Assembly: GCA_937958815.1 (NCBI GenBank)
Contig: CALGMR010000001.1
Span: forward strand, 1 to 64,000
Length of the DNA stretch: 64,000 nucleotides
Reading direction: 5' to 3'
From: an uncultured Rhizobiaceae group bacterium
GTDB lineage: Bacteria > Pseudomonadota > Alphaproteobacteria > Rhizobiales > Rhizobiaceae
Shown here: piece after piece, positions 1-64,000 of the stretch
Layout: every line of letters starts with the position of its first letter
How positions within the stretch are numbered: position 1 is the stretch's first letter
Notes under the pieces: generated by a model
The model's database searches: none
What the model was told of the DNA's origin: nothing
Seen by the model: the letters and a program-made list of their open reading frames with translations, nothing else
Position numbers and translations under genes: made by a program

Positions 1-364
1 ACTTAGAGAGTGGAAAACGTTGGCTGAGATGCGGGCGTATCTGGGCATTCGCGGCTTTGCAATTGTAGTGTCTAGGAGTTTTCAAAAACTCGAAGAAAAA
101 ATGCCAAGCCTTGTAACGGAAATGCGTAACGATATTTGTAAGCAACCGTTCATCCGAGAGTTCGTAGTTCTTTCCAAGAATTGGGCCGACAATAGCGACG
201 AACAGAACCCAATTTTTTGTTATTTTTTCGAAGAACACAACAACTTGAAGTCGATGCTGAAAGTGATGCAGAATTATGGTGCAGTCACTGAAACGACGTA
301 CAACAACACTGACCGTTTTGAGTTTACGGAAGAATTTGCTGAATACCTGCAGATGCCTGTTTAA
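1..364 (+). CDS. Hypothetical protein, 5' end outside window
   Basis: The frame is already open at the left edge (codons from base 2 read LREWKTLAEM), so this is probably the 3' part of a longer gene; the first possible start inside the window is TTG at 20. The visible 120 or so residues are soluble, mixed charged and aromatic, with no signal peptide or membrane segment. The end has an acidic, aromatic character (FEFTEEFAEYLQ). I do not recognise a family, and no function is proposed. The next gene is convergent, with about 137 bases between them that show no clear terminator. Confidence 0.5.
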   Translation, partial: LREWKTLAEMRAYLGIRGFAIVVSRSFQKLEEKMPSLVTEMRNDICKQPFIREFVVLSKNWADNSDEQNPIFCYFFEEHNNLKSMLKVMQNYGAVTETTYNNTDRFEFTEEFAEYLQMPV

Positions 365-501
365 CTTTATTGCTTTCGGTTCGCATACGAGCCGAGTTCA
401 CTCTGCGTTATTTTGTATTTCTTAAAAGCGGGCTTTAGTTGCGTCGGAGAAAATCAGCAAAGTGGGCTCCAACCAGCCCTCCGCTTAAAACCGCATCACA
501 G

Positions 502-1503
502 TCAAACAGTCGCTAAATTCTTCCGGAATTGACGAAACGAAATCAGCTTTTTGCTGTCTTCGTCCCACAGAGCTAGAGGTACGCATTTGATGCTTTCCCA
601 GAGTGTCAGACGGCCGATTTCGCGCAGTTCGGGGAAATCGCGTACAATTTTGGGCAAGACATGAAACGGAATGCCACTCGATATGTGGTGGACATGATGA
701 ATTCCAATATTGCCTGTGAGCCACATGAGAGGTTGAGGAAGATCATAGAATGAACTTCCTTCGAGTGCCGCCACTTCGCGGTTCCAGTCCGCCGCTTTCT
801 CCCAATGGGTTTCTTCATATTGGTGCTGAACGTAAAACAACCACACGCCGACAAAAGCGCCGATGATAACAACAGGCAGATGCACCATTAAGAAAGCTTG
901 CCAGCCCACCAGCCAAATGAGACCGAGGCAGAGAAGCAGCAAACCGCCGTTTGTGAACAAAGAACTGTATAGCGGCATACGCGATTTTGTGTGCCCGTTT
1001 GGAAAACGTTGGCGCAGAATGAATTGATAGGCAGGGCCAACAACAAACAACGTCACCGGATGGCGATAAAGCCAGTATTTCCAGCGGCCACCTTTGCTCA
1101 AAGCTTCATATTCTGAAACCGTGAGTGTGTTGATGTCGCCAATGCCGCGGCGTTCCAAATTGCCCGAACCTGCATGGTGCAATGCATGAGATCGACGCCA
1201 GTCATCATAAGGCGTGACGGTCAACACGCCTAAAAAACGCCCCACCCAATCATTAGCAGCCTTTGAGGTGAACATCGCGCCGTGTCCGCAATCGTGTTGA
1301 ATAGCAAAAAGGCGAACAAGCATGAATGCGGTTGGAACGGCCAAAATCAATGTCAGCCAATAGCCAACCTGCAATGCGCCCCACATCGCTGCCCAAAGCA
1401 TGATGAATGGAAACAATGTGACAACGCACTCGAAAATAGCCCGACGATTGCTCGGCTTTTTGTAAGCCGCCAAACGACGACCCCATACCTTCTCATCTTG
1501 CAA
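502..1503 (-). CDS. Membrane fatty acid desaturase
   Basis: Integral-membrane di-iron fatty acid desaturase, which introduces a double bond into acyl chains of membrane lipids. The three histidine boxes are visible: HDCGH (residues 70-74), HALHH (106-110) and HHVHH (269-273), with extra histidines in QHQYEETHW near 227-233, and hydrophobic segments between boxes. I choose the TTG at 1503 because AGGAGG lies 9 bases upstream; a GTG at 1542 is possible but has no good ribosome site. The gene starts 105 bases after the gcvP stop on the same strand, so it may be transcribed from the glycine-riboswitch operon. Regiospecificity cannot be told from sequence. Confidence 0.88.
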   Translation of the reverse strand: MQDEKVWGRRLAAYKKPSNRRAIFECVVTLFPFIMLWAAMWGALQVGYWLTLILAVPTAFMLVRLFAIQHDCGHGAMFTSKAANDWVGRFLGVLTVTPYDDWRRSHALHHAGSGNLERRGIGDINTLTVSEYEALSKGGRWKYWLYRHPVTLFVVGPAYQFILRQRFPNGHTKSRMPLYSSLFTNGGLLLLCLGLIWLVGWQAFLMVHLPVVIIGAFVGVWLFYVQHQYEETHWEKAADWNREVAALEGSSFYDLPQPLMWLTGNIGIHHVHHISSGIPFHVLPKIVRDFPELREIGRLTLWESIKCVPLALWDEDSKKLISFRQFRKNLATV

Positions 1504-1608
1504 GATGATGTGCCTCCTGAAACGGCATCGTCGATTCAACACGAATCAAATTCACAGCCCAAGAATGAGCAATATCATGCCTTGCTGGTAAGGCCATTCA
1601 TTTGTTTG

Positions 1609-4401
1609 TCAACCGACAGCGAGGTCTTCGATGGGCGGACACGAACAAATCAGGTTGCGATCCCCGTGCAAATTGTCCACCCGCCCTACGGGCGCCCAAT
1701 ATTTCGATGCGACATCAACACCTTGCGGGTAAGCGGCAAGTGATCGCGGGTAAGAATGCTGCCAGTCATCTGCCATCAAATCTTCCGCAGTATGGGGGGC
1801 ATTGCACAAAGGGTTGTCTTCCTGTGACCATTCGCCCGCTTCAATGCGTTTGGCTTCAGCAGCGATATCATTCATCGCGGCGATAAAACGGTCGATTTCC
1901 GCGAGCGGTTCAGATTCCGTTGGCTCAACCATCAATGTACCAGCCACAGGCCAAGACATGGTTGGGGCATGGAAACCATAATCAATCAAACGCTTGGCCA
2001 CATCATCAACAGTGACCCCTGCGCTGTCTTTCAACACACGCACATCAACAATGCACTCGTGGGCGCATTGGCCATTCTTACCCGTGAACAATATTGGATA
2101 ATTGTCACGCAATTTTGCAGCGATGTAGTTTGCACTCAAAATGGAGACTTCACTTGCACGTTTGAGCCCTTCAGCGCCAAGCATACGAATATACATCCAT
2201 GAAATCGGCAAAATAGAAGCCGATCCGTATGGCGCAGCTGAAACAGCTCCTTGGCTCCCTTCTTCCACATGGCCTGGAAGATGCGGCACCAGATGCGCTG
2301 CGACACCAATTGGCCCAATGCCGGGCCCACCACCGCCATGGGGAATGCAGAAAGTTTTGTGCAGATTCATGTGGCACACATCTGCGCCAATATCACCCGG
2401 TCGTGCCAAACCAACCATGGCGTTCAGGTTTGCGCCATCAAGATAAACCTGCCCACCACAAGCATGAACCATCTCGCAAATGGTTTTGATCTGCGGTTCA
2501 AACACGCCGTGGGTCGAGGGATACGTAATCATGAGAGCAGCAATCTCGCCCTCATGTTTCGCGATTTTCGCTTCCAAATCTTCCAGCGATACATCACCAT
2601 CATCGGTGCATTTGACCACCACCACATCATACCCCGCCATTTGGGCCGATGCAGGGTTCGTGCCGTGTGCGGAAGATGGAATGAGGCAAATATTGCGATG
2701 CCCTTCCTGATTGGTTTCATGGAAGCTGCGAATGGCAAGAAGGCCAGCATACTCCCCCTGACTTCCCGCATTCGGTTGCAAAGATGTTTTGGCAAAACCC
2801 GTTATTTCTGACAGCCACTTGTCGAGATCATCAATAATGGCCGCGTAGCCTTCACGATGGGATGCTGGTGCAAATGGATGCACATTTCCCGTAATTTCCC
2901 AGGTGACAGGCATCATTTCAGCAGCTGCATTGAGCTTCATTGTGCATGACCCAAGCGGGATCATGGCACGGTCTAGAGCCAAATCCTTGTCCATCAATTT
3001 GCGCAAAAGACGCATCATTTCTGTCTCGGATCGGCAGGTATGGAAAATCTCTTGCGTCAAAAAACGCTCGTGATTGCGCTTGCTCGGCAAAACCGCTTTG
3101 CCCTCTTTTAACAAAGGCACATCAAAGATAGAGCACAGACTTTGCAGGTCCGTCTCGTTGCTCGTTTCATCAAAAGCGACTGATACTGTGTCACGATCGA
3201 TGACACGCAAAAGCAGTCCCCACTTTTCTGCTTCAGCAGCGAGTTCTTTTGCGCGGCCTTTTTCCGACACTGTCACCGTATCGAAATACTGGTTTGCAAC
3301 GGGGTAGCCGCTGCTTTCCAAAGCACCTGCAAAACGCGCGGCAAAACTGTGTACCCGTTCAGCAATCTCTTTCAGTCCATCTGGCCCGTGCCAAATGGCA
3401 AAAGCTGCCGCCATATTGGCCAACAATGCTTGCGCAGTACAAATGTTAGACGTCGCCTTTTCGCGGCGAATATGTTGCTCACGTGTTTGCAAAGCAAGAC
3501 GAAAAGCTGGTCGCCCCTGCGCATCCAAAGACTGTCCAATCAAACGACCCGGCACCAAGCGGGTCAGGCCTGCATCAGCAGACAAGAATGCCGCATGAGG
3601 CCCCCCATTGCCCAAGGGCACGCCAAACCGTTGAATTGACCCAACACAAATATCAGCTCCCCAGCTTGCCGGCGGCTCCATAAGCACCAAAGACAATGGA
3701 TCAGCCACCACAATCACCAAAGCATCCACTGCCTTGGCCGCAGCAACGATGGCCGAAGGATCGGGTATGGCGCCAAATGTATCTGGCATTTGCAACACGA
3801 CCGCTGCAACGTTTTCGTCGATCTCGCCATTGTCGATCTGCATTCCCATGGAGCTTGCACGCGTGTTCAACACATCAACAGATTGGGGGTGCAAATCATT
3901 CGCCAAAACAATCCGCATCCGTTTGCTTCGGTGATGCCGCACGGCCATGCCTGCAGCTTCTGCAACAGAGGTTGCTTCATCCAACAAAGAAGCATTGGAA
4001 ACAGGCAAGCCCGTCAATTCAGAAATCAGTGTTTGGAAGTGAAACAACATTTCCAATCGGCCTTGCGAAATCTCGGGCTGATAAGGCGTATAAGACGTAT
4101 ACCAACCCGGATTTTCCAGCATATTGCGTTGAATGACAGGCGGCACATGGGTGCTATAATACCCTTGCCCGATCATCGACTTGGCAATTGTGTTTCGTCC
4201 AAGTTTTTCCGCAATTTCCTCCAGCGCCGCTTGCTCATCAAGACCACTTGGCAAATCCAACGCGCCCTTAAAGCGGATGGCATCTGGCACGGTCTGGCCA
4301 ACCAAAGCATCAAGAGAGGTCATAGAAAGCGTGTTCAACATTTTTCGTTGATCAGCATCATTGGGGCCAATATGGCGCGCAACAAAGGGGGAAAAAGGCA
4401 T
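1609..4401 (-). CDS. gcvP: Glycine dehydrogenase (decarboxylating), P protein
   Basis: P protein of the glycine cleavage system. It decarboxylates glycine with PLP and passes the aminomethyl group to lipoyl-GcvH. At 930 residues it is the full-length fused form (N- and C-terminal halves together), typical of proteobacteria. The PLP lysine is K682 in [16 protein letters not shown], with the glycine-rich loop intact. It is the third gene of gcvT-gcvH-gcvP, 18 bases after gcvH, and is controlled by the tandem glycine riboswitch upstream of gcvT. It probably consumes glycine from dimethylglycine/sarcosine oxidation (31-33.5 kb) and from threonine aldolase (53-54 kb). Confidence 0.98.
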
Positions 4402-4419
4402 GAGAAAATGTCCTGAAAC

Positions 4420-4788
4420 TTAACTGATAAGGGATTTATAACCGTCAATATCCAACAGCTCTTCGAGCTGTGTGGGATCAGACAATTTCATTTTGTAGAG
4501 CCAGCCGTCGCCTTCTGCATTTGCGTTCACAATAGACGCGTCAGCAGACAAAGCTTCGTTGACCTCGGTCACTTCGCCGGAAGCTGGTGCGTAGACATCT
4601 GATGCAGCTTTCACAGATTCAACAACAACACCATCATCGCCTTGCTCCAAAGTCGTTCCAATGTCTGGAAGGTCTACGAACACCAGATCGCCCAACTGTT
4701 CCTGCGCATGGTTGGTAATGCCGACAGTTGCGACATCGCCGTCAACCTTCAGCCATTCATGTTCGTCGGTGAAATAAATTTTAGTCAT
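4420..4788 (-). CDS. gcvH: Glycine cleavage system H protein
   Basis: Lipoyl carrier protein that shuttles the aminomethyl intermediate between GcvP, GcvT and lipoamide dehydrogenase. It is 122 residues, the usual size, with the lipoylation lysine K60 in ESVKAASD. The start is the ATG at 4788 ([12 protein letters not shown]), which matches the family. The open frame extends further upstream into gcvT, but that extension is not H-protein-like. The gene lies 25 bases after the gcvT stop. Confidence 0.97.
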
Positions 4789-4813
4789 GTTTTGTTTCCT
4801 CTCAGCGTTTGTA

Positions 4814-5884
4814 TCAACGTTTGTAACTGTGTGGGACGAACGGAGTTTTCGTCCGTTCCATTGGAATGAGTTTGCCGCGTACATCGGCGAATATGGACGC
4901 GTCTGCGGCTGCCACTTCAACAAGCGCAAGCGCCATCGGCCCACCCAGACTTGGGCCAAAGCCACCTGAAGTGACTGTGCCTATAGTCTCACCATTGGTG
5001 TTTTTAAGATCGGTTCCGCCTCTTACGGGGCGTCCGTCTGGCACAAGGCCTATTCGCATTCTTGTTCGGCCAACAACAATTTTTTGCGCCAACGCATCAG
5101 CTCCAACAAAGCCACCGCCTTCCCGCAGCTCTTTGGGGATCGCCCATAAGAGCCCTGCCTCATGGGGAGAAGTATTCTCATCCAGGTCTTGGCCATAGAG
5201 CGGCAAACCAGCTTCGAGACGCAAAGAATCTCGCGCACCAAGACCAATCCACTCCACCCGCTCATCGCTCAAGAGCGCATTGGCAAACGCAATCGCTTTT
5301 TCAGGCGGCATGGCAATTTCAAACCCGTCTTCGCCTGTATAGCCAGAACGAGACACCAGCCATCCGTCTTCGGGTTCGACGGCATCTAAAAACGCCATAT
5401 GCGAAACAGAAAAATGCTGCGCTAGAACATCTTCGGCTTTTGGCCCCTGCAACGCGAGAAAGGCGCGAGGCAATATATCAACGATAACATTAAACTCGGC
5501 AGCATGGTTTTTGATATGGGCGATGTCTTTTTCGGCACACCCCGCATTGGCAACGATCAAAAAGCGATCATCAGCCAACCTTGTGACAATAAGGTCATCA
5601 ATGATCCCGGCAGTTTCATTCAAAAAATAGGAATATCGTGCCTGCCCCACGGTTTGGCTGCTTGCATCGTAAGGGCATACGCGACTGATGAATTTTGACG
5701 CTTCGGCGCCCGATATCTGAACATGAACCATATGCGATATATCAAACAGGCCCGCCTGCTCACGCGTGTGCAAATGCTCTTTCATCACGCCCAAGCTGTA
5801 AAACAAAGGCATGTTGAAATTGGCGAATTCGCCCATTTTTGCTTCAGCAGCGATGTGAAGTTCGTGAAACGGCGTGGTCTTCAT
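4814..5884 (-). CDS. gcvT: Aminomethyltransferase, T protein
   Basis: Tetrahydrofolate-dependent T protein that releases ammonia from the aminomethyl-lipoyl group and forms 5,10-methylene-THF. It is 356 residues from the ATG at 5884 ([10 protein letters not shown]); an earlier ATG at 5899 would add five atypical residues. The typical N-terminal run TPFHELH, the FDISHM stretch and the [11 protein letters not shown] segment are present. It is the first gene of the gcvTHP operon, preceded by a tandem glycine riboswitch. Its methylene-THF product is the substrate for the two MetF-type proteins at 19.5-21.3 kb. Confidence 0.97.
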
Positions 5885-5930
5885 ATGACATCCAGACAAG
5901 TGAAATCACTGTCGCACCATTGCAACAATG

Positions 5931-6112
5931 ACCCCTCTGTCTGAAGCCTGAGAGACTCGCGTGATAGCTCTGTTCACGCTTACACCTTCGGCGCAGGTCT
6001 GCTGACCTGACTTTCCAGAGTGCTTAACGGCCAGCGGTCCTTTTGCCTGAGAGATTATGGGTATTTTCACCTTCGGCGGCAGTTCTCGATTGAACTACGC
6101 TCTCCCGCTGAC
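5931..6112 (-). promoter_or_regulatory. Tandem glycine riboswitch upstream of gcvT
   Basis: Read on the minus strand, two glycine aptamers are visible. Aptamer 1 (about 6112-6031) has GGGAGAGCG, then GCCGAAGGTG and CTCTCAGGCAAAAGGACCGC. Aptamer 2 (about 6020-5931) has CTCTGGAAAG, GCGCCGAAGGTGTAAGC and CTCTCAGG with a closing CAGAG. They are joined by a short linker, the classic cooperative two-aptamer arrangement. The element ends about 45 bases before gcvT, which fits an on-switch for glycine catabolism. It occupies most of the 403-base gap between gcvT and the divergent dddP-like gene; nothing else was recognised in that gap. Confidence 0.95.
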
Positions 6113-6287
6113 AGCTCGAAATGAATCGAACAGCCCATATTGGTTATTTCAGATCCTAGGGTTTGTCACGCATTTTATCGCAGACACAAAAATACCCACA
6201 CAAATACGCCAAGGCTGATGACGAATTTTTGACAGCGTACTTCAAGATCTTGGCACTAAACTTTTAGGCAATTCGGGAGGATTGCTT

Positions 6288-7664
6288 ATGAATATTCAAG
6301 CGCCGTTTGGACGTCACAAACGCAAAATTGAACCATTCGTTTTGCCGGAACATCCTGGAAATGATGCAGGGTATGAGGCGCTTGAAGCCTATGCGCGCGC
6401 CAAAGCGGCATCCATGAATCAGCATCTTATCGGTTACGGCGAACTCGCTGAATCTGAATGGAAATCTGCTGGCATACCGACACCTGATCTTAATGCAATG
6501 CGGCACTACCGATTGGAGCGCATACGGTCACAATTACGCAAACACGACCTTGCAGGCATTCACCTTTATGATCCGCTGAACATTCGCTACGCCACCGATT
6601 CCACCAACATGCAATTGTGGACGACCCACAACCCTGCACGCTGTGCCTTCATCGCGACCGATGGTCCTGTCATTCTGTTTGAGTTTCACAATTGCGAACA
6701 TCTTTCGGACCACACTGGGGTGGTTGATGAAATTCGTGGTTGCACCGCTTGGTTTTATTTCGAAGGCGGAAATCGTTCTTTCGAGTTTGCCGAGAACTGG
6801 GCAAATGACATTGCCGATCTTTTGAAAGAACACGGCGGTGGCAATATGCGCTGCGCATTTGATCAAGTGGACAGCCATGGAATTCCATTTTTGCAGAAAG
6901 CTGGAGTGGAAGTCATTTATGGCGAAGAAATGATGGAAGAAGCGCGCAAGGTGAAGTCTGCCGACGAAATCATCTGCATGCGCCGAGCCATCGTCTCGTG
7001 CGAAGCCGCCATGGCCGAAATGGAAAAAGCTTTGGTACCTGGTATGACGGAAAACGATCTTTGGGCCGTCTTGCACGCCGAAAACATTCGCCGCGGTGGT
7101 GAGTGGATTGAAACCCGCCTGCTCGCTTCTGGGCCACGCACAAATCCATGGTTTCAGGAATCATCAGCTCGCATAATCGAATATGGAGAGATCGTCTCGT
7201 TTGATACCGACCTCATTGGCCCCTATGGATTTTGTTGCGACATTTCACGGGCATGGTTGTCGGGCAGTGGCCAACCCACAAATGAACAACGAAACCTCTA
7301 TCAAATGGCTGTTGAGCAGATTGAAGCCAACGAAAAAATCCTAGGGCCTGGCGTGTCGTTCAAAGAGCTTTCCCTCAACGCCCAACAATTGCCCGCAGAC
7401 TATATGCCGACCCGCTACGGTGTTTTGTATCATGGCGTTGGCCTGTGCGATGAATACCCTTCCATTCGATATGCGGTCGATTATGAACACCATGGTTATG
7501 ATGGCGTCTTTGAACCGGGCATGTGCGTGTGCGTTGAAAGCTATATCGGGCGTCATGGCGGTGGCGAGGGTGTGAAACTTGAAGACCAATATGTCATCAC
7601 GGAAACGGGCTACGAAAAGCTGTCGACATACCCATATGATGCAAGATTGTTAGGCCATACGTAA
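6288..7664 (+). CDS. dddP: DMSP lyase DddP-like, M24 peptidase fold
   Basis: Probable dimethylsulfoniopropionate lyase (DMSP to DMS plus acrylate), cytoplasmic, with the creatinase/M24 metallopeptidase fold; 458 residues. The six metal ligands of the fold are present: D306 and D308 (FDTDLIG), D318 (CCDIS), H382 (HGVGLCDE), E417 and E432. Y377 and D388 stand at the spacing from the metal histidine that is described for the DddP active site. Runs such as LLASGPRTNPWFQE, IRYATDSTNMQLW and LEDQYVITE resemble DddP from roseobacters. Start at ATG 6288, with GGGAGG 7 bases upstream; a TTG at 6282 is less likely. The remaining doubt is the existence of DddP-like M24 proteins without lyase activity. 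Confidence 0.82.
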   Translation: MNIQAPFGRHKRKIEPFVLPEHPGNDAGYEALEAYARAKAASMNQHLIGYGELAESEWKSAGIPTPDLNAMRHYRLERIRSQLRKHDLAGIHLYDPLNIRYATDSTNMQLWTTHNPARCAFIATDGPVILFEFHNCEHLSDHTGVVDEIRGCTAWFYFEGGNRSFEFAENWANDIADLLKEHGGGNMRCAFDQVDSHGIPFLQKAGVEVIYGEEMMEEARKVKSADEIICMRRAIVSCEAAMAEMEKALVPGMTENDLWAVLHAENIRRGGEWIETRLLASGPRTNPWFQESSARIIEYGEIVSFDTDLIGPYGFCCDISRAWLSGSGQPTNEQRNLYQMAVEQIEANEKILGPGVSFKELSLNAQQLPADYMPTRYGVLYHGVGLCDEYPSIRYAVDYEHHGYDGVFEPGMCVCVESYIGRHGGGEGVKLEDQYVITETGYEKLSTYPYDARLLGHT

Positions 7665-7670
7665 AAAGAA

Positions 7671-7700
7671 GCCGCGCGGTTATCCTCCCGCCCGCGCGGC
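7671..7700. repeat. GC-rich inverted repeat after dddP
   Basis: A perfect 9-base inverted repeat, GCCGCGCGG (7671-7679) and CCGCGCGGC (7692-7700), starts 6 bases after the dddP stop. The loop is 12 bases. No T-run follows, so it is not a standard intrinsic terminator, but its position between two convergent genes suggests transcript 3'-end protection or termination. Confidence 0.5.
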
Positions 7701-7831
7701 ACCATCGCGCCCCGAAGAGACGATGGCCGACTACACTAAAAAGTGCCGTCGAAATCGTAAGCGCTGAAATGACACGCTTTTATTCTGTTTTCAAGTAACG
7801 AATTCAGATGGGATTTGGTTTCAATAAATGT

Positions 7832-8593
7832 TCAACCAGAACTCAAAAGTCTCAGTTTTATGTAGTCTTGGATTGGTTTTTCCGTCACGCCCGTCAAAAA
7901 CAAGGGCTTTGTTTCAGGACGCTGCAATGCGTCTGTAATTCCAGCATTCAATGCAGAACGCTTCAAACTCGCTTCTTCGTCAGTCTTCGACTTTGCAGAA
8001 ATGAACGGCAATGCGGGAACCACATCTGTCCAATCAAGCACACGCAACTGTTCAGCAACTTTGGGGTCATATTGCTGAATATAGGCCCAACACACTGCAT
8101 CGATTGCTGCAACATCAGCTCCACCATCGGCCACACGCTGAGCTGATGCCCGGTGAGAACCACTTTCAACACTTTGCGAGAACCAAGCCCTTGGATCACC
8201 AACTTTGGGAAACATGCATCTAAAGCCTGACAGTGAATTCGCCCCATTAAACGCAAATCGACTTTCCTTCGTGTCTATCAAAGAACCAAAAGTCGCATTT
8301 TTCGGAACGACTAAAGCACTGCGATAGGTTCCATCTCCACAGCCTTCGACACCATAAATGGGTGTGGCAAGCACATCGACTTTGCCCAACAAATCTACGG
8401 CAAGCGGATAACCGCAGGTCTGCGAGAACATCAAATCCGGTTGCAACCAATGCCCTTTGCCTTCTTCTGCCTGAGACAATGACTTTGGTGGGCTAAAACC
8501 GACCTCGCAAAAAGCATCATACAAGCACTCCCATAGTGCCCTGTTTGCGTCTGCCAATTCAGGCCAATCATACATCGGCAGCGTTGCAATCAT
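7832..8593 (-). CDS. PhnD-like periplasmic-binding-fold protein, no signal peptide
   Basis: A 253-residue protein of the PhnD/phosphate-phosphonate substrate-binding fold, judged from the opening MIATLPMYDWPEL, the segment MFSQTCGYPLAV and the phosphonate-binding-like middle. No signal peptide or lipobox is visible, and no ABC permease or ATPase is adjacent, so a transport role is uncertain; it could act as a cytoplasmic ligand sensor. The start at 8593 is preferred because AGGA lies about 8 bases upstream; an in-frame ATG at 8644 would add 17 residues. It is divergent from the homocysteine methyltransferase gene and convergent with dddP. Confidence 0.6.
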   Translation of the reverse strand: MIATLPMYDWPELADANRALWECLYDAFCEVGFSPPKSLSQAEEGKGHWLQPDLMFSQTCGYPLAVDLLGKVDVLATPIYGVEGCGDGTYRSALVVPKNATFGSLIDTKESRFAFNGANSLSGFRCMFPKVGDPRAWFSQSVESGSHRASAQRVADGGADVAAIDAVCWAYIQQYDPKVAEQLRVLDWTDVVPALPFISAKSKTDEEASLKRSALNAGITDALQRPETKPLFLTGVTEKPIQDYIKLRLLSSG

Positions 8594-8737
8594 TGACTGT
8601 TTTCCTATGAACCGAAGTGTCCTCATATCACACTTTTTGCCCACTCCTCTAGAACAAGCGCCACAAGGCAGCGCATCGCTGAATGTGCAAAACCATCACG
8701 GACAAATCATATAACAATTGCGCGAAAGGCAATAGCA

Positions 8738-8757
8738 ATATAAAGAAAAGTTTATAT
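8738..8757. promoter_or_regulatory. Candidate operator (palindrome) upstream of homocysteine methyltransferase
   Basis: ATATAAA (8738-8744) and TTTATAT (8751-8757) form a perfect 7-base inverted repeat, centred about 35 bases before the ATG of the homocysteine methyltransferase gene. The left half is identical to the core of the palindrome upstream of metF at 21380-21403. SahR, an ArsR-type regulator responding to S-adenosylhomocysteine, controls methionine-cycle genes in Proteobacteria, so a SahR site is a reasonable guess. Confidence 0.45.
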
Positions 8758-8781
8758 GATAATTTTCTCTGGACGATTCCA

Positions 8782-9804
8782 ATGAACACTCCCCTTGCTG
8801 ACCTTCTTGCCGAAAAGAAAGTTCTGCTTGCAGATGGCGCAACAGGCACAAACTTTTTCAACATGGGATTGCTGTCAGGCGATGCTCCAGAGCTTTGGAA
8901 CGAAGATGAGCCTGAAAAAGTGGCGACCCTTCATCGCAAGTTCATTGAATCCGGCGCCGACATCATCTTGACCAACACATTTGGAGGCAACCGCAACCGC
9001 TTGAAACTGCACGATGCTCAAAACCGAGCGCGTGAGTTGAATGAAAAAGCTGCAAAAATCGCACGAAGCGAAGCCGAAAAGGCAGACAAGAAGATATTGG
9101 TTGCAGGCTCCGTTGGGCCAACCGGTGAATTGTTCACCCCGCTCGGTGAATTGACCCATGAGTCAGCCGTTGAATCTTTTACGGAACAAATGCTCGGACT
9201 GAAAGATGGCGGCGCTGACGTGCTTTGGATTGAAACCATGTCAGCACGCGAAGAAATCGAAGCCGCTTCAGAAGCTGCACGCAACACCGGCATGGAATAT
9301 GTTTTTACGGCCAGCTTTGACACTGCAGGACGTACCATGATGGGTATACCACCAGCGCAAATGATGGACATTGCTGAAGCCATGGACCCCTCCCCATGTG
9401 CTGTGGGGGCAAATTGCGGCGTGGGCGCAACTGACCTGTTGTTTTCCGTTTTGGACATGACCGCAAATTCACGCGCCAACATTGCAGTTGTGGCAAAAGC
9501 TAATTGCGGCGTACCTCGCATTTCCGGTGATCAGGTGATCTATACCGGCACACCTGAATTGATGGGGGATTACGCCAAATTGGCCATGGATTCAGGCGCC
9601 ACAATCATTGGCGGCTGTTGTGGAACATCATACGATCATCTTGCTGCAATGCGCGTTGCCATTGACGAACACACCAAAGGTGATCGGCCAACTCATGAGA
9701 TTGTGGTCGCCAAAACTGGCGAGTTGGTGAACCAAATTTCGACTGCGGGCAGTGATGGAAACAGCACGAGCTCTTCAAGGCGCAGAGGGCGCAAACGCGG
9801 CTAA
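8782..9804 (+). CDS. bmt: Homocysteine S-methyltransferase (bmt-type; possible split MetH subunit)
   Basis: Zinc-dependent homocysteine methyltransferase domain protein, 340 residues, making methionine from homocysteine. The zinc cysteines are C212 (GANCGVG) and C279-C280 (GGCCGTS); LLADGATGTNF and TNTFGGNR are typical of the N-terminal half. This family is usually annotated betaine-homocysteine methyltransferase, but here the corrinoid, pterin-binding and reactivation modules of MetH are all encoded nearby as separate genes, so it may be the homocysteine subunit of a split B12-dependent methionine synthase. The last eight residues, RRRGRKRG, form a basic tail shared in kind with the products at 14.8, 22.5 and 24.9 kb. 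Start at ATG 8782; the frame extends upstream without support. Confidence 0.85.
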   Translation: MNTPLADLLAEKKVLLADGATGTNFFNMGLLSGDAPELWNEDEPEKVATLHRKFIESGADIILTNTFGGNRNRLKLHDAQNRARELNEKAAKIARSEAEKADKKILVAGSVGPTGELFTPLGELTHESAVESFTEQMLGLKDGGADVLWIETMSAREEIEAASEAARNTGMEYVFTASFDTAGRTMMGIPPAQMMDIAEAMDPSPCAVGANCGVGATDLLFSVLDMTANSRANIAVVAKANCGVPRISGDQVIYTGTPELMGDYAKLAMDSGATIIGGCCGTSYDHLAAMRVAIDEHTKGDRPTHEIVVAKTGELVNQISTAGSDGNSTSSSRRRGRKRG

Positions 9805-9807
9805 GTG

Positions 9808-10458
9808 TCAGATATAGGCAGCCATATGAAATGCTTGATGGTCTTGCTCATAGGTGTACTCAACGCCGACAGGGCAAGACTTGCGCGCCAAACAACTGCC
9901 GCTTCTGCAAGTAAAACCAGCGTCACTGCGCACATGCGATTTGCAGCTTAAATAGTCATAGCCTTCGTTGGTGAAAGCCCCGATTGGACAGGTTGACAAG
10001 CAAGGCTTATCCGCACATCGGTCGCAGGGATGCCAATCCACCACTTTGTGCGTGAACTCAATTTCACAATCAAACATGAGTGCACCGCGAAAGGCCGTCC
10101 ACAATCCATATTCGGGGTGAATGAACAAGCCGATCGGTGATTGTTTCATACCCGTCGCCTGTCCTGCCCATTGTTGAAACGGCCAGATCTTTTCACCAAA
10201 TGGAAACCGCAGTTCTGCGCGCAATTCATCGGCTACTGGTTTCAAGACAGCTTGCGTCCAACGATCCAACGCATTTGGTTCGCCATCGTCATACTCATCC
10301 GACTTTTGAAACGATGACCAAAGACTGCTGCCAATATTGCCCACCAACAGTCCCGCGGTCCCGTCTTCATCACGAAACCATCCGAAAGGCAAAAGGCCAA
10401 AAGGCGCGAGCAATGCCCGCGCCTCATTCTGCAAAATATCTGCTTTGGATTGTGTCAA
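9808..10458 (-). CDS. 4Fe-4S ferredoxin-like protein
   Basis: A 216-residue soluble protein with a cysteine-rich C-terminal half. One group is CDRCADKPCLSTCPIGAF, which resembles a 4Fe-4S ferredoxin motif (CX2CX4CX3CP), followed by C in YLSCKS and a third group CRSGSCLARKSCPVG. Two clusters are possible. The N-terminal half has no domain that I recognise. The start is a TTG at 10458, 14 bases after the VWA gene on the same strand, and the ribosome site is weak. It is convergent with the homocysteine methyltransferase gene, separated by 3 bases. A low-potential electron carrier role is possible but not shown. Confidence 0.65.
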   Translation of the reverse strand: MTQSKADILQNEARALLAPFGLLPFGWFRDEDGTAGLLVGNIGSSLWSSFQKSDEYDDGEPNALDRWTQAVLKPVADELRAELRFPFGEKIWPFQQWAGQATGMKQSPIGLFIHPEYGLWTAFRGALMFDCEIEFTHKVVDWHPCDRCADKPCLSTCPIGAFTNEGYDYLSCKSHVRSDAGFTCRSGSCLARKSCPVGVEYTYEQDHQAFHMAAYI

Positions 10459-10472
10459 ACGTGCTGGTCTTT

Positions 10473-12488
10473 CTAACGTGACTTCGAAAGCGACCCTGCC
10501 ATGCGAGCCAGTTGAACGAAAGCGCTGCGATAGCCAAACGAGTCTTCACCCTTCGCTTCATTCGCCATGTCCGCAATTTCCGCATAACTCATGTCATCCA
10601 GCGCAGAATTACCCCGCAATTTCTGACCGAAAGCAGCAACCGCTGTGGCGAAATTGATGTCGTTTGAAACAGTGCCTTTTTTCTCATCGGGGCTGTTCAT
10701 CACCAATGGTGTCGACAACAACTTGCTTTTGCTTTCTGTTGGCAACTTGTAGCGCATTTTCAGAAAGCCGACCTCACCATATGGGTTTTCAGCTGCAGCT
10801 GGCTTGGCATCACCATAACGTAATGGATCAACCAAAACTGCAGGACTGCCCACTGGCCTTAGTTCATAGATTGCAGTCACAGAGTGGCCTGCCCCAATAT
10901 CTCCTGCATCCACTTTGTCATTGTTGAAATCTTCACGTTTCAAAGCGCGGGTCTCATATCCAATCAAACGATATTCAGCGATTTTGCTTGGGTCGAACTC
11001 CACCTGAATTTTTACATCTTTGGCGATTGGGAAAAGCGTTCCACCTGATTCATCAACCAGCGCTTTTTGCGCCTCAGCCAAAGTGTCAATATAGGCCGCC
11101 TGTCCATTGCCGTTTTGAGCCAGTGACTGCATCAAAGTGTCATTGATATTACCTTTGCCAAATCCGAAGACAGAAAGGAAAACACCAGACTTTCGTTTCT
11201 TGGCGATGAAGTCTTTCAACTGGTTTGGGTCAGAAATTCCCACATTGAAATCACCATCCGTCGCCAACATCACACGGTTCACACCGTCTTTGACGAAGTT
11301 TTCCTCGGCCAAACGATAAGCTTGTTCAATGCCTTGAGCCCCAGCGGTGGAACCACCTGCTTTCAAATTTTCAAGCGCAGAGATAATTGCGGTTCGGTTG
11401 GACGCTTCTGTGGGTTCCAAAACCGTTGCAGAACGACCAGCATAGGTCACGATTGAAACTTTGTCCGTCGGATTCAATTTTTGAAGCAACAGGCGGAACG
11501 ACTTGATCAACAACGGCAATTTGTCAGGCGAGCTCATAGAGCCTGAAACATCCAATAAGAACACAAGGTTCGCTGGAGGTTGCTCAGCAGTCTCCACATC
11601 GAAACCTTTGATGCCAATATGCATAAGCTTTGTGTGCTCGTTCCACGGCGTTGTCATGATCGTCACGCTTGGCTTGAACGGCTGCGCTTTCGTTTCCGGC
11701 AATGGATAGGAATACGGGAAATAATTGATCAACTCTTCCACCCGCACCATGTCGGTACGTGGCAACACACCATCCATAATCGAACGCCGAACGCGAGAGT
11801 ATGACGCCGTATCCACATCAATTGAAAATGTCGAGACGGGTTCAGTCACAACAGCCTTCACACCGTTGTTTTTGAATTCTGGGAAGCGCTCGTTATTGGT
11901 CGTCGTGGTGATCGGGCTAGGTCGAGATAAGACGACACCATCTTGAACAATTGGTGCGGCGCCCTTTGCAACACGCCCCAAATTTTTCTGGCGAAGTGCC
12001 TGCACTCTGGGCTGAGCCACAGAAACTTCGGCAGCGGTGTCAGCCAATTGGCTCTCACCTGATGCAGCAAAATTTTCAGTCGAAGGCTTCTTTGGTTTTA
12101 TCGCTCCATGAGACGGAACAACCGCAGGTTCTGTTGAACTGTTGGCCTCCTTCTCCAATCCAAAAGAAGCCGGATTTTCCAGTTCATAATTGTCCAGTGC
12201 AATCACACCAACAACAGGCACAAGCATGACACCTGCAACGGCAGCCATTGCGGCTGGTTTCATCTCCCAAACGGGTTTCAAAATCGAATTCATAAGTCCA
12301 CTCCAAATTGTGTTCGTTATGGAGGTAGGACGTGTCTCGCCTTCAATTCCTTGGGTTGCCGTCGATTTTTTTTCCAATTGTGCAGCATCAAAAGCATCCA
12401 TAGCCGCATTCATGGCACTTTCTTGAGCTGCACCCCTTGATGCAGGCGCTTTCAAATTTCCGAGTTTTTTCAGGTCATCATCAATCAT
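10473..12488 (-). CDS. VWA domain protein with N-terminal membrane anchor (YfbK-like)
   Basis: About 671 residues: a short cytoplasmic region (1-78) resembling an anti-sigma factor tail, one membrane segment near 79-98, a Pro/Ala-rich linker, then a von Willebrand factor A domain with the MIDAS motif DVSGS at D313-S317 and a later ATDGDFN. The C-terminal part resembles the domain that follows VWA in YfbK-type proteins. The ATG at 12488 lies one base after the stop of the ECF sigma gene, so the two are translationally coupled. This context suggests it controls that sigma factor across the membrane, which is inference. A TTG at 12500 could add four residues. Confidence 0.8.
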   Translation of the reverse strand: MIDDDLKKLGNLKAPASRGAAQESAMNAAMDAFDAAQLEKKSTATQGIEGETRPTSITNTIWSGLMNSILKPVWEMKPAAMAAVAGVMLVPVVGVIALDNYELENPASFGLEKEANSSTEPAVVPSHGAIKPKKPSTENFAASGESQLADTAAEVSVAQPRVQALRQKNLGRVAKGAAPIVQDGVVLSRPSPITTTTNNERFPEFKNNGVKAVVTEPVSTFSIDVDTASYSRVRRSIMDGVLPRTDMVRVEELINYFPYSYPLPETKAQPFKPSVTIMTTPWNEHTKLMHIGIKGFDVETAEQPPANLVFLLDVSGSMSSPDKLPLLIKSFRLLLQKLNPTDKVSIVTYAGRSATVLEPTEASNRTAIISALENLKAGGSTAGAQGIEQAYRLAEENFVKDGVNRVMLATDGDFNVGISDPNQLKDFIAKKRKSGVFLSVFGFGKGNINDTLMQSLAQNGNGQAAYIDTLAEAQKALVDESGGTLFPIAKDVKIQVEFDPSKIAEYRLIGYETRALKREDFNNDKVDAGDIGAGHSVTAIYELRPVGSPAVLVDPLRYGDAKPAAAENPYGEVGFLKMRYKLPTESKSKLLSTPLVMNSPDEKKGTVSNDINFATAVAAFGQKLRGNSALDDMSYAEIADMANEAKGEDSFGYRSAFVQLARMAGSLSKSR

Positions 12489-12489
12489 T

Positions 12490-13047
12490 TCAGTTTCCAA
12501 CCTTCTCTTCTTCCAAGAGCAGAACTTTCAGCCGTTTTTTCGCATCGTGGATATTTGAGGCAATTGTGCCTTCCGCGCAGTGTAGAGCAGCGGCTGCATC
12601 CGCATGGCTCAGCCCCTCCCCAAACACCAACAGAAGACAATCCCGCTGCCTGTTTGGCAGTTTGCGAACAGCACGCCAAAGCGTTTCCGTCTCATCATCA
12701 TGTTGCGTTTCTGGTTCTTGAACATCTGGACGCGACGGTTCAACCGCCCAAGCCTCCAGCTTCTTCGCGCGCGATGCGCTTTTGCGGTGATGATCGCGCG
12801 TGGCGTTCAAAACCACTCGGTAAAGCCACGTGGAAAACTTCGCCTGCCCATGAAAATTATGCAGCGTTTGGCCCAACCGCACACAAACATCTTGAGCAAT
12901 ATCTTCGGCATCTTCGCGATTGCCGCAATATTTCCACGCCACGCGAAACATAGTGTCGTAGTGACGTGAAATCAGCGCAGCAAATGCCGCCCGATCCCCA
13001 TCAATCGCACGCCGAACCAGCATTTCATTTCCAACAACTTCTTTCAT
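12490..13047 (-). CDS. ECF-type RNA polymerase sigma factor
   Basis: A sigma-70 family extracytoplasmic-function sigma factor of 185 residues. Region 2 is visible around residues 25-62 (YCGNREDAEDIAQDV) and region 4 around 130-175, with a helix-turn-helix near LSHADAAAALHCAEGTIASN. It is followed directly by the membrane-anchored VWA protein, which probably holds or senses for it. The signal and targets are unknown. The mttB-like gene lies just upstream on the same strand, with 173 bases between. Confidence 0.9.
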   Translation of the reverse strand: MKEVVGNEMLVRRAIDGDRAAFAALISRHYDTMFRVAWKYCGNREDAEDIAQDVCVRLGQTLHNFHGQAKFSTWLYRVVLNATRDHHRKSASRAKKLEAWAVEPSRPDVQEPETQHDDETETLWRAVRKLPNRQRDCLLLVFGEGLSHADAAAALHCAEGTIASNIHDAKKRLKVLLLEEEKVGN

Positions 13048-13220
13048 AGTCAGATGTTAGACGAAACCAATCGGGCTTTCCTTGGGTGTGATTGGAAAAA
13101 ACGTCAAAAAATCTTCGCTCAACTTTTCACAGTCGAGCGCCAAACCTCTTCATGAATGAAGTTTGCGATGAGTTCATTGCCTTGAACTTCGCGGATATGT
13201 GGTGCCCTAACCTCGCGCTT

Positions 13221-14783
13221 TCAGGTGAAGGCGTCCGGCATGGAATTCTTTTTGACCGCCACAAATTCGTCCAGCGCTTCGCGAACAGCAGGGTCCATCG
13301 CTGGGGCTTCGTGTTGGTTGATCCATTGTTCCGCTTTTTCACGCGCACGTTCTGGCGCAGACTTTGCACCTTCAGCTTCCCATTGTTCAAAGGAATTGTT
13401 GTCTGCGATTTCGGAGCGGAAGAATGCTGTTTGAAAATTCGCCTGTGTGTGAGCCGCACCGAGATAGTGACTGCCCTCGCCCAATCCAACTTCGCGGATT
13501 GCATCCAGCGCTTGGCCATTTTCGTCAATGGCGACACCTTGCGCCATCTTTTGTTGCGCAGCCAGTTGATCACAATCCATCACGAACTTTTCGAAAGAAG
13601 AAACCAGCCCACCTTCCAACCATCCAGCCGCATGAAGCGAGAAGTTCACACCACCCAGCAAGGTTGCATTCAACGTGTTTGCGCTTTCATAAGCGGCTTG
13701 TGCATCAGGCAATTTTGAGCCCGTCAATGAACCACCCGAACGGAACGGAAGGTTGAACTTCCGCGCAAATTGCGCTGCTCCATACAGCACTTGGCTGGGT
13801 TCCGGCGTGCCAAATGCTGGTGCACCAGACTGCATGGAAATGGATGTGGCAAATGTACCCATAATAACGGGTGCGCCCGGGCGGCAAAGTTGCGAAAAGG
13901 CAATGGCTGCCTGCGCCTCTGCGAGCACCTGCGTGAGTGTCCCCGCCACAGTTACCGGAGACATAGCGCCACCCACAATGAACGGTGAAATAATACAAGC
14001 CTGATTGGCGCGGGCATAAACCTTCAACGCGCCCAACATCGTATCATCCATCACTAAGGGTGAATTGATGTTGATCAGCGATGTGACCACGCAATTGTTG
14101 TCGACAAACTCTTCGCCAAACAGAATTTTCGACATTTCAACCGTGTCGGCAGCGCGTTCTGGCGCAGTGACAGATCCCATATATGGTTTGTCAGACAACG
14201 TCATATGCGCGTGAACCATATCAAGATGGCGCTTGTTCACAGCCACATCGCTTGGTTCTACCACAGTCCCGCCGCTGTGATGCATGGCAGGAGCCGCATA
14301 GGCCATTTTTACAATATTGCGAAAATCTTCCATCGTGCCGTAGCGGCGTTCGCCATCCAGCGCACGCACAAACGGGGGGCCATAAACGGGAGCGAACACT
14401 GTGCTTTTACCACCAATTTCAACACTGCGCTCAGGATTGCGCGCATGTTGTGTGAAGGTGGATGGCGCCGTTTTCATCAATTCACGGCACAAGCCCTTTG
14501 GGAAATGCACGCGCTCGCCTTGAACATCGGCGCCCGCTTCTTTCCACATATCCAAAGCTTCCGCGTCGTCGCGAAACTCAACGCCCACTTCTTCTAAAAC
14601 AGTGTCGGCATTGCGCTCGATAATCTCCATCGCTTCATCATCAAGGATGTCAAATTCCTTGATCTTGCGCGTGATGTAGGGAAACGACGCCACTTTTGTG
14701 TTGGATCTTGATGCACGCCGCGCTGCTGCTCCACCGCCTGCACGTCCGCCACGGCCACGCCGCCCTGTTTCAGTTTCGCTCAT
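13221..14783 (-). CDS. MttB-family (non-pyrrolysine) methylamine:corrinoid methyltransferase
   Basis: A trimethylamine methyltransferase (MttB) superfamily protein of 520 residues. No in-frame amber codon interrupts the frame, so it belongs to the group without pyrrolysine, whose studied members demethylate quaternary amines such as glycine betaine, proline betaine or carnitine and methylate a corrinoid protein. The corrinoid gene lies 1.3 kb away. The start at 14783 has GGAG 7 bases upstream. Residues 7-27 are an Arg/Gly/Ala-rich basic tail (GRRGRGGRAGGGAAARRASR) ahead of the TIM-barrel domain, unlike classical MttB. The substrate is not determined; glycine betaine is the leading guess because dimethylglycine/sarcosine oxidation and glycine cleavage genes are in the window. 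Confidence 0.85.
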   Translation of the reverse strand: MSETETGRRGRGGRAGGGAAARRASRSNTKVASFPYITRKIKEFDILDDEAMEIIERNADTVLEEVGVEFRDDAEALDMWKEAGADVQGERVHFPKGLCRELMKTAPSTFTQHARNPERSVEIGGKSTVFAPVYGPPFVRALDGERRYGTMEDFRNIVKMAYAAPAMHHSGGTVVEPSDVAVNKRHLDMVHAHMTLSDKPYMGSVTAPERAADTVEMSKILFGEEFVDNNCVVTSLININSPLVMDDTMLGALKVYARANQACIISPFIVGGAMSPVTVAGTLTQVLAEAQAAIAFSQLCRPGAPVIMGTFATSISMQSGAPAFGTPEPSQVLYGAAQFARKFNLPFRSGGSLTGSKLPDAQAAYESANTLNATLLGGVNFSLHAAGWLEGGLVSSFEKFVMDCDQLAAQQKMAQGVAIDENGQALDAIREVGLGEGSHYLGAAHTQANFQTAFFRSEIADNNSFEQWEAEGAKSAPERAREKAEQWINQHEAPAMDPAVREALDEFVAVKKNSMPDAFT

Positions 14784-14916
14784 TATTTTGCTCCGGAACG
14801 AAAGACCGCGTTTCTCTAAAACGCTTGTTCTTGGCAATATCCTGCCAGCGCCTTTGAAACAACTGCCTGCAAACGAAACCTACTGTCGCACACACGACGA
14901 TGGCATTGGCCTGCTC

Positions 14917-15372
14917 TTACTTTTTCTGGCGGAAATCTTGGTGACACCCTTTGCATGTTCCGGCAATTTGCTGAAACACGGGTTCAATATCCGATTTTGA
15001 AGAGGCTATTACACCGACATCAGCCAATTGTGCTGACGCGGTTTCAAGTACAGTGACAATTCTCTGAAATTCTTCAGGGCGTTCCCAGATGGCAGGAATG
15101 GCTTCACTTGGCCCTTTGATACTGCCCTGCGGAAAAAGAGCGACAATCTCTGAAGCGTGTTTGTTCAAAACTTCCGCATTCTTTTTGATTTCAACACGCG
15201 CAGCTTCCACATTCCCCCAATCTTGCTGGGCAATCGATTTTGTGGCTGCCGCGATTTCTTTCATCGCCATCATGCGTTCTTTTACGATGCCAGTCGCCCC
15301 CGAATGCGCCCATGCAAAACCCACGGCAAACACACCGATTGAGACTGCCAAAATCGTTCTTTTCATTTTCAA
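14917..15372 (-). CDS. Cytochrome c' family protein
   Basis: A periplasmic class II cytochrome c (cytochrome c') of 151 residues. It has a signal peptide at about 1-22 (ending VGFAWAHS), a helical-bundle-like middle and the single haem site CKGCH at 140-144 near the C terminus, the usual position for this family. It follows the MauE-like gene by 3 bases, so the two form an operon, and it precedes the mttB-like gene by 133 bases on the same strand. A role in electron transfer or gas binding is possible. ATGs at 15372 and 15366 are both usable. Confidence 0.88.
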   Translation of the reverse strand: MKMKRTILAVSIGVFAVGFAWAHSGATGIVKERMMAMKEIAAATKSIAQQDWGNVEAARVEIKKNAEVLNKHASEIVALFPQGSIKGPSEAIPAIWERPEEFQRIVTVLETASAQLADVGVIASSKSDIEPVFQQIAGTCKGCHQDFRQKK

Positions 15373-15375
15373 ACC

Positions 15376-15894
15376 TCAGTTGAGCAAAAGCATGGCTGCC
15401 ATAGCAACCATCGCCAAATCTTCCGTCAGCGTGACGGTGGAAAGTGGAACGGACAATATGCTGCCCATGCACGGACAATCAATATCCAAACCGCGACGCA
15501 GCGCAGAGATTACGCCCAAAGTACCAAAAGCAAATACAGCAATTGTGACCCAATACGTCGCAACCGGTTGAAAATAGGCCAAATAGGACAAGCCCAAACC
15601 CAACTCTATGAAAGGATACACCAGCGCGTAGTTGCGTACTCGGCGAGCGAGCAGATCATACATTGTGAACCCGCGCCGAAACCCTTTTAGATTGAAGATC
15701 TTCAACAACGCAAAGATCACCAAAAACACGCCCATAAACCCGTGCATAAATGTAGTCATGGTGATCTCGCCACCGCCACTGGATATAGCCAGACCTGCCA
15801 GAGCAGAAATCGTCGTCAGGCTGAACAATGGCAAATAGTCCGAAAGTGAAGATCCCCGACCTTCTTGACGGACATAAATCTCGGAATCGCTCAT
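15376..15894 (-). CDS. MauE/DoxX-like membrane protein
   Basis: A 172-residue protein with four probable membrane segments (about 25-45, 50-70, 95-115, 130-170) and the sequence DCPCMGS with a CXC pair near the third segment, as in MauE-type proteins. MauE helps mature methylamine dehydrogenase and resembles quinone/disulfide redox membrane proteins. The start at 15894 has GGAG 6 bases upstream; the longer frame to 15939 is not supported. It is the first gene of a pair with cytochrome c', transcribed divergently from the corrinoid protein gene. No mau structural genes are nearby, so a different redox role is likely. Confidence 0.72.
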   Translation of the reverse strand: MSDSEIYVRQEGRGSSLSDYLPLFSLTTISALAGLAISSGGGEITMTTFMHGFMGVFLVIFALLKIFNLKGFRRGFTMYDLLARRVRNYALVYPFIELGLGLSYLAYFQPVATYWVTIAVFAFGTLGVISALRRGLDIDCPCMGSILSVPLSTVTLTEDLAMVAMAAMLLLN

Positions 15895-15991
15895 AGAAGT
15901 CTCCGTAACGCACGGTGCTTGAAACACATCGTACCGCAACTTTAGGGTGCTACATATCCTTTACGTTCACCAAGAACCACAATTGAGCAAA

Positions 15992-16007
15992 CTAATTTGC
16001 AAATTAG
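15992..16007. promoter_or_regulatory. Perfect 16-base palindrome in divergent promoter region
   Basis: CTAATTTGCAAATTAG is identical to its reverse complement. It lies in the 217-base region between the MauE-like gene (minus) and the corrinoid protein gene (plus), about 100 bases from each start, a typical position for an operator. The regulator is unknown. Confidence 0.5.
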
Positions 16008-16020
16008 GTCGCAATCGTTG

Positions 16021-16041
16021 TTTCTAAGGTCGCTTTAGAAA
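16021..16041. promoter_or_regulatory. Inverted repeat upstream of corrinoid gene
   Basis: TTTCTAA (16021-16027) and TTAGAAA (16035-16041) form a perfect 7-base inverted repeat with a 7-base spacer, 14 bases after the first palindrome and 71 bases before the corrinoid protein start. It could be a second operator or overlap a promoter. Confidence 0.35.
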
Positions 16042-16111
16042 GCATTGATGTTTATTGTACATAGATAGGATTCAGACAACCAAGTCGGTCGTTTGCTGGA
16101 GGTTTATGCAC

Positions 16112-16807
16112 ATGTCCGAAGAACCAGAAATCGTTCTTTCCGAACTCTCAACTGAAGAGCTCGTCCTGCAAATGCATGACGACCTTTACGACGGCCTGAA
16201 AGAGGAAATCGAAGAAGGCACAAATATTTTGCTGTCTCGCGATTGGACCCCTTACAAAGTTCTCACCGAAGCTCTTGTTGAGGGCATGCGGATTGTGGGT
16301 GAAGACTTCCGCGATGGCATTTTGTTCGTGCCGGAAGTACTGCTGTCCGCAAACGCCATGAAAGCCGGCATGACCATTTTGCGACCTCTGCTTGCTGAGA
16401 CAGGCGCGCCCAAACAAGGCACAATGGTGATTGGCACTGTGAAGGGTGATATTCACGACATCGGCAAAAACCTCGTCGGCATGATGATGGAAGGTGCAGG
16501 GTTTGACGTCATTGATATTGGCATCAACAACCCAGTTGAGAACTATCTCGATGCGATTGAAGAGCACAAGCCAGACATTATCGGCATGTCCGCCCTTCTT
16601 ACGACCACCATGCCATACATGAAGGTGGTCATTGATACACTGATTGAAAAAGGCATGCGCGACGACTTTACTGTTCTCGTAGGCGGTGCTCCACTGAACG
16701 AAGAATTCGGTGCTGCTATTGGCGCAGACGCCTATTGCCGTGATGCGGCCGTAGCAGTTGAAACGGCCAAAGAATATATGGCACGAAAGCATAATCAACG
16801 CGCCTAG
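16112..16807 (+). CDS. Corrinoid (B12-binding) methyl carrier protein
   Basis: A 231-residue free corrinoid protein of the MetH cobalamin-domain/MtbC type. It has a helical cap (about 15-95) and a Rossmann-like B12 domain with D113-x-H115-xx-G118 (DIHDIG), S160-x-L162 and GG191-192. H115 is the lower axial cobalt ligand. It carries methyl groups between methyltransferases. The first 36 residues are strongly acidic (about 13 Asp/Glu and one Lys), which contrasts with the basic tails on its likely partners. The start at 16112 has GGAGG 9 bases upstream; an ATG at 16106 is too close. It is followed by a strong terminator. Confidence 0.93.
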   Translation: MSEEPEIVLSELSTEELVLQMHDDLYDGLKEEIEEGTNILLSRDWTPYKVLTEALVEGMRIVGEDFRDGILFVPEVLLSANAMKAGMTILRPLLAETGAPKQGTMVIGTVKGDIHDIGKNLVGMMMEGAGFDVIDIGINNPVENYLDAIEEHKPDIIGMSALLTTTMPYMKVVIDTLIEKGMRDDFTVLVGGAPLNEEFGAAIGADAYCRDAAVAVETAKEYMARKHNQRA

Positions 16808-16831
16808 TTATTTGAAGAAGAGATCAAATTC

Positions 16832-16857
16832 AAAGGCGCCCAAGGGCGCCTTTTTTT
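16832..16857 (+). terminator. Intrinsic terminator after corrinoid gene
   Basis: AAAGGCGCCC (16832-16841) pairs perfectly with GGGCGCCTTT (16844-16853) and is followed by a run of T to 16857. It lies 24 bases after the corrinoid gene stop and separates it from the DUF1638 gene, which must then have its own promoter or rely on readthrough. Confidence 0.9.
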
Positions 16858-16886
16858 GTTTAAAACGTGGCAGTTAAAGGCAAAAC

Positions 16887-17495
16887 ATGAATCAAAATGC
16901 CAATCACAAATCAGACGTTCGTGTTGTCGCCTGCGGCGCGCTGGCACGTGAGATTTTGGCTGTTTGCGAAACAAATAAACTTGATCATATCGACCTCACC
17001 TGCCTGCCCGCCATTTTGCACAACCACCCTGAACAAATTCCAGATGCCGTCGACAAAGCAATCGTCGAAGCGAAAGCCGAAGGCTTCAAAAACATATTCA
17101 TCGCCTATGCAGATTGCGGCACCGGCGGTCAGTTAGACGCAGTTTGTCAAAAACATAATGTTGAACGTATTGCAGGCCCCCATTGCTATTCGTTTTTCTG
17201 GGGAAATAGGGCGTTTGAAGCGCGCGATGAAGACGATATTTACACGTTCTTTTTAACCGATTTTCTAGCGCGTCAATTCAAAGCATTCATGATTGACCCG
17301 CTGAAATTAGACAAACATCCAGAACTCATTGAAATGATGTTCGGACGCTACAAAAAACTCGTCTATCTGGAACAGTTGCACGAAGATGAGTTGGAGCAAA
17401 AAGCACGAGATGCCGCAGATTTTCTGGGGCTAACTTACGAAAAGCGTGTCACCGGATATGGCGACTTAACCCCGGCCCTGACACAACTTGGTTGA
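16887..17495 (+). CDS. DUF1638 domain protein
   Basis: A 202-residue soluble protein matching the DUF1638 pattern: RVVACGALAREI near the start, YADCGTGG around residue 73 and GPHCYSFFWG around residue 96, with several spaced cysteines that could bind metal or a cluster. DUF1638 genes repeatedly accompany corrinoid methyltransferase genes, and as I recall a role in keeping a split methionine synthase active has been suggested from mutant-fitness data in a roseobacter. Here it sits between the corrinoid protein and a GMC oxidoreductase. The biochemical function is unknown. Confidence 0.8.
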   Translation: MNQNANHKSDVRVVACGALAREILAVCETNKLDHIDLTCLPAILHNHPEQIPDAVDKAIVEAKAEGFKNIFIAYADCGTGGQLDAVCQKHNVERIAGPHCYSFFWGNRAFEARDEDDIYTFFLTDFLARQFKAFMIDPLKLDKHPELIEMMFGRYKKLVYLEQLHEDELEQKARDAADFLGLTYEKRVTGYGDLTPALTQLG

Positions 17496-17503
17496 CCAAC
17501 GCA

Positions 17504-17536
17504 TTCTCCCTGCGCAGACTTCAGGCTAAGGGAGAA
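17504..17536 (+). promoter_or_regulatory. Hairpin covering the ribosome site of the GMC oxidoreductase gene
   Basis: TTCTCCCT (17504-17511) is the exact reverse complement of AGGGAGAA (17529-17536). The right arm contains the Shine-Dalgarno sequence, 4 bases before the ATG at 17541. In mRNA the 8-base stem with a 17-base loop would mask the ribosome site. Confidence 0.5.
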
Positions 17537-17540
17537 GAAA

Positions 17541-19124
17541 ATGAACAGTTTTGATTATATTGTCGTTGGCGGAGGGTCTGGCGGGTGCGTCGTAGCAAGC
17601 CGTTTAAGCGAAGACCCTAACGTTTCTGTTTGCTTGATTGAAGCTGGTGGCGAAGGCAAAAACCTCATCAGCAAAATCCCTGCTGGTGTTGCCGCCATTT
17701 TGCCAACGCCCATCTTGAACTGGTCGTACAAACCCAAAGCTTCCAAGGGGCTAAACGGTCGCGGCGGCTATCAACCGCGCGGCAAAGCACTTGGCGGTTC
17801 AAGCACAATCAACGCCATGCTTTACGTGCGCGGCCATCAAAGCGACTATGATGAATGGAGAGACTTGGGAAACCCAGGTTGGGGCTGGAAAGATGTACTC
17901 CCCTATTTCAAAAAGTCCGAAGGCAACACGCGAGGCGCGGATAATCTGCATGGTGCAGATGGACCGCTTGGTGTCACAGATGGCAGAGCCAATCACGAAA
18001 TCGCCGATGCGTTTCTAGAAGCGGGGCGCGAATTGCAACTTCCCATCAATGATGACTTCAACGGACCGTCCCAAGAAGGCCTTGGCAAATATCAGGTGAC
18101 CCAAAAGAATGGCGAGCGCTGCAGTGCTGCTGCAGCCTATATCCACCCACATATGGATCGACCAAATTTAACGATCTACACCCGAACCAAAGCCCATAAA
18201 CTTCTATTTGAGGGCAAAAAAGCCACTGGTGTAAAACTTGGTGGAAAGCACAAGGGGACAATTATAGCAAAGAAGGAAATCATACTGGCTGGTGGCGCAT
18301 TCAACACGCCTCACTTGCTTATGTTGTCTGGCATCGGCCCGGAAGATCACTTGATGGACCATGGCATTAAAGTTGTTCACCACAGTCCGGAAGTGGGTGA
18401 AAACCTGCAAGATCATATTGATTACATCACCGCTTACAAATCTGCTCGAAAGGACACGTTTGGTGTGTCGCTCAGCGGAACGGTCGACATCATCAAGGGC
18501 ATTTTCGAGTGGCGCAAAAAACGCTCAGGCAAACTGACAACCACATTCGCCGAGGCAGGTGGTTTCGTAAAATCCGACCAAGCGATCGACAAGCCCGATC
18601 TTCAATATCATTTTGTCGTGGGCATTGTGGATGATCACAACAGAAAACTACATTTGGGGCACGGCTTTTCATGCCACGTCTGCGTGCTGCGCCCCAAAAG
18701 CCGTGGGTATGTGCGCCTTGAAGACGCCAACCCTAACAACAAACCCATTGTTCAGATGAATTTCCTTGAAGAACGCGAAGATATGGATTTGCTGCTGAAA
18801 GGGTTTCACCACATGCGTCAGTTGCTCGAAGCGCCCGCCCTTTCCTCTTGGCGCAAAAAGGAACTTTACACGGCCGATATTGATGATGATGCAGCCCTTG
18901 AGAAAATCATTCGTGATCGTGCCGACACTGTTTATCACCCCGTAGGCACATGCCGCATGGGGTCTGACAGTTCAGCAGTTGTTGATCCAGAATTGCGGGT
19001 CAATGGCGTAGAGGGTCTCCGCATCGCAGATGCTTCAATTATGCCGCGCATCATCGGTGGAAACACCAATGCACCAACCATTATGATTGGTGAAAAATGC
19101 GCGGATATGATAAAAATATCATAA
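17541..19124 (+). CDS. GMC family oxidoreductase (choline dehydrogenase-like)
   Basis: An FAD-dependent glucose-methanol-choline family oxidoreductase of 527 residues. The FAD-binding N terminus is IVVGGGSGGCVVASRL, the GMC signature region is around GRGGYQPRGKALGGSS, and the C-terminal signatures are YHPVGTCRMG and NTNAPTIMIGEK. It resembles BetA choline dehydrogenases (choline to betaine aldehyde), but this family includes many alcohol dehydrogenases of other specificity. No betaine aldehyde dehydrogenase is in the window. If it is BetA-like, it would supply glycine betaine to the neighbouring methyltransferases. Confidence 0.85.
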   Translation: MNSFDYIVVGGGSGGCVVASRLSEDPNVSVCLIEAGGEGKNLISKIPAGVAAILPTPILNWSYKPKASKGLNGRGGYQPRGKALGGSSTINAMLYVRGHQSDYDEWRDLGNPGWGWKDVLPYFKKSEGNTRGADNLHGADGPLGVTDGRANHEIADAFLEAGRELQLPINDDFNGPSQEGLGKYQVTQKNGERCSAAAAYIHPHMDRPNLTIYTRTKAHKLLFEGKKATGVKLGGKHKGTIIAKKEIILAGGAFNTPHLLMLSGIGPEDHLMDHGIKVVHHSPEVGENLQDHIDYITAYKSARKDTFGVSLSGTVDIIKGIFEWRKKRSGKLTTTFAEAGGFVKSDQAIDKPDLQYHFVVGIVDDHNRKLHLGHGFSCHVCVLRPKSRGYVRLEDANPNNKPIVQMNFLEEREDMDLLLKGFHHMRQLLEAPALSSWRKKELYTADIDDDAALEKIIRDRADTVYHPVGTCRMGSDSSAVVDPELRVNGVEGLRIADASIMPRIIGGNTNAPTIMIGEKCADMIKIS

Positions 19125-19130
19125 AATGTG

Positions 19131-19170
19131 ACACGTCGTTTTTTGAATTGAAACACGTCGTCCCTATATT
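19131..19170 (+). promoter_or_regulatory. Direct repeats and candidate promoter before the virulence factor/MetF-like pair
   Basis: ACACGTCGT occurs twice, at 19131-19139 and 19153-19161, 22 bases apart (two helical turns). TTGAAT (19143-19148) and TATATT (19165-19170) with a 16-base spacer could be -35 and -10 elements. The repeats flank and overlap this promoter, as an activator or repressor site might. Confidence 0.35.
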
Positions 19171-19228
19171 AGTATTGTCAGAAAAATCTGCGCATCCTGC
19201 GCATTGAAACCCATTGAGGCCGCTATTC

Positions 19229-19531
19229 ATGGCGCAGTTGCAAATTGTTTATTGGCGCGATATTCCAGCGCAAGTTTTGGTGAAAGCTGGACGTCGCAAT
19301 CAGGCCAAGCGAGAGCTGTCATTGCGCTTTACGGAAGCCATCGATATGGCCGCCATGCGCGATGGGGCAGCAGAGACCGACGAGTATTTGGCCGAGTGGC
19401 GCCGTGGCGACCCGATCCCAGTGGGCGACGAGCTTGAGGCAGAGGCTGATGCCGCACTGGAAAAAATTGAAACCGACTACGACAAAGAGCGCCTTGTCGC
19501 TTTGGTGAAAAACGGGGGCAGAGAAGCATGA
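19229..19531 (+). CDS. Virulence factor-domain small protein
   Basis: A 100-residue acidic protein of the small 'virulence factor' family named in Pfam (MAQLQIVYWRDIPAQV at the start, and a middle with KRELSLRFTEAID). It has no catalytic motif or membrane segment. It overlaps the following MetF-like gene by four bases (ATGA), so they are co-translated and probably interact. The family name says nothing about function here; a subunit or regulator of the MetF-like protein is my inference. The start is the ATG at 19229, with GAGG 9 bases upstream. Confidence 0.75.
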   Translation: MAQLQIVYWRDIPAQVLVKAGRRNQAKRELSLRFTEAIDMAAMRDGAAETDEYLAEWRRGDPIPVGDELEAEADAALEKIETDYDKERLVALVKNGGREA

Positions 19532-20391
19532 CAAAAATCAATGCATCCATAGAAGTTTCTGCAAAACACGTTCACGATGTGAAACTGACAGCAGACATGT
19601 TGCCGCCTGGCACGCGCGTTTATGTGACAGATGTCGGTGTCGACCCTGTGTCGGAAATCACCCTCGCCTGTAAGAAAATTACAGACATGGGCTATTGCCC
19701 GGTGCCGCACATCCCTGCCCGACGGATTGAAAGCGAAGCCGCACTGGAAGCCCGCCTTTCAGGTCTCGTCAACGAAGCTGGCGTGAATGATGTTTTGATT
19801 ATTGCTGGTGAGGCGGATGACCAAATGGGGCCGTACAGTTCCAGCATTGAAGTATTGCAAACTGGCTTGATTGACAAGCTCGGTATTCAACATGTTGGCC
19901 TTGGCGGGCACCCTGAAGGCAATGCCGCTTACGCTGGCCAAGACGTCATGAGCATTTTGCGGGATAAAATCAGCTTTGGCGACAACAGTGATGCTGAATT
20001 CCGCATTGTCACGCAGTTTGGATTTGACGGCCCAAAATTCATTCAGTGGGCAAAAGACGTCAAAGCCGCAGGCATCGAAGCGCCTATTCATTTGGGTGTC
20101 GCTGGCCCTGCAAAAATTACAACTTTGATCAAATATGCAGCTTTGTGTGGCGTTGGAAATTCTCTCAATTTCCTCAAAAAGCGCACCAGCGCAATCGCCC
20201 AATTGGCGACAAAACACTCGCCCGAAGAAGTTGTTGGCCCTATTGAGGAAACTTGGAGAACAGGCGATACGAACATCGCCCAATTGCACGTTTTTCCATT
20301 CGGTGGCTTACAGGCTTCAGCAACTTGGTTGGCAGAACGTGGCAGTTATGAATTGAGCGCAAAACCCAAAGCTCTCCGCTCCATCATCTAA
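19528..20391 (+). CDS. MetF-like methylenetetrahydrofolate reductase family protein
   Basis: A 287-residue protein related to MetF in fold (VYVTDVGVDP, the GYCPVPHIPARR stretch, LIIAGEADDQMGPY) but divergent from the canonical metF that lies next to it. Homologues occur in corrinoid methyltransferase clusters, where they may oxidise methyl-THF to methylene-THF rather than reduce it. It is coupled by ATGA overlap to the virulence factor-domain protein. Having two MetF-type proteins side by side, convergent and 18 bases apart, suggests opposite directions or different partners for the same reaction. Confidence 0.78.
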   Translation: MTKINASIEVSAKHVHDVKLTADMLPPGTRVYVTDVGVDPVSEITLACKKITDMGYCPVPHIPARRIESEAALEARLSGLVNEAGVNDVLIIAGEADDQMGPYSSSIEVLQTGLIDKLGIQHVGLGGHPEGNAAYAGQDVMSILRDKISFGDNSDAEFRIVTQFGFDGPKFIQWAKDVKAAGIEAPIHLGVAGPAKITTLIKYAALCGVGNSLNFLKKRTSAIAQLATKHSPEEVVGPIEETWRTGDTNIAQLHVFPFGGLQASATWLAERGSYELSAKPKALRSII

Positions 20392-20409
20392 CAGATTGAA
20401 GCTGCTGAA

Positions 20410-21288
20410 TTAGCCGACCAAAGCGGGGCGAAACGCACCATCTTCTTCGCTTGGGAATTCGGCAACGAAGGCACGAATGGCGTCGGCTGTCAGATCAACA
20501 CGGTTCAGCGTGTAGATGTGGATACCTTCCACCTCGTTTTGCGCCAAGTCACGCACCTGATCTTCCAACAGGCTGCGCGATAAATCTGTTTTCGCAGCGT
20601 TATCGTCACCGGTTGCAGCATAAAGCGCTTCAAAGCGCGCAGGCACAGATGCGCCACACTTTTCCGAAAAACGTTTGATTGCCGAGTAATTTGAAATCGG
20701 CATCACGCCAGGAATGAGTTCCAAAGAGATACCTCCCGCAGCAGCCTGATCCCGGAATTTATAAAAAAGGTCGTTGTCGAAAAAATATTGGGTGATGGCG
20801 CGGTCGGCACCTGCATCTTGTTTTGCCTTCAAGACGTCAAGATCAGTTGAGAAAGAGCGTGCTTTAGGATGCACTTCAGGATAAGCTGAAACGGAAATTT
20901 CAACACCAAAGCGCAGTTTCAATTCAAGAACTGCATCTGCAACTGAGGCAAAGCCAGCAAGCCCTTCATTGCGGCCCGAACCATCATCGCCGCGAATAAG
21001 AACGATGTGCATCACACCGTGGCCAATAAGCTCTTCAACAAACTTAAACAAACCCGCTTGGTCAAATTGCGCCAAAGCCAAATGACATGCCGTGGGAACT
21101 TGGTTCAAATTTTGCAGCTGCACGGCCCAGTCAGAACTGGTTTCGCCGCCTTCCCCACCAGCACCAAAAGTGACTGTTTGAAAACGCGGTGAAAATCTGC
21201 GCAACGCATGAGCGCCTGTCATCAAAGCTCTTTCAGACACCAGGTTTTTAGGTGGGAAAAACTCTAGGCTTACAGAACCTGCCAACAT
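20410..21288 (-). CDS. metF: Methylenetetrahydrofolate reductase
   Basis: A flavoprotein that reduces 5,10-methylene-THF to 5-methyl-THF for methionine synthesis; 292 residues. Typical features are VSLEFFPPK at the start, the FVTFGAGG-like segment QTVTFGAGGEGG, ILIRGD-like IVLIRGDD, and SAYPEVHP with QYFFDNDLF. A 24-base imperfect palindrome lies about 90 bases upstream of its start, related to one upstream of the homocysteine methyltransferase gene, which suggests common control of methionine-cycle genes. Confidence 0.95.
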   Translation of the reverse strand: MLAGSVSLEFFPPKNLVSERALMTGAHALRRFSPRFQTVTFGAGGEGGETSSDWAVQLQNLNQVPTACHLALAQFDQAGLFKFVEELIGHGVMHIVLIRGDDGSGRNEGLAGFASVADAVLELKLRFGVEISVSAYPEVHPKARSFSTDLDVLKAKQDAGADRAITQYFFDNDLFYKFRDQAAAGGISLELIPGVMPISNYSAIKRFSEKCGASVPARFEALYAATGDDNAAKTDLSRSLLEDQVRDLAQNEVEGIHIYTLNRVDLTADAIRAFVAEFPSEEDGAFRPALVG

Positions 21289-21379
21289 TTGCGGATCTCC
21301 ATGATGCTTGTACTGCGAAAATAGACGACAACGAATGTCGCAATAGAAACATAAATCACATTTTTGAATTTTGCAAGGT

Positions 21380-21403
21380 TGATATAAAGATTTCTTTATG
21401 TCA
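21380..21403. promoter_or_regulatory. Candidate operator between metF and the methyl-THF:corrinoid methyltransferase
   Basis: TGATATAAAGA (21380-21390) and TCTTTATGTCA (21393-21403) are inverted repeats matching at 10 of 11 positions with a 2-base spacer. It lies in the 260-base divergent region between metF and the pterin-binding methyltransferase gene. It resembles, from memory, ATAAAGA/TCTTTAT motifs assigned to SahR in Alphaproteobacteria; this needs checking. Confidence 0.55.
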
Positions 21404-21510
21404 ATTAGCAGCCATCAACAGCACAGTTGAAACTGCGTCTCGCAAATGTCGCTTTTGACGCTTCCACGCTTGGACTCTGCGGTCAAAACTGTGCTGACAA
21501 ACACCTTTAC

Positions 21511-21526
21511 GCTCAAACGTTTGAGC
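21511..21526. promoter_or_regulatory. Perfect palindrome before the methyl-THF:corrinoid methyltransferase
   Basis: GCTCAAACGTTTGAGC is identical to its reverse complement. It lies 22 bases before the GTG start at 21549, just upstream of the TTGGAG ribosome site. It could be an operator or, in RNA, a tight hairpin followed by GCTTTTT. The regulator is unknown. Confidence 0.4.
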
Positions 21527-21548
21527 GCTTTTTGGAGACTTACAGCCC

Positions 21549-22493
21549 GTGACCAGAACCATCGTCGCCTCCGCCACAAAAGAAGTCGTCATTGGCTTTG
21601 ATCAGAAATTTTGTGTGATCGGGGAAAGAATCAACCCCACAGGCCGTAAGAAGCTGGCTGCGGAAATGCAGGCGGGCAATTTTGAAACGGTGAAGGCCGA
21701 CGCTTTGGCGCAAGTTGCCGCTGGTGCCACAATGCTAGACGTCAATGCTGGTGTGACATCGGTTGATCCAAATGCGACAGAGCCGGGCTTGATGGTTCAA
21801 ACGCTGGAGATCGTTCAAGACCTCGTTGACGTGCCACTCTCCATTGATTCTTCTGTATCCGCCGCCATTGAAGCAGGTTTGAAAGTTGCCAAGGGGCGCC
21901 CTCTCGTAAACTCCGTCACAGGTGAAGAAGAAAAGCTCGAAGCAATCCTCCCGCTCATCAAACAATATGATGTGCCTGTTGTGGCGATTTCAAACGACGA
22001 GACAGGTATTTCAGAAGACCCTGATGTTCGTTTCGAAGTGGCAAAAAAGATCGTGGAACGCGCCGCTGATTTCGGCATTCCTGCCCACGACATTGTGGTT
22101 GACCCATTGGTGATGCCAATTGGCGCTATGGGTACAGCTGGCAAACAGGTTTTCGCCCTTGTGCGCCGTTTGCGCGAAGAACTCGGCGTGAACACCACAT
22201 GCGGCCTATCGAATATTTCATTCGGCCTGCCCCACCGCCATGGCATCAACGCAGCATTCATCCCCATGTGCATCGCCTCTGGCATGACATCGGCCATCAT
22301 GAACCCTTGTCGCCCACAAGAAATGGAAATGGTTCACGCAGGCAATGTTCTTGCAGGAAACGACGCGGACTGCACCGACTGGATCATGAACTACAAAAAC
22401 CACACCGCAGCCGCAGGAGCGGCCCCAACGGCTGCACCAGCAAGTGGCGGCAGCCGCCGTCGCGGTGGCCGCGCAGCGCGGGCTGGAAATTAA
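21549..22493 (+). CDS. Methyl-THF:corrinoid methyltransferase (pterin-binding domain)
   Basis: A 314-residue TIM-barrel protein of the dihydropteroate synthase/MeTr type, which moves methyl between methyl-THF and a corrinoid protein. Marks are GERINPTGRKK (about 18-28), MLDVNAGV, SIDSSVSAAIEAGL, SNDETGISED and DPLVMPIG. It is equivalent to the pterin-binding module of MetH or to MtgA of betaine systems. The C-terminal 15 residues, GGSRRRGGRAARAGN, follow an Ala/Pro-rich linker and make a basic tail of the kind on three other proteins here. The start is GTG at 21549, with GGAG 11 bases upstream. A small membrane protein and the RamA-like activator follow. Confidence 0.9.
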   Translation: MTRTIVASATKEVVIGFDQKFCVIGERINPTGRKKLAAEMQAGNFETVKADALAQVAAGATMLDVNAGVTSVDPNATEPGLMVQTLEIVQDLVDVPLSIDSSVSAAIEAGLKVAKGRPLVNSVTGEEEKLEAILPLIKQYDVPVVAISNDETGISEDPDVRFEVAKKIVERAADFGIPAHDIVVDPLVMPIGAMGTAGKQVFALVRRLREELGVNTTCGLSNISFGLPHRHGINAAFIPMCIASGMTSAIMNPCRPQEMEMVHAGNVLAGNDADCTDWIMNYKNHTAAAGAAPTAAPASGGSRRRGGRAARAGN

Positions 22494-22516
22494 GTCGACC
22501 GAGCGCGAACAGTTCA

Positions 22517-22903
22517 GTGAATCAGCTCTCCAAAAAAGCACCGACATTTTGGCTGAGCCTGGTTCTGCTTTCTTTGCTAATCGCATTGCTTATCTCAACC
22601 CACATTGCACAAACAAAATATGGTTTCATCGAGTTTGAGCTACGTAAAAATGGTGATGGCGGCGACTCCAATGAGATGGCTTATTTGCAAGAAGATCGAC
22701 TATTCTCCTCCATCAAATCCTCGTTTGGAGTTTTTGTGTTGTCTCTTCTCTTGAGCTGGAGCACCGCCAAATCTGGTTTGGTTAAACCAGCTTGGAAAGA
22801 GTATAGAAAGCTTGGCTTCATCGGTCTGATTTCTGCATTCTCTTTGATATTTTTATCCATCCTTCGCACAGCTAACCCAATACCTGTTTGGCAATATTCA
22901 TGA
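22517..22903 (+). CDS. Small three-span membrane protein of unknown function
   Basis: A 128-residue protein starting at GTG 22517 (VNQLSKKAPTF, translated with Met). Three hydrophobic segments are visible at about 11-30, 70-82 and 99-116, with a short charged loop (ELRKNGDGGDSNEMAYLQED) between the first two. I recognise no family. The stop overlaps the RamA-like start by four bases (ATGA), and the gene begins 23 bases after the methyltransferase stop, so it is part of this operon. It may anchor or support electron delivery to the activator, but that is a guess. A longer open frame starting within the upstream gene is a shadow. Confidence 0.65.
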   Translation: MNQLSKKAPTFWLSLVLLSLLIALLISTHIAQTKYGFIEFELRKNGDGGDSNEMAYLQEDRLFSSIKSSFGVFVLSLLLSWSTAKSGLVKPAWKEYRKLGFIGLISAFSLIFLSILRTANPIPVWQYS

Positions 22904-24936
22904 GCACTGATCCCCTCGTCGTCTTCACCCCGTCTGGCAAACGCGGTCACTTCCCCGTTGGCACGCCAATCCTCGACGCGGCCCGTGAGCTTGGGGTCTA
23001 TGTGGAATCAGTATGTGGCGGACGTGGCATTTGCGGGCGCTGTCAGGTCGCGCCAGAATTTGGGCATTTTGCGAAACACGGCATCGAGTCAAAGGCGGAA
23101 GCCGTTTCCGATTGGTCTTCCAAAGAAGCGCGTTACACCGAAAAACGTGGCGACTTGCCTGAAGGACGACGTCTATCTTGCTCGGCAACCGTTCAAGGCC
23201 CACTGATTGTCGATATTCCAGCCGACACGGTGGTGAACCAGCAAGTTGTGCGCAAAGCCGCTGACACGCGCATAATAGAACGCAACCCCGCTGTGCAATT
23301 GTGCTATGTAGAGGTTGAAGAACCCGACATGCACAAACCGCTCGGTGATCTTGACCGTGTGAAAGTCGCGCTGGAACGAGATTGGGGCGTGACCGATGTT
23401 CTCGTATCCCAACACATTTTGCCAATTGTTCAGCAAGTGCTGCGCAAGGGAAAGTGGGCCGCCACTGTTGCTATACATCAGGATTTAGAATCTTCGCGCC
23501 CCACCATGATCGCGATCTATCCCGGCCTCAAGAACGAGGCCTATGGCATTGCATGTGATATTGGCTCAACCACCATCGCCATGCACTTGTCGTCTCTGCT
23601 TTCAGGGCGCACCCTCGCCTCCTCTGGCACATCCAACCCGCAAATTCGCTTCGGTGAAGACGTGATGAGCCGCGTGTCTTATGTGATGATGAACCCCGAT
23701 GGTCGTGAAGCCATGACCAAGGCCGTGCGCGATGCGGTGAACGGCCTCATTCAAAATGTATGTTCGGAAGCTGGTGTCGAGCCGGAAGACATTCTCGACA
23801 GCGTGTTCGTGGGCAACCCAATCATGCACCACTTGTTCTTGGGCGTAGACCCGACGGAACTCGGCGGCGCACCATTTGCATTGGCTGTCTCTGGCGCAGT
23901 GCACACTTGGGCCACCGAACTTGATCTTCATATGAACGAAGGCACACGTGTTTACATTATTCCGTGCATTGCAGGCCACGTGGGCGCAGATGCGGCGGCG
24001 GCCACATTGTCAGAAGCGCCACACAAAGAAAAAAAACTTTCCCTGCTGGTGGATGTGGGAACCAACGCTGAAATCGTTCTCGGGCACGAAAGCCATACGC
24101 TCGCCTGTTCTTCGCCCACAGGCCCTGCTTTTGAAGGCGCAGAAATCTCTTGTGGCCAGCGCGCCGCCCCCGGTGCGATTGAACGTGTTCGCATTGACCC
24201 AACAACGTTAGAGCCTCGCATCAAAATCATTGGTGCAGACATGTGGTCAGATGAACCCGGTTTTGCGGATGCCGCCAAGGCAACGGGTGTCACAGGCATT
24301 TGCGGCTCAGGCATTATCGAAGTGATTGCCGAAATGTTCTTGGCCGGAGTGATCGACGAAGATGGCGTTTTGGATGGCAGCAATGCGGCAAGATCAACCC
24401 GCGTTTTCGAAGACAACCGAACCTTTGCCTATCGTCTTTGGGAAACCGAAGATGGTCCAGACATTACGGTCAGCCAAACCGATGTGCGCGCTATTCAAAT
24501 GGCGAAGGCCGCGCTTTATGCAGGCGTGAAACTGCTGATGGAAAAACACGACACCCCCAACGTCTCAAAAATCAATTTGGCGGGTGCGTTCGGCACATTC
24601 ATCGATCCCAAATACGCTTTGGTGATGGGGCTCGTGCCCGATTGCGAAATCGAAAATGTAAAGGCCGTGGGCAATGCCGCTGGCACGGGCGCGCGCATGG
24701 CACTGCTCAACCGAACGCACCGCCGCGAAATCGAAGGAACGGTGAAAAACATCGACAAAATCGAAACCGCTCTGGAGCCGAAATTTCAAGAACACTTCGT
24801 CAACGCGATGGCTTTCCCCAACAAAGTGGACAAATTTCCCCGCCTTGAAGCAGAAGTGAAACTTCCAGAACGCCGTTCAGGCGCCGAAGAGGCTGGCGCT
24901 GCACCTCGCAGACGCGGTGGCCGCAGACGGGGCTAA
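22900..24936 (+). CDS. RamA/RACo-like corrinoid activator (2Fe-2S plus ASKHA domain)
   Basis: A reductive activator of corrinoid proteins, 678 residues: an N-terminal 2Fe-2S ferredoxin domain with C39, C45, C48 (CGGRGICGRC) and C94, a middle linker, then an ASKHA ATPase-type domain from about residue 214 (GIACDIGSTTIAM; GICGSGIIEV later). Such proteins use ATP and a low-potential electron to return inactive Co(II) corrinoid to Co(I). It would replace the SAM-dependent reactivation domain of MetH. The C terminus is RRRGGRRRG after an Ala/Gly linker, a basic tail like those of its neighbours. The start at 22900 overlaps the previous gene (ATGA). Confidence 0.92.
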   Translation: MSTDPLVVFTPSGKRGHFPVGTPILDAARELGVYVESVCGGRGICGRCQVAPEFGHFAKHGIESKAEAVSDWSSKEARYTEKRGDLPEGRRLSCSATVQGPLIVDIPADTVVNQQVVRKAADTRIIERNPAVQLCYVEVEEPDMHKPLGDLDRVKVALERDWGVTDVLVSQHILPIVQQVLRKGKWAATVAIHQDLESSRPTMIAIYPGLKNEAYGIACDIGSTTIAMHLSSLLSGRTLASSGTSNPQIRFGEDVMSRVSYVMMNPDGREAMTKAVRDAVNGLIQNVCSEAGVEPEDILDSVFVGNPIMHHLFLGVDPTELGGAPFALAVSGAVHTWATELDLHMNEGTRVYIIPCIAGHVGADAAAATLSEAPHKEKKLSLLVDVGTNAEIVLGHESHTLACSSPTGPAFEGAEISCGQRAAPGAIERVRIDPTTLEPRIKIIGADMWSDEPGFADAAKATGVTGICGSGIIEVIAEMFLAGVIDEDGVLDGSNAARSTRVFEDNRTFAYRLWETEDGPDITVSQTDVRAIQMAKAALYAGVKLLMEKHDTPNVSKINLAGAFGTFIDPKYALVMGLVPDCEIENVKAVGNAAGTGARMALLNRTHRREIEGTVKNIDKIETALEPKFQEHFVNAMAFPNKVDKFPRLEAEVKLPERRSGAEEAGAAPRRRGGRRRG

Positions 24937-24962
24937 ACCAGTCCCGCACTGCAAGATCTATG

Positions 24963-26537
24963 CTAAGCGTCGCGTGGTGGGCGAATGAACCACGCCAAAA
25001 GCATGATCATTGCGATCAATACCGCTGGGACAATCGCAATATACGGATTGAGCAGTGCAACACCCGCTGCTGCTGCCCATAGAATTGAAACAAACGCTTC
25101 GCAAATTGTTGCAGCTTTTGACGAGACTTGCCGACGTCGAAACAGGCTGCGTTTTGATTGACTGCGGAACCACAATTGGATGGTGACCGCACAGGCAGAA
25201 GCCAAAGCAACGCCCAGCACCATTGCCACGACAACCTTCAGAGAAAAGAACGACAACGCCACAACAAACGGAATCAAAATGATACCGATGACGCTAAGTA
25301 CAGCCTCCACTTTCGCGCGCAGAACTGTTCTGGGAGCGATAGGAGACGTGTCGATGAGTTCATGGGCGTCTTCGCCGGAAATCGTGATCCAAGCCAGACC
25401 GCCCGCCAATTGACCTGCCGCCATAACAACGACAGGAACGATCACATAAAAAATGCCATCACCCTGCCCGTAATTGAACCAAAGCATAAATGCCGGTGGC
25501 AGCAGGTAGAGAATCTGTTGCAGCGATTGCGAAATCAACCACGGGTCGCGCTTGAGCAATGTCCATTCTTTACGGCGCAAAACTGCGCGCAGGCTCGATT
25601 TTGCGCGAAAGCCAGCAAATGATTTGGCTTTGGCTTGCGCTTCACTGGCACCCGCTGCTGCCAAAACATCTTGCGAAAACCGACGTGCTGAAAAATGTGT
25701 CACCGCAAAGAAAAACAACCCGCAACCAGCCATAACCGACAATACAGCCCACCCATGACCCATGGCCGCTTTCGACAGCATCCATGCAGCACTGGTGATT
25801 TCTGGCGAAGCTGCAACCGTTTCAGGTGACATGAAGAAACTCAATCGGCCAAAACCTTGGCCGAACATGATCGCGATAATTTGCAAGACAATCACAAACC
25901 CTGCCCCGACAATGGCGGCGATGATTTGCGCAATCAAACGGGTGCGCGACATTCCAACCCATCGAAACAGGCCAAGCGTCAACAGAATAGACAAAGACGT
26001 GGCCAACAAGCCCAGCGCCACAAGAACTCCATAGGTCGCGACCCAGTGAAATCCGTCCAACACCATCAAGACATTGATGACGGGTGACGCGATGAACATG
26101 GAGAGCAATACGGTTTGAAGCCCCAGAACCATCGTACGCACTTCAAACAGGCGGTGCGATGGCGCAGGTGAAGACAAGATCAAGTCCAAGTCAGAACGGG
26201 CGTAATAAGCACGTGTGACCGATTCAATCGCTTGGCTGAACATCAACGAGAACAACAAAGCCACAGAGCCCGAAACAATCAAGAACAGCTGCTTATTCGC
26301 TACCAAGCCAGCACCTACCGCGGGTTTGAGAAGGAACGCCACAAACCAATGAGCACCCAAAATCAGGCCCAAAAGAATGAAAGCAACTGTGATAATGCGA
26401 TGGGGCTTGCCAGCCGTCATCATGGAAGCAAAGTCACGCCATATCAGCCGTGTTTCATGGGCAGCAAACCATAAAGTGGATTGCGAGCGGCTTTTGTTGC
26501 GCACGAAGCCTGTGCTTTGGTCTGCAACCAGGCTCAT
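24963..26537 (-). CDS. ABC-2 type transporter permease
   Basis: A 524-residue polytopic membrane protein with about ten to twelve hydrophobic segments and large soluble loops, including a basic RRKEWTLLKRDPW segment typical of ABC-2 exporter permeases. It overlaps the upstream ATPase gene by four bases, so the two form one exporter. The substrate is unknown. It is convergent with the RamA-like gene, 26 bases apart. Confidence 0.85.
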   Translation of the reverse strand: MSLVADQSTGFVRNKSRSQSTLWFAAHETRLIWRDFASMMTAGKPHRIITVAFILLGLILGAHWFVAFLLKPAVGAGLVANKQLFLIVSGSVALLFSLMFSQAIESVTRAYYARSDLDLILSSPAPSHRLFEVRTMVLGLQTVLLSMFIASPVINVLMVLDGFHWVATYGVLVALGLLATSLSILLTLGLFRWVGMSRTRLIAQIIAAIVGAGFVIVLQIIAIMFGQGFGRLSFFMSPETVAASPEITSAAWMLSKAAMGHGWAVLSVMAGCGLFFFAVTHFSARRFSQDVLAAAGASEAQAKAKSFAGFRAKSSLRAVLRRKEWTLLKRDPWLISQSLQQILYLLPPAFMLWFNYGQGDGIFYVIVPVVVMAAGQLAGGLAWITISGEDAHELIDTSPIAPRTVLRAKVEAVLSVIGIILIPFVVALSFFSLKVVVAMVLGVALASACAVTIQLWFRSQSKRSLFRRRQVSSKAATICEAFVSILWAAAAGVALLNPYIAIVPAVLIAMIMLLAWFIRPPRDA

Positions 26538-27298
26538 GCTGCAAGACCTTGAGCATCAGCGTCTCCGCCTTCAACAAGTTCCAAAAACACCTCTTCGAGT
26601 GTAGAAGACTTCTTGCCGGATCGTCCCTGCAATTCTTCAAATGTGCCCTCAGCAATCAAACGACCATTGGCGATAACGCCAATTCGTTCTGCCATTCGTT
26701 CAGCGACTTCCAGAATATGAGTGGTCATGATCACGGTTGTGCCCTTCTCCACGCGCGAAAGAAGAACGTCTTTCACCTGACGTGCAGAACCAGCATCTAA
26801 TCCGGTCAATGGCTCATCCAGAATAATCAATTGCGGTTCGTGCACCAATGCACCCGCAAGAGCCACTTTTTGGCGCATTCCTTTTGAAAACCCGCCACAA
26901 CGTTCTGTCTGATGGGCTTTCAAGCCGAGCCAATCGATCAGCTCGATCGAACGCGCTTCTGCGACAGAGGGGTCAACACCCCAAAGGCCAGATACAAATT
27001 CCAGATATTCCATCGGGGTGAGCTTGTCATAGATCATCGGCTCATCAGAAACCCAAGCCACTTTGCGTCGCGCTTCAATCGGATCGTTCAACACGTCGCT
27101 GCCAAACACCGAGATTTCACCAGCATCTGGTTGCAACAAGCCTGCAACCATTCGCAGTGTCGTTGTTTTGCCGGCTCCGTTTGGACCAAGTAAAGCATAG
27201 AACTCGCCGCCAAAGATTTTCAAATCCATACCGTCAACCGCAGGGCGGTCGAATGTTTTGCAAAGCCCTTGGACTTCCAGCGCCAGTTGTTGAACCAT
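26534..27298 (-). CDS. ABC transporter ATP-binding protein
   Basis: The ATPase subunit of an ABC-2 exporter, about 254 residues. Walker A is GPNGAGKTT, the signature region is GGFSKGMRQK, Walker B is LIILDEP, and the switch histidine is in TTHILEV. It partners the permease encoded next. I use the ATG at 27298, which places the ABC domain at the usual distance from the N terminus; in-frame ATGs at 27310 and 27328 are also possible. The GlxA-type regulator gene is divergent. Confidence 0.93.
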   Translation of the reverse strand: MVQQLALEVQGLCKTFDRPAVDGMDLKIFGGEFYALLGPNGAGKTTTLRMVAGLLQPDAGEISVFGSDVLNDPIEARRKVAWVSDEPMIYDKLTPMEYLEFVSGLWGVDPSVAEARSIELIDWLGLKAHQTERCGGFSKGMRQKVALAGALVHEPQLIILDEPLTGLDAGSARQVKDVLLSRVEKGTTVIMTTHILEVAERMAERIGVIANGRLIAEGTFEELQGRSGKKSSTLEEVFLELVEGGDADAQGLAA

Positions 27299-27483
27299 GA
27301 TTTTGCCCATAATTGTTTTCCAGATCATAGGCTGCCTAACTTTCCAGCTCGTGAAGCAGTTTGGTTAAAAAACAACCACGATATGTTCACTCCCAATTGA
27401 AATTGCATCACAAACTATTCGCTTTGCGACACCAAAATTCCGTGGTATCGCAACCTAATGAATTCATGCCTTGGGAGATGAGC

Positions 27484-28557
27484 ATGGAAAAAACTGCGAA
27501 TTCTGCTCAAAATTCGAGCATTTCAGCACCAAAACAAGCGCTTTCACCCAATGCAACGCGCAGTTTTGTGTTCTTTTTGGTTCCAGACTTTTCAATGATC
27601 GCATTTGCGACGGCGATTGAATCCCTGCGGTTGGCAAACCGCATGCTCACCTACGACAGCTATAAATGGCGTTTGGCATCGATTGATGGTGAGAGCGTCC
27701 GCGCCTCCAATGGTGTGGAAGTCTCGGTAAACACCTCACTGGCAGATGAACGCAAAATGCTTTCGGGCAAAGATCGCCCGTCCATGGTTTTCGTCTGTTC
27801 AGGTGTGAATGTTGAAAAGCACAACGAAAAATCGGTTCAAGGTTGGATACGCGAAGAGCACAATCGTGGCGTGGCCATCGGTGGCCTGTGCACGGGCGCG
27901 CATATCTTGGCATCGGCAGGGCTCTTGGCCAATCGTCGCTGTGCAATTCACTGGGAAAATTTGCCAGGGTTTTCAGAAGCATTTCCAAAAGCCGATGTTT
28001 ATGCAGATTTATTTGAAGTTGATGGCAATGTGTACACTTGCGCAGGAGGAACAGCGGCTCTGGATATGATGCTTTCTCTGATCGCTGAAGACCACGACGA
28101 GAGCTTAATCAATGCCATTTGCGAGCAAGCCCTGACCGACCGCGTTCGCGGCCCACACGATCGTCAACGTCTACCTTTGCGGGCACGTCTTGGCGTTCAA
28201 AATGTGCGCATTCTTTCGATCATCGAAATGATGGAAGCCAATTTATCAGAACCTCTCACATTGGTAGAAATTGCAGAATATGCCGGGCTGTCTAGACGTC
28301 AGATCGAACGCCTGTTCAGGCAAAATATGGGGCGCTCTCCAGCGCGCTATTATCTGGAAATCAGGCTCGACCGTGCAAGACATTTGTTGCTGCAGTCAGC
28401 GCTGCCTGTTGTGGAAGTTGCCGTAGCTTGCGGCTTCGTTTCCGCGTCACATTTTTCAAAATGTTATCGTGAGCTGTACGGCCGCTCACCGCAGCAAGAA
28501 CGTGCAGAACGCCAAGCGGAGGCTGCATCGACAGAGGCCGATACCGAGTCGGAATAA
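27484..28557 (+). CDS. GlxA family transcriptional regulator (AraC-type HTH)
   Basis: A 357-residue regulator with an N-terminal DJ-1/PfpI-like amidotransferase-fold domain (about 20-195; GGLCTGAHILASAG near 130-145) and a C-terminal AraC DNA-binding domain with two helix-turn-helix units (SLSRRQIERLFR-like RRQIERLFRQNMGRSP, and SASHFSKCYRELYGRSP). GbdR, the glycine betaine/dimethylglycine regulator, and related regulators have this architecture. Given the dimethylglycine dehydrogenase-like gene 2.5 kb away, a similar role is plausible. The start at 27484 has GGAG 6 bases upstream; earlier starts are unsupported. Confidence 0.88.
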   Translation: MEKTANSAQNSSISAPKQALSPNATRSFVFFLVPDFSMIAFATAIESLRLANRMLTYDSYKWRLASIDGESVRASNGVEVSVNTSLADERKMLSGKDRPSMVFVCSGVNVEKHNEKSVQGWIREEHNRGVAIGGLCTGAHILASAGLLANRRCAIHWENLPGFSEAFPKADVYADLFEVDGNVYTCAGGTAALDMMLSLIAEDHDESLINAICEQALTDRVRGPHDRQRLPLRARLGVQNVRILSIIEMMEANLSEPLTLVEIAEYAGLSRRQIERLFRQNMGRSPARYYLEIRLDRARHLLLQSALPVVEVAVACGFVSASHFSKCYRELYGRSPQQERAERQAEAASTEADTESE

Positions 28558-28561
28558 AATT

Positions 28562-30958
28562 CTAAGCGGCTGATGACTTGACGTCTCGCTTGGCCAATTC
28601 AGGAATTTCTTGCATTGGCTTGGGCATTTCAATCAAGAAGCCCTGCATTTCATCACAGCCTTCATCTTTGACCATTTTCAGCTGAACTTCGCTTTCAATG
28701 CCTTCTGCTGCGGTTCGGATGCCCAAATTGCCCGCCAAGCCAAGAATCGATCTTACAATTGAAAGATCTTCCGCAGACTGTTCAGCTGCTTGAATGAAAC
28801 TCTTGTCAATTTTGACCTTATCAAATGGAAAACGAACGAGATAAGACAAAGAAGAATATCCTGTTCCAAAGTCATCAAGCGATATGGTGACGCCCAATTT
28901 GCGCAACTCGTTGAACAATTCACGGGTTGTTTCAGGATTTTCAATCAGAATTGATTCCGTGACTTCCAGTTCCAGTCGTTTCGGATCAAGTTCTGAAGCT
29001 TCCAACGCATCTGTCACCTGTTTGTAGATGCTTTTGCTCATGATCTGACGTGCCGATACGTTAACCGCGACACGATGTGGTTTTTCCCATTGCGCAGCAT
29101 CAGTACACGCTTTGCGCAACACCCAAGCGCCGATATTGTTGATCAATCCTGTTTCTTCAGCCAACGGAATGAATCCGTCAGGCTGCATAAGCCCGTGTGT
29201 TGGATGTTTCCAACGGATCAGCGCTTCGTAAGTGTTCGCATCACCCGTTTCTGTACTTGCAAGTGCCTGATAGTGCAGCACAAATTCGCCATCACGAACG
29301 GCGTGACGCAGATCAATTTCCAACTGCCGACGCTTTCGCATCGCTTTGTCCATACCTGGCATAAACAACTGTAGGGTATTGCCACCTTCTTTTTTTGCTC
29401 TGTAGAGCGCCAGGTCAGCGTTGCGAATAATGGTATCTGCGGTTGTGGGGCGCGTTGTCGCCATTGCCAATCCAATGCAGGCACCAGTGCTGACCGTATG
29501 ACCTTGAATGTTAAACGGACGCGCAAGGTCGTTCAAAATTAGATCCGCAAGTTTGCGGGAAGCTTCTTCGCTTTCACCCGAGCGATGTAGAACGGCAAAT
29601 TCATCCCCACCGAAACGGGCAACTACATCGGTTTCACCAACCAAACCTTGAAGACGATTTGCCACTTCCCGCAGCAAAGCATCGCCGGAGCTGTGTCCAA
29701 GATTGTCATTGAGCGATTTGAAGTTATCGAGATCAATGTAGAGAACAGCAAAGGGTTGGCCCTCACTCACATTGCCTGAATGGGCAACAGAATTGTAAGA
29801 CTCGCAAGTTTTTTCCAATTCTTCCGAGAAATTATTGCGATTTGGCAATCGCGTGACTTGGTCAAATCGCGCCAGATTATTGAGTTTGTCCTGAGCAAAT
29901 TTCCATTCGGTGACATCCGAAGCTGTTCCATTAAAGCCAGCAAACCCACCGTCGTCGTCAAAGATCGGTTTGCCCATCAAATTCCACCAACGCGCACCCT
30001 GATGGGTATCGATCTGAACCATATGATCGCGAAAAATGATACCCATTTCCAAGCGATTGCGAAGCGGCTTACCCTTTAAATCGGAAGATTCTTTTGCTTG
30101 GGGGAGAGACACAAATTTTTCAAATTTCAAACCCACGAGTTCGTCTTCTGAAATACCGAGATTTTCGCAGAACCGTTCTGACGGCATGGTGATCTTGCCG
30201 TCCTTATCAGTGTGCCACATCCAGTCACTTGAAGAATACTCGAAATCTTTCAACAGCATACCAATTGTTGAACGTTGCTTATCAAGTTCGAGCTGAGAAA
30301 TATGCTGGGCAGCCAATGTGCCCCCATAATCTGCGGCCATTCGGCAAATCGATATTGCGTAAGTCAACAAAGCAAGCATGCAGGCAAAAATAACTGGCCC
30401 TGAAATGACTGACAAAGTGATGGCAGCACCGATGGTAATTATTCCACAAAACACAGTTGCCGCACGCGGTATCATCGCCATTGCAAATGTGCCACCGCCC
30501 ATCATTCCGCCTATCATGCAAGTGAGAAAGATTTTTTGGTCCGTTGACGCGCCATGCATAAATAAGACGGGCAACACGCTCCATAAAACCGCTAGAATAG
30601 CAATATTGAAGACAACGCGTTTGGTGGATTTGCGAGGCCGCTCTTCGCCTTTGACCTTGAGGCGAAATCCGACGCTCATCATACCCATGAAAACGACCAG
30701 CAAGCCTGCAGCTGCCCAGATTGAAAGGGCCAATAAATTTTCGGGAGAATAAAGTGCATATACCGAAGCGGAAATGTTGATGGTGTTCACCAACATCATC
30801 AAAGGGGTTGTCCTACGAACAGCGGCAATCTGACGTCCGCGCAATTGGTCGGCCATTTTAGAATCGGTAGCAAGCTGCTCAGCTGTATCTGCCACCATAT
30901 CGCTAAAAAAATTGGGCGCTGCGGGCTTTTCGCTCACGGCAACAGCTTGTTCAGTCAT
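28562..30958 (-). CDS. Membrane GGDEF/EAL protein with PAS domain
   Basis: A 798-residue c-di-GMP enzyme. About six membrane segments occupy residues 45-210, a PAS domain follows (DWMWHTDKDGK region, about 245-360), then GGDEF at 450-454 and EAL at 578-580. Both active motifs are intact, as are DDFGTGYSSL and KIDKSFI in the EAL domain, so it could make or break c-di-GMP depending on the PAS signal. The exopolysaccharide genes at 33.8-51.2 kb are a possible output. It is convergent with the GlxA-type gene, 4 bases apart. Confidence 0.95.
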   Translation of the reverse strand: MTEQAVAVSEKPAAPNFFSDMVADTAEQLATDSKMADQLRGRQIAAVRRTTPLMMLVNTINISASVYALYSPENLLALSIWAAAGLLVVFMGMMSVGFRLKVKGEERPRKSTKRVVFNIAILAVLWSVLPVLFMHGASTDQKIFLTCMIGGMMGGGTFAMAMIPRAATVFCGIITIGAAITLSVISGPVIFACMLALLTYAISICRMAADYGGTLAAQHISQLELDKQRSTIGMLLKDFEYSSSDWMWHTDKDGKITMPSERFCENLGISEDELVGLKFEKFVSLPQAKESSDLKGKPLRNRLEMGIIFRDHMVQIDTHQGARWWNLMGKPIFDDDGGFAGFNGTASDVTEWKFAQDKLNNLARFDQVTRLPNRNNFSEELEKTCESYNSVAHSGNVSEGQPFAVLYIDLDNFKSLNDNLGHSSGDALLREVANRLQGLVGETDVVARFGGDEFAVLHRSGESEEASRKLADLILNDLARPFNIQGHTVSTGACIGLAMATTRPTTADTIIRNADLALYRAKKEGGNTLQLFMPGMDKAMRKRRQLEIDLRHAVRDGEFVLHYQALASTETGDANTYEALIRWKHPTHGLMQPDGFIPLAEETGLINNIGAWVLRKACTDAAQWEKPHRVAVNVSARQIMSKSIYKQVTDALEASELDPKRLELEVTESILIENPETTRELFNELRKLGVTISLDDFGTGYSSLSYLVRFPFDKVKIDKSFIQAAEQSAEDLSIVRSILGLAGNLGIRTAAEGIESEVQLKMVKDEGCDEMQGFLIEMPKPMQEIPELAKRDVKSSAA

Positions 30959-31055
30959 TTTCCACCTCACATGACAGCAACTAAGCTGCAGATTCGGTCA
31001 AAAATACATTCCCCAACGTTAGCAAACTCTTAACGTTACCAATTGATTGACGCTT

Positions 31056-33572
31056 CTAAGCATCAGCGCGCAGTCTTTCATTTGATGGATCAAACGGGCT
31101 CTCTTCGATCACTGAAGCATCGTACAAGTTTCCAAGTATTTTTATTTGCAAATTGTTGCCGACAGCCTCCTGCCCTGGCTGCACCATTGCCAGCGCAATA
31201 CTCTTTCCAATTCGATATCCAAACCCGCCATGGGTGGCTCTGCCGATCAATTCCCCATCTTTGTAAATAGCTTCTGAGCCACGCGCATCAGCGTCTGTGA
31301 CCCCATGAACTTCCAATGTGACGAATTTCCACTTGTCGCCCGCCTCATGACGCTTCACGAGCGCATCCTTGCCAACAAATTCCTTGTCCAATTTGATGAA
31401 ACGATCGAGCGCAGATTCATATGCTGAATATTCAATGGAGAGTTCGCGCGGAATGAGACGGTACGACTTTTCAATAGCCATGGCCGTCATGGCGCGAATG
31501 CCAAAAGGCTTGATGCCAAATTCGGCCCCCGCTTCCATAACTGCATCCCAAATGGCATTCTGAGTCTCCATCGGATGATGAAGTTCCCACCCCAATTCTC
31601 CAACAAAGTTCACCCGCAACGCATGGGCGGTTGCAGTACCAACAGAGATTTTCTTACCAGTGAGCCAAGGGAAATTGGCATTGTCCAATTTTTCCCGTGT
31701 CAGCTTCTCCAAGACTTTGCGGCTGTTCGGGCCAGCCAAAACCAACACTCCCTGTTTTTCCGTAATCGGCGTCAAAGTTACTGATCCATCATTTGGCAAA
31801 TGACGATATAAAACGTCGTGGTCATGGGTCATATAGGCCCCTGCAGACACAAGATAGAAACTGCCCGGTGCAGCTTCATAAACCGTGAATTCAGACTTCA
31901 CCCCGCCTTGATTTGTCAGCAAATGACACAAAGCAATACGCCCACGTTTCTTGGGAATCTTGTTTGCAAAAATACTCTCCAGCCAATCCCGCGCGTTTGG
32001 GCCAGACACCACCATTTTAGCAAATGCAGACATATCCAACAGACCACAACTTTCGGTGACTGCTTTCACCTCATTGCCCACATGTTCAAAATAGTTGGAA
32101 CGGCGGAAAGACCATTTTTCACGAATTCGGCCAGTATAGTCAGCTGGCGCATAATTCTCATGCACCAGTAAATCCGCGCCAACTCCGCGCTCACTTTCGG
32201 GCAGCTCGTAGCCTTCTGGCGCATACCAATTTGCGCGTTCCCATCCGTAAACGGAACCGAACACGGCGCCATGCTCTTTTTGACGTTCATAGGAAGGGGT
32301 CGTCTTCAATGGACGCGCTGCTGTTCGTTCTTCATCAGGAAAATGCAATGTGAAGACGTTGGCATAAGCTTCTTCGTTTTTCTCGCGAAGGTAGCCCTCA
32401 GTTGCATATGGGCCATATCGCCGTGGATCTACACCCATCATGTCAATTGTGGGTTCTCCATCGACAATCCATTCCGCCAACTGCCAACCAGCTCCGCCAG
32501 CTGCTGTGATGCCAAATGAATGACCTTCATTCAGCCAAAACCCCTTTTTGCCCGGTGCTGGCCCAATGATCGGGTTGCCATCAGGCGAATAAGCGATGGC
32601 ACCGTTATAAACTTTCTTGATCCCGGCCTCTCCGAAATAGGGAACCCGTTCCACAGCGGTTTCAATGTGTGGCATCAAGCGATCCAGGTCTTCCTGGAAA
32701 AGCTCATATTCACTTTCGTCATCCGGCCCATCCACATAGCAACACGGTGCGCCTTTCTCATAAGGCCCGAGCAACAAGCCGCCAGCTTCCTCGCGCATAT
32801 ACCATGCACTATCGCTTTCACGCAGAACACAAAGTTCATCTCCACCTTCGGCGCGAAATTTTTGAATCTCAGGATGCGCTTCCGTCACGATGTATTGATG
32901 TTCAACGGGGATAACAGGAACATCCAAACCAACCATGGCACCCGTCTTGCGCGCAAAATTGCCTGAGCATGAAATCACATGCTCGCACTCAATGGAGCCT
33001 TGATCCGTTTCCACAAGCCAAGTGCCATCGTTTTGCTGAGTGATGGCTTTTACATCTGTGTTGCGATGAATTTTGGCGCCACGATCACGCGCACCCTTTG
33101 CCAAGGCTTGGGTCAGATCAGCGGGTTGAATATAGCCATCATCAGGATGCTGAATAGCACCCAAAAGCCCATCCGTGTTTACATATGGCCATTTTTCTTT
33201 GATCTCTTCAGGCGTCAGCTTCACCACATCGATGCCAATGGTTTCGGCCACGCCCATGTAATATTCATACTCTTCCCAGCGATCTTGAGACCGCGCCAGG
33301 CGCACATTGGTCACGTTGCGAAACCCGGTATCCATGCCGGTTTCTTCGGCAAGCTCTTGGTAAAACTTCACAGAGTATTTGTGAATTTGGCCGACTGAAT
33401 AAGACATATTGAAAAGCGGCAACAAACCAGCTGCGTGCCATGTTGAACCAGATGTCAGTTCCTTGCGTTCTAAAAGGACACTGTCGCTCCAGCCTTTCTT
33501 GGCCAAATGGTACAATGTGGAGACGCCCACGACTCCGCCACCAATTACAACTGCACGCGCTTTTGTTTGCAT
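31056..33572 (-). CDS. Dimethylglycine/sarcosine dehydrogenase-like FAD and THF protein
   Basis: An 838-residue two-part enzyme. The N-terminal FAD-dependent oxidase domain begins AVVIGGGVVGVSTLYHLA (8-25) and has H46 in SGSTWHAAG, the position of the covalent FAD histidine in dimethylglycine dehydrogenase. The C-terminal half (about 450-838) is a GcvT-like THF-binding domain. The family removes N-methyl groups from dimethylglycine or sarcosine and transfers formaldehyde to THF as methylene-THF. The product glycine would feed gcvTHP. Specificity for dimethylglycine or sarcosine cannot be fixed from sequence. The start is ATG at 33572, with GGAAA upstream. Confidence 0.88.
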   Translation of the reverse strand: MQTKARAVVIGGGVVGVSTLYHLAKKGWSDSVLLERKELTSGSTWHAAGLLPLFNMSYSVGQIHKYSVKFYQELAEETGMDTGFRNVTNVRLARSQDRWEEYEYYMGVAETIGIDVVKLTPEEIKEKWPYVNTDGLLGAIQHPDDGYIQPADLTQALAKGARDRGAKIHRNTDVKAITQQNDGTWLVETDQGSIECEHVISCSGNFARKTGAMVGLDVPVIPVEHQYIVTEAHPEIQKFRAEGGDELCVLRESDSAWYMREEAGGLLLGPYEKGAPCCYVDGPDDESEYELFQEDLDRLMPHIETAVERVPYFGEAGIKKVYNGAIAYSPDGNPIIGPAPGKKGFWLNEGHSFGITAAGGAGWQLAEWIVDGEPTIDMMGVDPRRYGPYATEGYLREKNEEAYANVFTLHFPDEERTAARPLKTTPSYERQKEHGAVFGSVYGWERANWYAPEGYELPESERGVGADLLVHENYAPADYTGRIREKWSFRRSNYFEHVGNEVKAVTESCGLLDMSAFAKMVVSGPNARDWLESIFANKIPKKRGRIALCHLLTNQGGVKSEFTVYEAAPGSFYLVSAGAYMTHDHDVLYRHLPNDGSVTLTPITEKQGVLVLAGPNSRKVLEKLTREKLDNANFPWLTGKKISVGTATAHALRVNFVGELGWELHHPMETQNAIWDAVMEAGAEFGIKPFGIRAMTAMAIEKSYRLIPRELSIEYSAYESALDRFIKLDKEFVGKDALVKRHEAGDKWKFVTLEVHGVTDADARGSEAIYKDGELIGRATHGGFGYRIGKSIALAMVQPGQEAVGNNLQIKILGNLYDASVIEESPFDPSNERLRADA

Positions 33573-33813
33573 TGCTTATTTCCTGAGATTTCACACTGCT
33601 TAAAATTTGCAGCTTGTTTGTCACACAATACTCCGTCTGCAAACCTTTGCCACCGCACTGTTTGCGACATTGACAATGAAGACCGCGACCACACGCCGAA
33701 AGCCAATCCTTGGTGGTTAAAAAACTCCAAATCAGATGGGACCAATTTGACTGAATTCCCGCACAAAATTTCAAACTATTTAAGCCACTTTTTCCCGAGG
33801 GAACGGGAATACT

Positions 33814-35280
33814 ATGGTTACAAATTCAAAGATTGATGATCAAATCAGCCTAGATAGACCACTTTGCGTGGATCTTGATGGCACGTTGATTAAAACAGAC
33901 ATGCTTTACGAAGCTGTCGTGCTTTTGGTGCGTCAGAACCCTTTGAATTTGCTGCTGCTTGTGTTCTGGCTGTTTAAAGGCAAAGCCTTCCTGAAGGCTC
34001 GCATTGCTGAAAAAGTTATGCCCAGCGCCGACAAACTGCCGTACAATCAAGCAGTTCTCGATTGGTTAAACGACCAGAAAGAACGCGGCAGATCTCTCAT
34101 TCTCGCAACCGCATCTCATAAATCTTACGCAACGGCCGTAGCCAAGCATTTGGGTTTGTTTGAACAAGTGGAAGCCAGTTGCGAAACCACTAATCTATCT
34201 TCAACACGCAAGGCTGACCGCTTGATCGAAAGCTTCGGTGAAGGTGGTTTCGATTATGTAGGCAATTCCAAAGACGACGTAAAAGTTTGGGACAAAGCAC
34301 GCACGGCCTTTATCGTTGGAAAAGAACGGGCAGCGCAGCTCTACCTTCAAAACGACAATGCATTTCAAATTGTAGAAACCGAACCTGCCAGACCAAGATG
34401 GAAAGTCTGGGCAAAGGCCATTCGCATTCATCAATGGCTGAAAAACTCGCTTCTTTTCGTGCCAGCAATTCTGGCATCCCAATATTTTGAATTTTCCACT
34501 TTCGTCAATTTGGCAATAGCCTTCCTTTCCTTCGGGCTTTGCGCCTCAAGTGTGTATTTGTTGAATGACATGGTCGATGTGGAAGTGGATCGCCGACACC
34601 CGACAAAGAAAAACAGACCACTCGCCAGCGGTGACATCGGCATACTGCAAGCTGGCTGCGTTTCTTTGGGAATGTTGGTTGCTGGTTTGGCATTGTCACT
34701 CGCCCTGCCCGCATTGTTCACTCTGGTTTTGTTGCTCTACTTCATCATCACCTGTGCCTATTCCTTCGTTTTAAAACGCCTGCTTCTGCTAGATGTTCTT
34801 ACTCTGGCTGGCTTGTTCACAATTCGAGTGATTGCAGGTGCAACCGCTGTCGAAGGTCAGGTTTCCACATGGTTGCTGGCATTCTGCATGTTCTTTTTCT
34901 TAAGCCTTGCTCTGGTAAAACGCTTCGTCGAAATCACCACAGCCGAAGCTGAAGTAAACCGCGCCAAAACCGGTCGCGGTTATCAAACTGTCGATCTGGA
35001 AACACTGGGACAAGGTGGCGTCGCGTCAGGCTTTGCGGCCGTTGTGGTCTTGGCTTTGTTCATAGATTCCCCCGAAGTCGCTGAAACTTACAAATACCCG
35101 CAGATGATTTGGTTGGTGTGTCCGCTGGTCTTGTACATCGTATTCCGTATTTGGATTTTGGCACGACGCAAAGAAATGCACGATGATCCCGTCGTCTTTT
35201 TGATCACCGATTGGCGCAGTCAAATCATGATTGTCGCTGGCGCTGTCATTATGCTCACCTCACAATTGTTGTCGTCATGA
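33814..35280 (+). CDS. HAD phosphatase-UbiA prenyltransferase fusion
   Basis: A 488-residue fusion: an N-terminal HAD domain (1-200; D20-x-D22 in VDLDGT) and a C-terminal polytopic UbiA prenyltransferase (about 205-488) with N251-D252-xx-D255-xxx-D259 and RHPTKKNRPLASG. In mycobacteria a UbiA enzyme makes decaprenyl-phospho-phosphoribose and a phosphatase dephosphorylates it; a fusion would do both on one lipid. The next gene, a DprE1-like oxidase, overlaps by four bases and fits the following step. Related genes take part in arabinosylation in Azorhizobium. The sugar here is inferred. Confidence 0.88.
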   Translation: MVTNSKIDDQISLDRPLCVDLDGTLIKTDMLYEAVVLLVRQNPLNLLLLVFWLFKGKAFLKARIAEKVMPSADKLPYNQAVLDWLNDQKERGRSLILATASHKSYATAVAKHLGLFEQVEASCETTNLSSTRKADRLIESFGEGGFDYVGNSKDDVKVWDKARTAFIVGKERAAQLYLQNDNAFQIVETEPARPRWKVWAKAIRIHQWLKNSLLFVPAILASQYFEFSTFVNLAIAFLSFGLCASSVYLLNDMVDVEVDRRHPTKKNRPLASGDIGILQAGCVSLGMLVAGLALSLALPALFTLVLLLYFIITCAYSFVLKRLLLLDVLTLAGLFTIRVIAGATAVEGQVSTWLLAFCMFFFLSLALVKRFVEITTAEAEVNRAKTGRGYQTVDLETLGQGGVASGFAAVVVLALFIDSPEVAETYKYPQMIWLVCPLVLYIVFRIWILARRKEMHDDPVVFLITDWRSQIMIVAGAVIMLTSQLLSS

Positions 35281-36656
35281 AAACTGCAAGAACAGACAGT
35301 TGGGGACGCTTAAAGCAGGTTGATCGCACACGCGAGGACCTCAATATCCCTTTCACCCCTCGAACTCAGAAAACAGTTCTGCCATTCGGCAACGGGCGTT
35401 CATATGGCGACAGCTGTCACAATGATGAAGGCATTCTGATTGACAGCCGCGCCCGCAACGCAGTGCTGAGTTTCGATACATATTTGGGTGTGCTGCGTGC
35501 TGAAAGCGGAATATTGCTGCACGATATTCTAAACGTTTTGTCTGGCAGTGGTTGGTTTTTGCCTGTGCTCCCCGGCACACGTTTTTTGACGTTAGGCGGC
35601 GCGATTGCAAACGACATTCATGGCAAAAACCACGAACACCGTGGCACATTTGGATGCCATGTGCGATCATTCAATCTGGCCCGCTCCGACCGGCCAGATG
35701 TCCAATGCAGCCCGCAAGACAACAGTGAACTATTTGCGGCAACAATCGGTGGGATGGGATTAACCGGAATCATTTTGGACGCTGAAATTCAGCTGGTGCG
35801 TGTGCCGTCGCATTACGTCTTGGAAACGCGTACGGCTTTCAAGTCCATGCGCGGGTTCATGGAATTGGCCAACGAAAGCAATGCTGAATACGCTGTGGCT
35901 TGGGTGGATTCTCTTGCAAAAGGTTCCAAATTTGGGCGTGGCATCTTCATTAAAGGTGAACATGTGCCCTTCGATGGCGAGTTTTCATATGCAACTCCAA
36001 AAGTGAGCATCCCATTTACACCGCCCTTTCCGCTTGTGTCCGGCTTGCCACTCAAGCTTTTCAACACTGCTTACAATTTTGCAAAAAGTGGTCAGAAAAA
36101 TTCTGAACTTGCAAATCCAAACAGCTTCTTCTTTCCTTTGGATGCCATCGGAAAATGGAACCGGCTCTACGGCCCCAAGGGCCTTTTTCAACACCAATGT
36201 GTTATTCCTGATGACGGGGCAGAACAAATTCTGGAGCGCCTGTTGGCAACAGCGCAGAACGCGGGCCAAGGCTCATTTCTCACCGTTTTGAAAAAATTCG
36301 GCTCTGTAAAGTCTGCGGGCCTGATGTCTTTTCCCAAACCCGGTTTCACTTTGACGCTGGACTTCGCCAACCGCGGCAAAGCAACAAGAGACTTGCTCGA
36401 AGAACTCGATCGCATTGTGTTGTCAGTGGGTGGACGAACCAACCCATATAAAGACGCACGAATGAGTGCAAAAACATTTCAGGCTGGTTTTCCGAATTGG
36501 GAACAGCTGGAGGCCATGCGCGACCCTGCAATGATGTCCGATTTTTGGCGCCGCGCCACAGGCATAAAGCATGTCAACGCCCCCTCATTGGATGCTGATT
36601 GGCGTGAGACACAATTAACCAAGTCACTCAACCAGAATTTGAGGAAACAGTCTTAG
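35277..36656 (+). CDS. DprE1-like FAD-dependent oxidase
   Basis: A 459-residue FAD-binding oxidoreductase of the vanillyl-alcohol oxidase type, resembling decaprenylphosphoryl-beta-D-ribose 2'-oxidase (DprE1). The FAD-binding run GNGRSYGDS (38-46), the segment PGTRFLTLGGAIANDIHGKN and a following FGCHV resemble DprE1. It would oxidise the 2'-OH of a lipid-linked ribose as the first half of epimerisation to arabinose. The ATG at 35277 overlaps the UbiA stop (ATGA). The second-half reductase (DprE2-like) is not certain; the SDR at 37.1-38.1 kb is the only candidate here. Confidence 0.85.
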   Translation: MKTARTDSWGRLKQVDRTREDLNIPFTPRTQKTVLPFGNGRSYGDSCHNDEGILIDSRARNAVLSFDTYLGVLRAESGILLHDILNVLSGSGWFLPVLPGTRFLTLGGAIANDIHGKNHEHRGTFGCHVRSFNLARSDRPDVQCSPQDNSELFAATIGGMGLTGIILDAEIQLVRVPSHYVLETRTAFKSMRGFMELANESNAEYAVAWVDSLAKGSKFGRGIFIKGEHVPFDGEFSYATPKVSIPFTPPFPLVSGLPLKLFNTAYNFAKSGQKNSELANPNSFFFPLDAIGKWNRLYGPKGLFQHQCVIPDDGAEQILERLLATAQNAGQGSFLTVLKKFGSVKSAGLMSFPKPGFTLTLDFANRGKATRDLLEELDRIVLSVGGRTNPYKDARMSAKTFQAGFPNWEQLEAMRDPAMMSDFWRRATGIKHVNAPSLDADWRETQLTKSLNQNLRKQS

Positions 36657-36685
36657 TCTCTTGAATGGGACTTAGGGAAAAGATC

Positions 36686-37132
36686 ATGACATATTTGCCA
36701 TTCATACTCTTTACGGTGTTCACCAACGCAGCGGCTCAACTCATGTTGAAGCAAGGCATGTTGACGCTTGGTTCAGTTGCAACTGACGGCCCCACAACAG
36801 CGATTTCAATTGTCACAATGTTGTTCAAGATCGTTTTCCACCCTTGGGTATTCTTTGGCCTTTGCACCTTTGTGATTTCAATGGCGTCGCACCTATACGT
36901 TTTGTCAAAAGTTGAACTCTCCTTTGCCTATCCATTTTTGAGCCTCGCCTATGTGGCGGTCGCAGTAGCGGCGTGGATGTTGTTCTCAGAAGACCTGAAT
37001 ACATGGCGCATTGCAGGCATCGGGTTCATCTGCGTTGGCACGGTTCTCATCGCCCAAGGTGGCACCAAAGACCACACAACTTCAAACACAAACCAACAAG
37101 CCGTTGTTCAGGCTCAAAAAGGAAATGCATAA
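36686..37132 (+). CDS. Small DMT-family (ArnE/EmrE-like) membrane protein
   Basis: A 148-residue protein with four membrane segments (about 3-20, 45-65, 75-95, 100-120) and a hydrophilic tail. It resembles small multidrug-resistance/ArnE-type transporters, which flip lipid-linked sugars. Inside this cluster it is a candidate flippase for the lipid-phospho-sugar. The start at 36686 has AGGG 8 bases upstream; an ATG at 36665 has none. Its stop overlaps the next ATG by one base (TAATG). Confidence 0.75.
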   Translation: MTYLPFILFTVFTNAAAQLMLKQGMLTLGSVATDGPTTAISIVTMLFKIVFHPWVFFGLCTFVISMASHLYVLSKVELSFAYPFLSLAYVAVAVAAWMLFSEDLNTWRIAGIGFICVGTVLIAQGGTKDHTTSNTNQQAVVQAQKGNA

Positions 37133-38142
37133 TGAAACATATTCTATTTGGCGGCGATGGATTTGTCGGACGCATATTGGCAGCAAAATTGGTTTCAGAA
37201 TGTGAGGAAGTCATCGTTGCGGACATCGCAAAAGGCGACTGTGCTCATTACGAGAAGTGCGATTTTGTAAATCTCGATGTCACAAAGAAAGCAGACTTCG
37301 ACCAACTGAAGATTGGCAGAAAAGATGCCGTCTACAACCTTTCTGCCAAAATGTTGTCACCCATCGTAACCCGCGCGGAGCGTCACGAATTTTTCTGGCC
37401 TGTAAACTATCACGGCACAGTCAACATATTGGAAGCGATGGAAAAGGCTGGGGCGAAAAACCTGGTCCATTTCACCACAGATATGATCTATGGCCACACC
37501 AAAACCGTACCCATGTATGAAGACCATCCCGTTCAGCCTTTGGGCGAATATGGCGAAAGCAAATTGGAAACCGAAAAGCTTGCTGCCAAATGGCGCGAAG
37601 AAAAAGGGTTCAACATTTCCCTGTTTCGTCCGCGCTTGATCATCGGCCCAGGCCGTTTGGGCATTTTGGAAAAGCTCTTCAAATTGGTAGACTACAACCT
37701 GCCCGTCCCGATGATCGGTTCAGGCAAAAACCCCTACCAGTTCATCTCCGTGTTTGACTGCGCAGACGCCGCCTATCTTGCTTGGAAAGCTGGCTTTCCA
37801 AATGAAGCCTATAACCTCGGCTCAAAAAACCCGCCATCTGTTCGCAAATTGCTAGGGCGCCTGATTGAAGAGGCCAACAGCAAGTCGATCCTCATTCCAA
37901 CACCAGGTTGGGCGGTGAAGAAAACACTGGACCTTTTGGATTGGGTCAACATGCCGATCATGGACCCAGAACAATATTTGATCGCTGATGAGGAATGCCT
38001 TCTCGATTGTTCCAAAGCTGAACGTGAACTCGGTTGGAAAGCCAACTTCTCAGACGACGACATGCTCGTCGCGGCCTACCGCGAATATCGAGACAATCTT
38101 GATACCAAAAATTCAGAACAACCTGTCGCCCAAGCGGCTTAG
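37132..38142 (+). CDS. NAD-dependent epimerase/dehydratase (extended SDR)
   Basis: A 336-residue extended short-chain dehydrogenase with a Rossmann motif GGDGFVG (7-13) and the catalytic YGESK near residue 140. It probably acts on a nucleotide- or lipid-linked sugar. It is coupled by TAATG to the flippase-like gene. Whether it serves as the DprE2-like second step or makes a separate sugar is unclear; classical DprE2 is a classical rather than extended SDR. Confidence 0.82.
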   Translation: MKHILFGGDGFVGRILAAKLVSECEEVIVADIAKGDCAHYEKCDFVNLDVTKKADFDQLKIGRKDAVYNLSAKMLSPIVTRAERHEFFWPVNYHGTVNILEAMEKAGAKNLVHFTTDMIYGHTKTVPMYEDHPVQPLGEYGESKLETEKLAAKWREEKGFNISLFRPRLIIGPGRLGILEKLFKLVDYNLPVPMIGSGKNPYQFISVFDCADAAYLAWKAGFPNEAYNLGSKNPPSVRKLLGRLIEEANSKSILIPTPGWAVKKTLDLLDWVNMPIMDPEQYLIADEECLLDCSKAERELGWKANFSDDDMLVAAYREYRDNLDTKNSEQPVAQAA

Positions 38143-38177
38143 TTCAAACCAGATTCAAAATCGCAAGGAAACTCCCG

Positions 38178-39662
38178 ATGCTGTTGAAACGAAAAAAGAA
38201 AATAGAAGTCGCAGAAATTGCAAAGGTCGATAGCCCTTCACTTGCTACAGAGATTAAGGGGGATATTCCCCGCCCTACTCTTCTGTCAGTTGAAGATGCA
38301 AAGGCGATGCCAATTGAAAAAATGACGAAACTTTTCATGGATCACCTGAACCCCGGCCAGTATCATTTCATGAAACTTTTGGGCTTTCACAAGATCAAGA
38401 TCGAAAGTGCAGAAGGCGTTTGGTATACAGATCAAAATGGTCGAAAAATCCTCGACTTTTTCGGTGGCTTTGGCTCTCTGTCGCTGGGTCACAACCACCC
38501 GCGCATTCTTGATGCTCGCAAAAAGTTTCAGGACGAGAACCGCCACGAAATCGCTATGGCGTTTCTATCTCAATATGCGGCAGCACTTGCCCACAATCTG
38601 GCCAGCATCGCACCCGGCGATTTGGATATGGTGTTTCTTGGCTCGTCAGGTTCAGAAGCCATGGAAGCCGCTCTCAAAGTTGCTGAAAAATACCAAGGGC
38701 CAAAGCGCTCCAAAGTGCTTTACGCTGAACATGCGTTTCACGGCAAAACCAAAGGCGTTTTGTCGATCACAGATTCTAAACTCTATCAGTCAGAATTCAC
38801 ACTGATTGATGACGTGGTCAAAGTACCGTTTGGCGATCTAGACGCCATACGAACAGCTTTGGAAAACGATCCGGAGATCGGCATCGTTTGCTTGGAAACC
38901 ATCCAAGGTGGCGCTGGCATTGTGGAAGCTCCTGTTGAATTCTGGAAAGGCTTGCGCGCCCTTTGCGATGAGAAAAACGTGCTTTGGGTTGCTGATGAAG
39001 TGCAATCAGGTACAGGCCGTTCAGGTCGCTTTTTCGCCTTTGAACATTATGGCGTGATCCCTGATGTGACTGCGCTGGCAAAATCATTGGGCGGCGGCAA
39101 AACAGCCATGGCCGCGATGATTGCGCGCAAAGACATTTACATGAAAGCCTATGGCAAAAAAGAAAACGCCTTGATCCATGGGCCAGCTACTTTTGGTGGC
39201 ATCGGTGAATCTTGTATCACGGCCATTGAGGCTCTCAATGTCATGTTTGATGAACAGCTTATGGAAAATGCCCAAGACGTGGGTGCTTACATGAAGGCTG
39301 AACTGCAAAAGCTGCAGGAAAAATATCCGAAACTGATCAAAGATGTTCGCGGCCGAGGTTTCATGATGGGTCTTGAATTCCAAGACTTTTCGCAAACCAT
39401 GCCAATGGCAGTGCGCCCTGCTCTCTCCTTGATGGATGAAAAACTGAAAGGGTCATTGTCCGGTTTCATCGGTTCGGCATTGTTGCGTGACCATGATGTT
39501 CTGGTCGCCTTTACGGAGTACAATCGCAACGTCGTGCGCCTTCAACCACCACTGATCACTCAGCGAGAGCATGTTGACATGTTCATCACTGCGCTCGACA
39601 AAGTGTTGAGCGGTGGCGTGATCAAAATCGTCACAGATTTCATTAAGTCGCAAGCCGGATAA
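38178..39662 (+). CDS. Class III PLP aminotransferase
   Basis: A 494-residue class III aminotransferase, including an N-terminal extension of about 50 residues. The PLP lysine is K302 in LAKSLGGGK, and WVADEVQSGTGRSG precedes it as expected. The substrate is unknown; its place in a sugar/lipid cluster suggests an amino sugar or a lipid-linked aminated group, or a beta-amino acid. It lies 35 bases after the epimerase gene and 10 bases before the membrane protein gene, so it belongs to the operon. Confidence 0.85.
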   Translation: MLLKRKKKIEVAEIAKVDSPSLATEIKGDIPRPTLLSVEDAKAMPIEKMTKLFMDHLNPGQYHFMKLLGFHKIKIESAEGVWYTDQNGRKILDFFGGFGSLSLGHNHPRILDARKKFQDENRHEIAMAFLSQYAAALAHNLASIAPGDLDMVFLGSSGSEAMEAALKVAEKYQGPKRSKVLYAEHAFHGKTKGVLSITDSKLYQSEFTLIDDVVKVPFGDLDAIRTALENDPEIGIVCLETIQGGAGIVEAPVEFWKGLRALCDEKNVLWVADEVQSGTGRSGRFFAFEHYGVIPDVTALAKSLGGGKTAMAAMIARKDIYMKAYGKKENALIHGPATFGGIGESCITAIEALNVMFDEQLMENAQDVGAYMKAELQKLQEKYPKLIKDVRGRGFMMGLEFQDFSQTMPMAVRPALSLMDEKLKGSLSGFIGSALLRDHDVLVAFTEYNRNVVRLQPPLITQREHVDMFITALDKVLSGGVIKIVTDFIKSQAG

Positions 39663-39672
39663 GGCTGTCTCT

Positions 39673-40857
39673 TTGGAAGCAGAAACACCATTTCAAAGGC
39701 TGCTGAATGCGGCCATCAAATTGTCAGCCCCTTTAGGGTCGACAAAAGCACTGTCGGTTGTTTCCGGCGGTGCGTTTTTGGTTTTTGTGCTCGTCATTTT
39801 CGCGCTCAGCATCGTTCTGCCTGTTTACAATTATGATGCAGTGCCTTCCGTTGGAACTGCTTTGAAATCTCAAGGTCTGTCTGATCAAACTGCCCACAAA
39901 CAGGCTTGGGCAGCCTTTCAGTCAAAAATGCCAGAGTCGGATTTTGACGAACTTTCAAGAGGAAATGAGTATCGCATGCGGCAATCGTCGGATGCCGATG
40001 CATTTGCCTCAGTCTTACCTCTCTACTCTGTAAAGTTTGGCTACGTTTACCTACTCAGCCTCGCCCAAGACGCGAAACACATGGTGGTGACAGCGTCGTG
40101 GGTAAGCCATTTGAGCGCTTTACTGCTTGGGCTCACATCCTTTTTCTGGATGTACAGAACCCGCAGTCTTCAGGGCGCGGCATTCGTTGTCTCACTGCTT
40201 TTGATGACGAATTTCTTCTCACTCGCACGCAGCATTGGCCCCGACATTTTGGCGTCAGCACTGACATTGATCGGGTTATATTTCTGGCTTCAAAAACGCG
40301 CTTGGTTTTCCATGGCGTTGTTGCTTGTCGCGCTCACATTACGACCAGACACCATCATATTTTTGTTTGCACTCATCCTGGTCAGCATTCTATTCAAAAC
40401 TGAAAAGCTGCCAGCACTTTTGGCGTTTGGCGCTGGCTTGGCAATTTCAATTTGGATGCAAAAACTTATGGGGCATCCCGGTTGGTGGACGCACTATTAT
40501 TTCTCCACAGTTTCAATCCAGCCATCACTTGAGGGTTTTGAACCAGCGTTTTCCATCTTTGCCTGGTTGAAAGGTTTTGGACGTGGCGTCTTTATGTCAA
40601 TTGCAAACTTCAATTGGGCAGCGGTATTTCTCACCCTTTTGGCAGGTCTTGCTGTCATGGTGAAATCTGGATTGACATTCAGCCGACGGCAAACAGCTTT
40701 AATCACGGCCAGTGTTTTAACAATCGGTGGAAAATTCCTGATCTTCCCCCTCCCTGACAGTCGCCTTTATCTTGTCTTTTTGTTGGCCATTTTATTGACC
40801 TGCCTGGCAGGTTGGAAACCGGATTTCTCTTGGTCCAATCCCAGAAAAACGAGTTAA
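39673..40857 (+). CDS. Polytopic membrane protein, GT-C glycosyltransferase-like
   Basis: A 394-residue protein starting at TTG 39673, with a first membrane segment at about 29-52, a soluble loop containing NYDAVPS (an acidic motif where GT-C enzymes carry catalytic Asp) and then about eight more membrane segments. GT-C enzymes use lipid-phospho-sugar donors, which would fit the upstream genes. I recognise no family member with confidence. The stop overlaps the convergent Wzz-like gene by four bases. Confidence 0.55.
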   Translation: MEAETPFQRLLNAAIKLSAPLGSTKALSVVSGGAFLVFVLVIFALSIVLPVYNYDAVPSVGTALKSQGLSDQTAHKQAWAAFQSKMPESDFDELSRGNEYRMRQSSDADAFASVLPLYSVKFGYVYLLSLAQDAKHMVVTASWVSHLSALLLGLTSFFWMYRTRSLQGAAFVVSLLLMTNFFSLARSIGPDILASALTLIGLYFWLQKRAWFSMALLLVALTLRPDTIIFLFALILVSILFKTEKLPALLAFGAGLAISIWMQKLMGHPGWWTHYYFSTVSIQPSLEGFEPAFSIFAWLKGFGRGVFMSIANFNWAAVFLTLLAGLAVMVKSGLTFSRRQTALITASVLTIGGKFLIFPLPDSRLYLVFLLAILLTCLAGWKPDFSWSNPRKTS

Positions 40858-43220
40858 GACTTCTTCTCAGGCTCCGGTGTGGCAACAGGATACATCATCA
40901 TCGGCATAGGCTGCGGCACCATAGGCGGCGCCTGCACATATACTGGCTGCACCATTGGTTGTGGCATAGGCTGCGGCATTGGATAGCCCATCATTTGCGG
41001 CTGATAGTTCATCAGAGGCATTTGCATTTGAACAGGTTGCGGTTGCGCCATTTGCGGCTGCATGGGTTGTGGCATTGGCTGCGGTGCTGGTTGCGCAGTT
41101 GGCATGGGTTGCGCAGGCTGTGGCGCAACAGGCTGTTCTGCGGCAACTTGAACGTGTTCCGAAACTGAAGGAGAAGCTGGTTCTGGCTGTTTATCCTTGG
41201 TTTCAACTGGTGCATTCGGCACGGGATTTTGCGCAACAGGCGCTGAGGCTCGCTCAACCGGAGCTGCAGCTTCTCTCTGTCGTTCTTGGTTTTGCGACGA
41301 AGGAGCAGAAGCAGGGTTGCCATACAAATCATCAGTTGGCTGGTTTTCTCGGCGCGGCTGAACCGGAGCAACTGGCGCTGTCGCAGGGTTCATAAGTACG
41401 CGCGTTGCACCAGCAAGAAGAGGTAACAGCGCAAGAAATCCGCCCAGAGCGCCGCCAACAATACCACCACCAGCAACAATGAGTTTGCGGTTGGGTCCAT
41501 TTTTCTTGTCCGGCGCAACAGCCGCTGAAATGATCCGTGCAGTTTTCGGTTGAATAACTTCCTGCTCACCGGTTTCGCGAGATCGCAGAAGAACCATTTC
41601 ATAGATTTTTCGATTTGCGTCCAACTGACTGGTCAATTCACGCAGTCTCACTTTGGCAGCGCTGTCAGTCACGGCCGACGCTTTCATCACATTGACCTGT
41701 CTTTCAAGGTCAGCTTGGCGTGCCCTTGCACGTTTGAAATCGTCCTGTGCAGAGGCAACAATACGACGCATTTCTTGTGTCAGTGCATTTCGAGCACTGT
41801 TGAACTCGGATTGCGCGCCAATGCGATCTGGGTGACGTTCTCCCAAAGTGGTCGACACACGCGCCAATTGACTGCGCGCACGTGCATACTCGACCCGCAA
41901 TTGACTGACGGTATTCGTCGCAAGTGAAGATGGTACAGAGCCCGAAATGACGTCCGACAAGTTGGTGCGTTGCGCCTGTTCAGCTTTTGTACGGGCATCT
42001 CCTGCCTGAACTTTGGCCAAAGCCAATTGTTCGCTCAAACGACTCAACTGCACTTCGCTCAGCAGTTTACCTTCTGCGTCAATCAAACCGTTTTCAGCAC
42101 GATATTCTTCAACCGCTTGTTCTGACGCGCGAACCTGCGATTGCAGTTCGCCCAAACGACCACTCAAATCTTGATTGGCATTTCGAGCTGCTGCTGATCG
42201 GGCAATAGATTCATCGCTCATATAAATCCGAGCAATCGTATTCGCGATTAAAGCTGATTTTTGAGGGTCAGCTGTAGTGACACCAATTTGCAGAGTGAAA
42301 GTTTGGTTGATCCGCAAAACATAGAAGTTTTCGTACAGATATGACTTGGCATTGCTGACAGGATCGCCATCCACCTCACCTCTGCCGAACAACATCGACA
42401 CAAATCTTCCAACACCAGTTGCAGGAACACCCTGCCCGTTGAACTCGGGATCTTCTTGAAGTTCCAGTTCTTCAATCACCAGGTCGATCACGCTGGATGA
42501 AGAGATGATGCGCACTTGGCTTTCAGCATAAGCGATCGTCGCTTCACGGTTCAGGCCAGTTGGTGCAACGCCACCTTCCAAAACAACAGTTTCACGCGGC
42601 TCGATCAGGATCTCGGCAACAGATTCATATTTGTTCGGCAACATCACGGCGTAACCCGCGGCCAATATCATACCCGCAAGAGCCAGAATCAAAATCAACC
42701 ACCATGCAGAAAACAATCTGGTGATAATCGCTCCAAATGACAGGAACGTTTGAAGTGTTGGTTGGTCAGAATGTTGGGCAGATGCTCTCGCAGGTGCCGC
42801 AGGTTGATACGTTGGTGCGGATTGTTGAATTGGTTGCGGTGCTGGGGTTTGAGCTTGCGTGGCATGTTGGCTTTTCAATTGCGACAATTGTTTTGCCAAG
42901 TCTTTGATCTGATCCGACTGGGACCGCAGTGATTCATCAACGTTTGGCTGCTCTTGAGGTGCCGCAGATTGTTGCGCACTTGGTTGCTGAGCACTTGGCT
43001 GTTGTGGGCTTGGCTGCTGCCAATTGTCGTAGATTGGACGGTTCGCTTGTTGTTCAGCTTTGTTCAACTCGCTCAAAAACGAGCCATTGTTCGTATTCGC
43101 AACAGCCGAAGGCCAGCTCTGTGTGGCTGGCACAAAGGCATCCAAAAGCGACTTTTGAGCTGCAGGAGGCTGCGGCTGCTGCGCTGTTTGCTTTCCAGAC
43201 TTTTTGAAACGAGACAACAT
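40854..43220 (-). CDS. Wzz/GNVR-type polysaccharide co-polymerase with long Pro/Gln/Met-rich tail
   Basis: A 788-residue membrane protein. A Gln/Pro/Ala-rich N-terminal region (1-160) is followed by a membrane segment at about 172-192, a Wzz-like domain, long coiled coils (about 340-560) and a second membrane segment at about 578-602. The last 180 residues are rich in Pro, Gln, Met and Ala, with repeated QPMPQPM-type units. It has no Walker motif, so it is not a full Wzc kinase. It probably sets chain length or controls export of the polysaccharide. The tail composition suggests a disordered cytoplasmic extension. Confidence 0.85.
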   Translation of the reverse strand: MLSRFKKSGKQTAQQPQPPAAQKSLLDAFVPATQSWPSAVANTNNGSFLSELNKAEQQANRPIYDNWQQPSPQQPSAQQPSAQQSAAPQEQPNVDESLRSQSDQIKDLAKQLSQLKSQHATQAQTPAPQPIQQSAPTYQPAAPARASAQHSDQPTLQTFLSFGAIITRLFSAWWLILILALAGMILAAGYAVMLPNKYESVAEILIEPRETVVLEGGVAPTGLNREATIAYAESQVRIISSSSVIDLVIEELELQEDPEFNGQGVPATGVGRFVSMLFGRGEVDGDPVSNAKSYLYENFYVLRINQTFTLQIGVTTADPQKSALIANTIARIYMSDESIARSAAARNANQDLSGRLGELQSQVRASEQAVEEYRAENGLIDAEGKLLSEVQLSRLSEQLALAKVQAGDARTKAEQAQRTNLSDVISGSVPSSLATNTVSQLRVEYARARSQLARVSTTLGERHPDRIGAQSEFNSARNALTQEMRRIVASAQDDFKRARARQADLERQVNVMKASAVTDSAAKVRLRELTSQLDANRKIYEMVLLRSRETGEQEVIQPKTARIISAAVAPDKKNGPNRKLIVAGGGIVGGALGGFLALLPLLAGATRVLMNPATAPVAPVQPRRENQPTDDLYGNPASAPSSQNQERQREAAAPVERASAPVAQNPVPNAPVETKDKQPEPASPSVSEHVQVAAEQPVAPQPAQPMPTAQPAPQPMPQPMQPQMAQPQPVQMQMPLMNYQPQMMGYPMPQPMPQPMVQPVYVQAPPMVPQPMPMMMYPVATPEPEKKS

Positions 43221-43360
43221 TGAAAGGCAAACATTCCATAGATCGGTAACTAGACAGGCACAGAACGCACCTCCCCATTGGTTACTAACTTATTGATCAA
43301 CATGGATAACAAAGCCTTAACCAATGGCTTGAATTTGCGGTAAAAACCCCAGTTTTGGGA

Positions 43361-44464
43361 TCATTGAGTATATTTTTTGATCAAATCGAAGAGAGGCTTT
43401 TGATTCCAATCCCTATCGAAGGGCAATGGCCTTGCAATGGCAGAATCATCGCGCGGGAATACATCCTTGATCCAGCTGTATTTGTCAGACAGCCCCCATG
43501 TGGTGATGTTGCGCACAGGGCCCGCTTCAGTGATGGCATCTAAAAACTCTTTCACTGTTGCCACAACTGCTCGATCTCGAACCACTGGGTCAGCTGACAG
43601 TTTCCAGTCAATCACATCCAGTTCAGTGACAGCCACTTCAAGGCCGAGCGTTTTCAGTTCCCGCACAAATTTAATGAGGTTTTCCCGCCCTGTTCGACGT
43701 TCTGCATAAAGGTGAGCTTGCAACCCAACCCCATGAATTGGAATATTTTTCTTCTGCAAACGACGCACAATCTGCAAAATGGCACGTTGACGCGCCTCCG
43801 TCCGCAAACTGTCATCTTCCAAATCATAGTCGTTGATGAACAAGCGACAATTGGGGTCGGCTTTTGCAGCAGCAGCAAAAGCAATCTCCACATGGCGTGG
43901 GCCCAGAATATCATGCCAGACACCCTTGCGCCATTTGCCTTGGGTCAAAGGATCGTGAGCCACAACTTCGTTCACCACATCCCAAGTCGCAATGCGCCCA
44001 GCATATCGCCCAACCACGGTTTCGATGTGTTCGTTCAGCAATCTCTCCAAAAGTTGGGGAGAGGTAACAGCATCAATCCAACTGGGGTTGGCGTGATACC
44101 ACAACAGAGCATGCCCGTGGATTGGTTGCCCATTCGCTTCCGCAAAATCGATGATTTCATCTGCACCGCCAAAATCAAACTTACCTTCAGTGTGGCGCAA
44201 ACTGGCCCATTTCAACGCATTCATTGGGACAATAAGACCGGCGTGTTTTTTCAACAACTCGCGAAAAATCGGTTCATTGCGAAACGGATCAAGATGAACA
44301 GCGACCCCGAAAGGTGGCTTGGTGGCCGAAAATGCGTCGGAGATTGACCATGGCAAAGTCAAAGAACCGCCCACACCTGCTGAGATCACACCTATCGCAG
44401 AACGGCGTGTTAACAATTCCAACCTATTATCGCTTTGAAAATTCGACAAATTTCTCATCCACAT
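43361..44464 (-). CDS. Glycoside hydrolase family 10 (endo-1,4-beta-xylanase-like)
   Basis: A 367-residue GH10 enzyme. The acid/base is E166 in WDVVNEVV and the nucleophile is E281 in VAVTELDV; LLWYHANPSW and GVGLQAHLY are typical. The N terminus has a twin-arginine-like signal (TRRSAIGVISAG, R20-R21), so export by Tat is likely. No carbohydrate-binding module is present. Its position between a polysaccharide co-polymerase and a flippase suggests trimming of the cell's own exopolysaccharide rather than plant xylan use. Confidence 0.9.
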   Translation of the reverse strand: MWMRNLSNFQSDNRLELLTRRSAIGVISAGVGGSLTLPWSISDAFSATKPPFGVAVHLDPFRNEPIFRELLKKHAGLIVPMNALKWASLRHTEGKFDFGGADEIIDFAEANGQPIHGHALLWYHANPSWIDAVTSPQLLERLLNEHIETVVGRYAGRIATWDVVNEVVAHDPLTQGKWRKGVWHDILGPRHVEIAFAAAAKADPNCRLFINDYDLEDDSLRTEARQRAILQIVRRLQKKNIPIHGVGLQAHLYAERRTGRENLIKFVRELKTLGLEVAVTELDVIDWKLSADPVVRDRAVVATVKEFLDAITEAGPVRNITTWGLSDKYSWIKDVFPRDDSAIARPLPFDRDWNQKPLFDLIKKYTQ

Positions 44465-44498
44465 ATGTCAACAATAACACTGGTCTTTGAATACATTC

Positions 44499-45797
44499 AT
44501 GGAACTAAGCAATTATAAACAAAACGTGCTGAACCGATTGGAAAAAGTCGGGCTCGATCAGCAACGACTGCTTGATTACATGTCCTTATTGGGTGGCCAA
44601 GTTGGCCGCCTGATTTTCTCTATGGTGTATTTCATCACCTTAGCACGTGCATTGTCCTTGAGTGATTTCGGCATTTTTGCGACCAGCTCATCAATTGGCA
44701 TTGTTTTGTCTAGATTGAGCGGTTTGGGTTTTGTCTCCCCGCTATTTCGCGTTGCAACGACCAAACCAAGTCTGCTCGGTGTCTACACCGCAGGTTTTTT
44801 GGTGGCCAGCGTCGTCACATTGCCAGTTTTGCTTTCCATTTCCTTTGCTTTGCATTGGTTGATTTATGCCGAACTCATTACGTTACTGACTTTCGTTCTC
44901 ATCGTGATGGCAGAAGTTCTGTTTTGGCGCGGCTTGGAAGCCGTTATCATCGTGAACAATGGCCTCAACAAATACACATTGGCGTCATCTATCGGCATCG
45001 CAAGCGTCGCAGTAAAAGCAGTTGCGGCCGCAATATTCTGGTATTTGGGATACAGCGATCTCGAAATGTGGGCGGAAATATACTTCGCCGTTTTGGGTGC
45101 GAGTTTGCTCGTTGCAGTTGTTCTGTTCTATCCCAAACAAAAATTGAAATGGCGACCAGCTGCTTGGAAAGGTCGCCTGCGCGATGCCCTTGGCGTGTCT
45201 ACCGCCGAATGCATTTTCTACATTCAATCCGAAATGGACAAAGTTTTGGTTCTCGTTCTGGGTGGCGAAATGCTGGCTGGCATCTACGCCATCGTGATGC
45301 GTTTGGTTGATTTAACTGCCATGCCACTGCGTGCGCTGAGCACCATGCTGACCCAATGGATTATGCGTCAAAGGCAATCCGGACAATTCGCCAAAACCGG
45401 ATTGAAACTTGATGCACTCATTTCATTCGTTTCCGTAGCCGCCTTGGTCACAATAGCAATATTATTGTCATTCTTCCCTAATTTCTTAGGCAAAAGCATC
45501 TCAATGGGCGCCGCATTTTTGTGGCTGATTTTGCTCGTTCCCGCATTCAGAAATGCCGTGGAACTTCACACAGATTTGCTCTACGGGCATGAACGCATGG
45601 CCAGCAGAGTATATCTGCTGATTGTGCTTGCACTGGCAAAAGCTGCTATGTTGGCGTTGATTTTGAGCTACACAAACGACTTTGCAACTGTTGCAGTTTG
45701 GTTGAACGCAGCATTTGGCGTGCTCTACCTCATTTCAGCAGTCGTAGTGTACAAGTTTATATTGGGAAAAACGCCTGTTCAGGCTGCCAGTAAATAG
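44499..45797 (+). CDS. Wzx-like oligosaccharide flippase
   Basis: A polytopic protein of about 432 residues with about twelve hydrophobic segments, resembling lipopolysaccharide/exopolysaccharide flippases (Wzx/MATE-like). It would move lipid-linked repeat units across the inner membrane. I prefer the ATG at 44499; a TTG at 44487 would add four residues. Its 3' end overlaps the convergent glycosyltransferase-like gene by 19 bases. Confidence 0.8.
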   Translation: MELSNYKQNVLNRLEKVGLDQQRLLDYMSLLGGQVGRLIFSMVYFITLARALSLSDFGIFATSSSIGIVLSRLSGLGFVSPLFRVATTKPSLLGVYTAGFLVASVVTLPVLLSISFALHWLIYAELITLLTFVLIVMAEVLFWRGLEAVIIVNNGLNKYTLASSIGIASVAVKAVAAAIFWYLGYSDLEMWAEIYFAVLGASLLVAVVLFYPKQKLKWRPAAWKGRLRDALGVSTAECIFYIQSEMDKVLVLVLGGEMLAGIYAIVMRLVDLTAMPLRALSTMLTQWIMRQRQSGQFAKTGLKLDALISFVSVAALVTIAILLSFFPNFLGKSISMGAAFLWLILLVPAFRNAVELHTDLLYGHERMASRVYLLIVLALAKAAMLALILSYTNDFATVAVWLNAAFGVLYLISAVVVYKFILGKTPVQAASK

Positions 45798-46672
45798 CGC
45801 AAAACATCTGGCTCGGTGTTGGTGAAAGATTGAATGCCGATGGCCACCTGATTGTCAGACATTTTATCGACAAAAGCTTCCACGTCTTTGCGCGTCAGCG
45901 CCTCCCCTGACCAATATGTCTGGCACAAACCTTCTGTAGCGTACCAGTGATCGGGAGCTTCCAGCACACCATCAACATATGCGCCGTAAATCTGACATTC
46001 TGAAAATGACCGATTGCGCCCTATAGCAGACACCCAATCCGTGCCTGTAGAGTTTTCAATATTGGCGCACATGTCCAACACATGTTGCCGACGCCACGTG
46101 ACAAGATTGTTGATATAATCATGCGCAGGGAAACTTGGTTCACTCAAGCCATTAAGAGCTGCTGCAGACCGTGTCCAGTCAAAGTGCAACGCGGTGTCTT
46201 CCAAGTCATTTGAATTGATTGCATTGGGCTTGCGGTAAAGCCGTAAGGACTCGTCATGCCACAAGTTTTGGGTTTCAAATGGGCGCACAAACAACATGTC
46301 TGAATCGCAATACAAAATCGCCTCATGAGCGATGAAATTAGCAATCGCAATTCGTCGCAATTGCTGAACATGCCACCCCCGCATGGGCCAGGTTTTTGTT
46401 GAAAGCCAAACTTTACGTGATGTCTTGGAAAAGCCCTGGCGAAAACAATGTAGCCATGAAGGCAAAATATCCAACTCATTGACGACATGCCTTTTGCGAC
46501 CTGTCAGTTCAGAAAATTGAGCATAGTCGCCATTGTCGACCAAAATATAGTGGTCGACCTCATCGCTTACAAAACGGTCAACGCTTTCGCACAACAGTTT
46601 GCAGCGTTCGAAATCCGCCGCATAACTTGGCGTCACCAACGCAACCCGTTTCTTCGACGTTGAACCAACCAT
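45779..46672 (-). CDS. DUF6492-like glycosyltransferase-fold protein
   Basis: A 297-residue protein with a GT-A-like opening (KRVALVTPSYAADFERC) and a DxD-type motif in YCDSDMLFVRPF near residue 125, as in nucleotide-sugar transferases of the DUF6492 group. The acceptor is unknown. The start ATG shares a base with the stop of the WecG-type gene, so they are coupled. Confidence 0.7.
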   Translation of the reverse strand: MVGSTSKKRVALVTPSYAADFERCKLLCESVDRFVSDEVDHYILVDNGDYAQFSELTGRKRHVVNELDILPSWLHCFRQGFSKTSRKVWLSTKTWPMRGWHVQQLRRIAIANFIAHEAILYCDSDMLFVRPFETQNLWHDESLRLYRKPNAINSNDLEDTALHFDWTRSAAALNGLSEPSFPAHDYINNLVTWRRQHVLDMCANIENSTGTDWVSAIGRNRSFSECQIYGAYVDGVLEAPDHWYATEGLCQTYWSGEALTRKDVEAFVDKMSDNQVAIGIQSFTNTEPDVLRYLLAA

Positions 46673-47490
46673 CAGTTTTTCTCACCAAAAAACTTCTGCT
46701 TCAACACACGCATCAAAAACGCAGGATTTCCCAAAATATAGCGGCGCCACATTCTGCCCGGCTCCAACGCCAAACGGTAAAGCCATTCCAAACGCATTGA
46801 GATCAAAAACTGCGGTGCGCGAGGAACACGTTCCGCAATGAAGTCAAACAGTGCGCCAACCCCAAAAACTGTATTCGCAAATTCAGGCGTTATATGTTCC
46901 GCTATCCACTTTTCTTGACGTGGATTGCCAAATGCAACCAACAAAACATCAGGCTTGTTTTGAGACAATTTTTCTAGAATTGCGTGCTCTTGTTCGGCGC
47001 CAAAATAACCGTCGTGGACGAAACTGAATCTGAGATTGTCATACCGTGTTTCAAGTTTCGATATGGCACGTTCTGCAACACCATTTTGCGCACCAAGAAG
47101 CGCCACATGCGCCCCGTCTTCAAGCTGGGACAAGAGTGTTGGAATAAAATCGGTTCCGTTTAGATTGGCGGGAAACGTTTCGCCGTATAAAATTCGGGAC
47201 GCCAGATCGAGACCAATGCCGTCAGACAACACAGTAAAGTGATTGAGAACATTGTGAAATTCTGGGTCCACATGGGCAATATTTGCGCCATGGGCATTCA
47301 AAAAGGCATATTTTTCATGCTTGCCAAATTTGATGTTCTCCAAAACCATTTGAACTGCTTGCTCACGAGACAGTGTTTCGACAGGGACACCAAGGATTGA
47401 ACGCGCGCCATTTTCATGTGCGTTTACAATGCCTTCGCAGTCTTTAGAGATGTTGGGCATCTCTCTCACCTGTTTCATTGTCTTGCTCAA
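46672..47490 (-). CDS. WecG/TagA/CpsF family glycosyltransferase
   Basis: A 272-residue GT26-type enzyme that adds the second sugar to a lipid-linked first sugar. Diagnostic stretches are FLNAHGANIAH, SDGIGLDLASR and LLVAFGNPRQEKWI. It probably acts early in assembly of the repeat unit. ATGs at 47490 and 47457 are possible; the domain starts at about residue 30 of the longer form. Confidence 0.92.
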   Translation of the reverse strand: MSKTMKQVREMPNISKDCEGIVNAHENGARSILGVPVETLSREQAVQMVLENIKFGKHEKYAFLNAHGANIAHVDPEFHNVLNHFTVLSDGIGLDLASRILYGETFPANLNGTDFIPTLLSQLEDGAHVALLGAQNGVAERAISKLETRYDNLRFSFVHDGYFGAEQEHAILEKLSQNKPDVLLVAFGNPRQEKWIAEHITPEFANTVFGVGALFDFIAERVPRAPQFLISMRLEWLYRLALEPGRMWRRYILGNPAFLMRVLKQKFFGEKN

Positions 47491-47584
47491 ATCAGCTCAC
47501 TTTCGATCGAACTGTCAACCTAAGTTGAATTGTTTCAATTTTAGTCAATTGCAATTCGATTGGGTGGAATAGTTACTGGTAAGG

Positions 47585-48739
47585 TTAAACCAATCTATTC
47601 AAACCTTTAACCAAAGCATCTTGCATGTCAGCGAACTGCATATCGTAAAATTGCCTTCCGTTCACATATGGCAATTTTTGTGCGCGGCTGCGTTGAACGT
47701 GGTCAACCAAAGCTGATGAAAATTCATCAACCTCATCCGCTTTGGCACAATTGGGCGGAAGGGATTCAATACCCCGCAATGAGGAAGAAGTGGCAACACA
47801 GGCCAATCCAGCTTGGAAGGCCTCGATCGTTTTCAACTGAACACCGGTTCCGCCGCGGCTGATCAGCGGAACGATCCGAACATAATCCAAAAATTCGCTC
47901 GCACTTTCCACGCGTCCAAGAAACTCAACATTGTCAGATTGTTGCACCATAGTTTCTGGCACTTTACCAGCAATTCCTATACGAAAATCTTTTGGCAAGT
48001 TCGGGACAATTTTGTCTAAAAACCATTGCAAACCCACGCGATTGGGTTCCCATGACCATGTTCCGATCATTCCAATATCAAACTCTTTTTCGCCTACCGC
48101 TTGTTCATTCTCTTCAAATGGCGCAACGAGAGGCAGAACAGCGCTTTTCTCTTTTAAAAGACCAAGGGTCGTTATGTCTTCAGCGGACAAAGCCCACACA
48201 TATTGCGCCTTGTCACAAAGACTGGTTTCAATATCTTTCAACAATCTTGCATCCCGTGCGTACAACCAACGCTGGATTCTTGAATTCGCGCTTATCGCGT
48301 TTTGGCTGGCTGAAACATGTTCCACATTGTGGGTGACAAATCCAAATGGTCGCTCAAGCAAATGAGGAAATGCCGCGGCCATTTGATAAGAATTGAAAAT
48401 CACGCGGTCGATTTCACCACAGCCGCGCACAGCTTCATCCAGTTTCTTACGACCAACTGCCGTAAGCTTCGAAGCAGAAATGGGCAGTCCACTTTGTAAG
48501 GCACGTGCCACAAAGCCGAGTTTTTGCATCGCACCAACTGCTGCATTTTCCAAATTCAACTCATCGACCACAATGACGTCTTCATGTGCAGGAGTGTTTT
48601 GCCTTGGCACAGAAAACCCGATCACCGAAACCTTATGCCCTAGAGAACGCAAGCCATGGACAATCGCTTCATTGGCAATCTCAAAGCCGGAAGTGGGTTT
48701 GCCATCGGTGACAACGGATGAGAAGAAGGCAATATGCAT
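47585..48739 (-). CDS. Group 1 glycosyltransferase
   Basis: A protein of about 384 residues with a GT-B fold, starting MHIAFFSSVVTDGKPTSGFE. The donor-site region VQLKTIEAFQAGLACVATSSSLRG is near the C terminus. The ATG at 48739 fits the fold; a longer frame to 48772 adds an unlikely leader. It is divergent from the GT2 gene, with about 120 bases between. Confidence 0.85.
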   Translation of the reverse strand: MHIAFFSSVVTDGKPTSGFEIANEAIVHGLRSLGHKVSVIGFSVPRQNTPAHEDVIVVDELNLENAAVGAMQKLGFVARALQSGLPISASKLTAVGRKKLDEAVRGCGEIDRVIFNSYQMAAAFPHLLERPFGFVTHNVEHVSASQNAISANSRIQRWLYARDARLLKDIETSLCDKAQYVWALSAEDITTLGLLKEKSAVLPLVAPFEENEQAVGEKEFDIGMIGTWSWEPNRVGLQWFLDKIVPNLPKDFRIGIAGKVPETMVQQSDNVEFLGRVESASEFLDYVRIVPLISRGGTGVQLKTIEAFQAGLACVATSSSLRGIESLPPNCAKADEVDEFSSALVDHVQRSRAQKLPYVNGRQFYDMQFADMQDALVKGLNRLV

Positions 48740-48861
48740 GAGAAACAGTACAAGGCCGTGGGAAAAAGTCACCTTAGGTCAAGTTATTGGATAATTCGTT
48801 AAACGATAGGCCGTAAAAGTCTTAACACGCACACAATTGAAAGCTGTTGAGATTGACCGAT

Positions 48862-49854
48862 ATGCAGGCTCCAAGTCCCGAAGACATCACAACGATCTGG
48901 TCGAATGCCAGTACATCAAATTCCGACATACAGATTATTGTTGTTATCCCGACATTCAAGCGTCCCGACCACGTTATCACAACGCTCAATTCGGTACTGG
49001 CCCAAAAAACGGATCGCCCGTTTGCAATTGTGGTGATGGACAACCATGCCGAAGGTGGTGAAGGGGCAGCAGTCTCTGCGGATCTGCTAAAACAAAACAC
49101 GATTCCAGCAACCGTTATTTTGGCTCACAGGCGCGGGAATTGTGCAGCATACAATGCTGGATTTCATATCGGCATGGAGCATTTCCCTTCAGCCAAATGG
49201 ATACAGATCATTGATGATGATGAAATCGCGCGGCCAGATTGGCTGGAGAAAATGGCCGATATTGCGGAAAAGACGAATGCAGATTGTACCGGCGCACCAC
49301 AACACCCCATTTTTCCAGACGGGACTTCGCGACACTGGATCAACCACGCCGTGTTCCACCCTCCTTATGAGGAATCAGGCGAAGTGCCAATTCTCTATTC
49401 CTCTGGCAATGTCATGATCAAAACGGACTTGCTACGCGCGCACGGCTATCCATGGTTGGATGAACGGTTCAACTTTTTGGGAGGTGGTGATTCCGATTTT
49501 TATTCACGAACCAAAGCTGATGGAGCGACATTTGCATGGCAAAGCGATGGCGGTGTAGACGAAACGACGCCAGCGCGTCGCACAGAACTTTCTTGGTTGA
49601 ATTCGAGAAGCCTGCGCAACGGATCAATTTCCGCAGCTATCCAGCAAAAGGCATCTCGGTCTATGGCCGACGGCCTTAAGAGAATTGTTAAGACTTGCCT
49701 CTTGCTCGCTGCCTCTCCTTACCGTTCGTTAATACTGTTTGTTAAGACAAGGTCTTTAACAATGGCTCTCAATCCTATGAATGTCGCTTTGGGGCGACTG
49801 CTGATGGAATTTGGCTTTGCAAATGAACAATACAGAGCGGCAGAGAAAAACTAA
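48862..49854 (+). CDS. Family 2 glycosyltransferase
   Basis: A protein of about 330 residues with the GT-A nucleotide-sugar-binding opening (IIVVIPTFKRPDHVITTLNS) and the motif IQIIDDDEIARPDW. It is probably involved in building the repeat unit. Start uncertain: ATG 48862 or TTG 48847, neither with a strong ribosome site. The O-antigen ligase-like gene follows by 27 bases. Confidence 0.85.
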   Translation: MQAPSPEDITTIWSNASTSNSDIQIIVVIPTFKRPDHVITTLNSVLAQKTDRPFAIVVMDNHAEGGEGAAVSADLLKQNTIPATVILAHRRGNCAAYNAGFHIGMEHFPSAKWIQIIDDDEIARPDWLEKMADIAEKTNADCTGAPQHPIFPDGTSRHWINHAVFHPPYEESGEVPILYSSGNVMIKTDLLRAHGYPWLDERFNFLGGGDSDFYSRTKADGATFAWQSDGGVDETTPARRTELSWLNSRSLRNGSISAAIQQKASRSMADGLKRIVKTCLLLAASPYRSLILFVKTRSLTMALNPMNVALGRLLMEFGFANEQYRAAEKN

Positions 49855-49881
49855 TTTCGCTGTGCGCTCGGGCGGGCCGCG

Positions 49882-51192
49882 ATGAGCACGACCTATGCTC
49901 CCCCAACTTATTCCCAAGAAGCTGTCAAATCCAAACAAGGATGGCTGCCATCGGCAATTTTGCTTGCCATTGTTTTTGTGTCGTTTCGACCCTTTGCAAC
50001 CGAAGTCGCAGAAGTCGGTGTCAAATCCGGCGGTGGCGATATCGTCAACCAATTGGGTTTCGGCCTGATTGGCATCGCGTGCTTTTGGCTGATCAAGAAC
50101 AATGTTTCCCAACACGCGTTGAAAGCCTTTAACCGTCCCTCCTGGTATCTTGTGCTCGGTGTTCTCGTGGTGTCGATCCTTTCAGCGGACAATCCATCTG
50201 GTGCGGCCCGCGCGATGATCTTTTCTTTGATCGTCGTTCTCGCGGCGGTGACGGTGGTCGCATTGCCCCGGTCCAAAGAAGACATGATCTCGTGCTTCAC
50301 GGTTGGCATTGGCACTGCGTTGGCGTTTTGTTGGTTTGCAGTGCTTTTCGTACCTGAACAAGGTATCCACGGCGGCGGCGGGTTTGAAGCCCAACATGAA
50401 GGGCTTTGGCGTGGCGTTTTTGATCATAAAAATGTTGCGTCCTATGTCATGGGCGCATTTGTGATGTTCGGCTTGTTCACAATGCGAAATGGACACCCCT
50501 TTTGGGGTGGTATCATCTCAGTGTTTTCAATCATATTTGTTGTCTATGCAGGTTCAAAAACAGTTCTTGGTGTTTTACCAGTTGCGATTGCAACCGTGTT
50601 CTGCGCCAGATTGATTTCGTTTCGTCCGCTCAAAGCACTCATTATTTTGCTGCCTGTTATAGGCTTAACCACGGCCACTTTGGGCGCGGTAATCATCGAA
50701 CCCATTTTAACAACGCTCCAATTTTACATCCCAGGTCTCAGCTATACGGGGCGAACAGACCTGTGGATTTTCGGACTTGAACATCTCAACAAGTCCCCCC
50801 TGTTTGGCTACGGTTTTGAAAGCTTTTGGGGAACGCAACGCGTTTCAAATCTAGAACAACCCATTGAATTGGCATGGGATGTCCGCGGCATTGTTCATGG
50901 GCATAACTCTTGGCTGGATGCCGCCGTGAACTTTGGAATTCCGGGCGCTGCAATCATCATATTTGTTCTCACACTGCTACCCGTTATTGACTTTTTGCGC
51001 ATTCCCAAAGGCGGAACAGCGGAGCGGCTCGGCGGGCTCTATATCAGCATTTGGGTTTTCACAGCGATGGGTGCAAATCTGGAATCCTTCTTCTTTCGTC
51101 GTGCAGACCCTGTCTGGTTTTGCATGCTTATTGCCATCGTAGGGCTGCGGTTCACAGCCCATATGACAAAAGGTCAGCGTCAATCGCGTTAA
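49882..51192 (+). CDS. O-antigen ligase/polymerase-like (Wzy_C) membrane protein
   Basis: A 436-residue protein with about eleven membrane segments. The large periplasmic loop between later segments contains VHGHNSWLDAAVNFGIPG, the HN..L..GxxG pattern of the O-antigen ligase family. It polymerises or ligates polysaccharide chains in the periplasm. Together with the Wzx- and Wzz-like proteins it suggests a Wzy-dependent pathway. Confidence 0.85.
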   Translation: MSTTYAPPTYSQEAVKSKQGWLPSAILLAIVFVSFRPFATEVAEVGVKSGGGDIVNQLGFGLIGIACFWLIKNNVSQHALKAFNRPSWYLVLGVLVVSILSADNPSGAARAMIFSLIVVLAAVTVVALPRSKEDMISCFTVGIGTALAFCWFAVLFVPEQGIHGGGGFEAQHEGLWRGVFDHKNVASYVMGAFVMFGLFTMRNGHPFWGGIISVFSIIFVVYAGSKTVLGVLPVAIATVFCARLISFRPLKALIILLPVIGLTTATLGAVIIEPILTTLQFYIPGLSYTGRTDLWIFGLEHLNKSPLFGYGFESFWGTQRVSNLEQPIELAWDVRGIVHGHNSWLDAAVNFGIPGAAIIIFVLTLLPVIDFLRIPKGGTAERLGGLYISIWVFTAMGANLESFFFRRADPVWFCMLIAIVGLRFTAHMTKGQRQSR

Positions 51193-51296
51193 TCATATTG
51201 TTGGAAACACGGCGAGTTGATGTTTGAATTCGTTGACAATTTCCACGCTATGCAGTGAGGTTAACGAACTGTTAACCGTATGAACTCGGCGAAAAT

Positions 51297-51878
51297 ATGC
51301 GGCCTCTTTTATCTCTTGTTGTTGCTCTTACATTTGCGGCACCAGTTTCAGCGATTGCTTCGCCCAGCATGAATACACTTGGCAGAACATCGCAGCCGAT
51401 TGGCCATTTGTGGCTTTGTCAGCAGATACCGGAAGAGTGTTCCATACTCAGTTCAGACACCAAAGCGCCCGTTCTGACGAAGAAACGTTGGGCTCAGTTG
51501 GTCGCGGCAAATACAGGCGCAAATCTCACAATTGAACCGCTTACTGACCAAGAGTTCTACGGTGTTGAAGAACATTGGACGTATCCTGTCAGCTACGGGG
51601 ATTGCGAAGACTACGTTTTGATGAAACGCAAAACCCTGTTGCAACAAGGTTGGCCCGCTTCCAGCTTGTTGATCACAGTTGTGAAGCGCGAAAATGGTGA
51701 GGGACATGCAGTTCTAACTGTTCGCACAGACCGTGGTGACTTCATTCTCGACAATCTGGAATCTCGTATCGTGCGTTGGACAAAAACGCCCTACCGCTAT
51801 CTAAAACGTCAGTCCGTTTACAACAGCGGCCACTGGACAGATATCTCTGACAGCCGTCACCAGGTTGCTGGCTACTAG
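51297..51878 (+). CDS. Bacterial transglutaminase-like cysteine peptidase (BTLCP)
   Basis: A 193-residue exported protein with a signal peptide (about 1-21, cleaved after SAIA). The papain-like triad is visible: C103 (YGDCEDY), H137 (GEGHAVL) and D152 (FILDNL). BTLCP proteins in alphaproteobacteria occur with surface adhesins and c-di-GMP control (LapG-like), and LapG-type enzymes cleave adhesins. No adhesin is in the window. Confidence 0.88.
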   Translation: MRPLLSLVVALTFAAPVSAIASPSMNTLGRTSQPIGHLWLCQQIPEECSILSSDTKAPVLTKKRWAQLVAANTGANLTIEPLTDQEFYGVEEHWTYPVSYGDCEDYVLMKRKTLLQQGWPASSLLITVVKRENGEGHAVLTVRTDRGDFILDNLESRIVRWTKTPYRYLKRQSVYNSGHWTDISDSRHQVAGY

Positions 51879-51881
51879 CTT

Positions 51882-52172
51882 CTAGCGCTGATCTTCGGAA
51901 CTGTTTTGTGTAACTGAGCCTGTCACAACAGGAAAGGTTTGCTTGTCGCCCGGATAAGCCTGCGTCAAAGCACAATATGTGCAGTCGTCACCAGCTTGTT
52001 TCCAGGTATGCCAATTGCGCAGATGTTGTTTGGAAACCGTTTCACCAATGACCATGAAGTCAAAGCCCAAATGTTCCGAAACCCGCTCTGAGGAGCGCTG
52101 ATCGGACACGGCAGAAAAAGATCCCGCCATCAGAAAAACAAGTGTCGGCACTATGAGATTTTTGAGATTCAT
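51882..52172 (-). CDS. Small exported protein of unknown function
   Basis: A 96-residue protein with a signal peptide (MNLKNLIVPTLVFLMAGSFSA) and two close cysteines in DDCTYCALTQ. I recognise no family. It is convergent with the BTLCP gene, 3 bases apart. Confidence 0.6.
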   Translation of the reverse strand: MNLKNLIVPTLVFLMAGSFSAVSDQRSSERVSEHLGFDFMVIGETVSKQHLRNWHTWKQAGDDCTYCALTQAYPGDKQTFPVVTGSVTQNSSEDQR

Positions 52173-52229
52173 GAAGCAACCTATCCATCTGGTGAATAAA
52201 CAGAATCGCTCACCTAGGTTAAGGATTCA

Positions 52230-52991
52230 TTAACTGCGTAGCGCTGGCAATCCAATACCCACAGCTTCAAATCCACCATCAGCTGCTAAAATCTGTCCCG
52301 TGATGAAACTGGCGTCGGGGGAAGCCAAAAAACAAATGGCTGCAGCAATCTCATCTTCGCTGCCATAGCGGTTCAATGGCAAAGCATCATGGTAGGCTGC
52401 GCGAATTTCTGGCGAGTGAACAGCCAGCGCAAGTTTTGTATTCACTGGCCCCGGAGCCACACAATTGGCACGAATGCCGAGCTCCCCATATTCTGCAGCC
52501 TGTTGCAACGTCAATTGCTTCACTGCCGCTTTCGATGTGCCATAGGCCACCCGCAAAGTGCTCGCACGCAAGCCCGAAATTGAAGCAATATTCACAATCG
52601 ATGCGTGTTGGTCTTTGGCGGTTTTGGCAAGCAATGGACACATGGCTTGGGACATCAAAAATGTACCATCCAGATTAACGGACATCACCCTGCGCCATCT
52701 TTCAAAACTGGTTTCTTCAATTGGGCCGAAGTCAGCAACTCCCGCATTGTTGATTAAAGCATTGCAGGTCCCAAACTCTGATTCCACAGCATCAACAATC
52801 TGTTGCGCCTGATCAGGTTGGGAAATATCCAGCGGCAAAGCCAAAACACTCTTTCCCAATTCGCTGGCGGCACTTGCCAGTTCCTCTTCGTCCCAATCCA
52901 CCATCGCAACGCGGTAGCCAGCGTCTAAAAAGCGCTTTGTGGTCGCCAAACCAATGCCCCGCGCCGCGCCTGTCACAACTGCTGAAAACAT
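52230..52991 (-). CDS. Short-chain dehydrogenase/reductase
   Basis: A classical SDR of 253 residues. The cofactor motif is TGAARGIG (7-14), NNAG at 81-84, and the catalytic Ser is S137 or S139 with Y150 and K154 (YGTSK). The substrate is unknown. It lies 3 bases after the threonine aldolase gene, so they form an operon. Confidence 0.93.
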   Translation of the reverse strand: MFSAVVTGAARGIGLATTKRFLDAGYRVAMVDWDEEELASAASELGKSVLALPLDISQPDQAQQIVDAVESEFGTCNALINNAGVADFGPIEETSFERWRRVMSVNLDGTFLMSQAMCPLLAKTAKDQHASIVNIASISGLRASTLRVAYGTSKAAVKQLTLQQAAEYGELGIRANCVAPGPVNTKLALAVHSPEIRAAYHDALPLNRYGSEDEIAAAICFLASPDASFITGQILAADGGFEAVGIGLPALRS

Positions 52992-52994
52992 AAA

Positions 52995-54038
52995 CTACCC
53001 CTTTACCCAACTTGCAAAACCATCCACCACACGGTCGATGTGATGGGCATTGAAATCCAGATGTGTCACCAATCGAACCACACCTTTGGGCCCATATGGG
53101 TTGGACAGAACAATTCCTCGTTCCGCCATGTGATCAGACAATGGAACTTTGCCTTCGACTTCTGTGTTCAGCCAAACCATGTTGGTGTGGACATTATTTG
53201 CGTCGATGGAAATTCCGTCTACCGCCGACAATCGCTGACAAAGCAGTTGTGCATGCTCATGATCATCAGCGAGACGTTCCACATTGTTGTCCAAAGCATA
53301 AAGCCCACAAGCCGCCAAAACACCCGCTTGGCGCATCCCGCCACCGACCAGTTTTCGATTTCGGATGGCGCGCTTTATGAACTCTTTTGGGCCAGTCAAT
53401 ACAGAACCAACAGGTGCGCCTAAGCCCTTCGACAGACACAGGGAAACCGTGTCCGCAAATGCGGTCATGCTCTTTGCATCACTGTCAGACTTCATCACAG
53501 CATTCATCAACCGTGCACCATCAATGTGAACGGCCAAGCCATTTGAATGTGCCACATCCGCACCGGCTTCCAATTTGGCTTGCGGCACAACACGGCCATG
53601 GAACGTATTTTCAACACAGAGAAGTTTCGACACTGCAAAATGCGGATCATCAGCTTGGATTTCAGACTCAATTGCATCAGGTGCCAGTGACCCATCTACC
53701 GACGGTGTCACATGACGCGGCGATATCCCTCCAAGAACAGCTGCACCGCCCTGCTCGTAATTGGAAATATGATAACCCGCACCACCGATATATTCATCGC
53801 CGCGACCACAATGGCTTAACAGTGCAATCAGATTGCTCTGAGTGCCAGACGCCACAAAAAGCGCCGCATCTTTGCCCATCAAATCGGCCACACGCTCTTC
53901 TAGAGCAGCAACTGTTGGATCGTCGCCATAGACATCATCTCCAACTTCCGCATCGGCCATAGCTTTGCGCATCCCCGCACTTGGGCGCGTCACGGTATCA
54001 CTTCGAATATCAACAATGCTGTTTGATTGGTCGCTCAT
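52995..54038 (-). CDS. ltaE: Low-specificity L-threonine aldolase
   Basis: A PLP enzyme of 347 residues that splits L-threonine or allo-threonine to glycine and acetaldehyde. The PLP lysine is K204 in LCLSKGLGAPVGS; the opening DIRSDTVTRPSAGMRKAM and HIDGARLMNA are typical. Glycine formed here would enter the riboswitch-controlled cleavage system. Confidence 0.93.
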   Translation of the reverse strand: MSDQSNSIVDIRSDTVTRPSAGMRKAMADAEVGDDVYGDDPTVAALEERVADLMGKDAALFVASGTQSNLIALLSHCGRGDEYIGGAGYHISNYEQGGAAVLGGISPRHVTPSVDGSLAPDAIESEIQADDPHFAVSKLLCVENTFHGRVVPQAKLEAGADVAHSNGLAVHIDGARLMNAVMKSDSDAKSMTAFADTVSLCLSKGLGAPVGSVLTGPKEFIKRAIRNRKLVGGGMRQAGVLAACGLYALDNNVERLADDHEHAQLLCQRLSAVDGISIDANNVHTNMVWLNTEVEGKVPLSDHMAERGIVLSNPYGPKGVVRLVTHLDFNAHHIDRVVDGFASWVKG

Positions 54039-54070
54039 AAATTCTACCCAAAATGGTTGGTGAGGAAATG

Positions 54071-55384
54071 TTAGTCCAGCGCGAGAGAACTTGGAACTTC
54101 TTTTGGTTTTCCCAAAACCCCGCGAACACCTTTTTCATCATCCAATGACTTTAAGAATGCAACGAGATCATCAATCGCCTGATCAGCTTCCTGCGGTTGC
54201 GCCGTCCGGAAATAATCTGGCGTTACGATGCTTCGAGCTGCCAACATGGTTTGAAACGTCGAACGTGCAGTTTCTGGCCAGAGAGAACCCGCTTGCCTGA
54301 TCTCTTTCAATTTATCCAAATAAGCAGGGTTTGGTTGAACATGGGCACGCACAATCCCTTTGAGAGATTGATATCCCCCTGCCCAGCCATATGGCGCAGA
54401 ATAGCTTAAATTACGCAGGGTCGGAGTGCGCATCTTGAACGCATCCTCAGGCTTTCCTGAAACCGAAATACGCCCCTTCAACACGTCTGCCAGTGGCGCT
54501 GAAAAATCGGCATCAAACCGCCAGGGCCAAGCCCCGATGGCATGATAGTTTTCGTCACTCATCAATGCGCCCGAATGACAAACAGAGCATTCCGCTTTAC
54601 CGTAAAACAAGTTCATTCCCCGCTTTTGCTGCGCTGAAAGGGCCGTGCTGTCTCCCGCCAAATAGCGATCAAATAGACTGCTAGTCGAGCGCCATTCCGT
54701 TCCCACAAATGCTCCAATAGCATTGGCAATAGAAGAAATATCTATGTCGCCTTGTGTCTGCATATTGGGATACGCCGCCTGAAAATATGGCCAATAATCG
54801 GGCAGTTTTTGAATGCGCTTGGCCAGCGCGTCCCAAACAGCCTGATTTCCAATATGCGACGCGGTTTTGATTTCGCTTTCTACAGTTCCCGTAAGCTCAT
54901 CGCCTGTCACAGCGGGAAACAACGATTGCGCGGCCAAAACATCGTTCAAACCTTGCGGCAAAGGATTCGACGAAGGAGAAAAGAAGCTGCCATCGGATCT
55001 CGCTCCAACGCGCCCGTCAGAAAAGAGAGCCTTTACCTGCTTCGCCCCCATGTTGAACAAATGAGGGGCGTGGCGTGAAGATGGCCGCGTGGCGCTGTAG
55101 GGGTCCAAGCCATTTGTCGCCAACGAATCCCCCTGCCGCGGCGCCACTTCAGGCAACAAAAAACCGTTGGAAGACGCGCGATCATGGTTGTGGCAAGTCG
55201 CGCACGACACTCGGAAGCTGCCGGACAATATGCGATCATAAAACAACAGTTGCCCAAGCTTCACCTGTGCCTTTGGATAGGAACGAAAATCCTCATCTGT
55301 CACAGGTTTTGGCAGGTCTGCGGCACTGGATGGCGCGGCAACGATAAAGGTGACAAAAACGAGCGGGCCAAACAGGCGCATCAT
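54071..55384 (-). CDS. Di-haem cytochrome c peroxidase family protein
   Basis: A 437-residue exported protein with a signal peptide (1-21). Haem sites are CATCH (61-65) and CSVCH (266-270), the two-haem arrangement of bacterial cytochrome c peroxidases and MauG-like proteins. It probably acts in the periplasm on peroxide or on a protein partner. It overlaps the upstream PhzF-like gene by four bases. Confidence 0.88.
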   Translation of the reverse strand: MMRLFGPLVFVTFIVAAPSSAADLPKPVTDEDFRSYPKAQVKLGQLLFYDRILSGSFRVSCATCHNHDRASSNGFLLPEVAPRQGDSLATNGLDPYSATRPSSRHAPHLFNMGAKQVKALFSDGRVGARSDGSFFSPSSNPLPQGLNDVLAAQSLFPAVTGDELTGTVESEIKTASHIGNQAVWDALAKRIQKLPDYWPYFQAAYPNMQTQGDIDISSIANAIGAFVGTEWRSTSSLFDRYLAGDSTALSAQQKRGMNLFYGKAECSVCHSGALMSDENYHAIGAWPWRFDADFSAPLADVLKGRISVSGKPEDAFKMRTPTLRNLSYSAPYGWAGGYQSLKGIVRAHVQPNPAYLDKLKEIRQAGSLWPETARSTFQTMLAARSIVTPDYFRTAQPQEADQAIDDLVAFLKSLDDEKGVRGVLGKPKEVPSSLALD

Positions 55385-56280
55385 GCCAATGTACCAGTGG
55401 CAAAAACCACTGCATTCCCGCCAATATTTCCGCTTTGAATGGTACCATCTTTCATCACAAGGGACAAAGTGATTATAGAAGCGCGGCCCATTTCAACGCC
55501 CTGCTCTATGCGGAACGTGTGGTGTCCATCGCTAAGATTTTCAAACTTCGCAATTGCACCAGCGAATGAGGCGACAGCAGATCCCGTTGCGGGATCTTCG
55601 GGAATGCCTGCATCTGGAGCAAACATTCTGGCGTGAAAATCATTCTCAGGCTCGACTGTTTCGCGGCAATAAACAAACGCACTGTTGTGCGAATGGGAGC
55701 CAAAGCCTGCATGCCAATGCTGCATATTGGGTTTGGACCGACCAATCGCTTCCAAGTCTTTCACTGGAACAAGATCATAAGGCAAGCCAGCATGAAAACT
55801 GCTATGCTTGTGGTTGTCCATGCCAATATCGGCAAGCTCTAATGACAAAGCAGACGCAGCAAACTGGGTTGTGCCAGAGGTATCTGTTTCTTGTGCAATC
55901 ACGGGCAAATCAAATTCTGCATATCGACTGCCCCGTTCAAACGTCACTTTGCAGTGAACGGGTCCAACGTTTTCTTCAAGCGTTAGGTCTCTCGAGTGAC
56001 CATCACTCAGCCCTTCCTCAGCAGCAACGGCAATGGCTGCACCAACTGTAGGGTGTCCAGCAAATGGCAGTTCATTCTTAGGAGTGAAAATACGCACCTT
56101 GGCATCGCAATCATTGCGCGCAGACATTTGCAGAAAAATGGTTTCAGAGAAATTGAACTCTCGGGCAACCTTCTGCATTTCAGCAGTGTCCAACCCTTCG
56201 CTGTCGTAAACAACGCCAAGCTGATTTCCCGCCATCTTCGTGTCTGTGAACACGTCCATGATTTCAAATTTCCGTGCCAT
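55381..56280 (-). CDS. PhzF family isomerase-like protein
   Basis: A 299-residue protein of the PhzF/diaminopimelate-epimerase-like fold. Marks are FTDTKMAGNQLGVV at the start, FNFSETIF with the catalytic-type glutamate, FAGHPTVGAA and DPATGSAVASFAG. No phenazine genes are present, so the role is unknown, as for most PhzF homologues. Confidence 0.92.
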   Translation of the reverse strand: MARKFEIMDVFTDTKMAGNQLGVVYDSEGLDTAEMQKVAREFNFSETIFLQMSARNDCDAKVRIFTPKNELPFAGHPTVGAAIAVAAEEGLSDGHSRDLTLEENVGPVHCKVTFERGSRYAEFDLPVIAQETDTSGTTQFAASALSLELADIGMDNHKHSSFHAGLPYDLVPVKDLEAIGRSKPNMQHWHAGFGSHSHNSAFVYCRETVEPENDFHARMFAPDAGIPEDPATGSAVASFAGAIAKFENLSDGHHTFRIEQGVEMGRASIITLSLVMKDGTIQSGNIGGNAVVFATGTLA

Positions 56281-56289
56281 GTCGCTGTC

Positions 56290-57552
56290 CTAAATCAGTG
56301 TCGGATCAACCGTCGCGTTTACCACACGTTTCACGGTCAATCCCTGCACGATGATGGAAAACAGAACCACTGCATAGGTGCATGCGAGCAAAACGGGCTT
56401 TTCTGGAATGTCTGGCAAAGACAAAACGAGTGCAACGGAGATACCACCGCGCAAACCACCCCAGGTGAGAACCGGAATTGCGCCAGCTGTAAATGTTTGT
56501 CGCAAAGAGAGCGCGAGAATTGGAATGGAAACGGCAATCAATCGCGCAGACAACACCAAAGGAATGGTCAAAATAGCAAGCCACGCAAAGGATGGATCAA
56601 GCGCGATCACCAACACCTCAAGACCGATCAGAAGGAAGAGGACTGAGTTCAAAATCTCATCAATCAATTCCCAGAACCCAAACATGGTGCTGCGTGTGTG
56701 ATCGCTCATCGCCAGATTTGCACCACGGTTGCCAATCAACAGACCTGCAACCACAACAGCGATTGGGCCAGACAGGTGAAGGCGCAATGCAATCGCATAA
56801 GTGGCCGCCACAATGCCAACCGTCAGCAATATCTCGAGCATGTGTTCGTCCATCGTGGCCATGGCTTTGTATGCGATCCAACCTGTGATCAAGCCCAGCA
56901 CAGCGCCGCCGACGGCCTCCACCACGAACAACTCACCAATCTGCATTGCGGTGACTTCGGTGCCTGCTTGGCTTGTGGCGATTGTCACCATAATTGCAAA
57001 CACCACCACGCCAACACCATCGTTGAACAAGCTTTCGCCTGCAATCTTAGCTTCCAGCGCATGGGGCACATTGATTGATTTGAGCAAGCTCAAAACAGCC
57101 ACAGGATCAGTTGGAGAAATGAGTGCACCAAAAACAAGCGCCCAGATCAGAGGGATTTCAAATCCGATAATCGGCGCAATGAAAAAGAGGCCAAATCCAA
57201 CGATGAATGTCGACGTAATGACCCCGATGGAAGCCATCAAACCAATCGCCCAAGCTTGAGTTCGCAGGTAAGAAAAATCCACATGCAAAGCGCCGGCAAA
57301 GAGCAAGAATGCAAGCATCCCTTCCATCACAGTGGCATTGAAATCAATCTGCGCAATAGCCGATTGAAGTGTGGTGGTTATGCCCAAAGCTGGAAAAATT
57401 TTCTCCAACACCAAAAGCATGATGGACGCCAGCAAGGCCATGACCAACAGACCAATCGTGTGCGGCAATTTTAACACCACATGGTTCAGCCAACCGAAAA
57501 TACCCGATAGGACCAACAGCAGAGAAGCAATTTCAAAAATGGACAGTGTCAT
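56290..57552 (-). CDS. CPA1-type Na+/H+ antiporter
   Basis: A 420-residue membrane protein with about twelve segments of the cation:proton antiporter 1 family. The ion-site region GALISPTDPVAVLSLL and AGESLFNDGVGVVVF are typical. It probably gives Na+ tolerance and pH control, in keeping with a marine habitat. Confidence 0.93.
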   Translation of the reverse strand: MTLSIFEIASLLLVLSGIFGWLNHVVLKLPHTIGLLVMALLASIMLLVLEKIFPALGITTTLQSAIAQIDFNATVMEGMLAFLLFAGALHVDFSYLRTQAWAIGLMASIGVITSTFIVGFGLFFIAPIIGFEIPLIWALVFGALISPTDPVAVLSLLKSINVPHALEAKIAGESLFNDGVGVVVFAIMVTIATSQAGTEVTAMQIGELFVVEAVGGAVLGLITGWIAYKAMATMDEHMLEILLTVGIVAATYAIALRLHLSGPIAVVVAGLLIGNRGANLAMSDHTRSTMFGFWELIDEILNSVLFLLIGLEVLVIALDPSFAWLAILTIPLVLSARLIAVSIPILALSLRQTFTAGAIPVLTWGGLRGGISVALVLSLPDIPEKPVLLACTYAVVLFSIIVQGLTVKRVVNATVDPTLI

Positions 57553-57602
57553 TGGGGAACCAAAAATATCTAATACCGAATGCTCGGCGAATCCCCTCTA
57601 AT

Positions 57603-58721
57603 TCAAACCATCTTTAGCGTAACCGCAACCGGGCAATGATCAGAAGCTTTGGGACGGTCCCATCCTGTACGTGGATAACGCTCCACATCTTGTTTGGGTG
57701 GAAACACAGTTCGCATGGGTTGGCCGTGCCGAACAACATGTGGCAGTGCACCTAAATTGCCGTTGGCCAGACTAGGTGATGAAAGCAGATAGTCGATTTG
57801 CACCAAGTGACGCACCTCCCGCACTTCAGGTTCTCGTGCATTCTTGGCGTCACCTGCCTCATGATAGAGCGTCCATCGATTGTCCCCTTCTCGCCGTTTC
57901 ACAAGATCGACGGAAAAACCATCTGTGAAAAGTGGCTCCAATCCCGACTCTGGTTCAACTTTTGGAACGAATTTATATCCGCGATGCTTGTCTCCAGCGA
58001 CCACCAAACGCTCGGTGTAATCGTTCAAATCGCCACAAATCATCCACCGCATATTGGGCGCACGCTCGCTGCCGAATTTCTTTTCCAAGATGCGACGCAC
58101 GGCTTTGGCTTCAGCAAAGCGAACGGGCATGGTGTACTTTCGCCCCTCTACCCCATCTCTGGATGTGCCCATGGACTTGAAGTGACACACAAAGACAGTC
58201 ATGCGCTTGCCACCAATGCGCAAATCCACCTCCAGACAATCACGGCGGAAAATGCGTTGATCTTTGTTGTAGCCCATGGCTTTGAGATCGCTGTTGAAAA
58301 GCCCCAGCGATCCAAACGTGTGCTTTTTGTGGGATTTCGCGTTGAGAACCTCGATGGTTTCTCCATCAGCGGTTTTCTCGCGCGCCATAAACGCTACATC
58401 GATGCCCCGCCCGTCATTGCCTTCAATCAGCACTTTGTGGGGATATTTTAGCCCGGTGATGGGCGCGAGATAATCCTTCTCGAACTCCTCCAAAGTGTGA
58501 AGATCTTCCACTTCTTGCAGGCAAATAATGTCCGCATGACAGTCCGCGATAGCAAGAGAAGTCATCTGACGCGAGTCATCTTCATGGGCCATCAGCAAAG
58601 CCCGTTCTTTGATGTCATGCTTTCTGCGCAGGAAATTTTCCTGCTTTGTTTTGCGCCATGTGGCAAAATCAAAACGCGCCATCAGGTTCTCGACATTAAA
58701 AGTGGCAATGCGAACTGACAT
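57603..58721 (-). CDS. Endonuclease/exonuclease/phosphatase family protein
   Basis: A 372-residue protein of the EEP fold: RIATFNVENLMARFD at the start, CLQEVEDL with the metal glutamate, ICGDLNDY, and ASDHCPVAVTL at the end. The substrate (nucleic acid or phospholipid/phosphoester) is unknown. No signal peptide is visible. Confidence 0.9.
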   Translation of the reverse strand: MSVRIATFNVENLMARFDFATWRKTKQENFLRRKHDIKERALLMAHEDDSRQMTSLAIADCHADIICLQEVEDLHTLEEFEKDYLAPITGLKYPHKVLIEGNDGRGIDVAFMAREKTADGETIEVLNAKSHKKHTFGSLGLFNSDLKAMGYNKDQRIFRRDCLEVDLRIGGKRMTVFVCHFKSMGTSRDGVEGRKYTMPVRFAEAKAVRRILEKKFGSERAPNMRWMICGDLNDYTERLVVAGDKHRGYKFVPKVEPESGLEPLFTDGFSVDLVKRREGDNRWTLYHEAGDAKNAREPEVREVRHLVQIDYLLSSPSLANGNLGALPHVVRHGQPMRTVFPPKQDVERYPRTGWDRPKASDHCPVAVTLKMV

Positions 58722-58963
58722 GACGACTCTGGATGAAAACGACTGGTCTACTCTTATGACGATTCACGTCGCCGCACTCAAGCCTACGTCTCTGTCCGCT
58801 CCAGGCCGAAATGCGGCCCCAATAAGGTTTGGGCACAGGTCGCCTTACCCCAAAAACTTCAAACCCTTGTTTATAAACAGTTTCATAAAAAAATTCCGTT
58901 CATACCGGGTTCAGGCAGCGCCCTTTACGTTCAAAACCAAGCCAATAAACCCACGGCAAATCA

Positions 58964-58987
58964 AGATTGTCGATCGAAAGACAATCT
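58964..58987 (+). repeat. Inverted repeat in the leader of the first BA14K gene
   Basis: AGATTGTC (58964-58971) and GACAATCT (58980-58987) form a perfect 8-base stem with an 8-base loop, 29 bases before the ATG at 59017. It could shape the mRNA leader or act as an operator. The rest of the 295-base gap from 58722 shows no gene. Confidence 0.45.
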
Positions 58988-59016
58988 CCCCGCCGCACCA
59001 CAACGGAGATTAGAAA

Positions 59017-59505
59017 ATGAAGAAATTTGGAAAACTTGGTATCGCCGGAATGCTTATTGCGACAATCGCTGCTTCCAGTGCAATCACCCCTGCCCATGCA
59101 GGCAAAAAAGAGCGTCGTATTGCAGCTGGCATTGCGCTCGGTGCAATTGCAGGTGCGATCATTGTCAATGAGGTCGGCAAAAAACGCGACAGACGCTATA
59201 AGCGCCGCCATCGCGACCGTGCATTCTACCGCGAACATCGTCGCATCAAGAAACTTCGCCATCGCCAGCATCAGCGCCAGCGTTTTTATGATCAATACGA
59301 TGAACCGGTGTTTGACAACCGCTATGATCAACCGCGCGTGGTTTACCGCGAGCCGCAGCCACAGTTAAGATATGAGGGCCGCATCAGCGCCGCGCAAGCC
59401 CACACCAGCTGGTGTCAAAACCGCTATCGCTCCTATCGTGCCTACGACAACACGTTCCAGCCGTATCATGGCTCGCGCAAACAGTGCTTCTCACCCTACA
59501 ACTAA
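59017..59505 (+). CDS. BA14K family exported protein (1)
   Basis: A 162-residue protein with a signal peptide (about 1-28, ending AHAG), a glycine-zipper-like hydrophobic stretch ([16 protein letters not shown]) and an Arg/His/Tyr-rich basic region. The C-terminal BA14K motif is [10 protein letters not shown] with FQPY and a final CFSPYN. BA14K proteins are immunoreactive or lectin-like proteins of Rhizobiales. A second copy follows. Confidence 0.88.
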
Positions 59506-59639
59506 AATTAGGATTAAAAATCAGAGACTTATTTCTGATTGCGGTTTCGTTGAAAAACTGCCGTAAGGTTAGAAGTTTGCTTATCTCCCCGCAATGAGTT
59601 TATAAAGAGTTAATAAGCAGGCTAACGGGAGTGCATATT

Positions 59640-60116
59640 ATGAACCTGAAATCCAAAACTGTTGGTGCCCTTCTTGGTTTTGCGGTGGCTGCATCATCAA
59701 TTTTGCCGGCTCAGGCAACAATGATACGAGCGCCTCTGCCGACACCAGAAATCACCGAAAGCAACGTTGAAAACGTGAGAAAGCGCAGAATTCGTCGCAA
59801 TCGCGGTTTTCGCAGAAATCGCGGCTTTCGTGGAAACCGTGGGTTTCGCAGGAACAGAGGTTTTTATCGACACCGCGGTTATAGATATCGTCGCGGCTAT
59901 CGAAGAAATCGCGGATATTATTATGGTGGAGCGATCATCGGTGGAATCATTGCTGGTGCAATAATCAACGAGTCCTACAGAAATAGACGCTCCTACGGAA
60001 ACAGCAGCCGGCACGTGAGATGGTGTCAGAACCGATATCGTTCGTACCGCCGTTCCAGCGATACGTTTCAGCCATATAACGGCCCTCGCCGTCGCTGTAA
60101 CTCGCCCTACAATTAA
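59640..60116 (+). CDS. BA14K family exported protein (2)
   Basis: A 158-residue paralogue of the preceding gene, with a signal peptide (about 1-26, ending AQA), seven six-residue Arg-Asn-Arg-Gly-Phe/Tyr repeats (52-93), a glycine-zipper stretch ([14 protein letters not shown]) and the same [10 protein letters not shown]...FQPY ending. Start at 59640 with GGGAG 8 bases upstream; a GTG at 59631 is less likely. A bidirectional terminator follows. Confidence 0.88.
59793..59918 (+). repeat. 18-base tandem repeat coding for RRNRGF-type units
   Basis: Seven in-frame 18-base units encode [36 protein letters not shown] and RRNRGY in the second BA14K protein. Codon use varies between units, so the repeat is old or selected at the protein level. 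Confidence 0.8.
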
Positions 60117-60135
60117 GACAAACTTCTTCTAGAAC

Positions 60136-60173
60136 AAAAAAAAGGGCCCGAAACTTTCGTTTCGGGCCTTTTT
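60136..60173. terminator. Bidirectional intrinsic terminator
   Basis: GGCCCGAAA (60145-60153) pairs with TTTCGGGCC (60160-60168) around a 6-base loop, flanked by an A-run on the left and a T-run on the right, so it can stop transcription from the BA14K side and from ilvC on the minus strand. Confidence 0.92.
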
Positions 60174-60194
60174 GAATTCACTATGTGAAAGAAC

Positions 60195-61235
<1,041 letters not shown>

Positions 61236-61479
61236 CTAGAAAAGCGTCGATGGCCCGCAAGAGCCAAATTCGATGGTGGTTTAGCGGGGTAGAGCACAAA
61301 TGGCAATTGCTGGCGGTGCTATTTGCGGGGTTCATTGACGAAAAGCGTCTTCAAATCGCATCCCACCAGCACAATTTTGGAATATGGGGCATTCAAAGCT
61401 AGGTGCGCCCTCTGCGAAAGAGCGAATTCAAAAACCAAATTTATGCGAATGGCTTTATCCGGCCGCTTATAGAACTGAC

Positions 61480-62226
61480 CTAAACCTCATGACCACATGC
61501 AACGAGGAAACGCTTCACAGTTTCTGCCATTCCGTATTCCAGCGCATCGGCTGTCAAACCGTGGCCAATGGAAACCTCAGCCAAATCCGGAATACGCGCC
61601 ACAAGGGCTGGAAGGTTTGCTACAGTAAGATCGTGTCCCGCATTGACGCCCATGCCCAGCTCGCGCGCGGCATCTGCAGTTGCGCCCAATTTTTCAACTT
61701 CACGCTTTGCTGCATCCGGCGTGTCATATGTTCCGCCATAGGGCCCCGTGTACAATTCAATACGCTGCGCGCCCGTATCAGCTGCCCATTTCACCAATTC
61801 AGGATCGGGGTCAGCAAAGAGAGACACCCGCGCACCAGATTGAATCAATCGCGCAACAATTGGCGCCAACATATTGTGATGACTCTTAAAATCCCATCCG
61901 TGGTCTGATGTCGCTTGCGCAGGATCATCGGGCACCAACGTCACCTGCTCTGGCTGTGTTTCTTCAACCAGTTTTAAAAAATCTTCGGTGGGATAGCCTT
62001 CAATATTGTACTCGCAATCGGGAAATTCATCATCGATCAATGCGCGCAGTTCAGGCACATCTGAAAATCTAATATGTCTTTCATCAGGCCTTGGGTGAAT
62101 GGTCAGCCCCTGCGCTCCGGCATTGAGTGCAATGCGGCCCATGCCCACAACGCTGGGCCAAGGCAAATCTCTGCGGTTTCGCAATTGCGCAACTGCGTTG
62201 AGATTGACGGAAAGATCGACAGGCAT
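61480..62226 (-). CDS. pdxJ: Pyridoxine 5'-phosphate synthase
   Basis: A 248-residue TIM-barrel enzyme that joins 1-deoxyxylulose 5-phosphate and aminoacetone phosphate derivatives to make pyridoxine 5'-phosphate. It begins [19 protein letters not shown], the typical start, with [21 protein letters not shown] and GHDL-rich VNAGHDLT. The ATG at 62226 fits; the longer frame to 62370 overlaps the promoter of the divergent gene. PLP is needed by GcvP, threonine aldolase and the aminotransferase nearby. Confidence 0.95.
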
Positions 62227-62320
62227 AATGATGGTTCCAAAGGCCCAAGAGGTTGGCATCAACATGGCGCGCCAAAGCCTCATAATCAACCGACAATTAG
62301 ACGCGGAAAATACCCTTAAA

Positions 62321-63160
62321 ATGTTCTCATCATTCAAGCCATTTACAGAAGTCGCTGCGCCCTTTTCCATCGGCTTGAAACCAGTAGACCCAGCTCGATG
62401 GCTTTATACAAATCCAGAATTCCAGAGTTATCAAAAGCAGAAATTGGAACTCTATAAATCCAGCTTCGACGCTGTGTTTATGGCGACCAAAGACAGTGCC
62501 GAGGCACAAGCAGAGATAGAGGCCTATCTTTCCCCTGTTTTGGAAGAAAGTTCCATCATTCCTGAAAGCGGGCTGGATGTTGCCACATTGCCGCCCTTGG
62601 CCAGAGCGGCTTTAAAAGTCCAAGATGATCTCATCATAATGCGCAGAAAATCCGACGGATGGAATCTCGTCGCTGGTTCGGTGTGTTTTCCTGCCCACTG
62701 GAACCTCTCTGAAAAGTTCAACAGGCCGTTGGAATCCATCCATGGCCCCGTCCCCATGGACAAAAAAATGCATCAACGCATCAACCGAATATTCGATTCA
62801 TTGCAACCCTCTATCCCCGTATGGCGCGAGAATTGGTCTTTGGACAGCGATGATGAGCTGCGCAAAGAAAAATCTGAACATATGAGCAAACACAAAGCGC
62901 AAAGTGAATTTGCACGATTTTACTTTCGAACCGAATATCAAACGTTGCACAAAATGCCCGTGTCAGGCGATGTGTTGTTCACCATCGGAACATATATCAC
63001 GCACTTAGACGACTTAAAGCAACTGCATAATGGCCAGCAGATGTTGCAACGCTTCAAGGGTCAGGTGGAAAGTCTGAGCGCAGACGAAGTCGATTACAAG
63101 GGCATGACACACTGCTATCAATCGTTGATTGATTGGCTGACGACGGAAATTGAAAGTTGA
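62321..63160 (+). CDS. Haem-dependent oxidative N-demethylase family protein (DUF3445)
   Basis: A protein of about 279 residues matching the DUF3445/HODM family, which oxidatively demethylates secondary amines such as dimethylamine with haem. Diagnostic segments are [13 protein letters not shown] near the start, [28 protein letters not shown] and [12 protein letters not shown]...LFTIGTY. The start is uncertain: ATG 62321 fits the family, ATG 62264 would add 19 residues. The DmmA/B/C-type partners are not in the window. The next gene begins 2 bases after this stop. Confidence 0.85.
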
Positions 63161-63162
63161 CG

Positions 63163-63996
63163 ATGAACACCACAGACCATGCATCTTGGATTGGCAAATC
63201 AAAGTCCATAAACGACGCGCTTCGTCCAGAGCAAGCACAACTGCTTTTCGCCACCATAGGCCAAGATCGCACGATAGAAAATGGAAGCACCCTGCCCGCC
63301 CTTTGGCATTGGGTGTATTTTCAAGAAGTGTCCCAAATTGATCAACTCGGTCGGGACGGCCATGCCTCAAAGGGAGAGTTTCTGCCGCCAATTGATCTGC
63401 CAAGACGCATGTGGGCTGGCGGAAGACTGGACTATCAACGCCACGCCAAAATTGGCGAACGACTTACAAAAATATCCACCATCAAAGACATTAAAAACAA
63501 GACCGGAAAAACGGGACAGCTTTGCTTTGTCACCGTTCGCCATGAGTATTTCGATCAAGAGGACAAATTGGTGTTCTCGGAAGAGCACGACATTGTTTAC
63601 CGTGAAGATCCGCAAGACAAAACCACAACTGCCGCACCTATCGTCCCGCCAGAAAACGCGACCGCAACTGAGGTGATAACACCATCATCAATTTTGCTGT
63701 TTCGCTATTCAGCCCTCACCTTCAACAGTCACCGCATTCATTATGACCGCGAATATTGCATTGATGTCGAAGGCTACCCCGGATTGATTTTTCACGGACC
63801 ACTGACAGCAACCTTGCTCGCAGAGTTTGCGGGCAGGCAAAACCCTGACAAGCAAATCAAAACATTCAGTTTCCGAGCAACGGCACCACTTTTCGACACA
63901 GAACCATTCGCCATTAAAACAGATGGGCGCAACACCTATTGGGCAGAAACGTCCAACGGTGGGTTGGCGATGAAAGCTGAAATAGTCTTCGATTGA
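63163..63996 (+). CDS. Hot-dog fold dehydratase (FAS1-like/mesaconyl-C4-CoA hydratase type)
   Basis: A 277-residue double hot-dog protein of the MaoC/FAS1-dehydratase type. The N-terminal half resembles the MaoC N-domain (PRRMWAGGRLDYQRHAKIG), and the C-terminal half has FNSHRIHYDREY, the catalytic-type segment. The substrate is likely an acyl-CoA. The start is ATG 63163, 2 bases after the demethylase-family stop, so the genes are coupled. The gene ends four bases before the window edge. Confidence 0.85.
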   Translation: MNTTDHASWIGKSKSINDALRPEQAQLLFATIGQDRTIENGSTLPALWHWVYFQEVSQIDQLGRDGHASKGEFLPPIDLPRRMWAGGRLDYQRHAKIGERLTKISTIKDIKNKTGKTGQLCFVTVRHEYFDQEDKLVFSEEHDIVYREDPQDKTTTAAPIVPPENATATEVITPSSILLFRYSALTFNSHRIHYDREYCIDVEGYPGLIFHGPLTATLLAEFAGRQNPDKQIKTFSFRATAPLFDTEPFAIKTDGRNTYWAETSNGGLAMKAEIVFD

Positions 63997-64000
63997 TCAG

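Follow-up and report, generated by a model that had tools for sequence, protein, structure and literature searches.

Gene content of the locus

The window, i.e. the whole stretch of 64,000 nucleotides that was analysed, carries the homocysteine-binding, corrinoid and methyl-THF-binding modules of a methionine synthase as separate genes. These are mtgE (bmt), encoding a homocysteine methyltransferase subunit (8782–9804, forward strand; PF02574, E = 5.6e-60), mtgC, encoding a corrinoid carrier with an acidic N-terminus and a DxHxxG motif at residue 113 (16112–16807, forward strand; PF02607 and PF02310), and mtgD, encoding a methyl-THF:corrinoid methyltransferase (21549–22493, forward strand; PF00809, and PRK07535 with 400 bits against a cut-off of 259). 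The three genes lie within 14 kb together with mtgB (13221–14783, reverse strand; PF06253, E = 2.8e-224), the product of which is an MttB-superfamily (glycine betaine) methyltransferase that matches the MtgB chains 2qne and 9yce with E of about 1e-110. The ramA-like gene (22900–24936, forward strand; alternative TTG start at 22888) encodes a corrinoid activator of the RACo type (PF17650, PF17651 and PF14574), in which the linker, middle and C-terminal (ASKHA) RACo domains all score above the Pfam cut-offs. This protein matches the RACo structure 3zyy (phmmer E = 1.2e-93), and Cys43, Cys49, Cys52 and Cys98 in its N-terminal region form a cluster that may hold a putative 2Fe-2S center. Also present are genes for a DUF1638 protein (16887–17495, forward strand; PF07796, E = 9.6e-30) and for MetF (20410–21288, reverse strand; PF02219, E = 3.6e-62). 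These Pfam and NCBIfam assignments confirm the earlier note on this DNA, which had placed the three separate modules and the RACo/RamA-type activator where they are found here and had also listed a DUF1638 protein and metF.

Two further genes belong to the context. One encodes a choline-dehydrogenase-like GMC oxidoreductase (17541–19124, forward strand), which matches the NCBIfam choline dehydrogenase models under their cut-offs, and the other an MTHFR-like protein (19528–20391, forward strand) with a weak PF02219 match, just under the Pfam cut-off (E = 4.4e-05). NCBIfam cut-offs were likewise missed by MtgC (MtgC_2, 211 of 370 bits; MtgC, 180 of 310) and by the RamA-like protein (AcsV, 390 of 800; RamA, 106 of 500); as judged from their sequences, the two are relatives and not members of the NCBIfam MtgC, AcsV and RamA families.

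A 20-bp palindrome occurs upstream of mtgE (8738–8757; ATATAAAGANNTCTTTATAT, two mismatches) and again between metF and mtgD (21382–21401; one mismatch), and these are the two matches in the window, compared with none in 100 shuffles. The palindrome is conserved upstream of MtgE genes in 42 of 48 loci and of MtgD genes in 39 of 66. Leyn 2014 describes SahR sites as 20-bp palindromes, and the elements reported here, upstream of methionine genes, are candidate SahR-like operators.

A probable modular B12-dependent methyltransferase

The earlier note had proposed a genome-wide search for MetH and MetE, and neither was found: no match to the MetH reactivation domain PF02965 or to the MetE domain PF01717 was detected in the organism's own genome, which is 92.35% complete. 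This result supports a split methionine synthase in this bacterium. PF02310 gave two matches in the genome, only one of which, MtgC, is a corrinoid protein of this kind; the other (L004) was judged by eye to be a regulator, presumably of the AerR/PpaA type, and was rejected as a corrinoid carrier. A second PF02574 protein, encoded on another contig, is an untagged, MmuM-like homocysteine S-methyltransferase that scores under all NCBIfam cut-offs. Among 249 Pseudomonadota genomes, 30 contained a strong RACo match (E < 1e-70), and of these 29 also had a strong match to MtgD and 28 to MTTB, which indicates that the gene combination is not due to chance.

The genes very probably encode a B12-dependent modular methyltransferase of the MtgBCDE type, with MtgC as the common corrinoid carrier; this confidence concerns the enzyme system and does not extend to the terminal tags described below. 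In the methionine route, as inferred from homologues with published genetics, MtgD would transfer a methyl group from methyl-THF to Co(I)-MtgC, and MtgE would move it on to homocysteine. In the betaine route, MtgB would methylate MtgC from glycine betaine, and MtgD, acting in reverse, would deliver methyl-THF for MetF. The RACo/RamA-like protein would re-reduce inactive Co(II), in place of the SAM-dependent fourth module of MetH, and the DUF1638 protein would aid this reactivation. The reading in the earlier note, of a methionine synthase in split form that a RamA-like protein reactivates, is already a published one and agrees with the domains found and with the lack of PF02965 and PF01717 matches. 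It was incomplete in that mtgB was overlooked, as were the terminal tags; by analogy with the described systems, the set looks like a full, dual-purpose MtgBCDE that probably also demethylates glycine betaine.

MetH comprises the same three chemical modules and the same order of methyl transfer, but it joins them in a single polypeptide that also contains a SAM-dependent reactivation domain, whereas the proteins here are separate. The closest parallels are bacterial. Phaeobacter inhibens (Price 2018, PMC5764234) has a split synthase with three separate modules, a RamA-like protein, a DUF1638 protein and no PF02965 in the genome; methionine rescued mutants lacking any of the three synthase subunits, the DUF4445/RamA-like protein or the DUF1638 protein, and all three synthase genes were cofit, in agreement with what the earlier note said of mutant-fitness work in this species. 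The P. inhibens loci are dispersed, judging by their gene numbers, in contrast to the arrangement here, in which mtgE, mtgC and mtgD are also grouped with mtgB. For MtgBCDE, Mausz 2025 (PMC12478193) describes the same subunits, RamA and DUF1638 in Ruegeria pomeroyi and S. meliloti. In R. pomeroyi, mtgC and mtgD deletions are methionine auxotrophs and both genes are also needed for glycine betaine use; the corrinoid and pterin subunits are common to both routes (PMC12478193). A record labelled as S. meliloti pSymB contains the genes together, with the same tags. Anaerobic MttB-superfamily/corrinoid systems (MtgB 2qne/9yce and MttB-MttC) and RACo (3zyy) have homologous methyltransferase, corrinoid and activator folds.

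That the name betaine-homocysteine methyltransferase (BHMT) is wrong for the 8782–9804 product, as the earlier note proposed, is only partly backed by these data. In phmmer searches, MtgE was far closer to MetH (best E = 2.7e-41) than to human BHMT, a distant match with the same PF02574 fold (E = 1e-10), and the nearest solved structures are those of MetH. Cys212 and Cys279-280 occupy zinc-type positions and are putative zinc ligands. MtgE also exceeds the equivalog cut-off of the NCBIfam betaine-homocysteine S-methyltransferase model PRK07534 (498.6 versus 338 bits), a model that may itself have been built from MtgE-type proteins. Mausz 2025 (PMC12478193) likewise argues against the BHMT name and reports that the betaine-binding residues of human BHMT are lost outside SAR11. 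However, activity with betaine in the absence of a corrinoid protein, which the earlier note had named as evidence against its view, is on record for a homologue: purified P. inhibens Bmt produced methionine from betaine or DMSP in vitro without cobalamin (PMC12366255), and a bmt deletion from the same group was a methionine auxotroph with residual growth. MtgE may thus also act alone. Together with the PRK07534 score, this in vitro activity is what favors regarding MtgE as a true stand-alone betaine/DMSP-homocysteine methyltransferase, with the corrinoid genes serving only betaine demethylation. We consider such an assignment improbable, given the methionine auxotrophy of the R. pomeroyi mtgC and mtgD deletions, the cofitness of the three P. 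inhibens synthase genes, the proximity of MtgE to MetH and the presence on MtgE of a tag of the same kind as on MtgD and RamA.

For the DUF1638 protein, an AlphaFold model with a pLDDT of 91 gave no Foldseek match at E ≤ 0.001 against the PDB and viral models, and the best E in a PDB profile search was only 0.059. Its invariant Cys and His residues suggest a putative metal site.

Arginine/glycine-rich terminal tags

Arg/Gly-rich tags lie beyond the conserved cores of those enzymes that are expected to visit MtgC, at the C-terminus of MtgE, MtgD and the RamA-like protein and at the N-terminus of MtgB; MtgC, the DUF1638 protein and MetF are untagged. The last 20 residues contain five arginines in MtgE (9742–9801, forward strand), five in MtgD (22431–22490, forward strand), in which the PRK07535 match stops at residue 288 of 314, and seven in the RamA-like protein (24874–24933, forward strand), in which the 3zyy alignment stops at residue 652 of 682. 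In MtgB the tag spans residues 1–36 (14676–14783, reverse strand), and 2qne and 9yce align only from query residue 40–42. The structures thus align to the cores only, with the terminal tags outside. At least four arginines in the last 20 residues were found in only 3 of the 51 genes of the window, namely those for MtgE, MtgD and RamA. The three MtgB paralogues in the genome have an N-terminal Arg/Gly tag as on MtgB, in contrast to a haloarchaeal MTTB, which has none. The tags are the new element here and apparently unreported: literature listings and word searches of PMC5764234, PMC12478193 and PMC12366255 returned no mention of them.

In the sampled relatives, tags were present on RamA (28/28), MtgD (27/28), MtgE (20/20) and MTTB (28/28). 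The MtgD of L205 misses the last-20 rule, its arginine stretch being placed further in, and no tag was seen in L064. A single strict motif does not describe the tags. RxGGR occurs in all 53 MtgD tails and in 26 of 40 MTTB pieces, but in 0/66 MTTB proteins from the close loci, 7/59 RamA and 2/47 MtgE tails; the looser GGRxxR was found in 53/53, 14/40, 28/66, 28/59 and 4/47, respectively. A common RxGGR motif was therefore rejected, as the MtgE and RamA tails match in composition and not in RxGGR order.

Whether such tails could be a functionless by-product of GC-rich gene ends depends on the background. Rhizobiales and Rhodobacterales, to which many of the sampled genomes belong, are usually GC-rich. 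The 80 loci compared were the closest among 587 relatives, a non-random choice of related sequences for which counts are not phylogenetically independent, and a first background of raw open reading frames, swamped by spurious Arg-rich frames, gave high counts (35/1098 at the C-terminus and 179/1098 at the N-terminus). It was replaced by 652 GC3-filtered genes, a filter that also removed family members (leaving RamA n = 59, MtgD n = 53 and MtgE n = 47). At least five arginines in the last 20 residues were then found in RamA (58/59), MtgE (47/47) and MtgD (44/53) compared with 18 of 652 other genes, and in none of the MtgC (0/65), DUF1638 (0/62) or MTHFR (0/50) proteins. Among 74 annotated background genes, four reached five arginines in the last 20 residues, and five arginines per 16 near the N-terminus were found in six, as opposed to 37 of 40 MTTB pieces. 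The filtered counts, the untagged neighbors, the fact that the tagged families differ and that one has its tag at the opposite terminus, and a GC content in the window of only 49.6% make a compositional by-product very improbable.

Possible roles of the tags

Of the roles considered, we favor, at nearly even odds, one in which the tags let the enzymes dock or co-assemble with MtgC, a task that falls to covalent linkers in MetH. Somewhat more tentatively, they may act as an addressing code: an interchangeable, presumably flexible tag on each MtgC partner (MtgE, MtgD, the RamA-like protein and MttB-family donors) would bind MtgC, perhaps at its conserved acidic N-terminus, or gather the enzymes, and new donors would join by acquiring the tag. 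This genome has four MttB-family donors, and some others have at least five. The N-terminus of MtgC has a net charge of −12 over the first 36 residues, and a model of modest confidence (76.8) predicts a helix at residues 14–27 and no more.

Tails of the RG/RGG kind are a typical feature of RNA-binding proteins, and the partner of the tags might instead be RNA, DNA or some other polyanion, or the tags might bring about condensation. A five-residue Arg-Gly pattern had 17 matches in the genome, compared with 44 in a read-backwards control, and its terminal matches in open frames were MtgD, the contig-16 MTTB, L336, L092 and L332. Outside the system, one RG-rich terminal tail stands out clearly in this genome, at the C-terminus of L336, a DEAD-box helicase-like protein, so such tails are not exclusive to the system; L092 (a 314-residue frame overlapping a longer open reading frame) and L332 (190 residues, match at the start) are putative genes. 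Nevertheless, the tagged proteins are all enzymes of one pathway, and in the sample of 249 Pseudomonadota all 29 genomes that have the system carry a tag on their RamA-type protein, compared with 0 of 10 without it. Tags were also absent from the C-termini of fused MetH in the genomes examined that have both systems (0/6), and none of the four separate S-methyl_trans paralogues inspected had one. Polyanion binding or condensation is for these reasons unlikely, and docking or co-assembly with MtgC remains the preferred role.

Automatic annotation divides the system into betaine-homocysteine methyltransferase, trimethylamine methyltransferase, dihydropteroate synthase and DUF1638, and because the pieces are named separately, it is easy to misread both methionine synthesis and betaine use. 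The enzyme system is already known and the terminal tags are the new part; they pose a question not raised in the literature searched, namely how separate enzymes reach one B12 carrier without being fused to it. Should the tag provide that answer, it would flag which uncharacterised MttB-family proteins feed MtgC, and it could help to channel new methyl donors into one-carbon metabolism.

Gene cluster and putative betaine neighbourhood

The earlier note had read this locus as a split methionine synthase with a RamA-like reactivator, and all genes it named were recovered in place by Pfam and NCBIfam domain matches. They are mtgE (8782–9804, + strand; PF02574), encoding a homocysteine S-methyltransferase; mtgC (16112–16807, +), encoding a corrinoid protein that has a cap domain, a B12-binding domain and DxHxxG at residue 113; a DUF1638 gene (16887–17495, +); metF (20410–21288, −); mtgD (21549–22493, +; PF00809, PRK07535 above cut-off), encoding a pterin-binding methyl-THF:corrinoid methyltransferase; and the gene of the RACo-type activator RamA (22888/22900–24936, +), in which linker, middle and ASKHA domains are accompanied by a Cys43-49-52…98 region. 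The split-synthase interpretation holds in outline, but it was already published and was incomplete, having overlooked mtgB (13221–14783, −; PF06253, E 2.8e-224), an MttB-superfamily gene between mtgE and mtgC. The nearest solved chain to MtgB is 4yyc (E 4.7e-250), and the glycine betaine methyltransferases 2qne and 9yce rank after it (E about 1e-110). A second, divergent MTHFR-like gene lies beside metF (19528–20391, +); homologues of it turned up in 9 loci among those searched. Two ORFs near the cluster, 9808–10458 (−, 216 aa) and 24963–26537 (−, 524 aa), are without Pfam matches.

The enzyme system is known from prior work (Price et al. 2018, PMC5764234; Mausz et al. 2025, PMC12478193; Narvaez-Barragan et al. 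2025, PMC12366255), and the window locus is a further member. In Price et al., methionine rescues Phaeobacter inhibens mutants in the three synthase genes, the DUF4445/RamA-like gene and the DUF1638 gene. Mausz et al. showed that Ruegeria pomeroyi requires mtgC and mtgD both to make methionine and to use betaine, and they interpret the Sinorhizobium meliloti bmt gene as mtgE. In the work of Narvaez-Barragan et al., purified P. inhibens Bmt forms methionine in the absence of cobalamin, from either betaine or DMSP, and the bmt deletion mutant is auxotrophic for methionine but shows residual growth. The gene set of an S. meliloti record labelled pSymB (3.7 Mb) is similar to the window locus, with bmt, MTTB, the corrinoid gene, DUF1638, MTHFR, MtgD and an ASKHA gene all inside 18.2 kb. 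The S. meliloti methyl-THF operon also holds a small PF13769 'Virulence_fact' protein (L127:17909–18208), a name that is probably misleading; 46 relatives of it occur among the filtered genes.

In the DUF1638 protein, Cys16, His34, Cys39, His45, Cys77, His99 and Cys100 are invariant over 36 sequences (alignment A1), which suggests a metal site; its confident predicted model has no close fold in the PDB. Domain matches also place in the window a choline-dehydrogenase-like GMC enzyme (17541–19124), a protein with DAO and GCV_T domains (31056–33572, −) and a gcvT-gcvH-gcvP operon (1609–5899, −), upstream of which a glycine riboswitch (6025–6117, −; Rfam RF00504, 65.6 bits) adjoins the betaine genes. 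The DAO and GCV_T architecture, also known from dimethylglycine or sarcosine dehydrogenases, is consistent with betaine degradation. Judged by these families, the neighbourhood would encode a choline to betaine to dimethylglycine to glycine route together with its B12 methyltransferase.

A 20-bp palindrome, absent from shuffles, lies upstream of mtgE (8738–8757) and of mtgD (21382–21401). With up to three mismatches, 84 such sites occur in the 80 closest loci (1.53 Mb), two of them near locus edges and left unassigned. The palindrome stands within 250 nt upstream of MtgE in 42/48 cases and of MtgD in 39/66 (MtgC 1/80, MtgB 1/72, DUF1638 0/75, RamA 0/63). The regulator would likely be SahR; according to PMC4239095 its sites are 20-bp palindromes and its targets include metH, metF and, in some genomes, bhmT.

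Arginine/glycine-rich ends

MtgE, MtgD and RamA carry an Arg/Gly-rich C-terminus and MtgB an Arg/Gly-rich N-terminus, a tag absent from MtgC, DUF1638, MetF and the MTHFR-like protein of the window. Among 51 window genes called by a simple ORF rule (window GC 49.6%), only MtgE, MtgD and RamA have at least four Arg in the last 20 residues. In RamA, MtgD and MtgB the tags lie outside the conserved cores: the 3zyy alignment stops at residue 652 of 682 in RamA, the PRK07535 match at residue 288 of 314 in MtgD, and the alignment of 2qne and 9yce to MtgB starts at residue 40–42. The PRK07534 model spans residues 1–337 of 340 of MtgE, so the MtgE tail may be part of that model. Three further MTTB paralogues of the same genome, 24–38% identical to MtgB, are also Arg/Gly-rich at the N-terminus. 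The common tag is the part of the result that our literature searches did not find in print.

Across the 80 close loci and three annotated records, at least five Arg in the last 20 residues were found in RamA 58/59, MtgE 47/47 and MtgD 44/53 (53/53 for at least four). The same loci gave 18/652 for other genes, with MtgC 0/65, DUF1638 0/62 and MTHFR 0/50. In the sample of 249 Pseudomonadota genomes, own genome excluded, the tag is present on RamA in 28/28, on MtgD in 27/28 (in the exception, L205, the Arg stretch is further inward) and on MtgE in 20/20; for MtgE, 22 of the 29 other genomes with a strong RACo match (E<1e-70) were searched, and 20 of them had the protein. All 28 fetched MTTB loci there (27 genomes) have at least five Arg per 16 residues. 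Forty more MTTB pieces, drawn from 71 listed places without a fetched locus outside the own genome in a search that scored no more than five candidates per genome, have at least four in 40/40 and at least five in 37/40. By eye, tags are seen in S. meliloti, Paracoccus aminovorans and the betaproteobacterium Azoarcus sp. KH32C, and tagged MTTB proteins in Leisingera (two), Ruegeria, Cereibacter, Parasedimentitalea and S. meliloti pSymA.

RxGGR occurs in 53/53 MtgD tails (composition-shuffle mean 2.6) and 26/40 MTTB pieces (mean 0.5), at opposite ends of unrelated proteins. RxGGR is, however, present in 0/66 MTTB of the close loci, 7/59 RamA and 2/47 MtgE, and GGRxxR in 28/66, 28/59 and 4/47 of these; what the proteins have in common is therefore an end rich in Arg and Gly, and only some of them show a tighter motif.

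In ten sampled genomes with a RACo match and no strong MtgD (L126, L320–L328), no RACo protein is tagged, whereas RACo/RamA proteins are tagged in 29/29 genomes with the system, own genome included (Fisher p 1.6e-9, assuming independent genomes, which they are not). The tag is also absent from fused MetH in six genomes that hold MtgC as well (0/6), from the four separate non-MtgE S-methyl_trans proteins examined (L002, L283, L288, L289) and from one haloarchaeal MTTB protein. The checked subunits are tagged both in a genome with MtgC, MtgD, MtgE and RamA and no MTTB (G103) and in one with MtgB, MtgC, MtgD and RamA and no separate MtgE (G086). The tag therefore follows MtgC rather than a single pathway branch.

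A probable single methyl-carrying corrinoid protein and its proposed clients

The genome search for MetH and MetE proposed in the earlier note, run with PF02965 (MetH reactivation) and PF01717 (MetE), gave no match in this assembly (22 contigs, 92.35% complete). Its two PF02574 proteins are MtgE and an MmuM-like protein on contig 20, whose gene is flanked by oxidoreductase genes that by eye resemble dimethylglycine dehydrogenases. There are four MTTB proteins and two PF02310 proteins, MtgC and L004 (contig 13). L004 was judged by eye to be a regulator. This B12-binding, regulator-like protein adjoins a PAS-domain protein, and the pair resembles AerR/PpaA-PpsR by eye, which would suggest phototrophy genes.

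The MtgC N-terminus is acidic and conserved; across 22 close sequences, its net charge over 36 residues ranges from −11 to −16. The alignments to 1y80 and 4jgi do not cover the residues ahead of position 23, though 7xcn_M aligns from residue 14 and 2i2x_B from residue 5. This N-terminus is a possible receptor for the tag. Docking via terminal extensions has a precedent in methanogen MtaC, in which, according to part of PMC9842639, an additional N-terminal domain appears to stabilise the MtaB complex. Alternatively, the tags may act in RNA binding or condensation. From homology and published genetics, methyl transfer would proceed via MtgC, with reactivation by the RamA-type protein, and the tag may bring client enzymes to MtgC. 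With two PF02310 proteins, one judged a regulator, and four MTTB proteins, one methyl-carrying corrinoid protein, MtgC, appears to serve them all.
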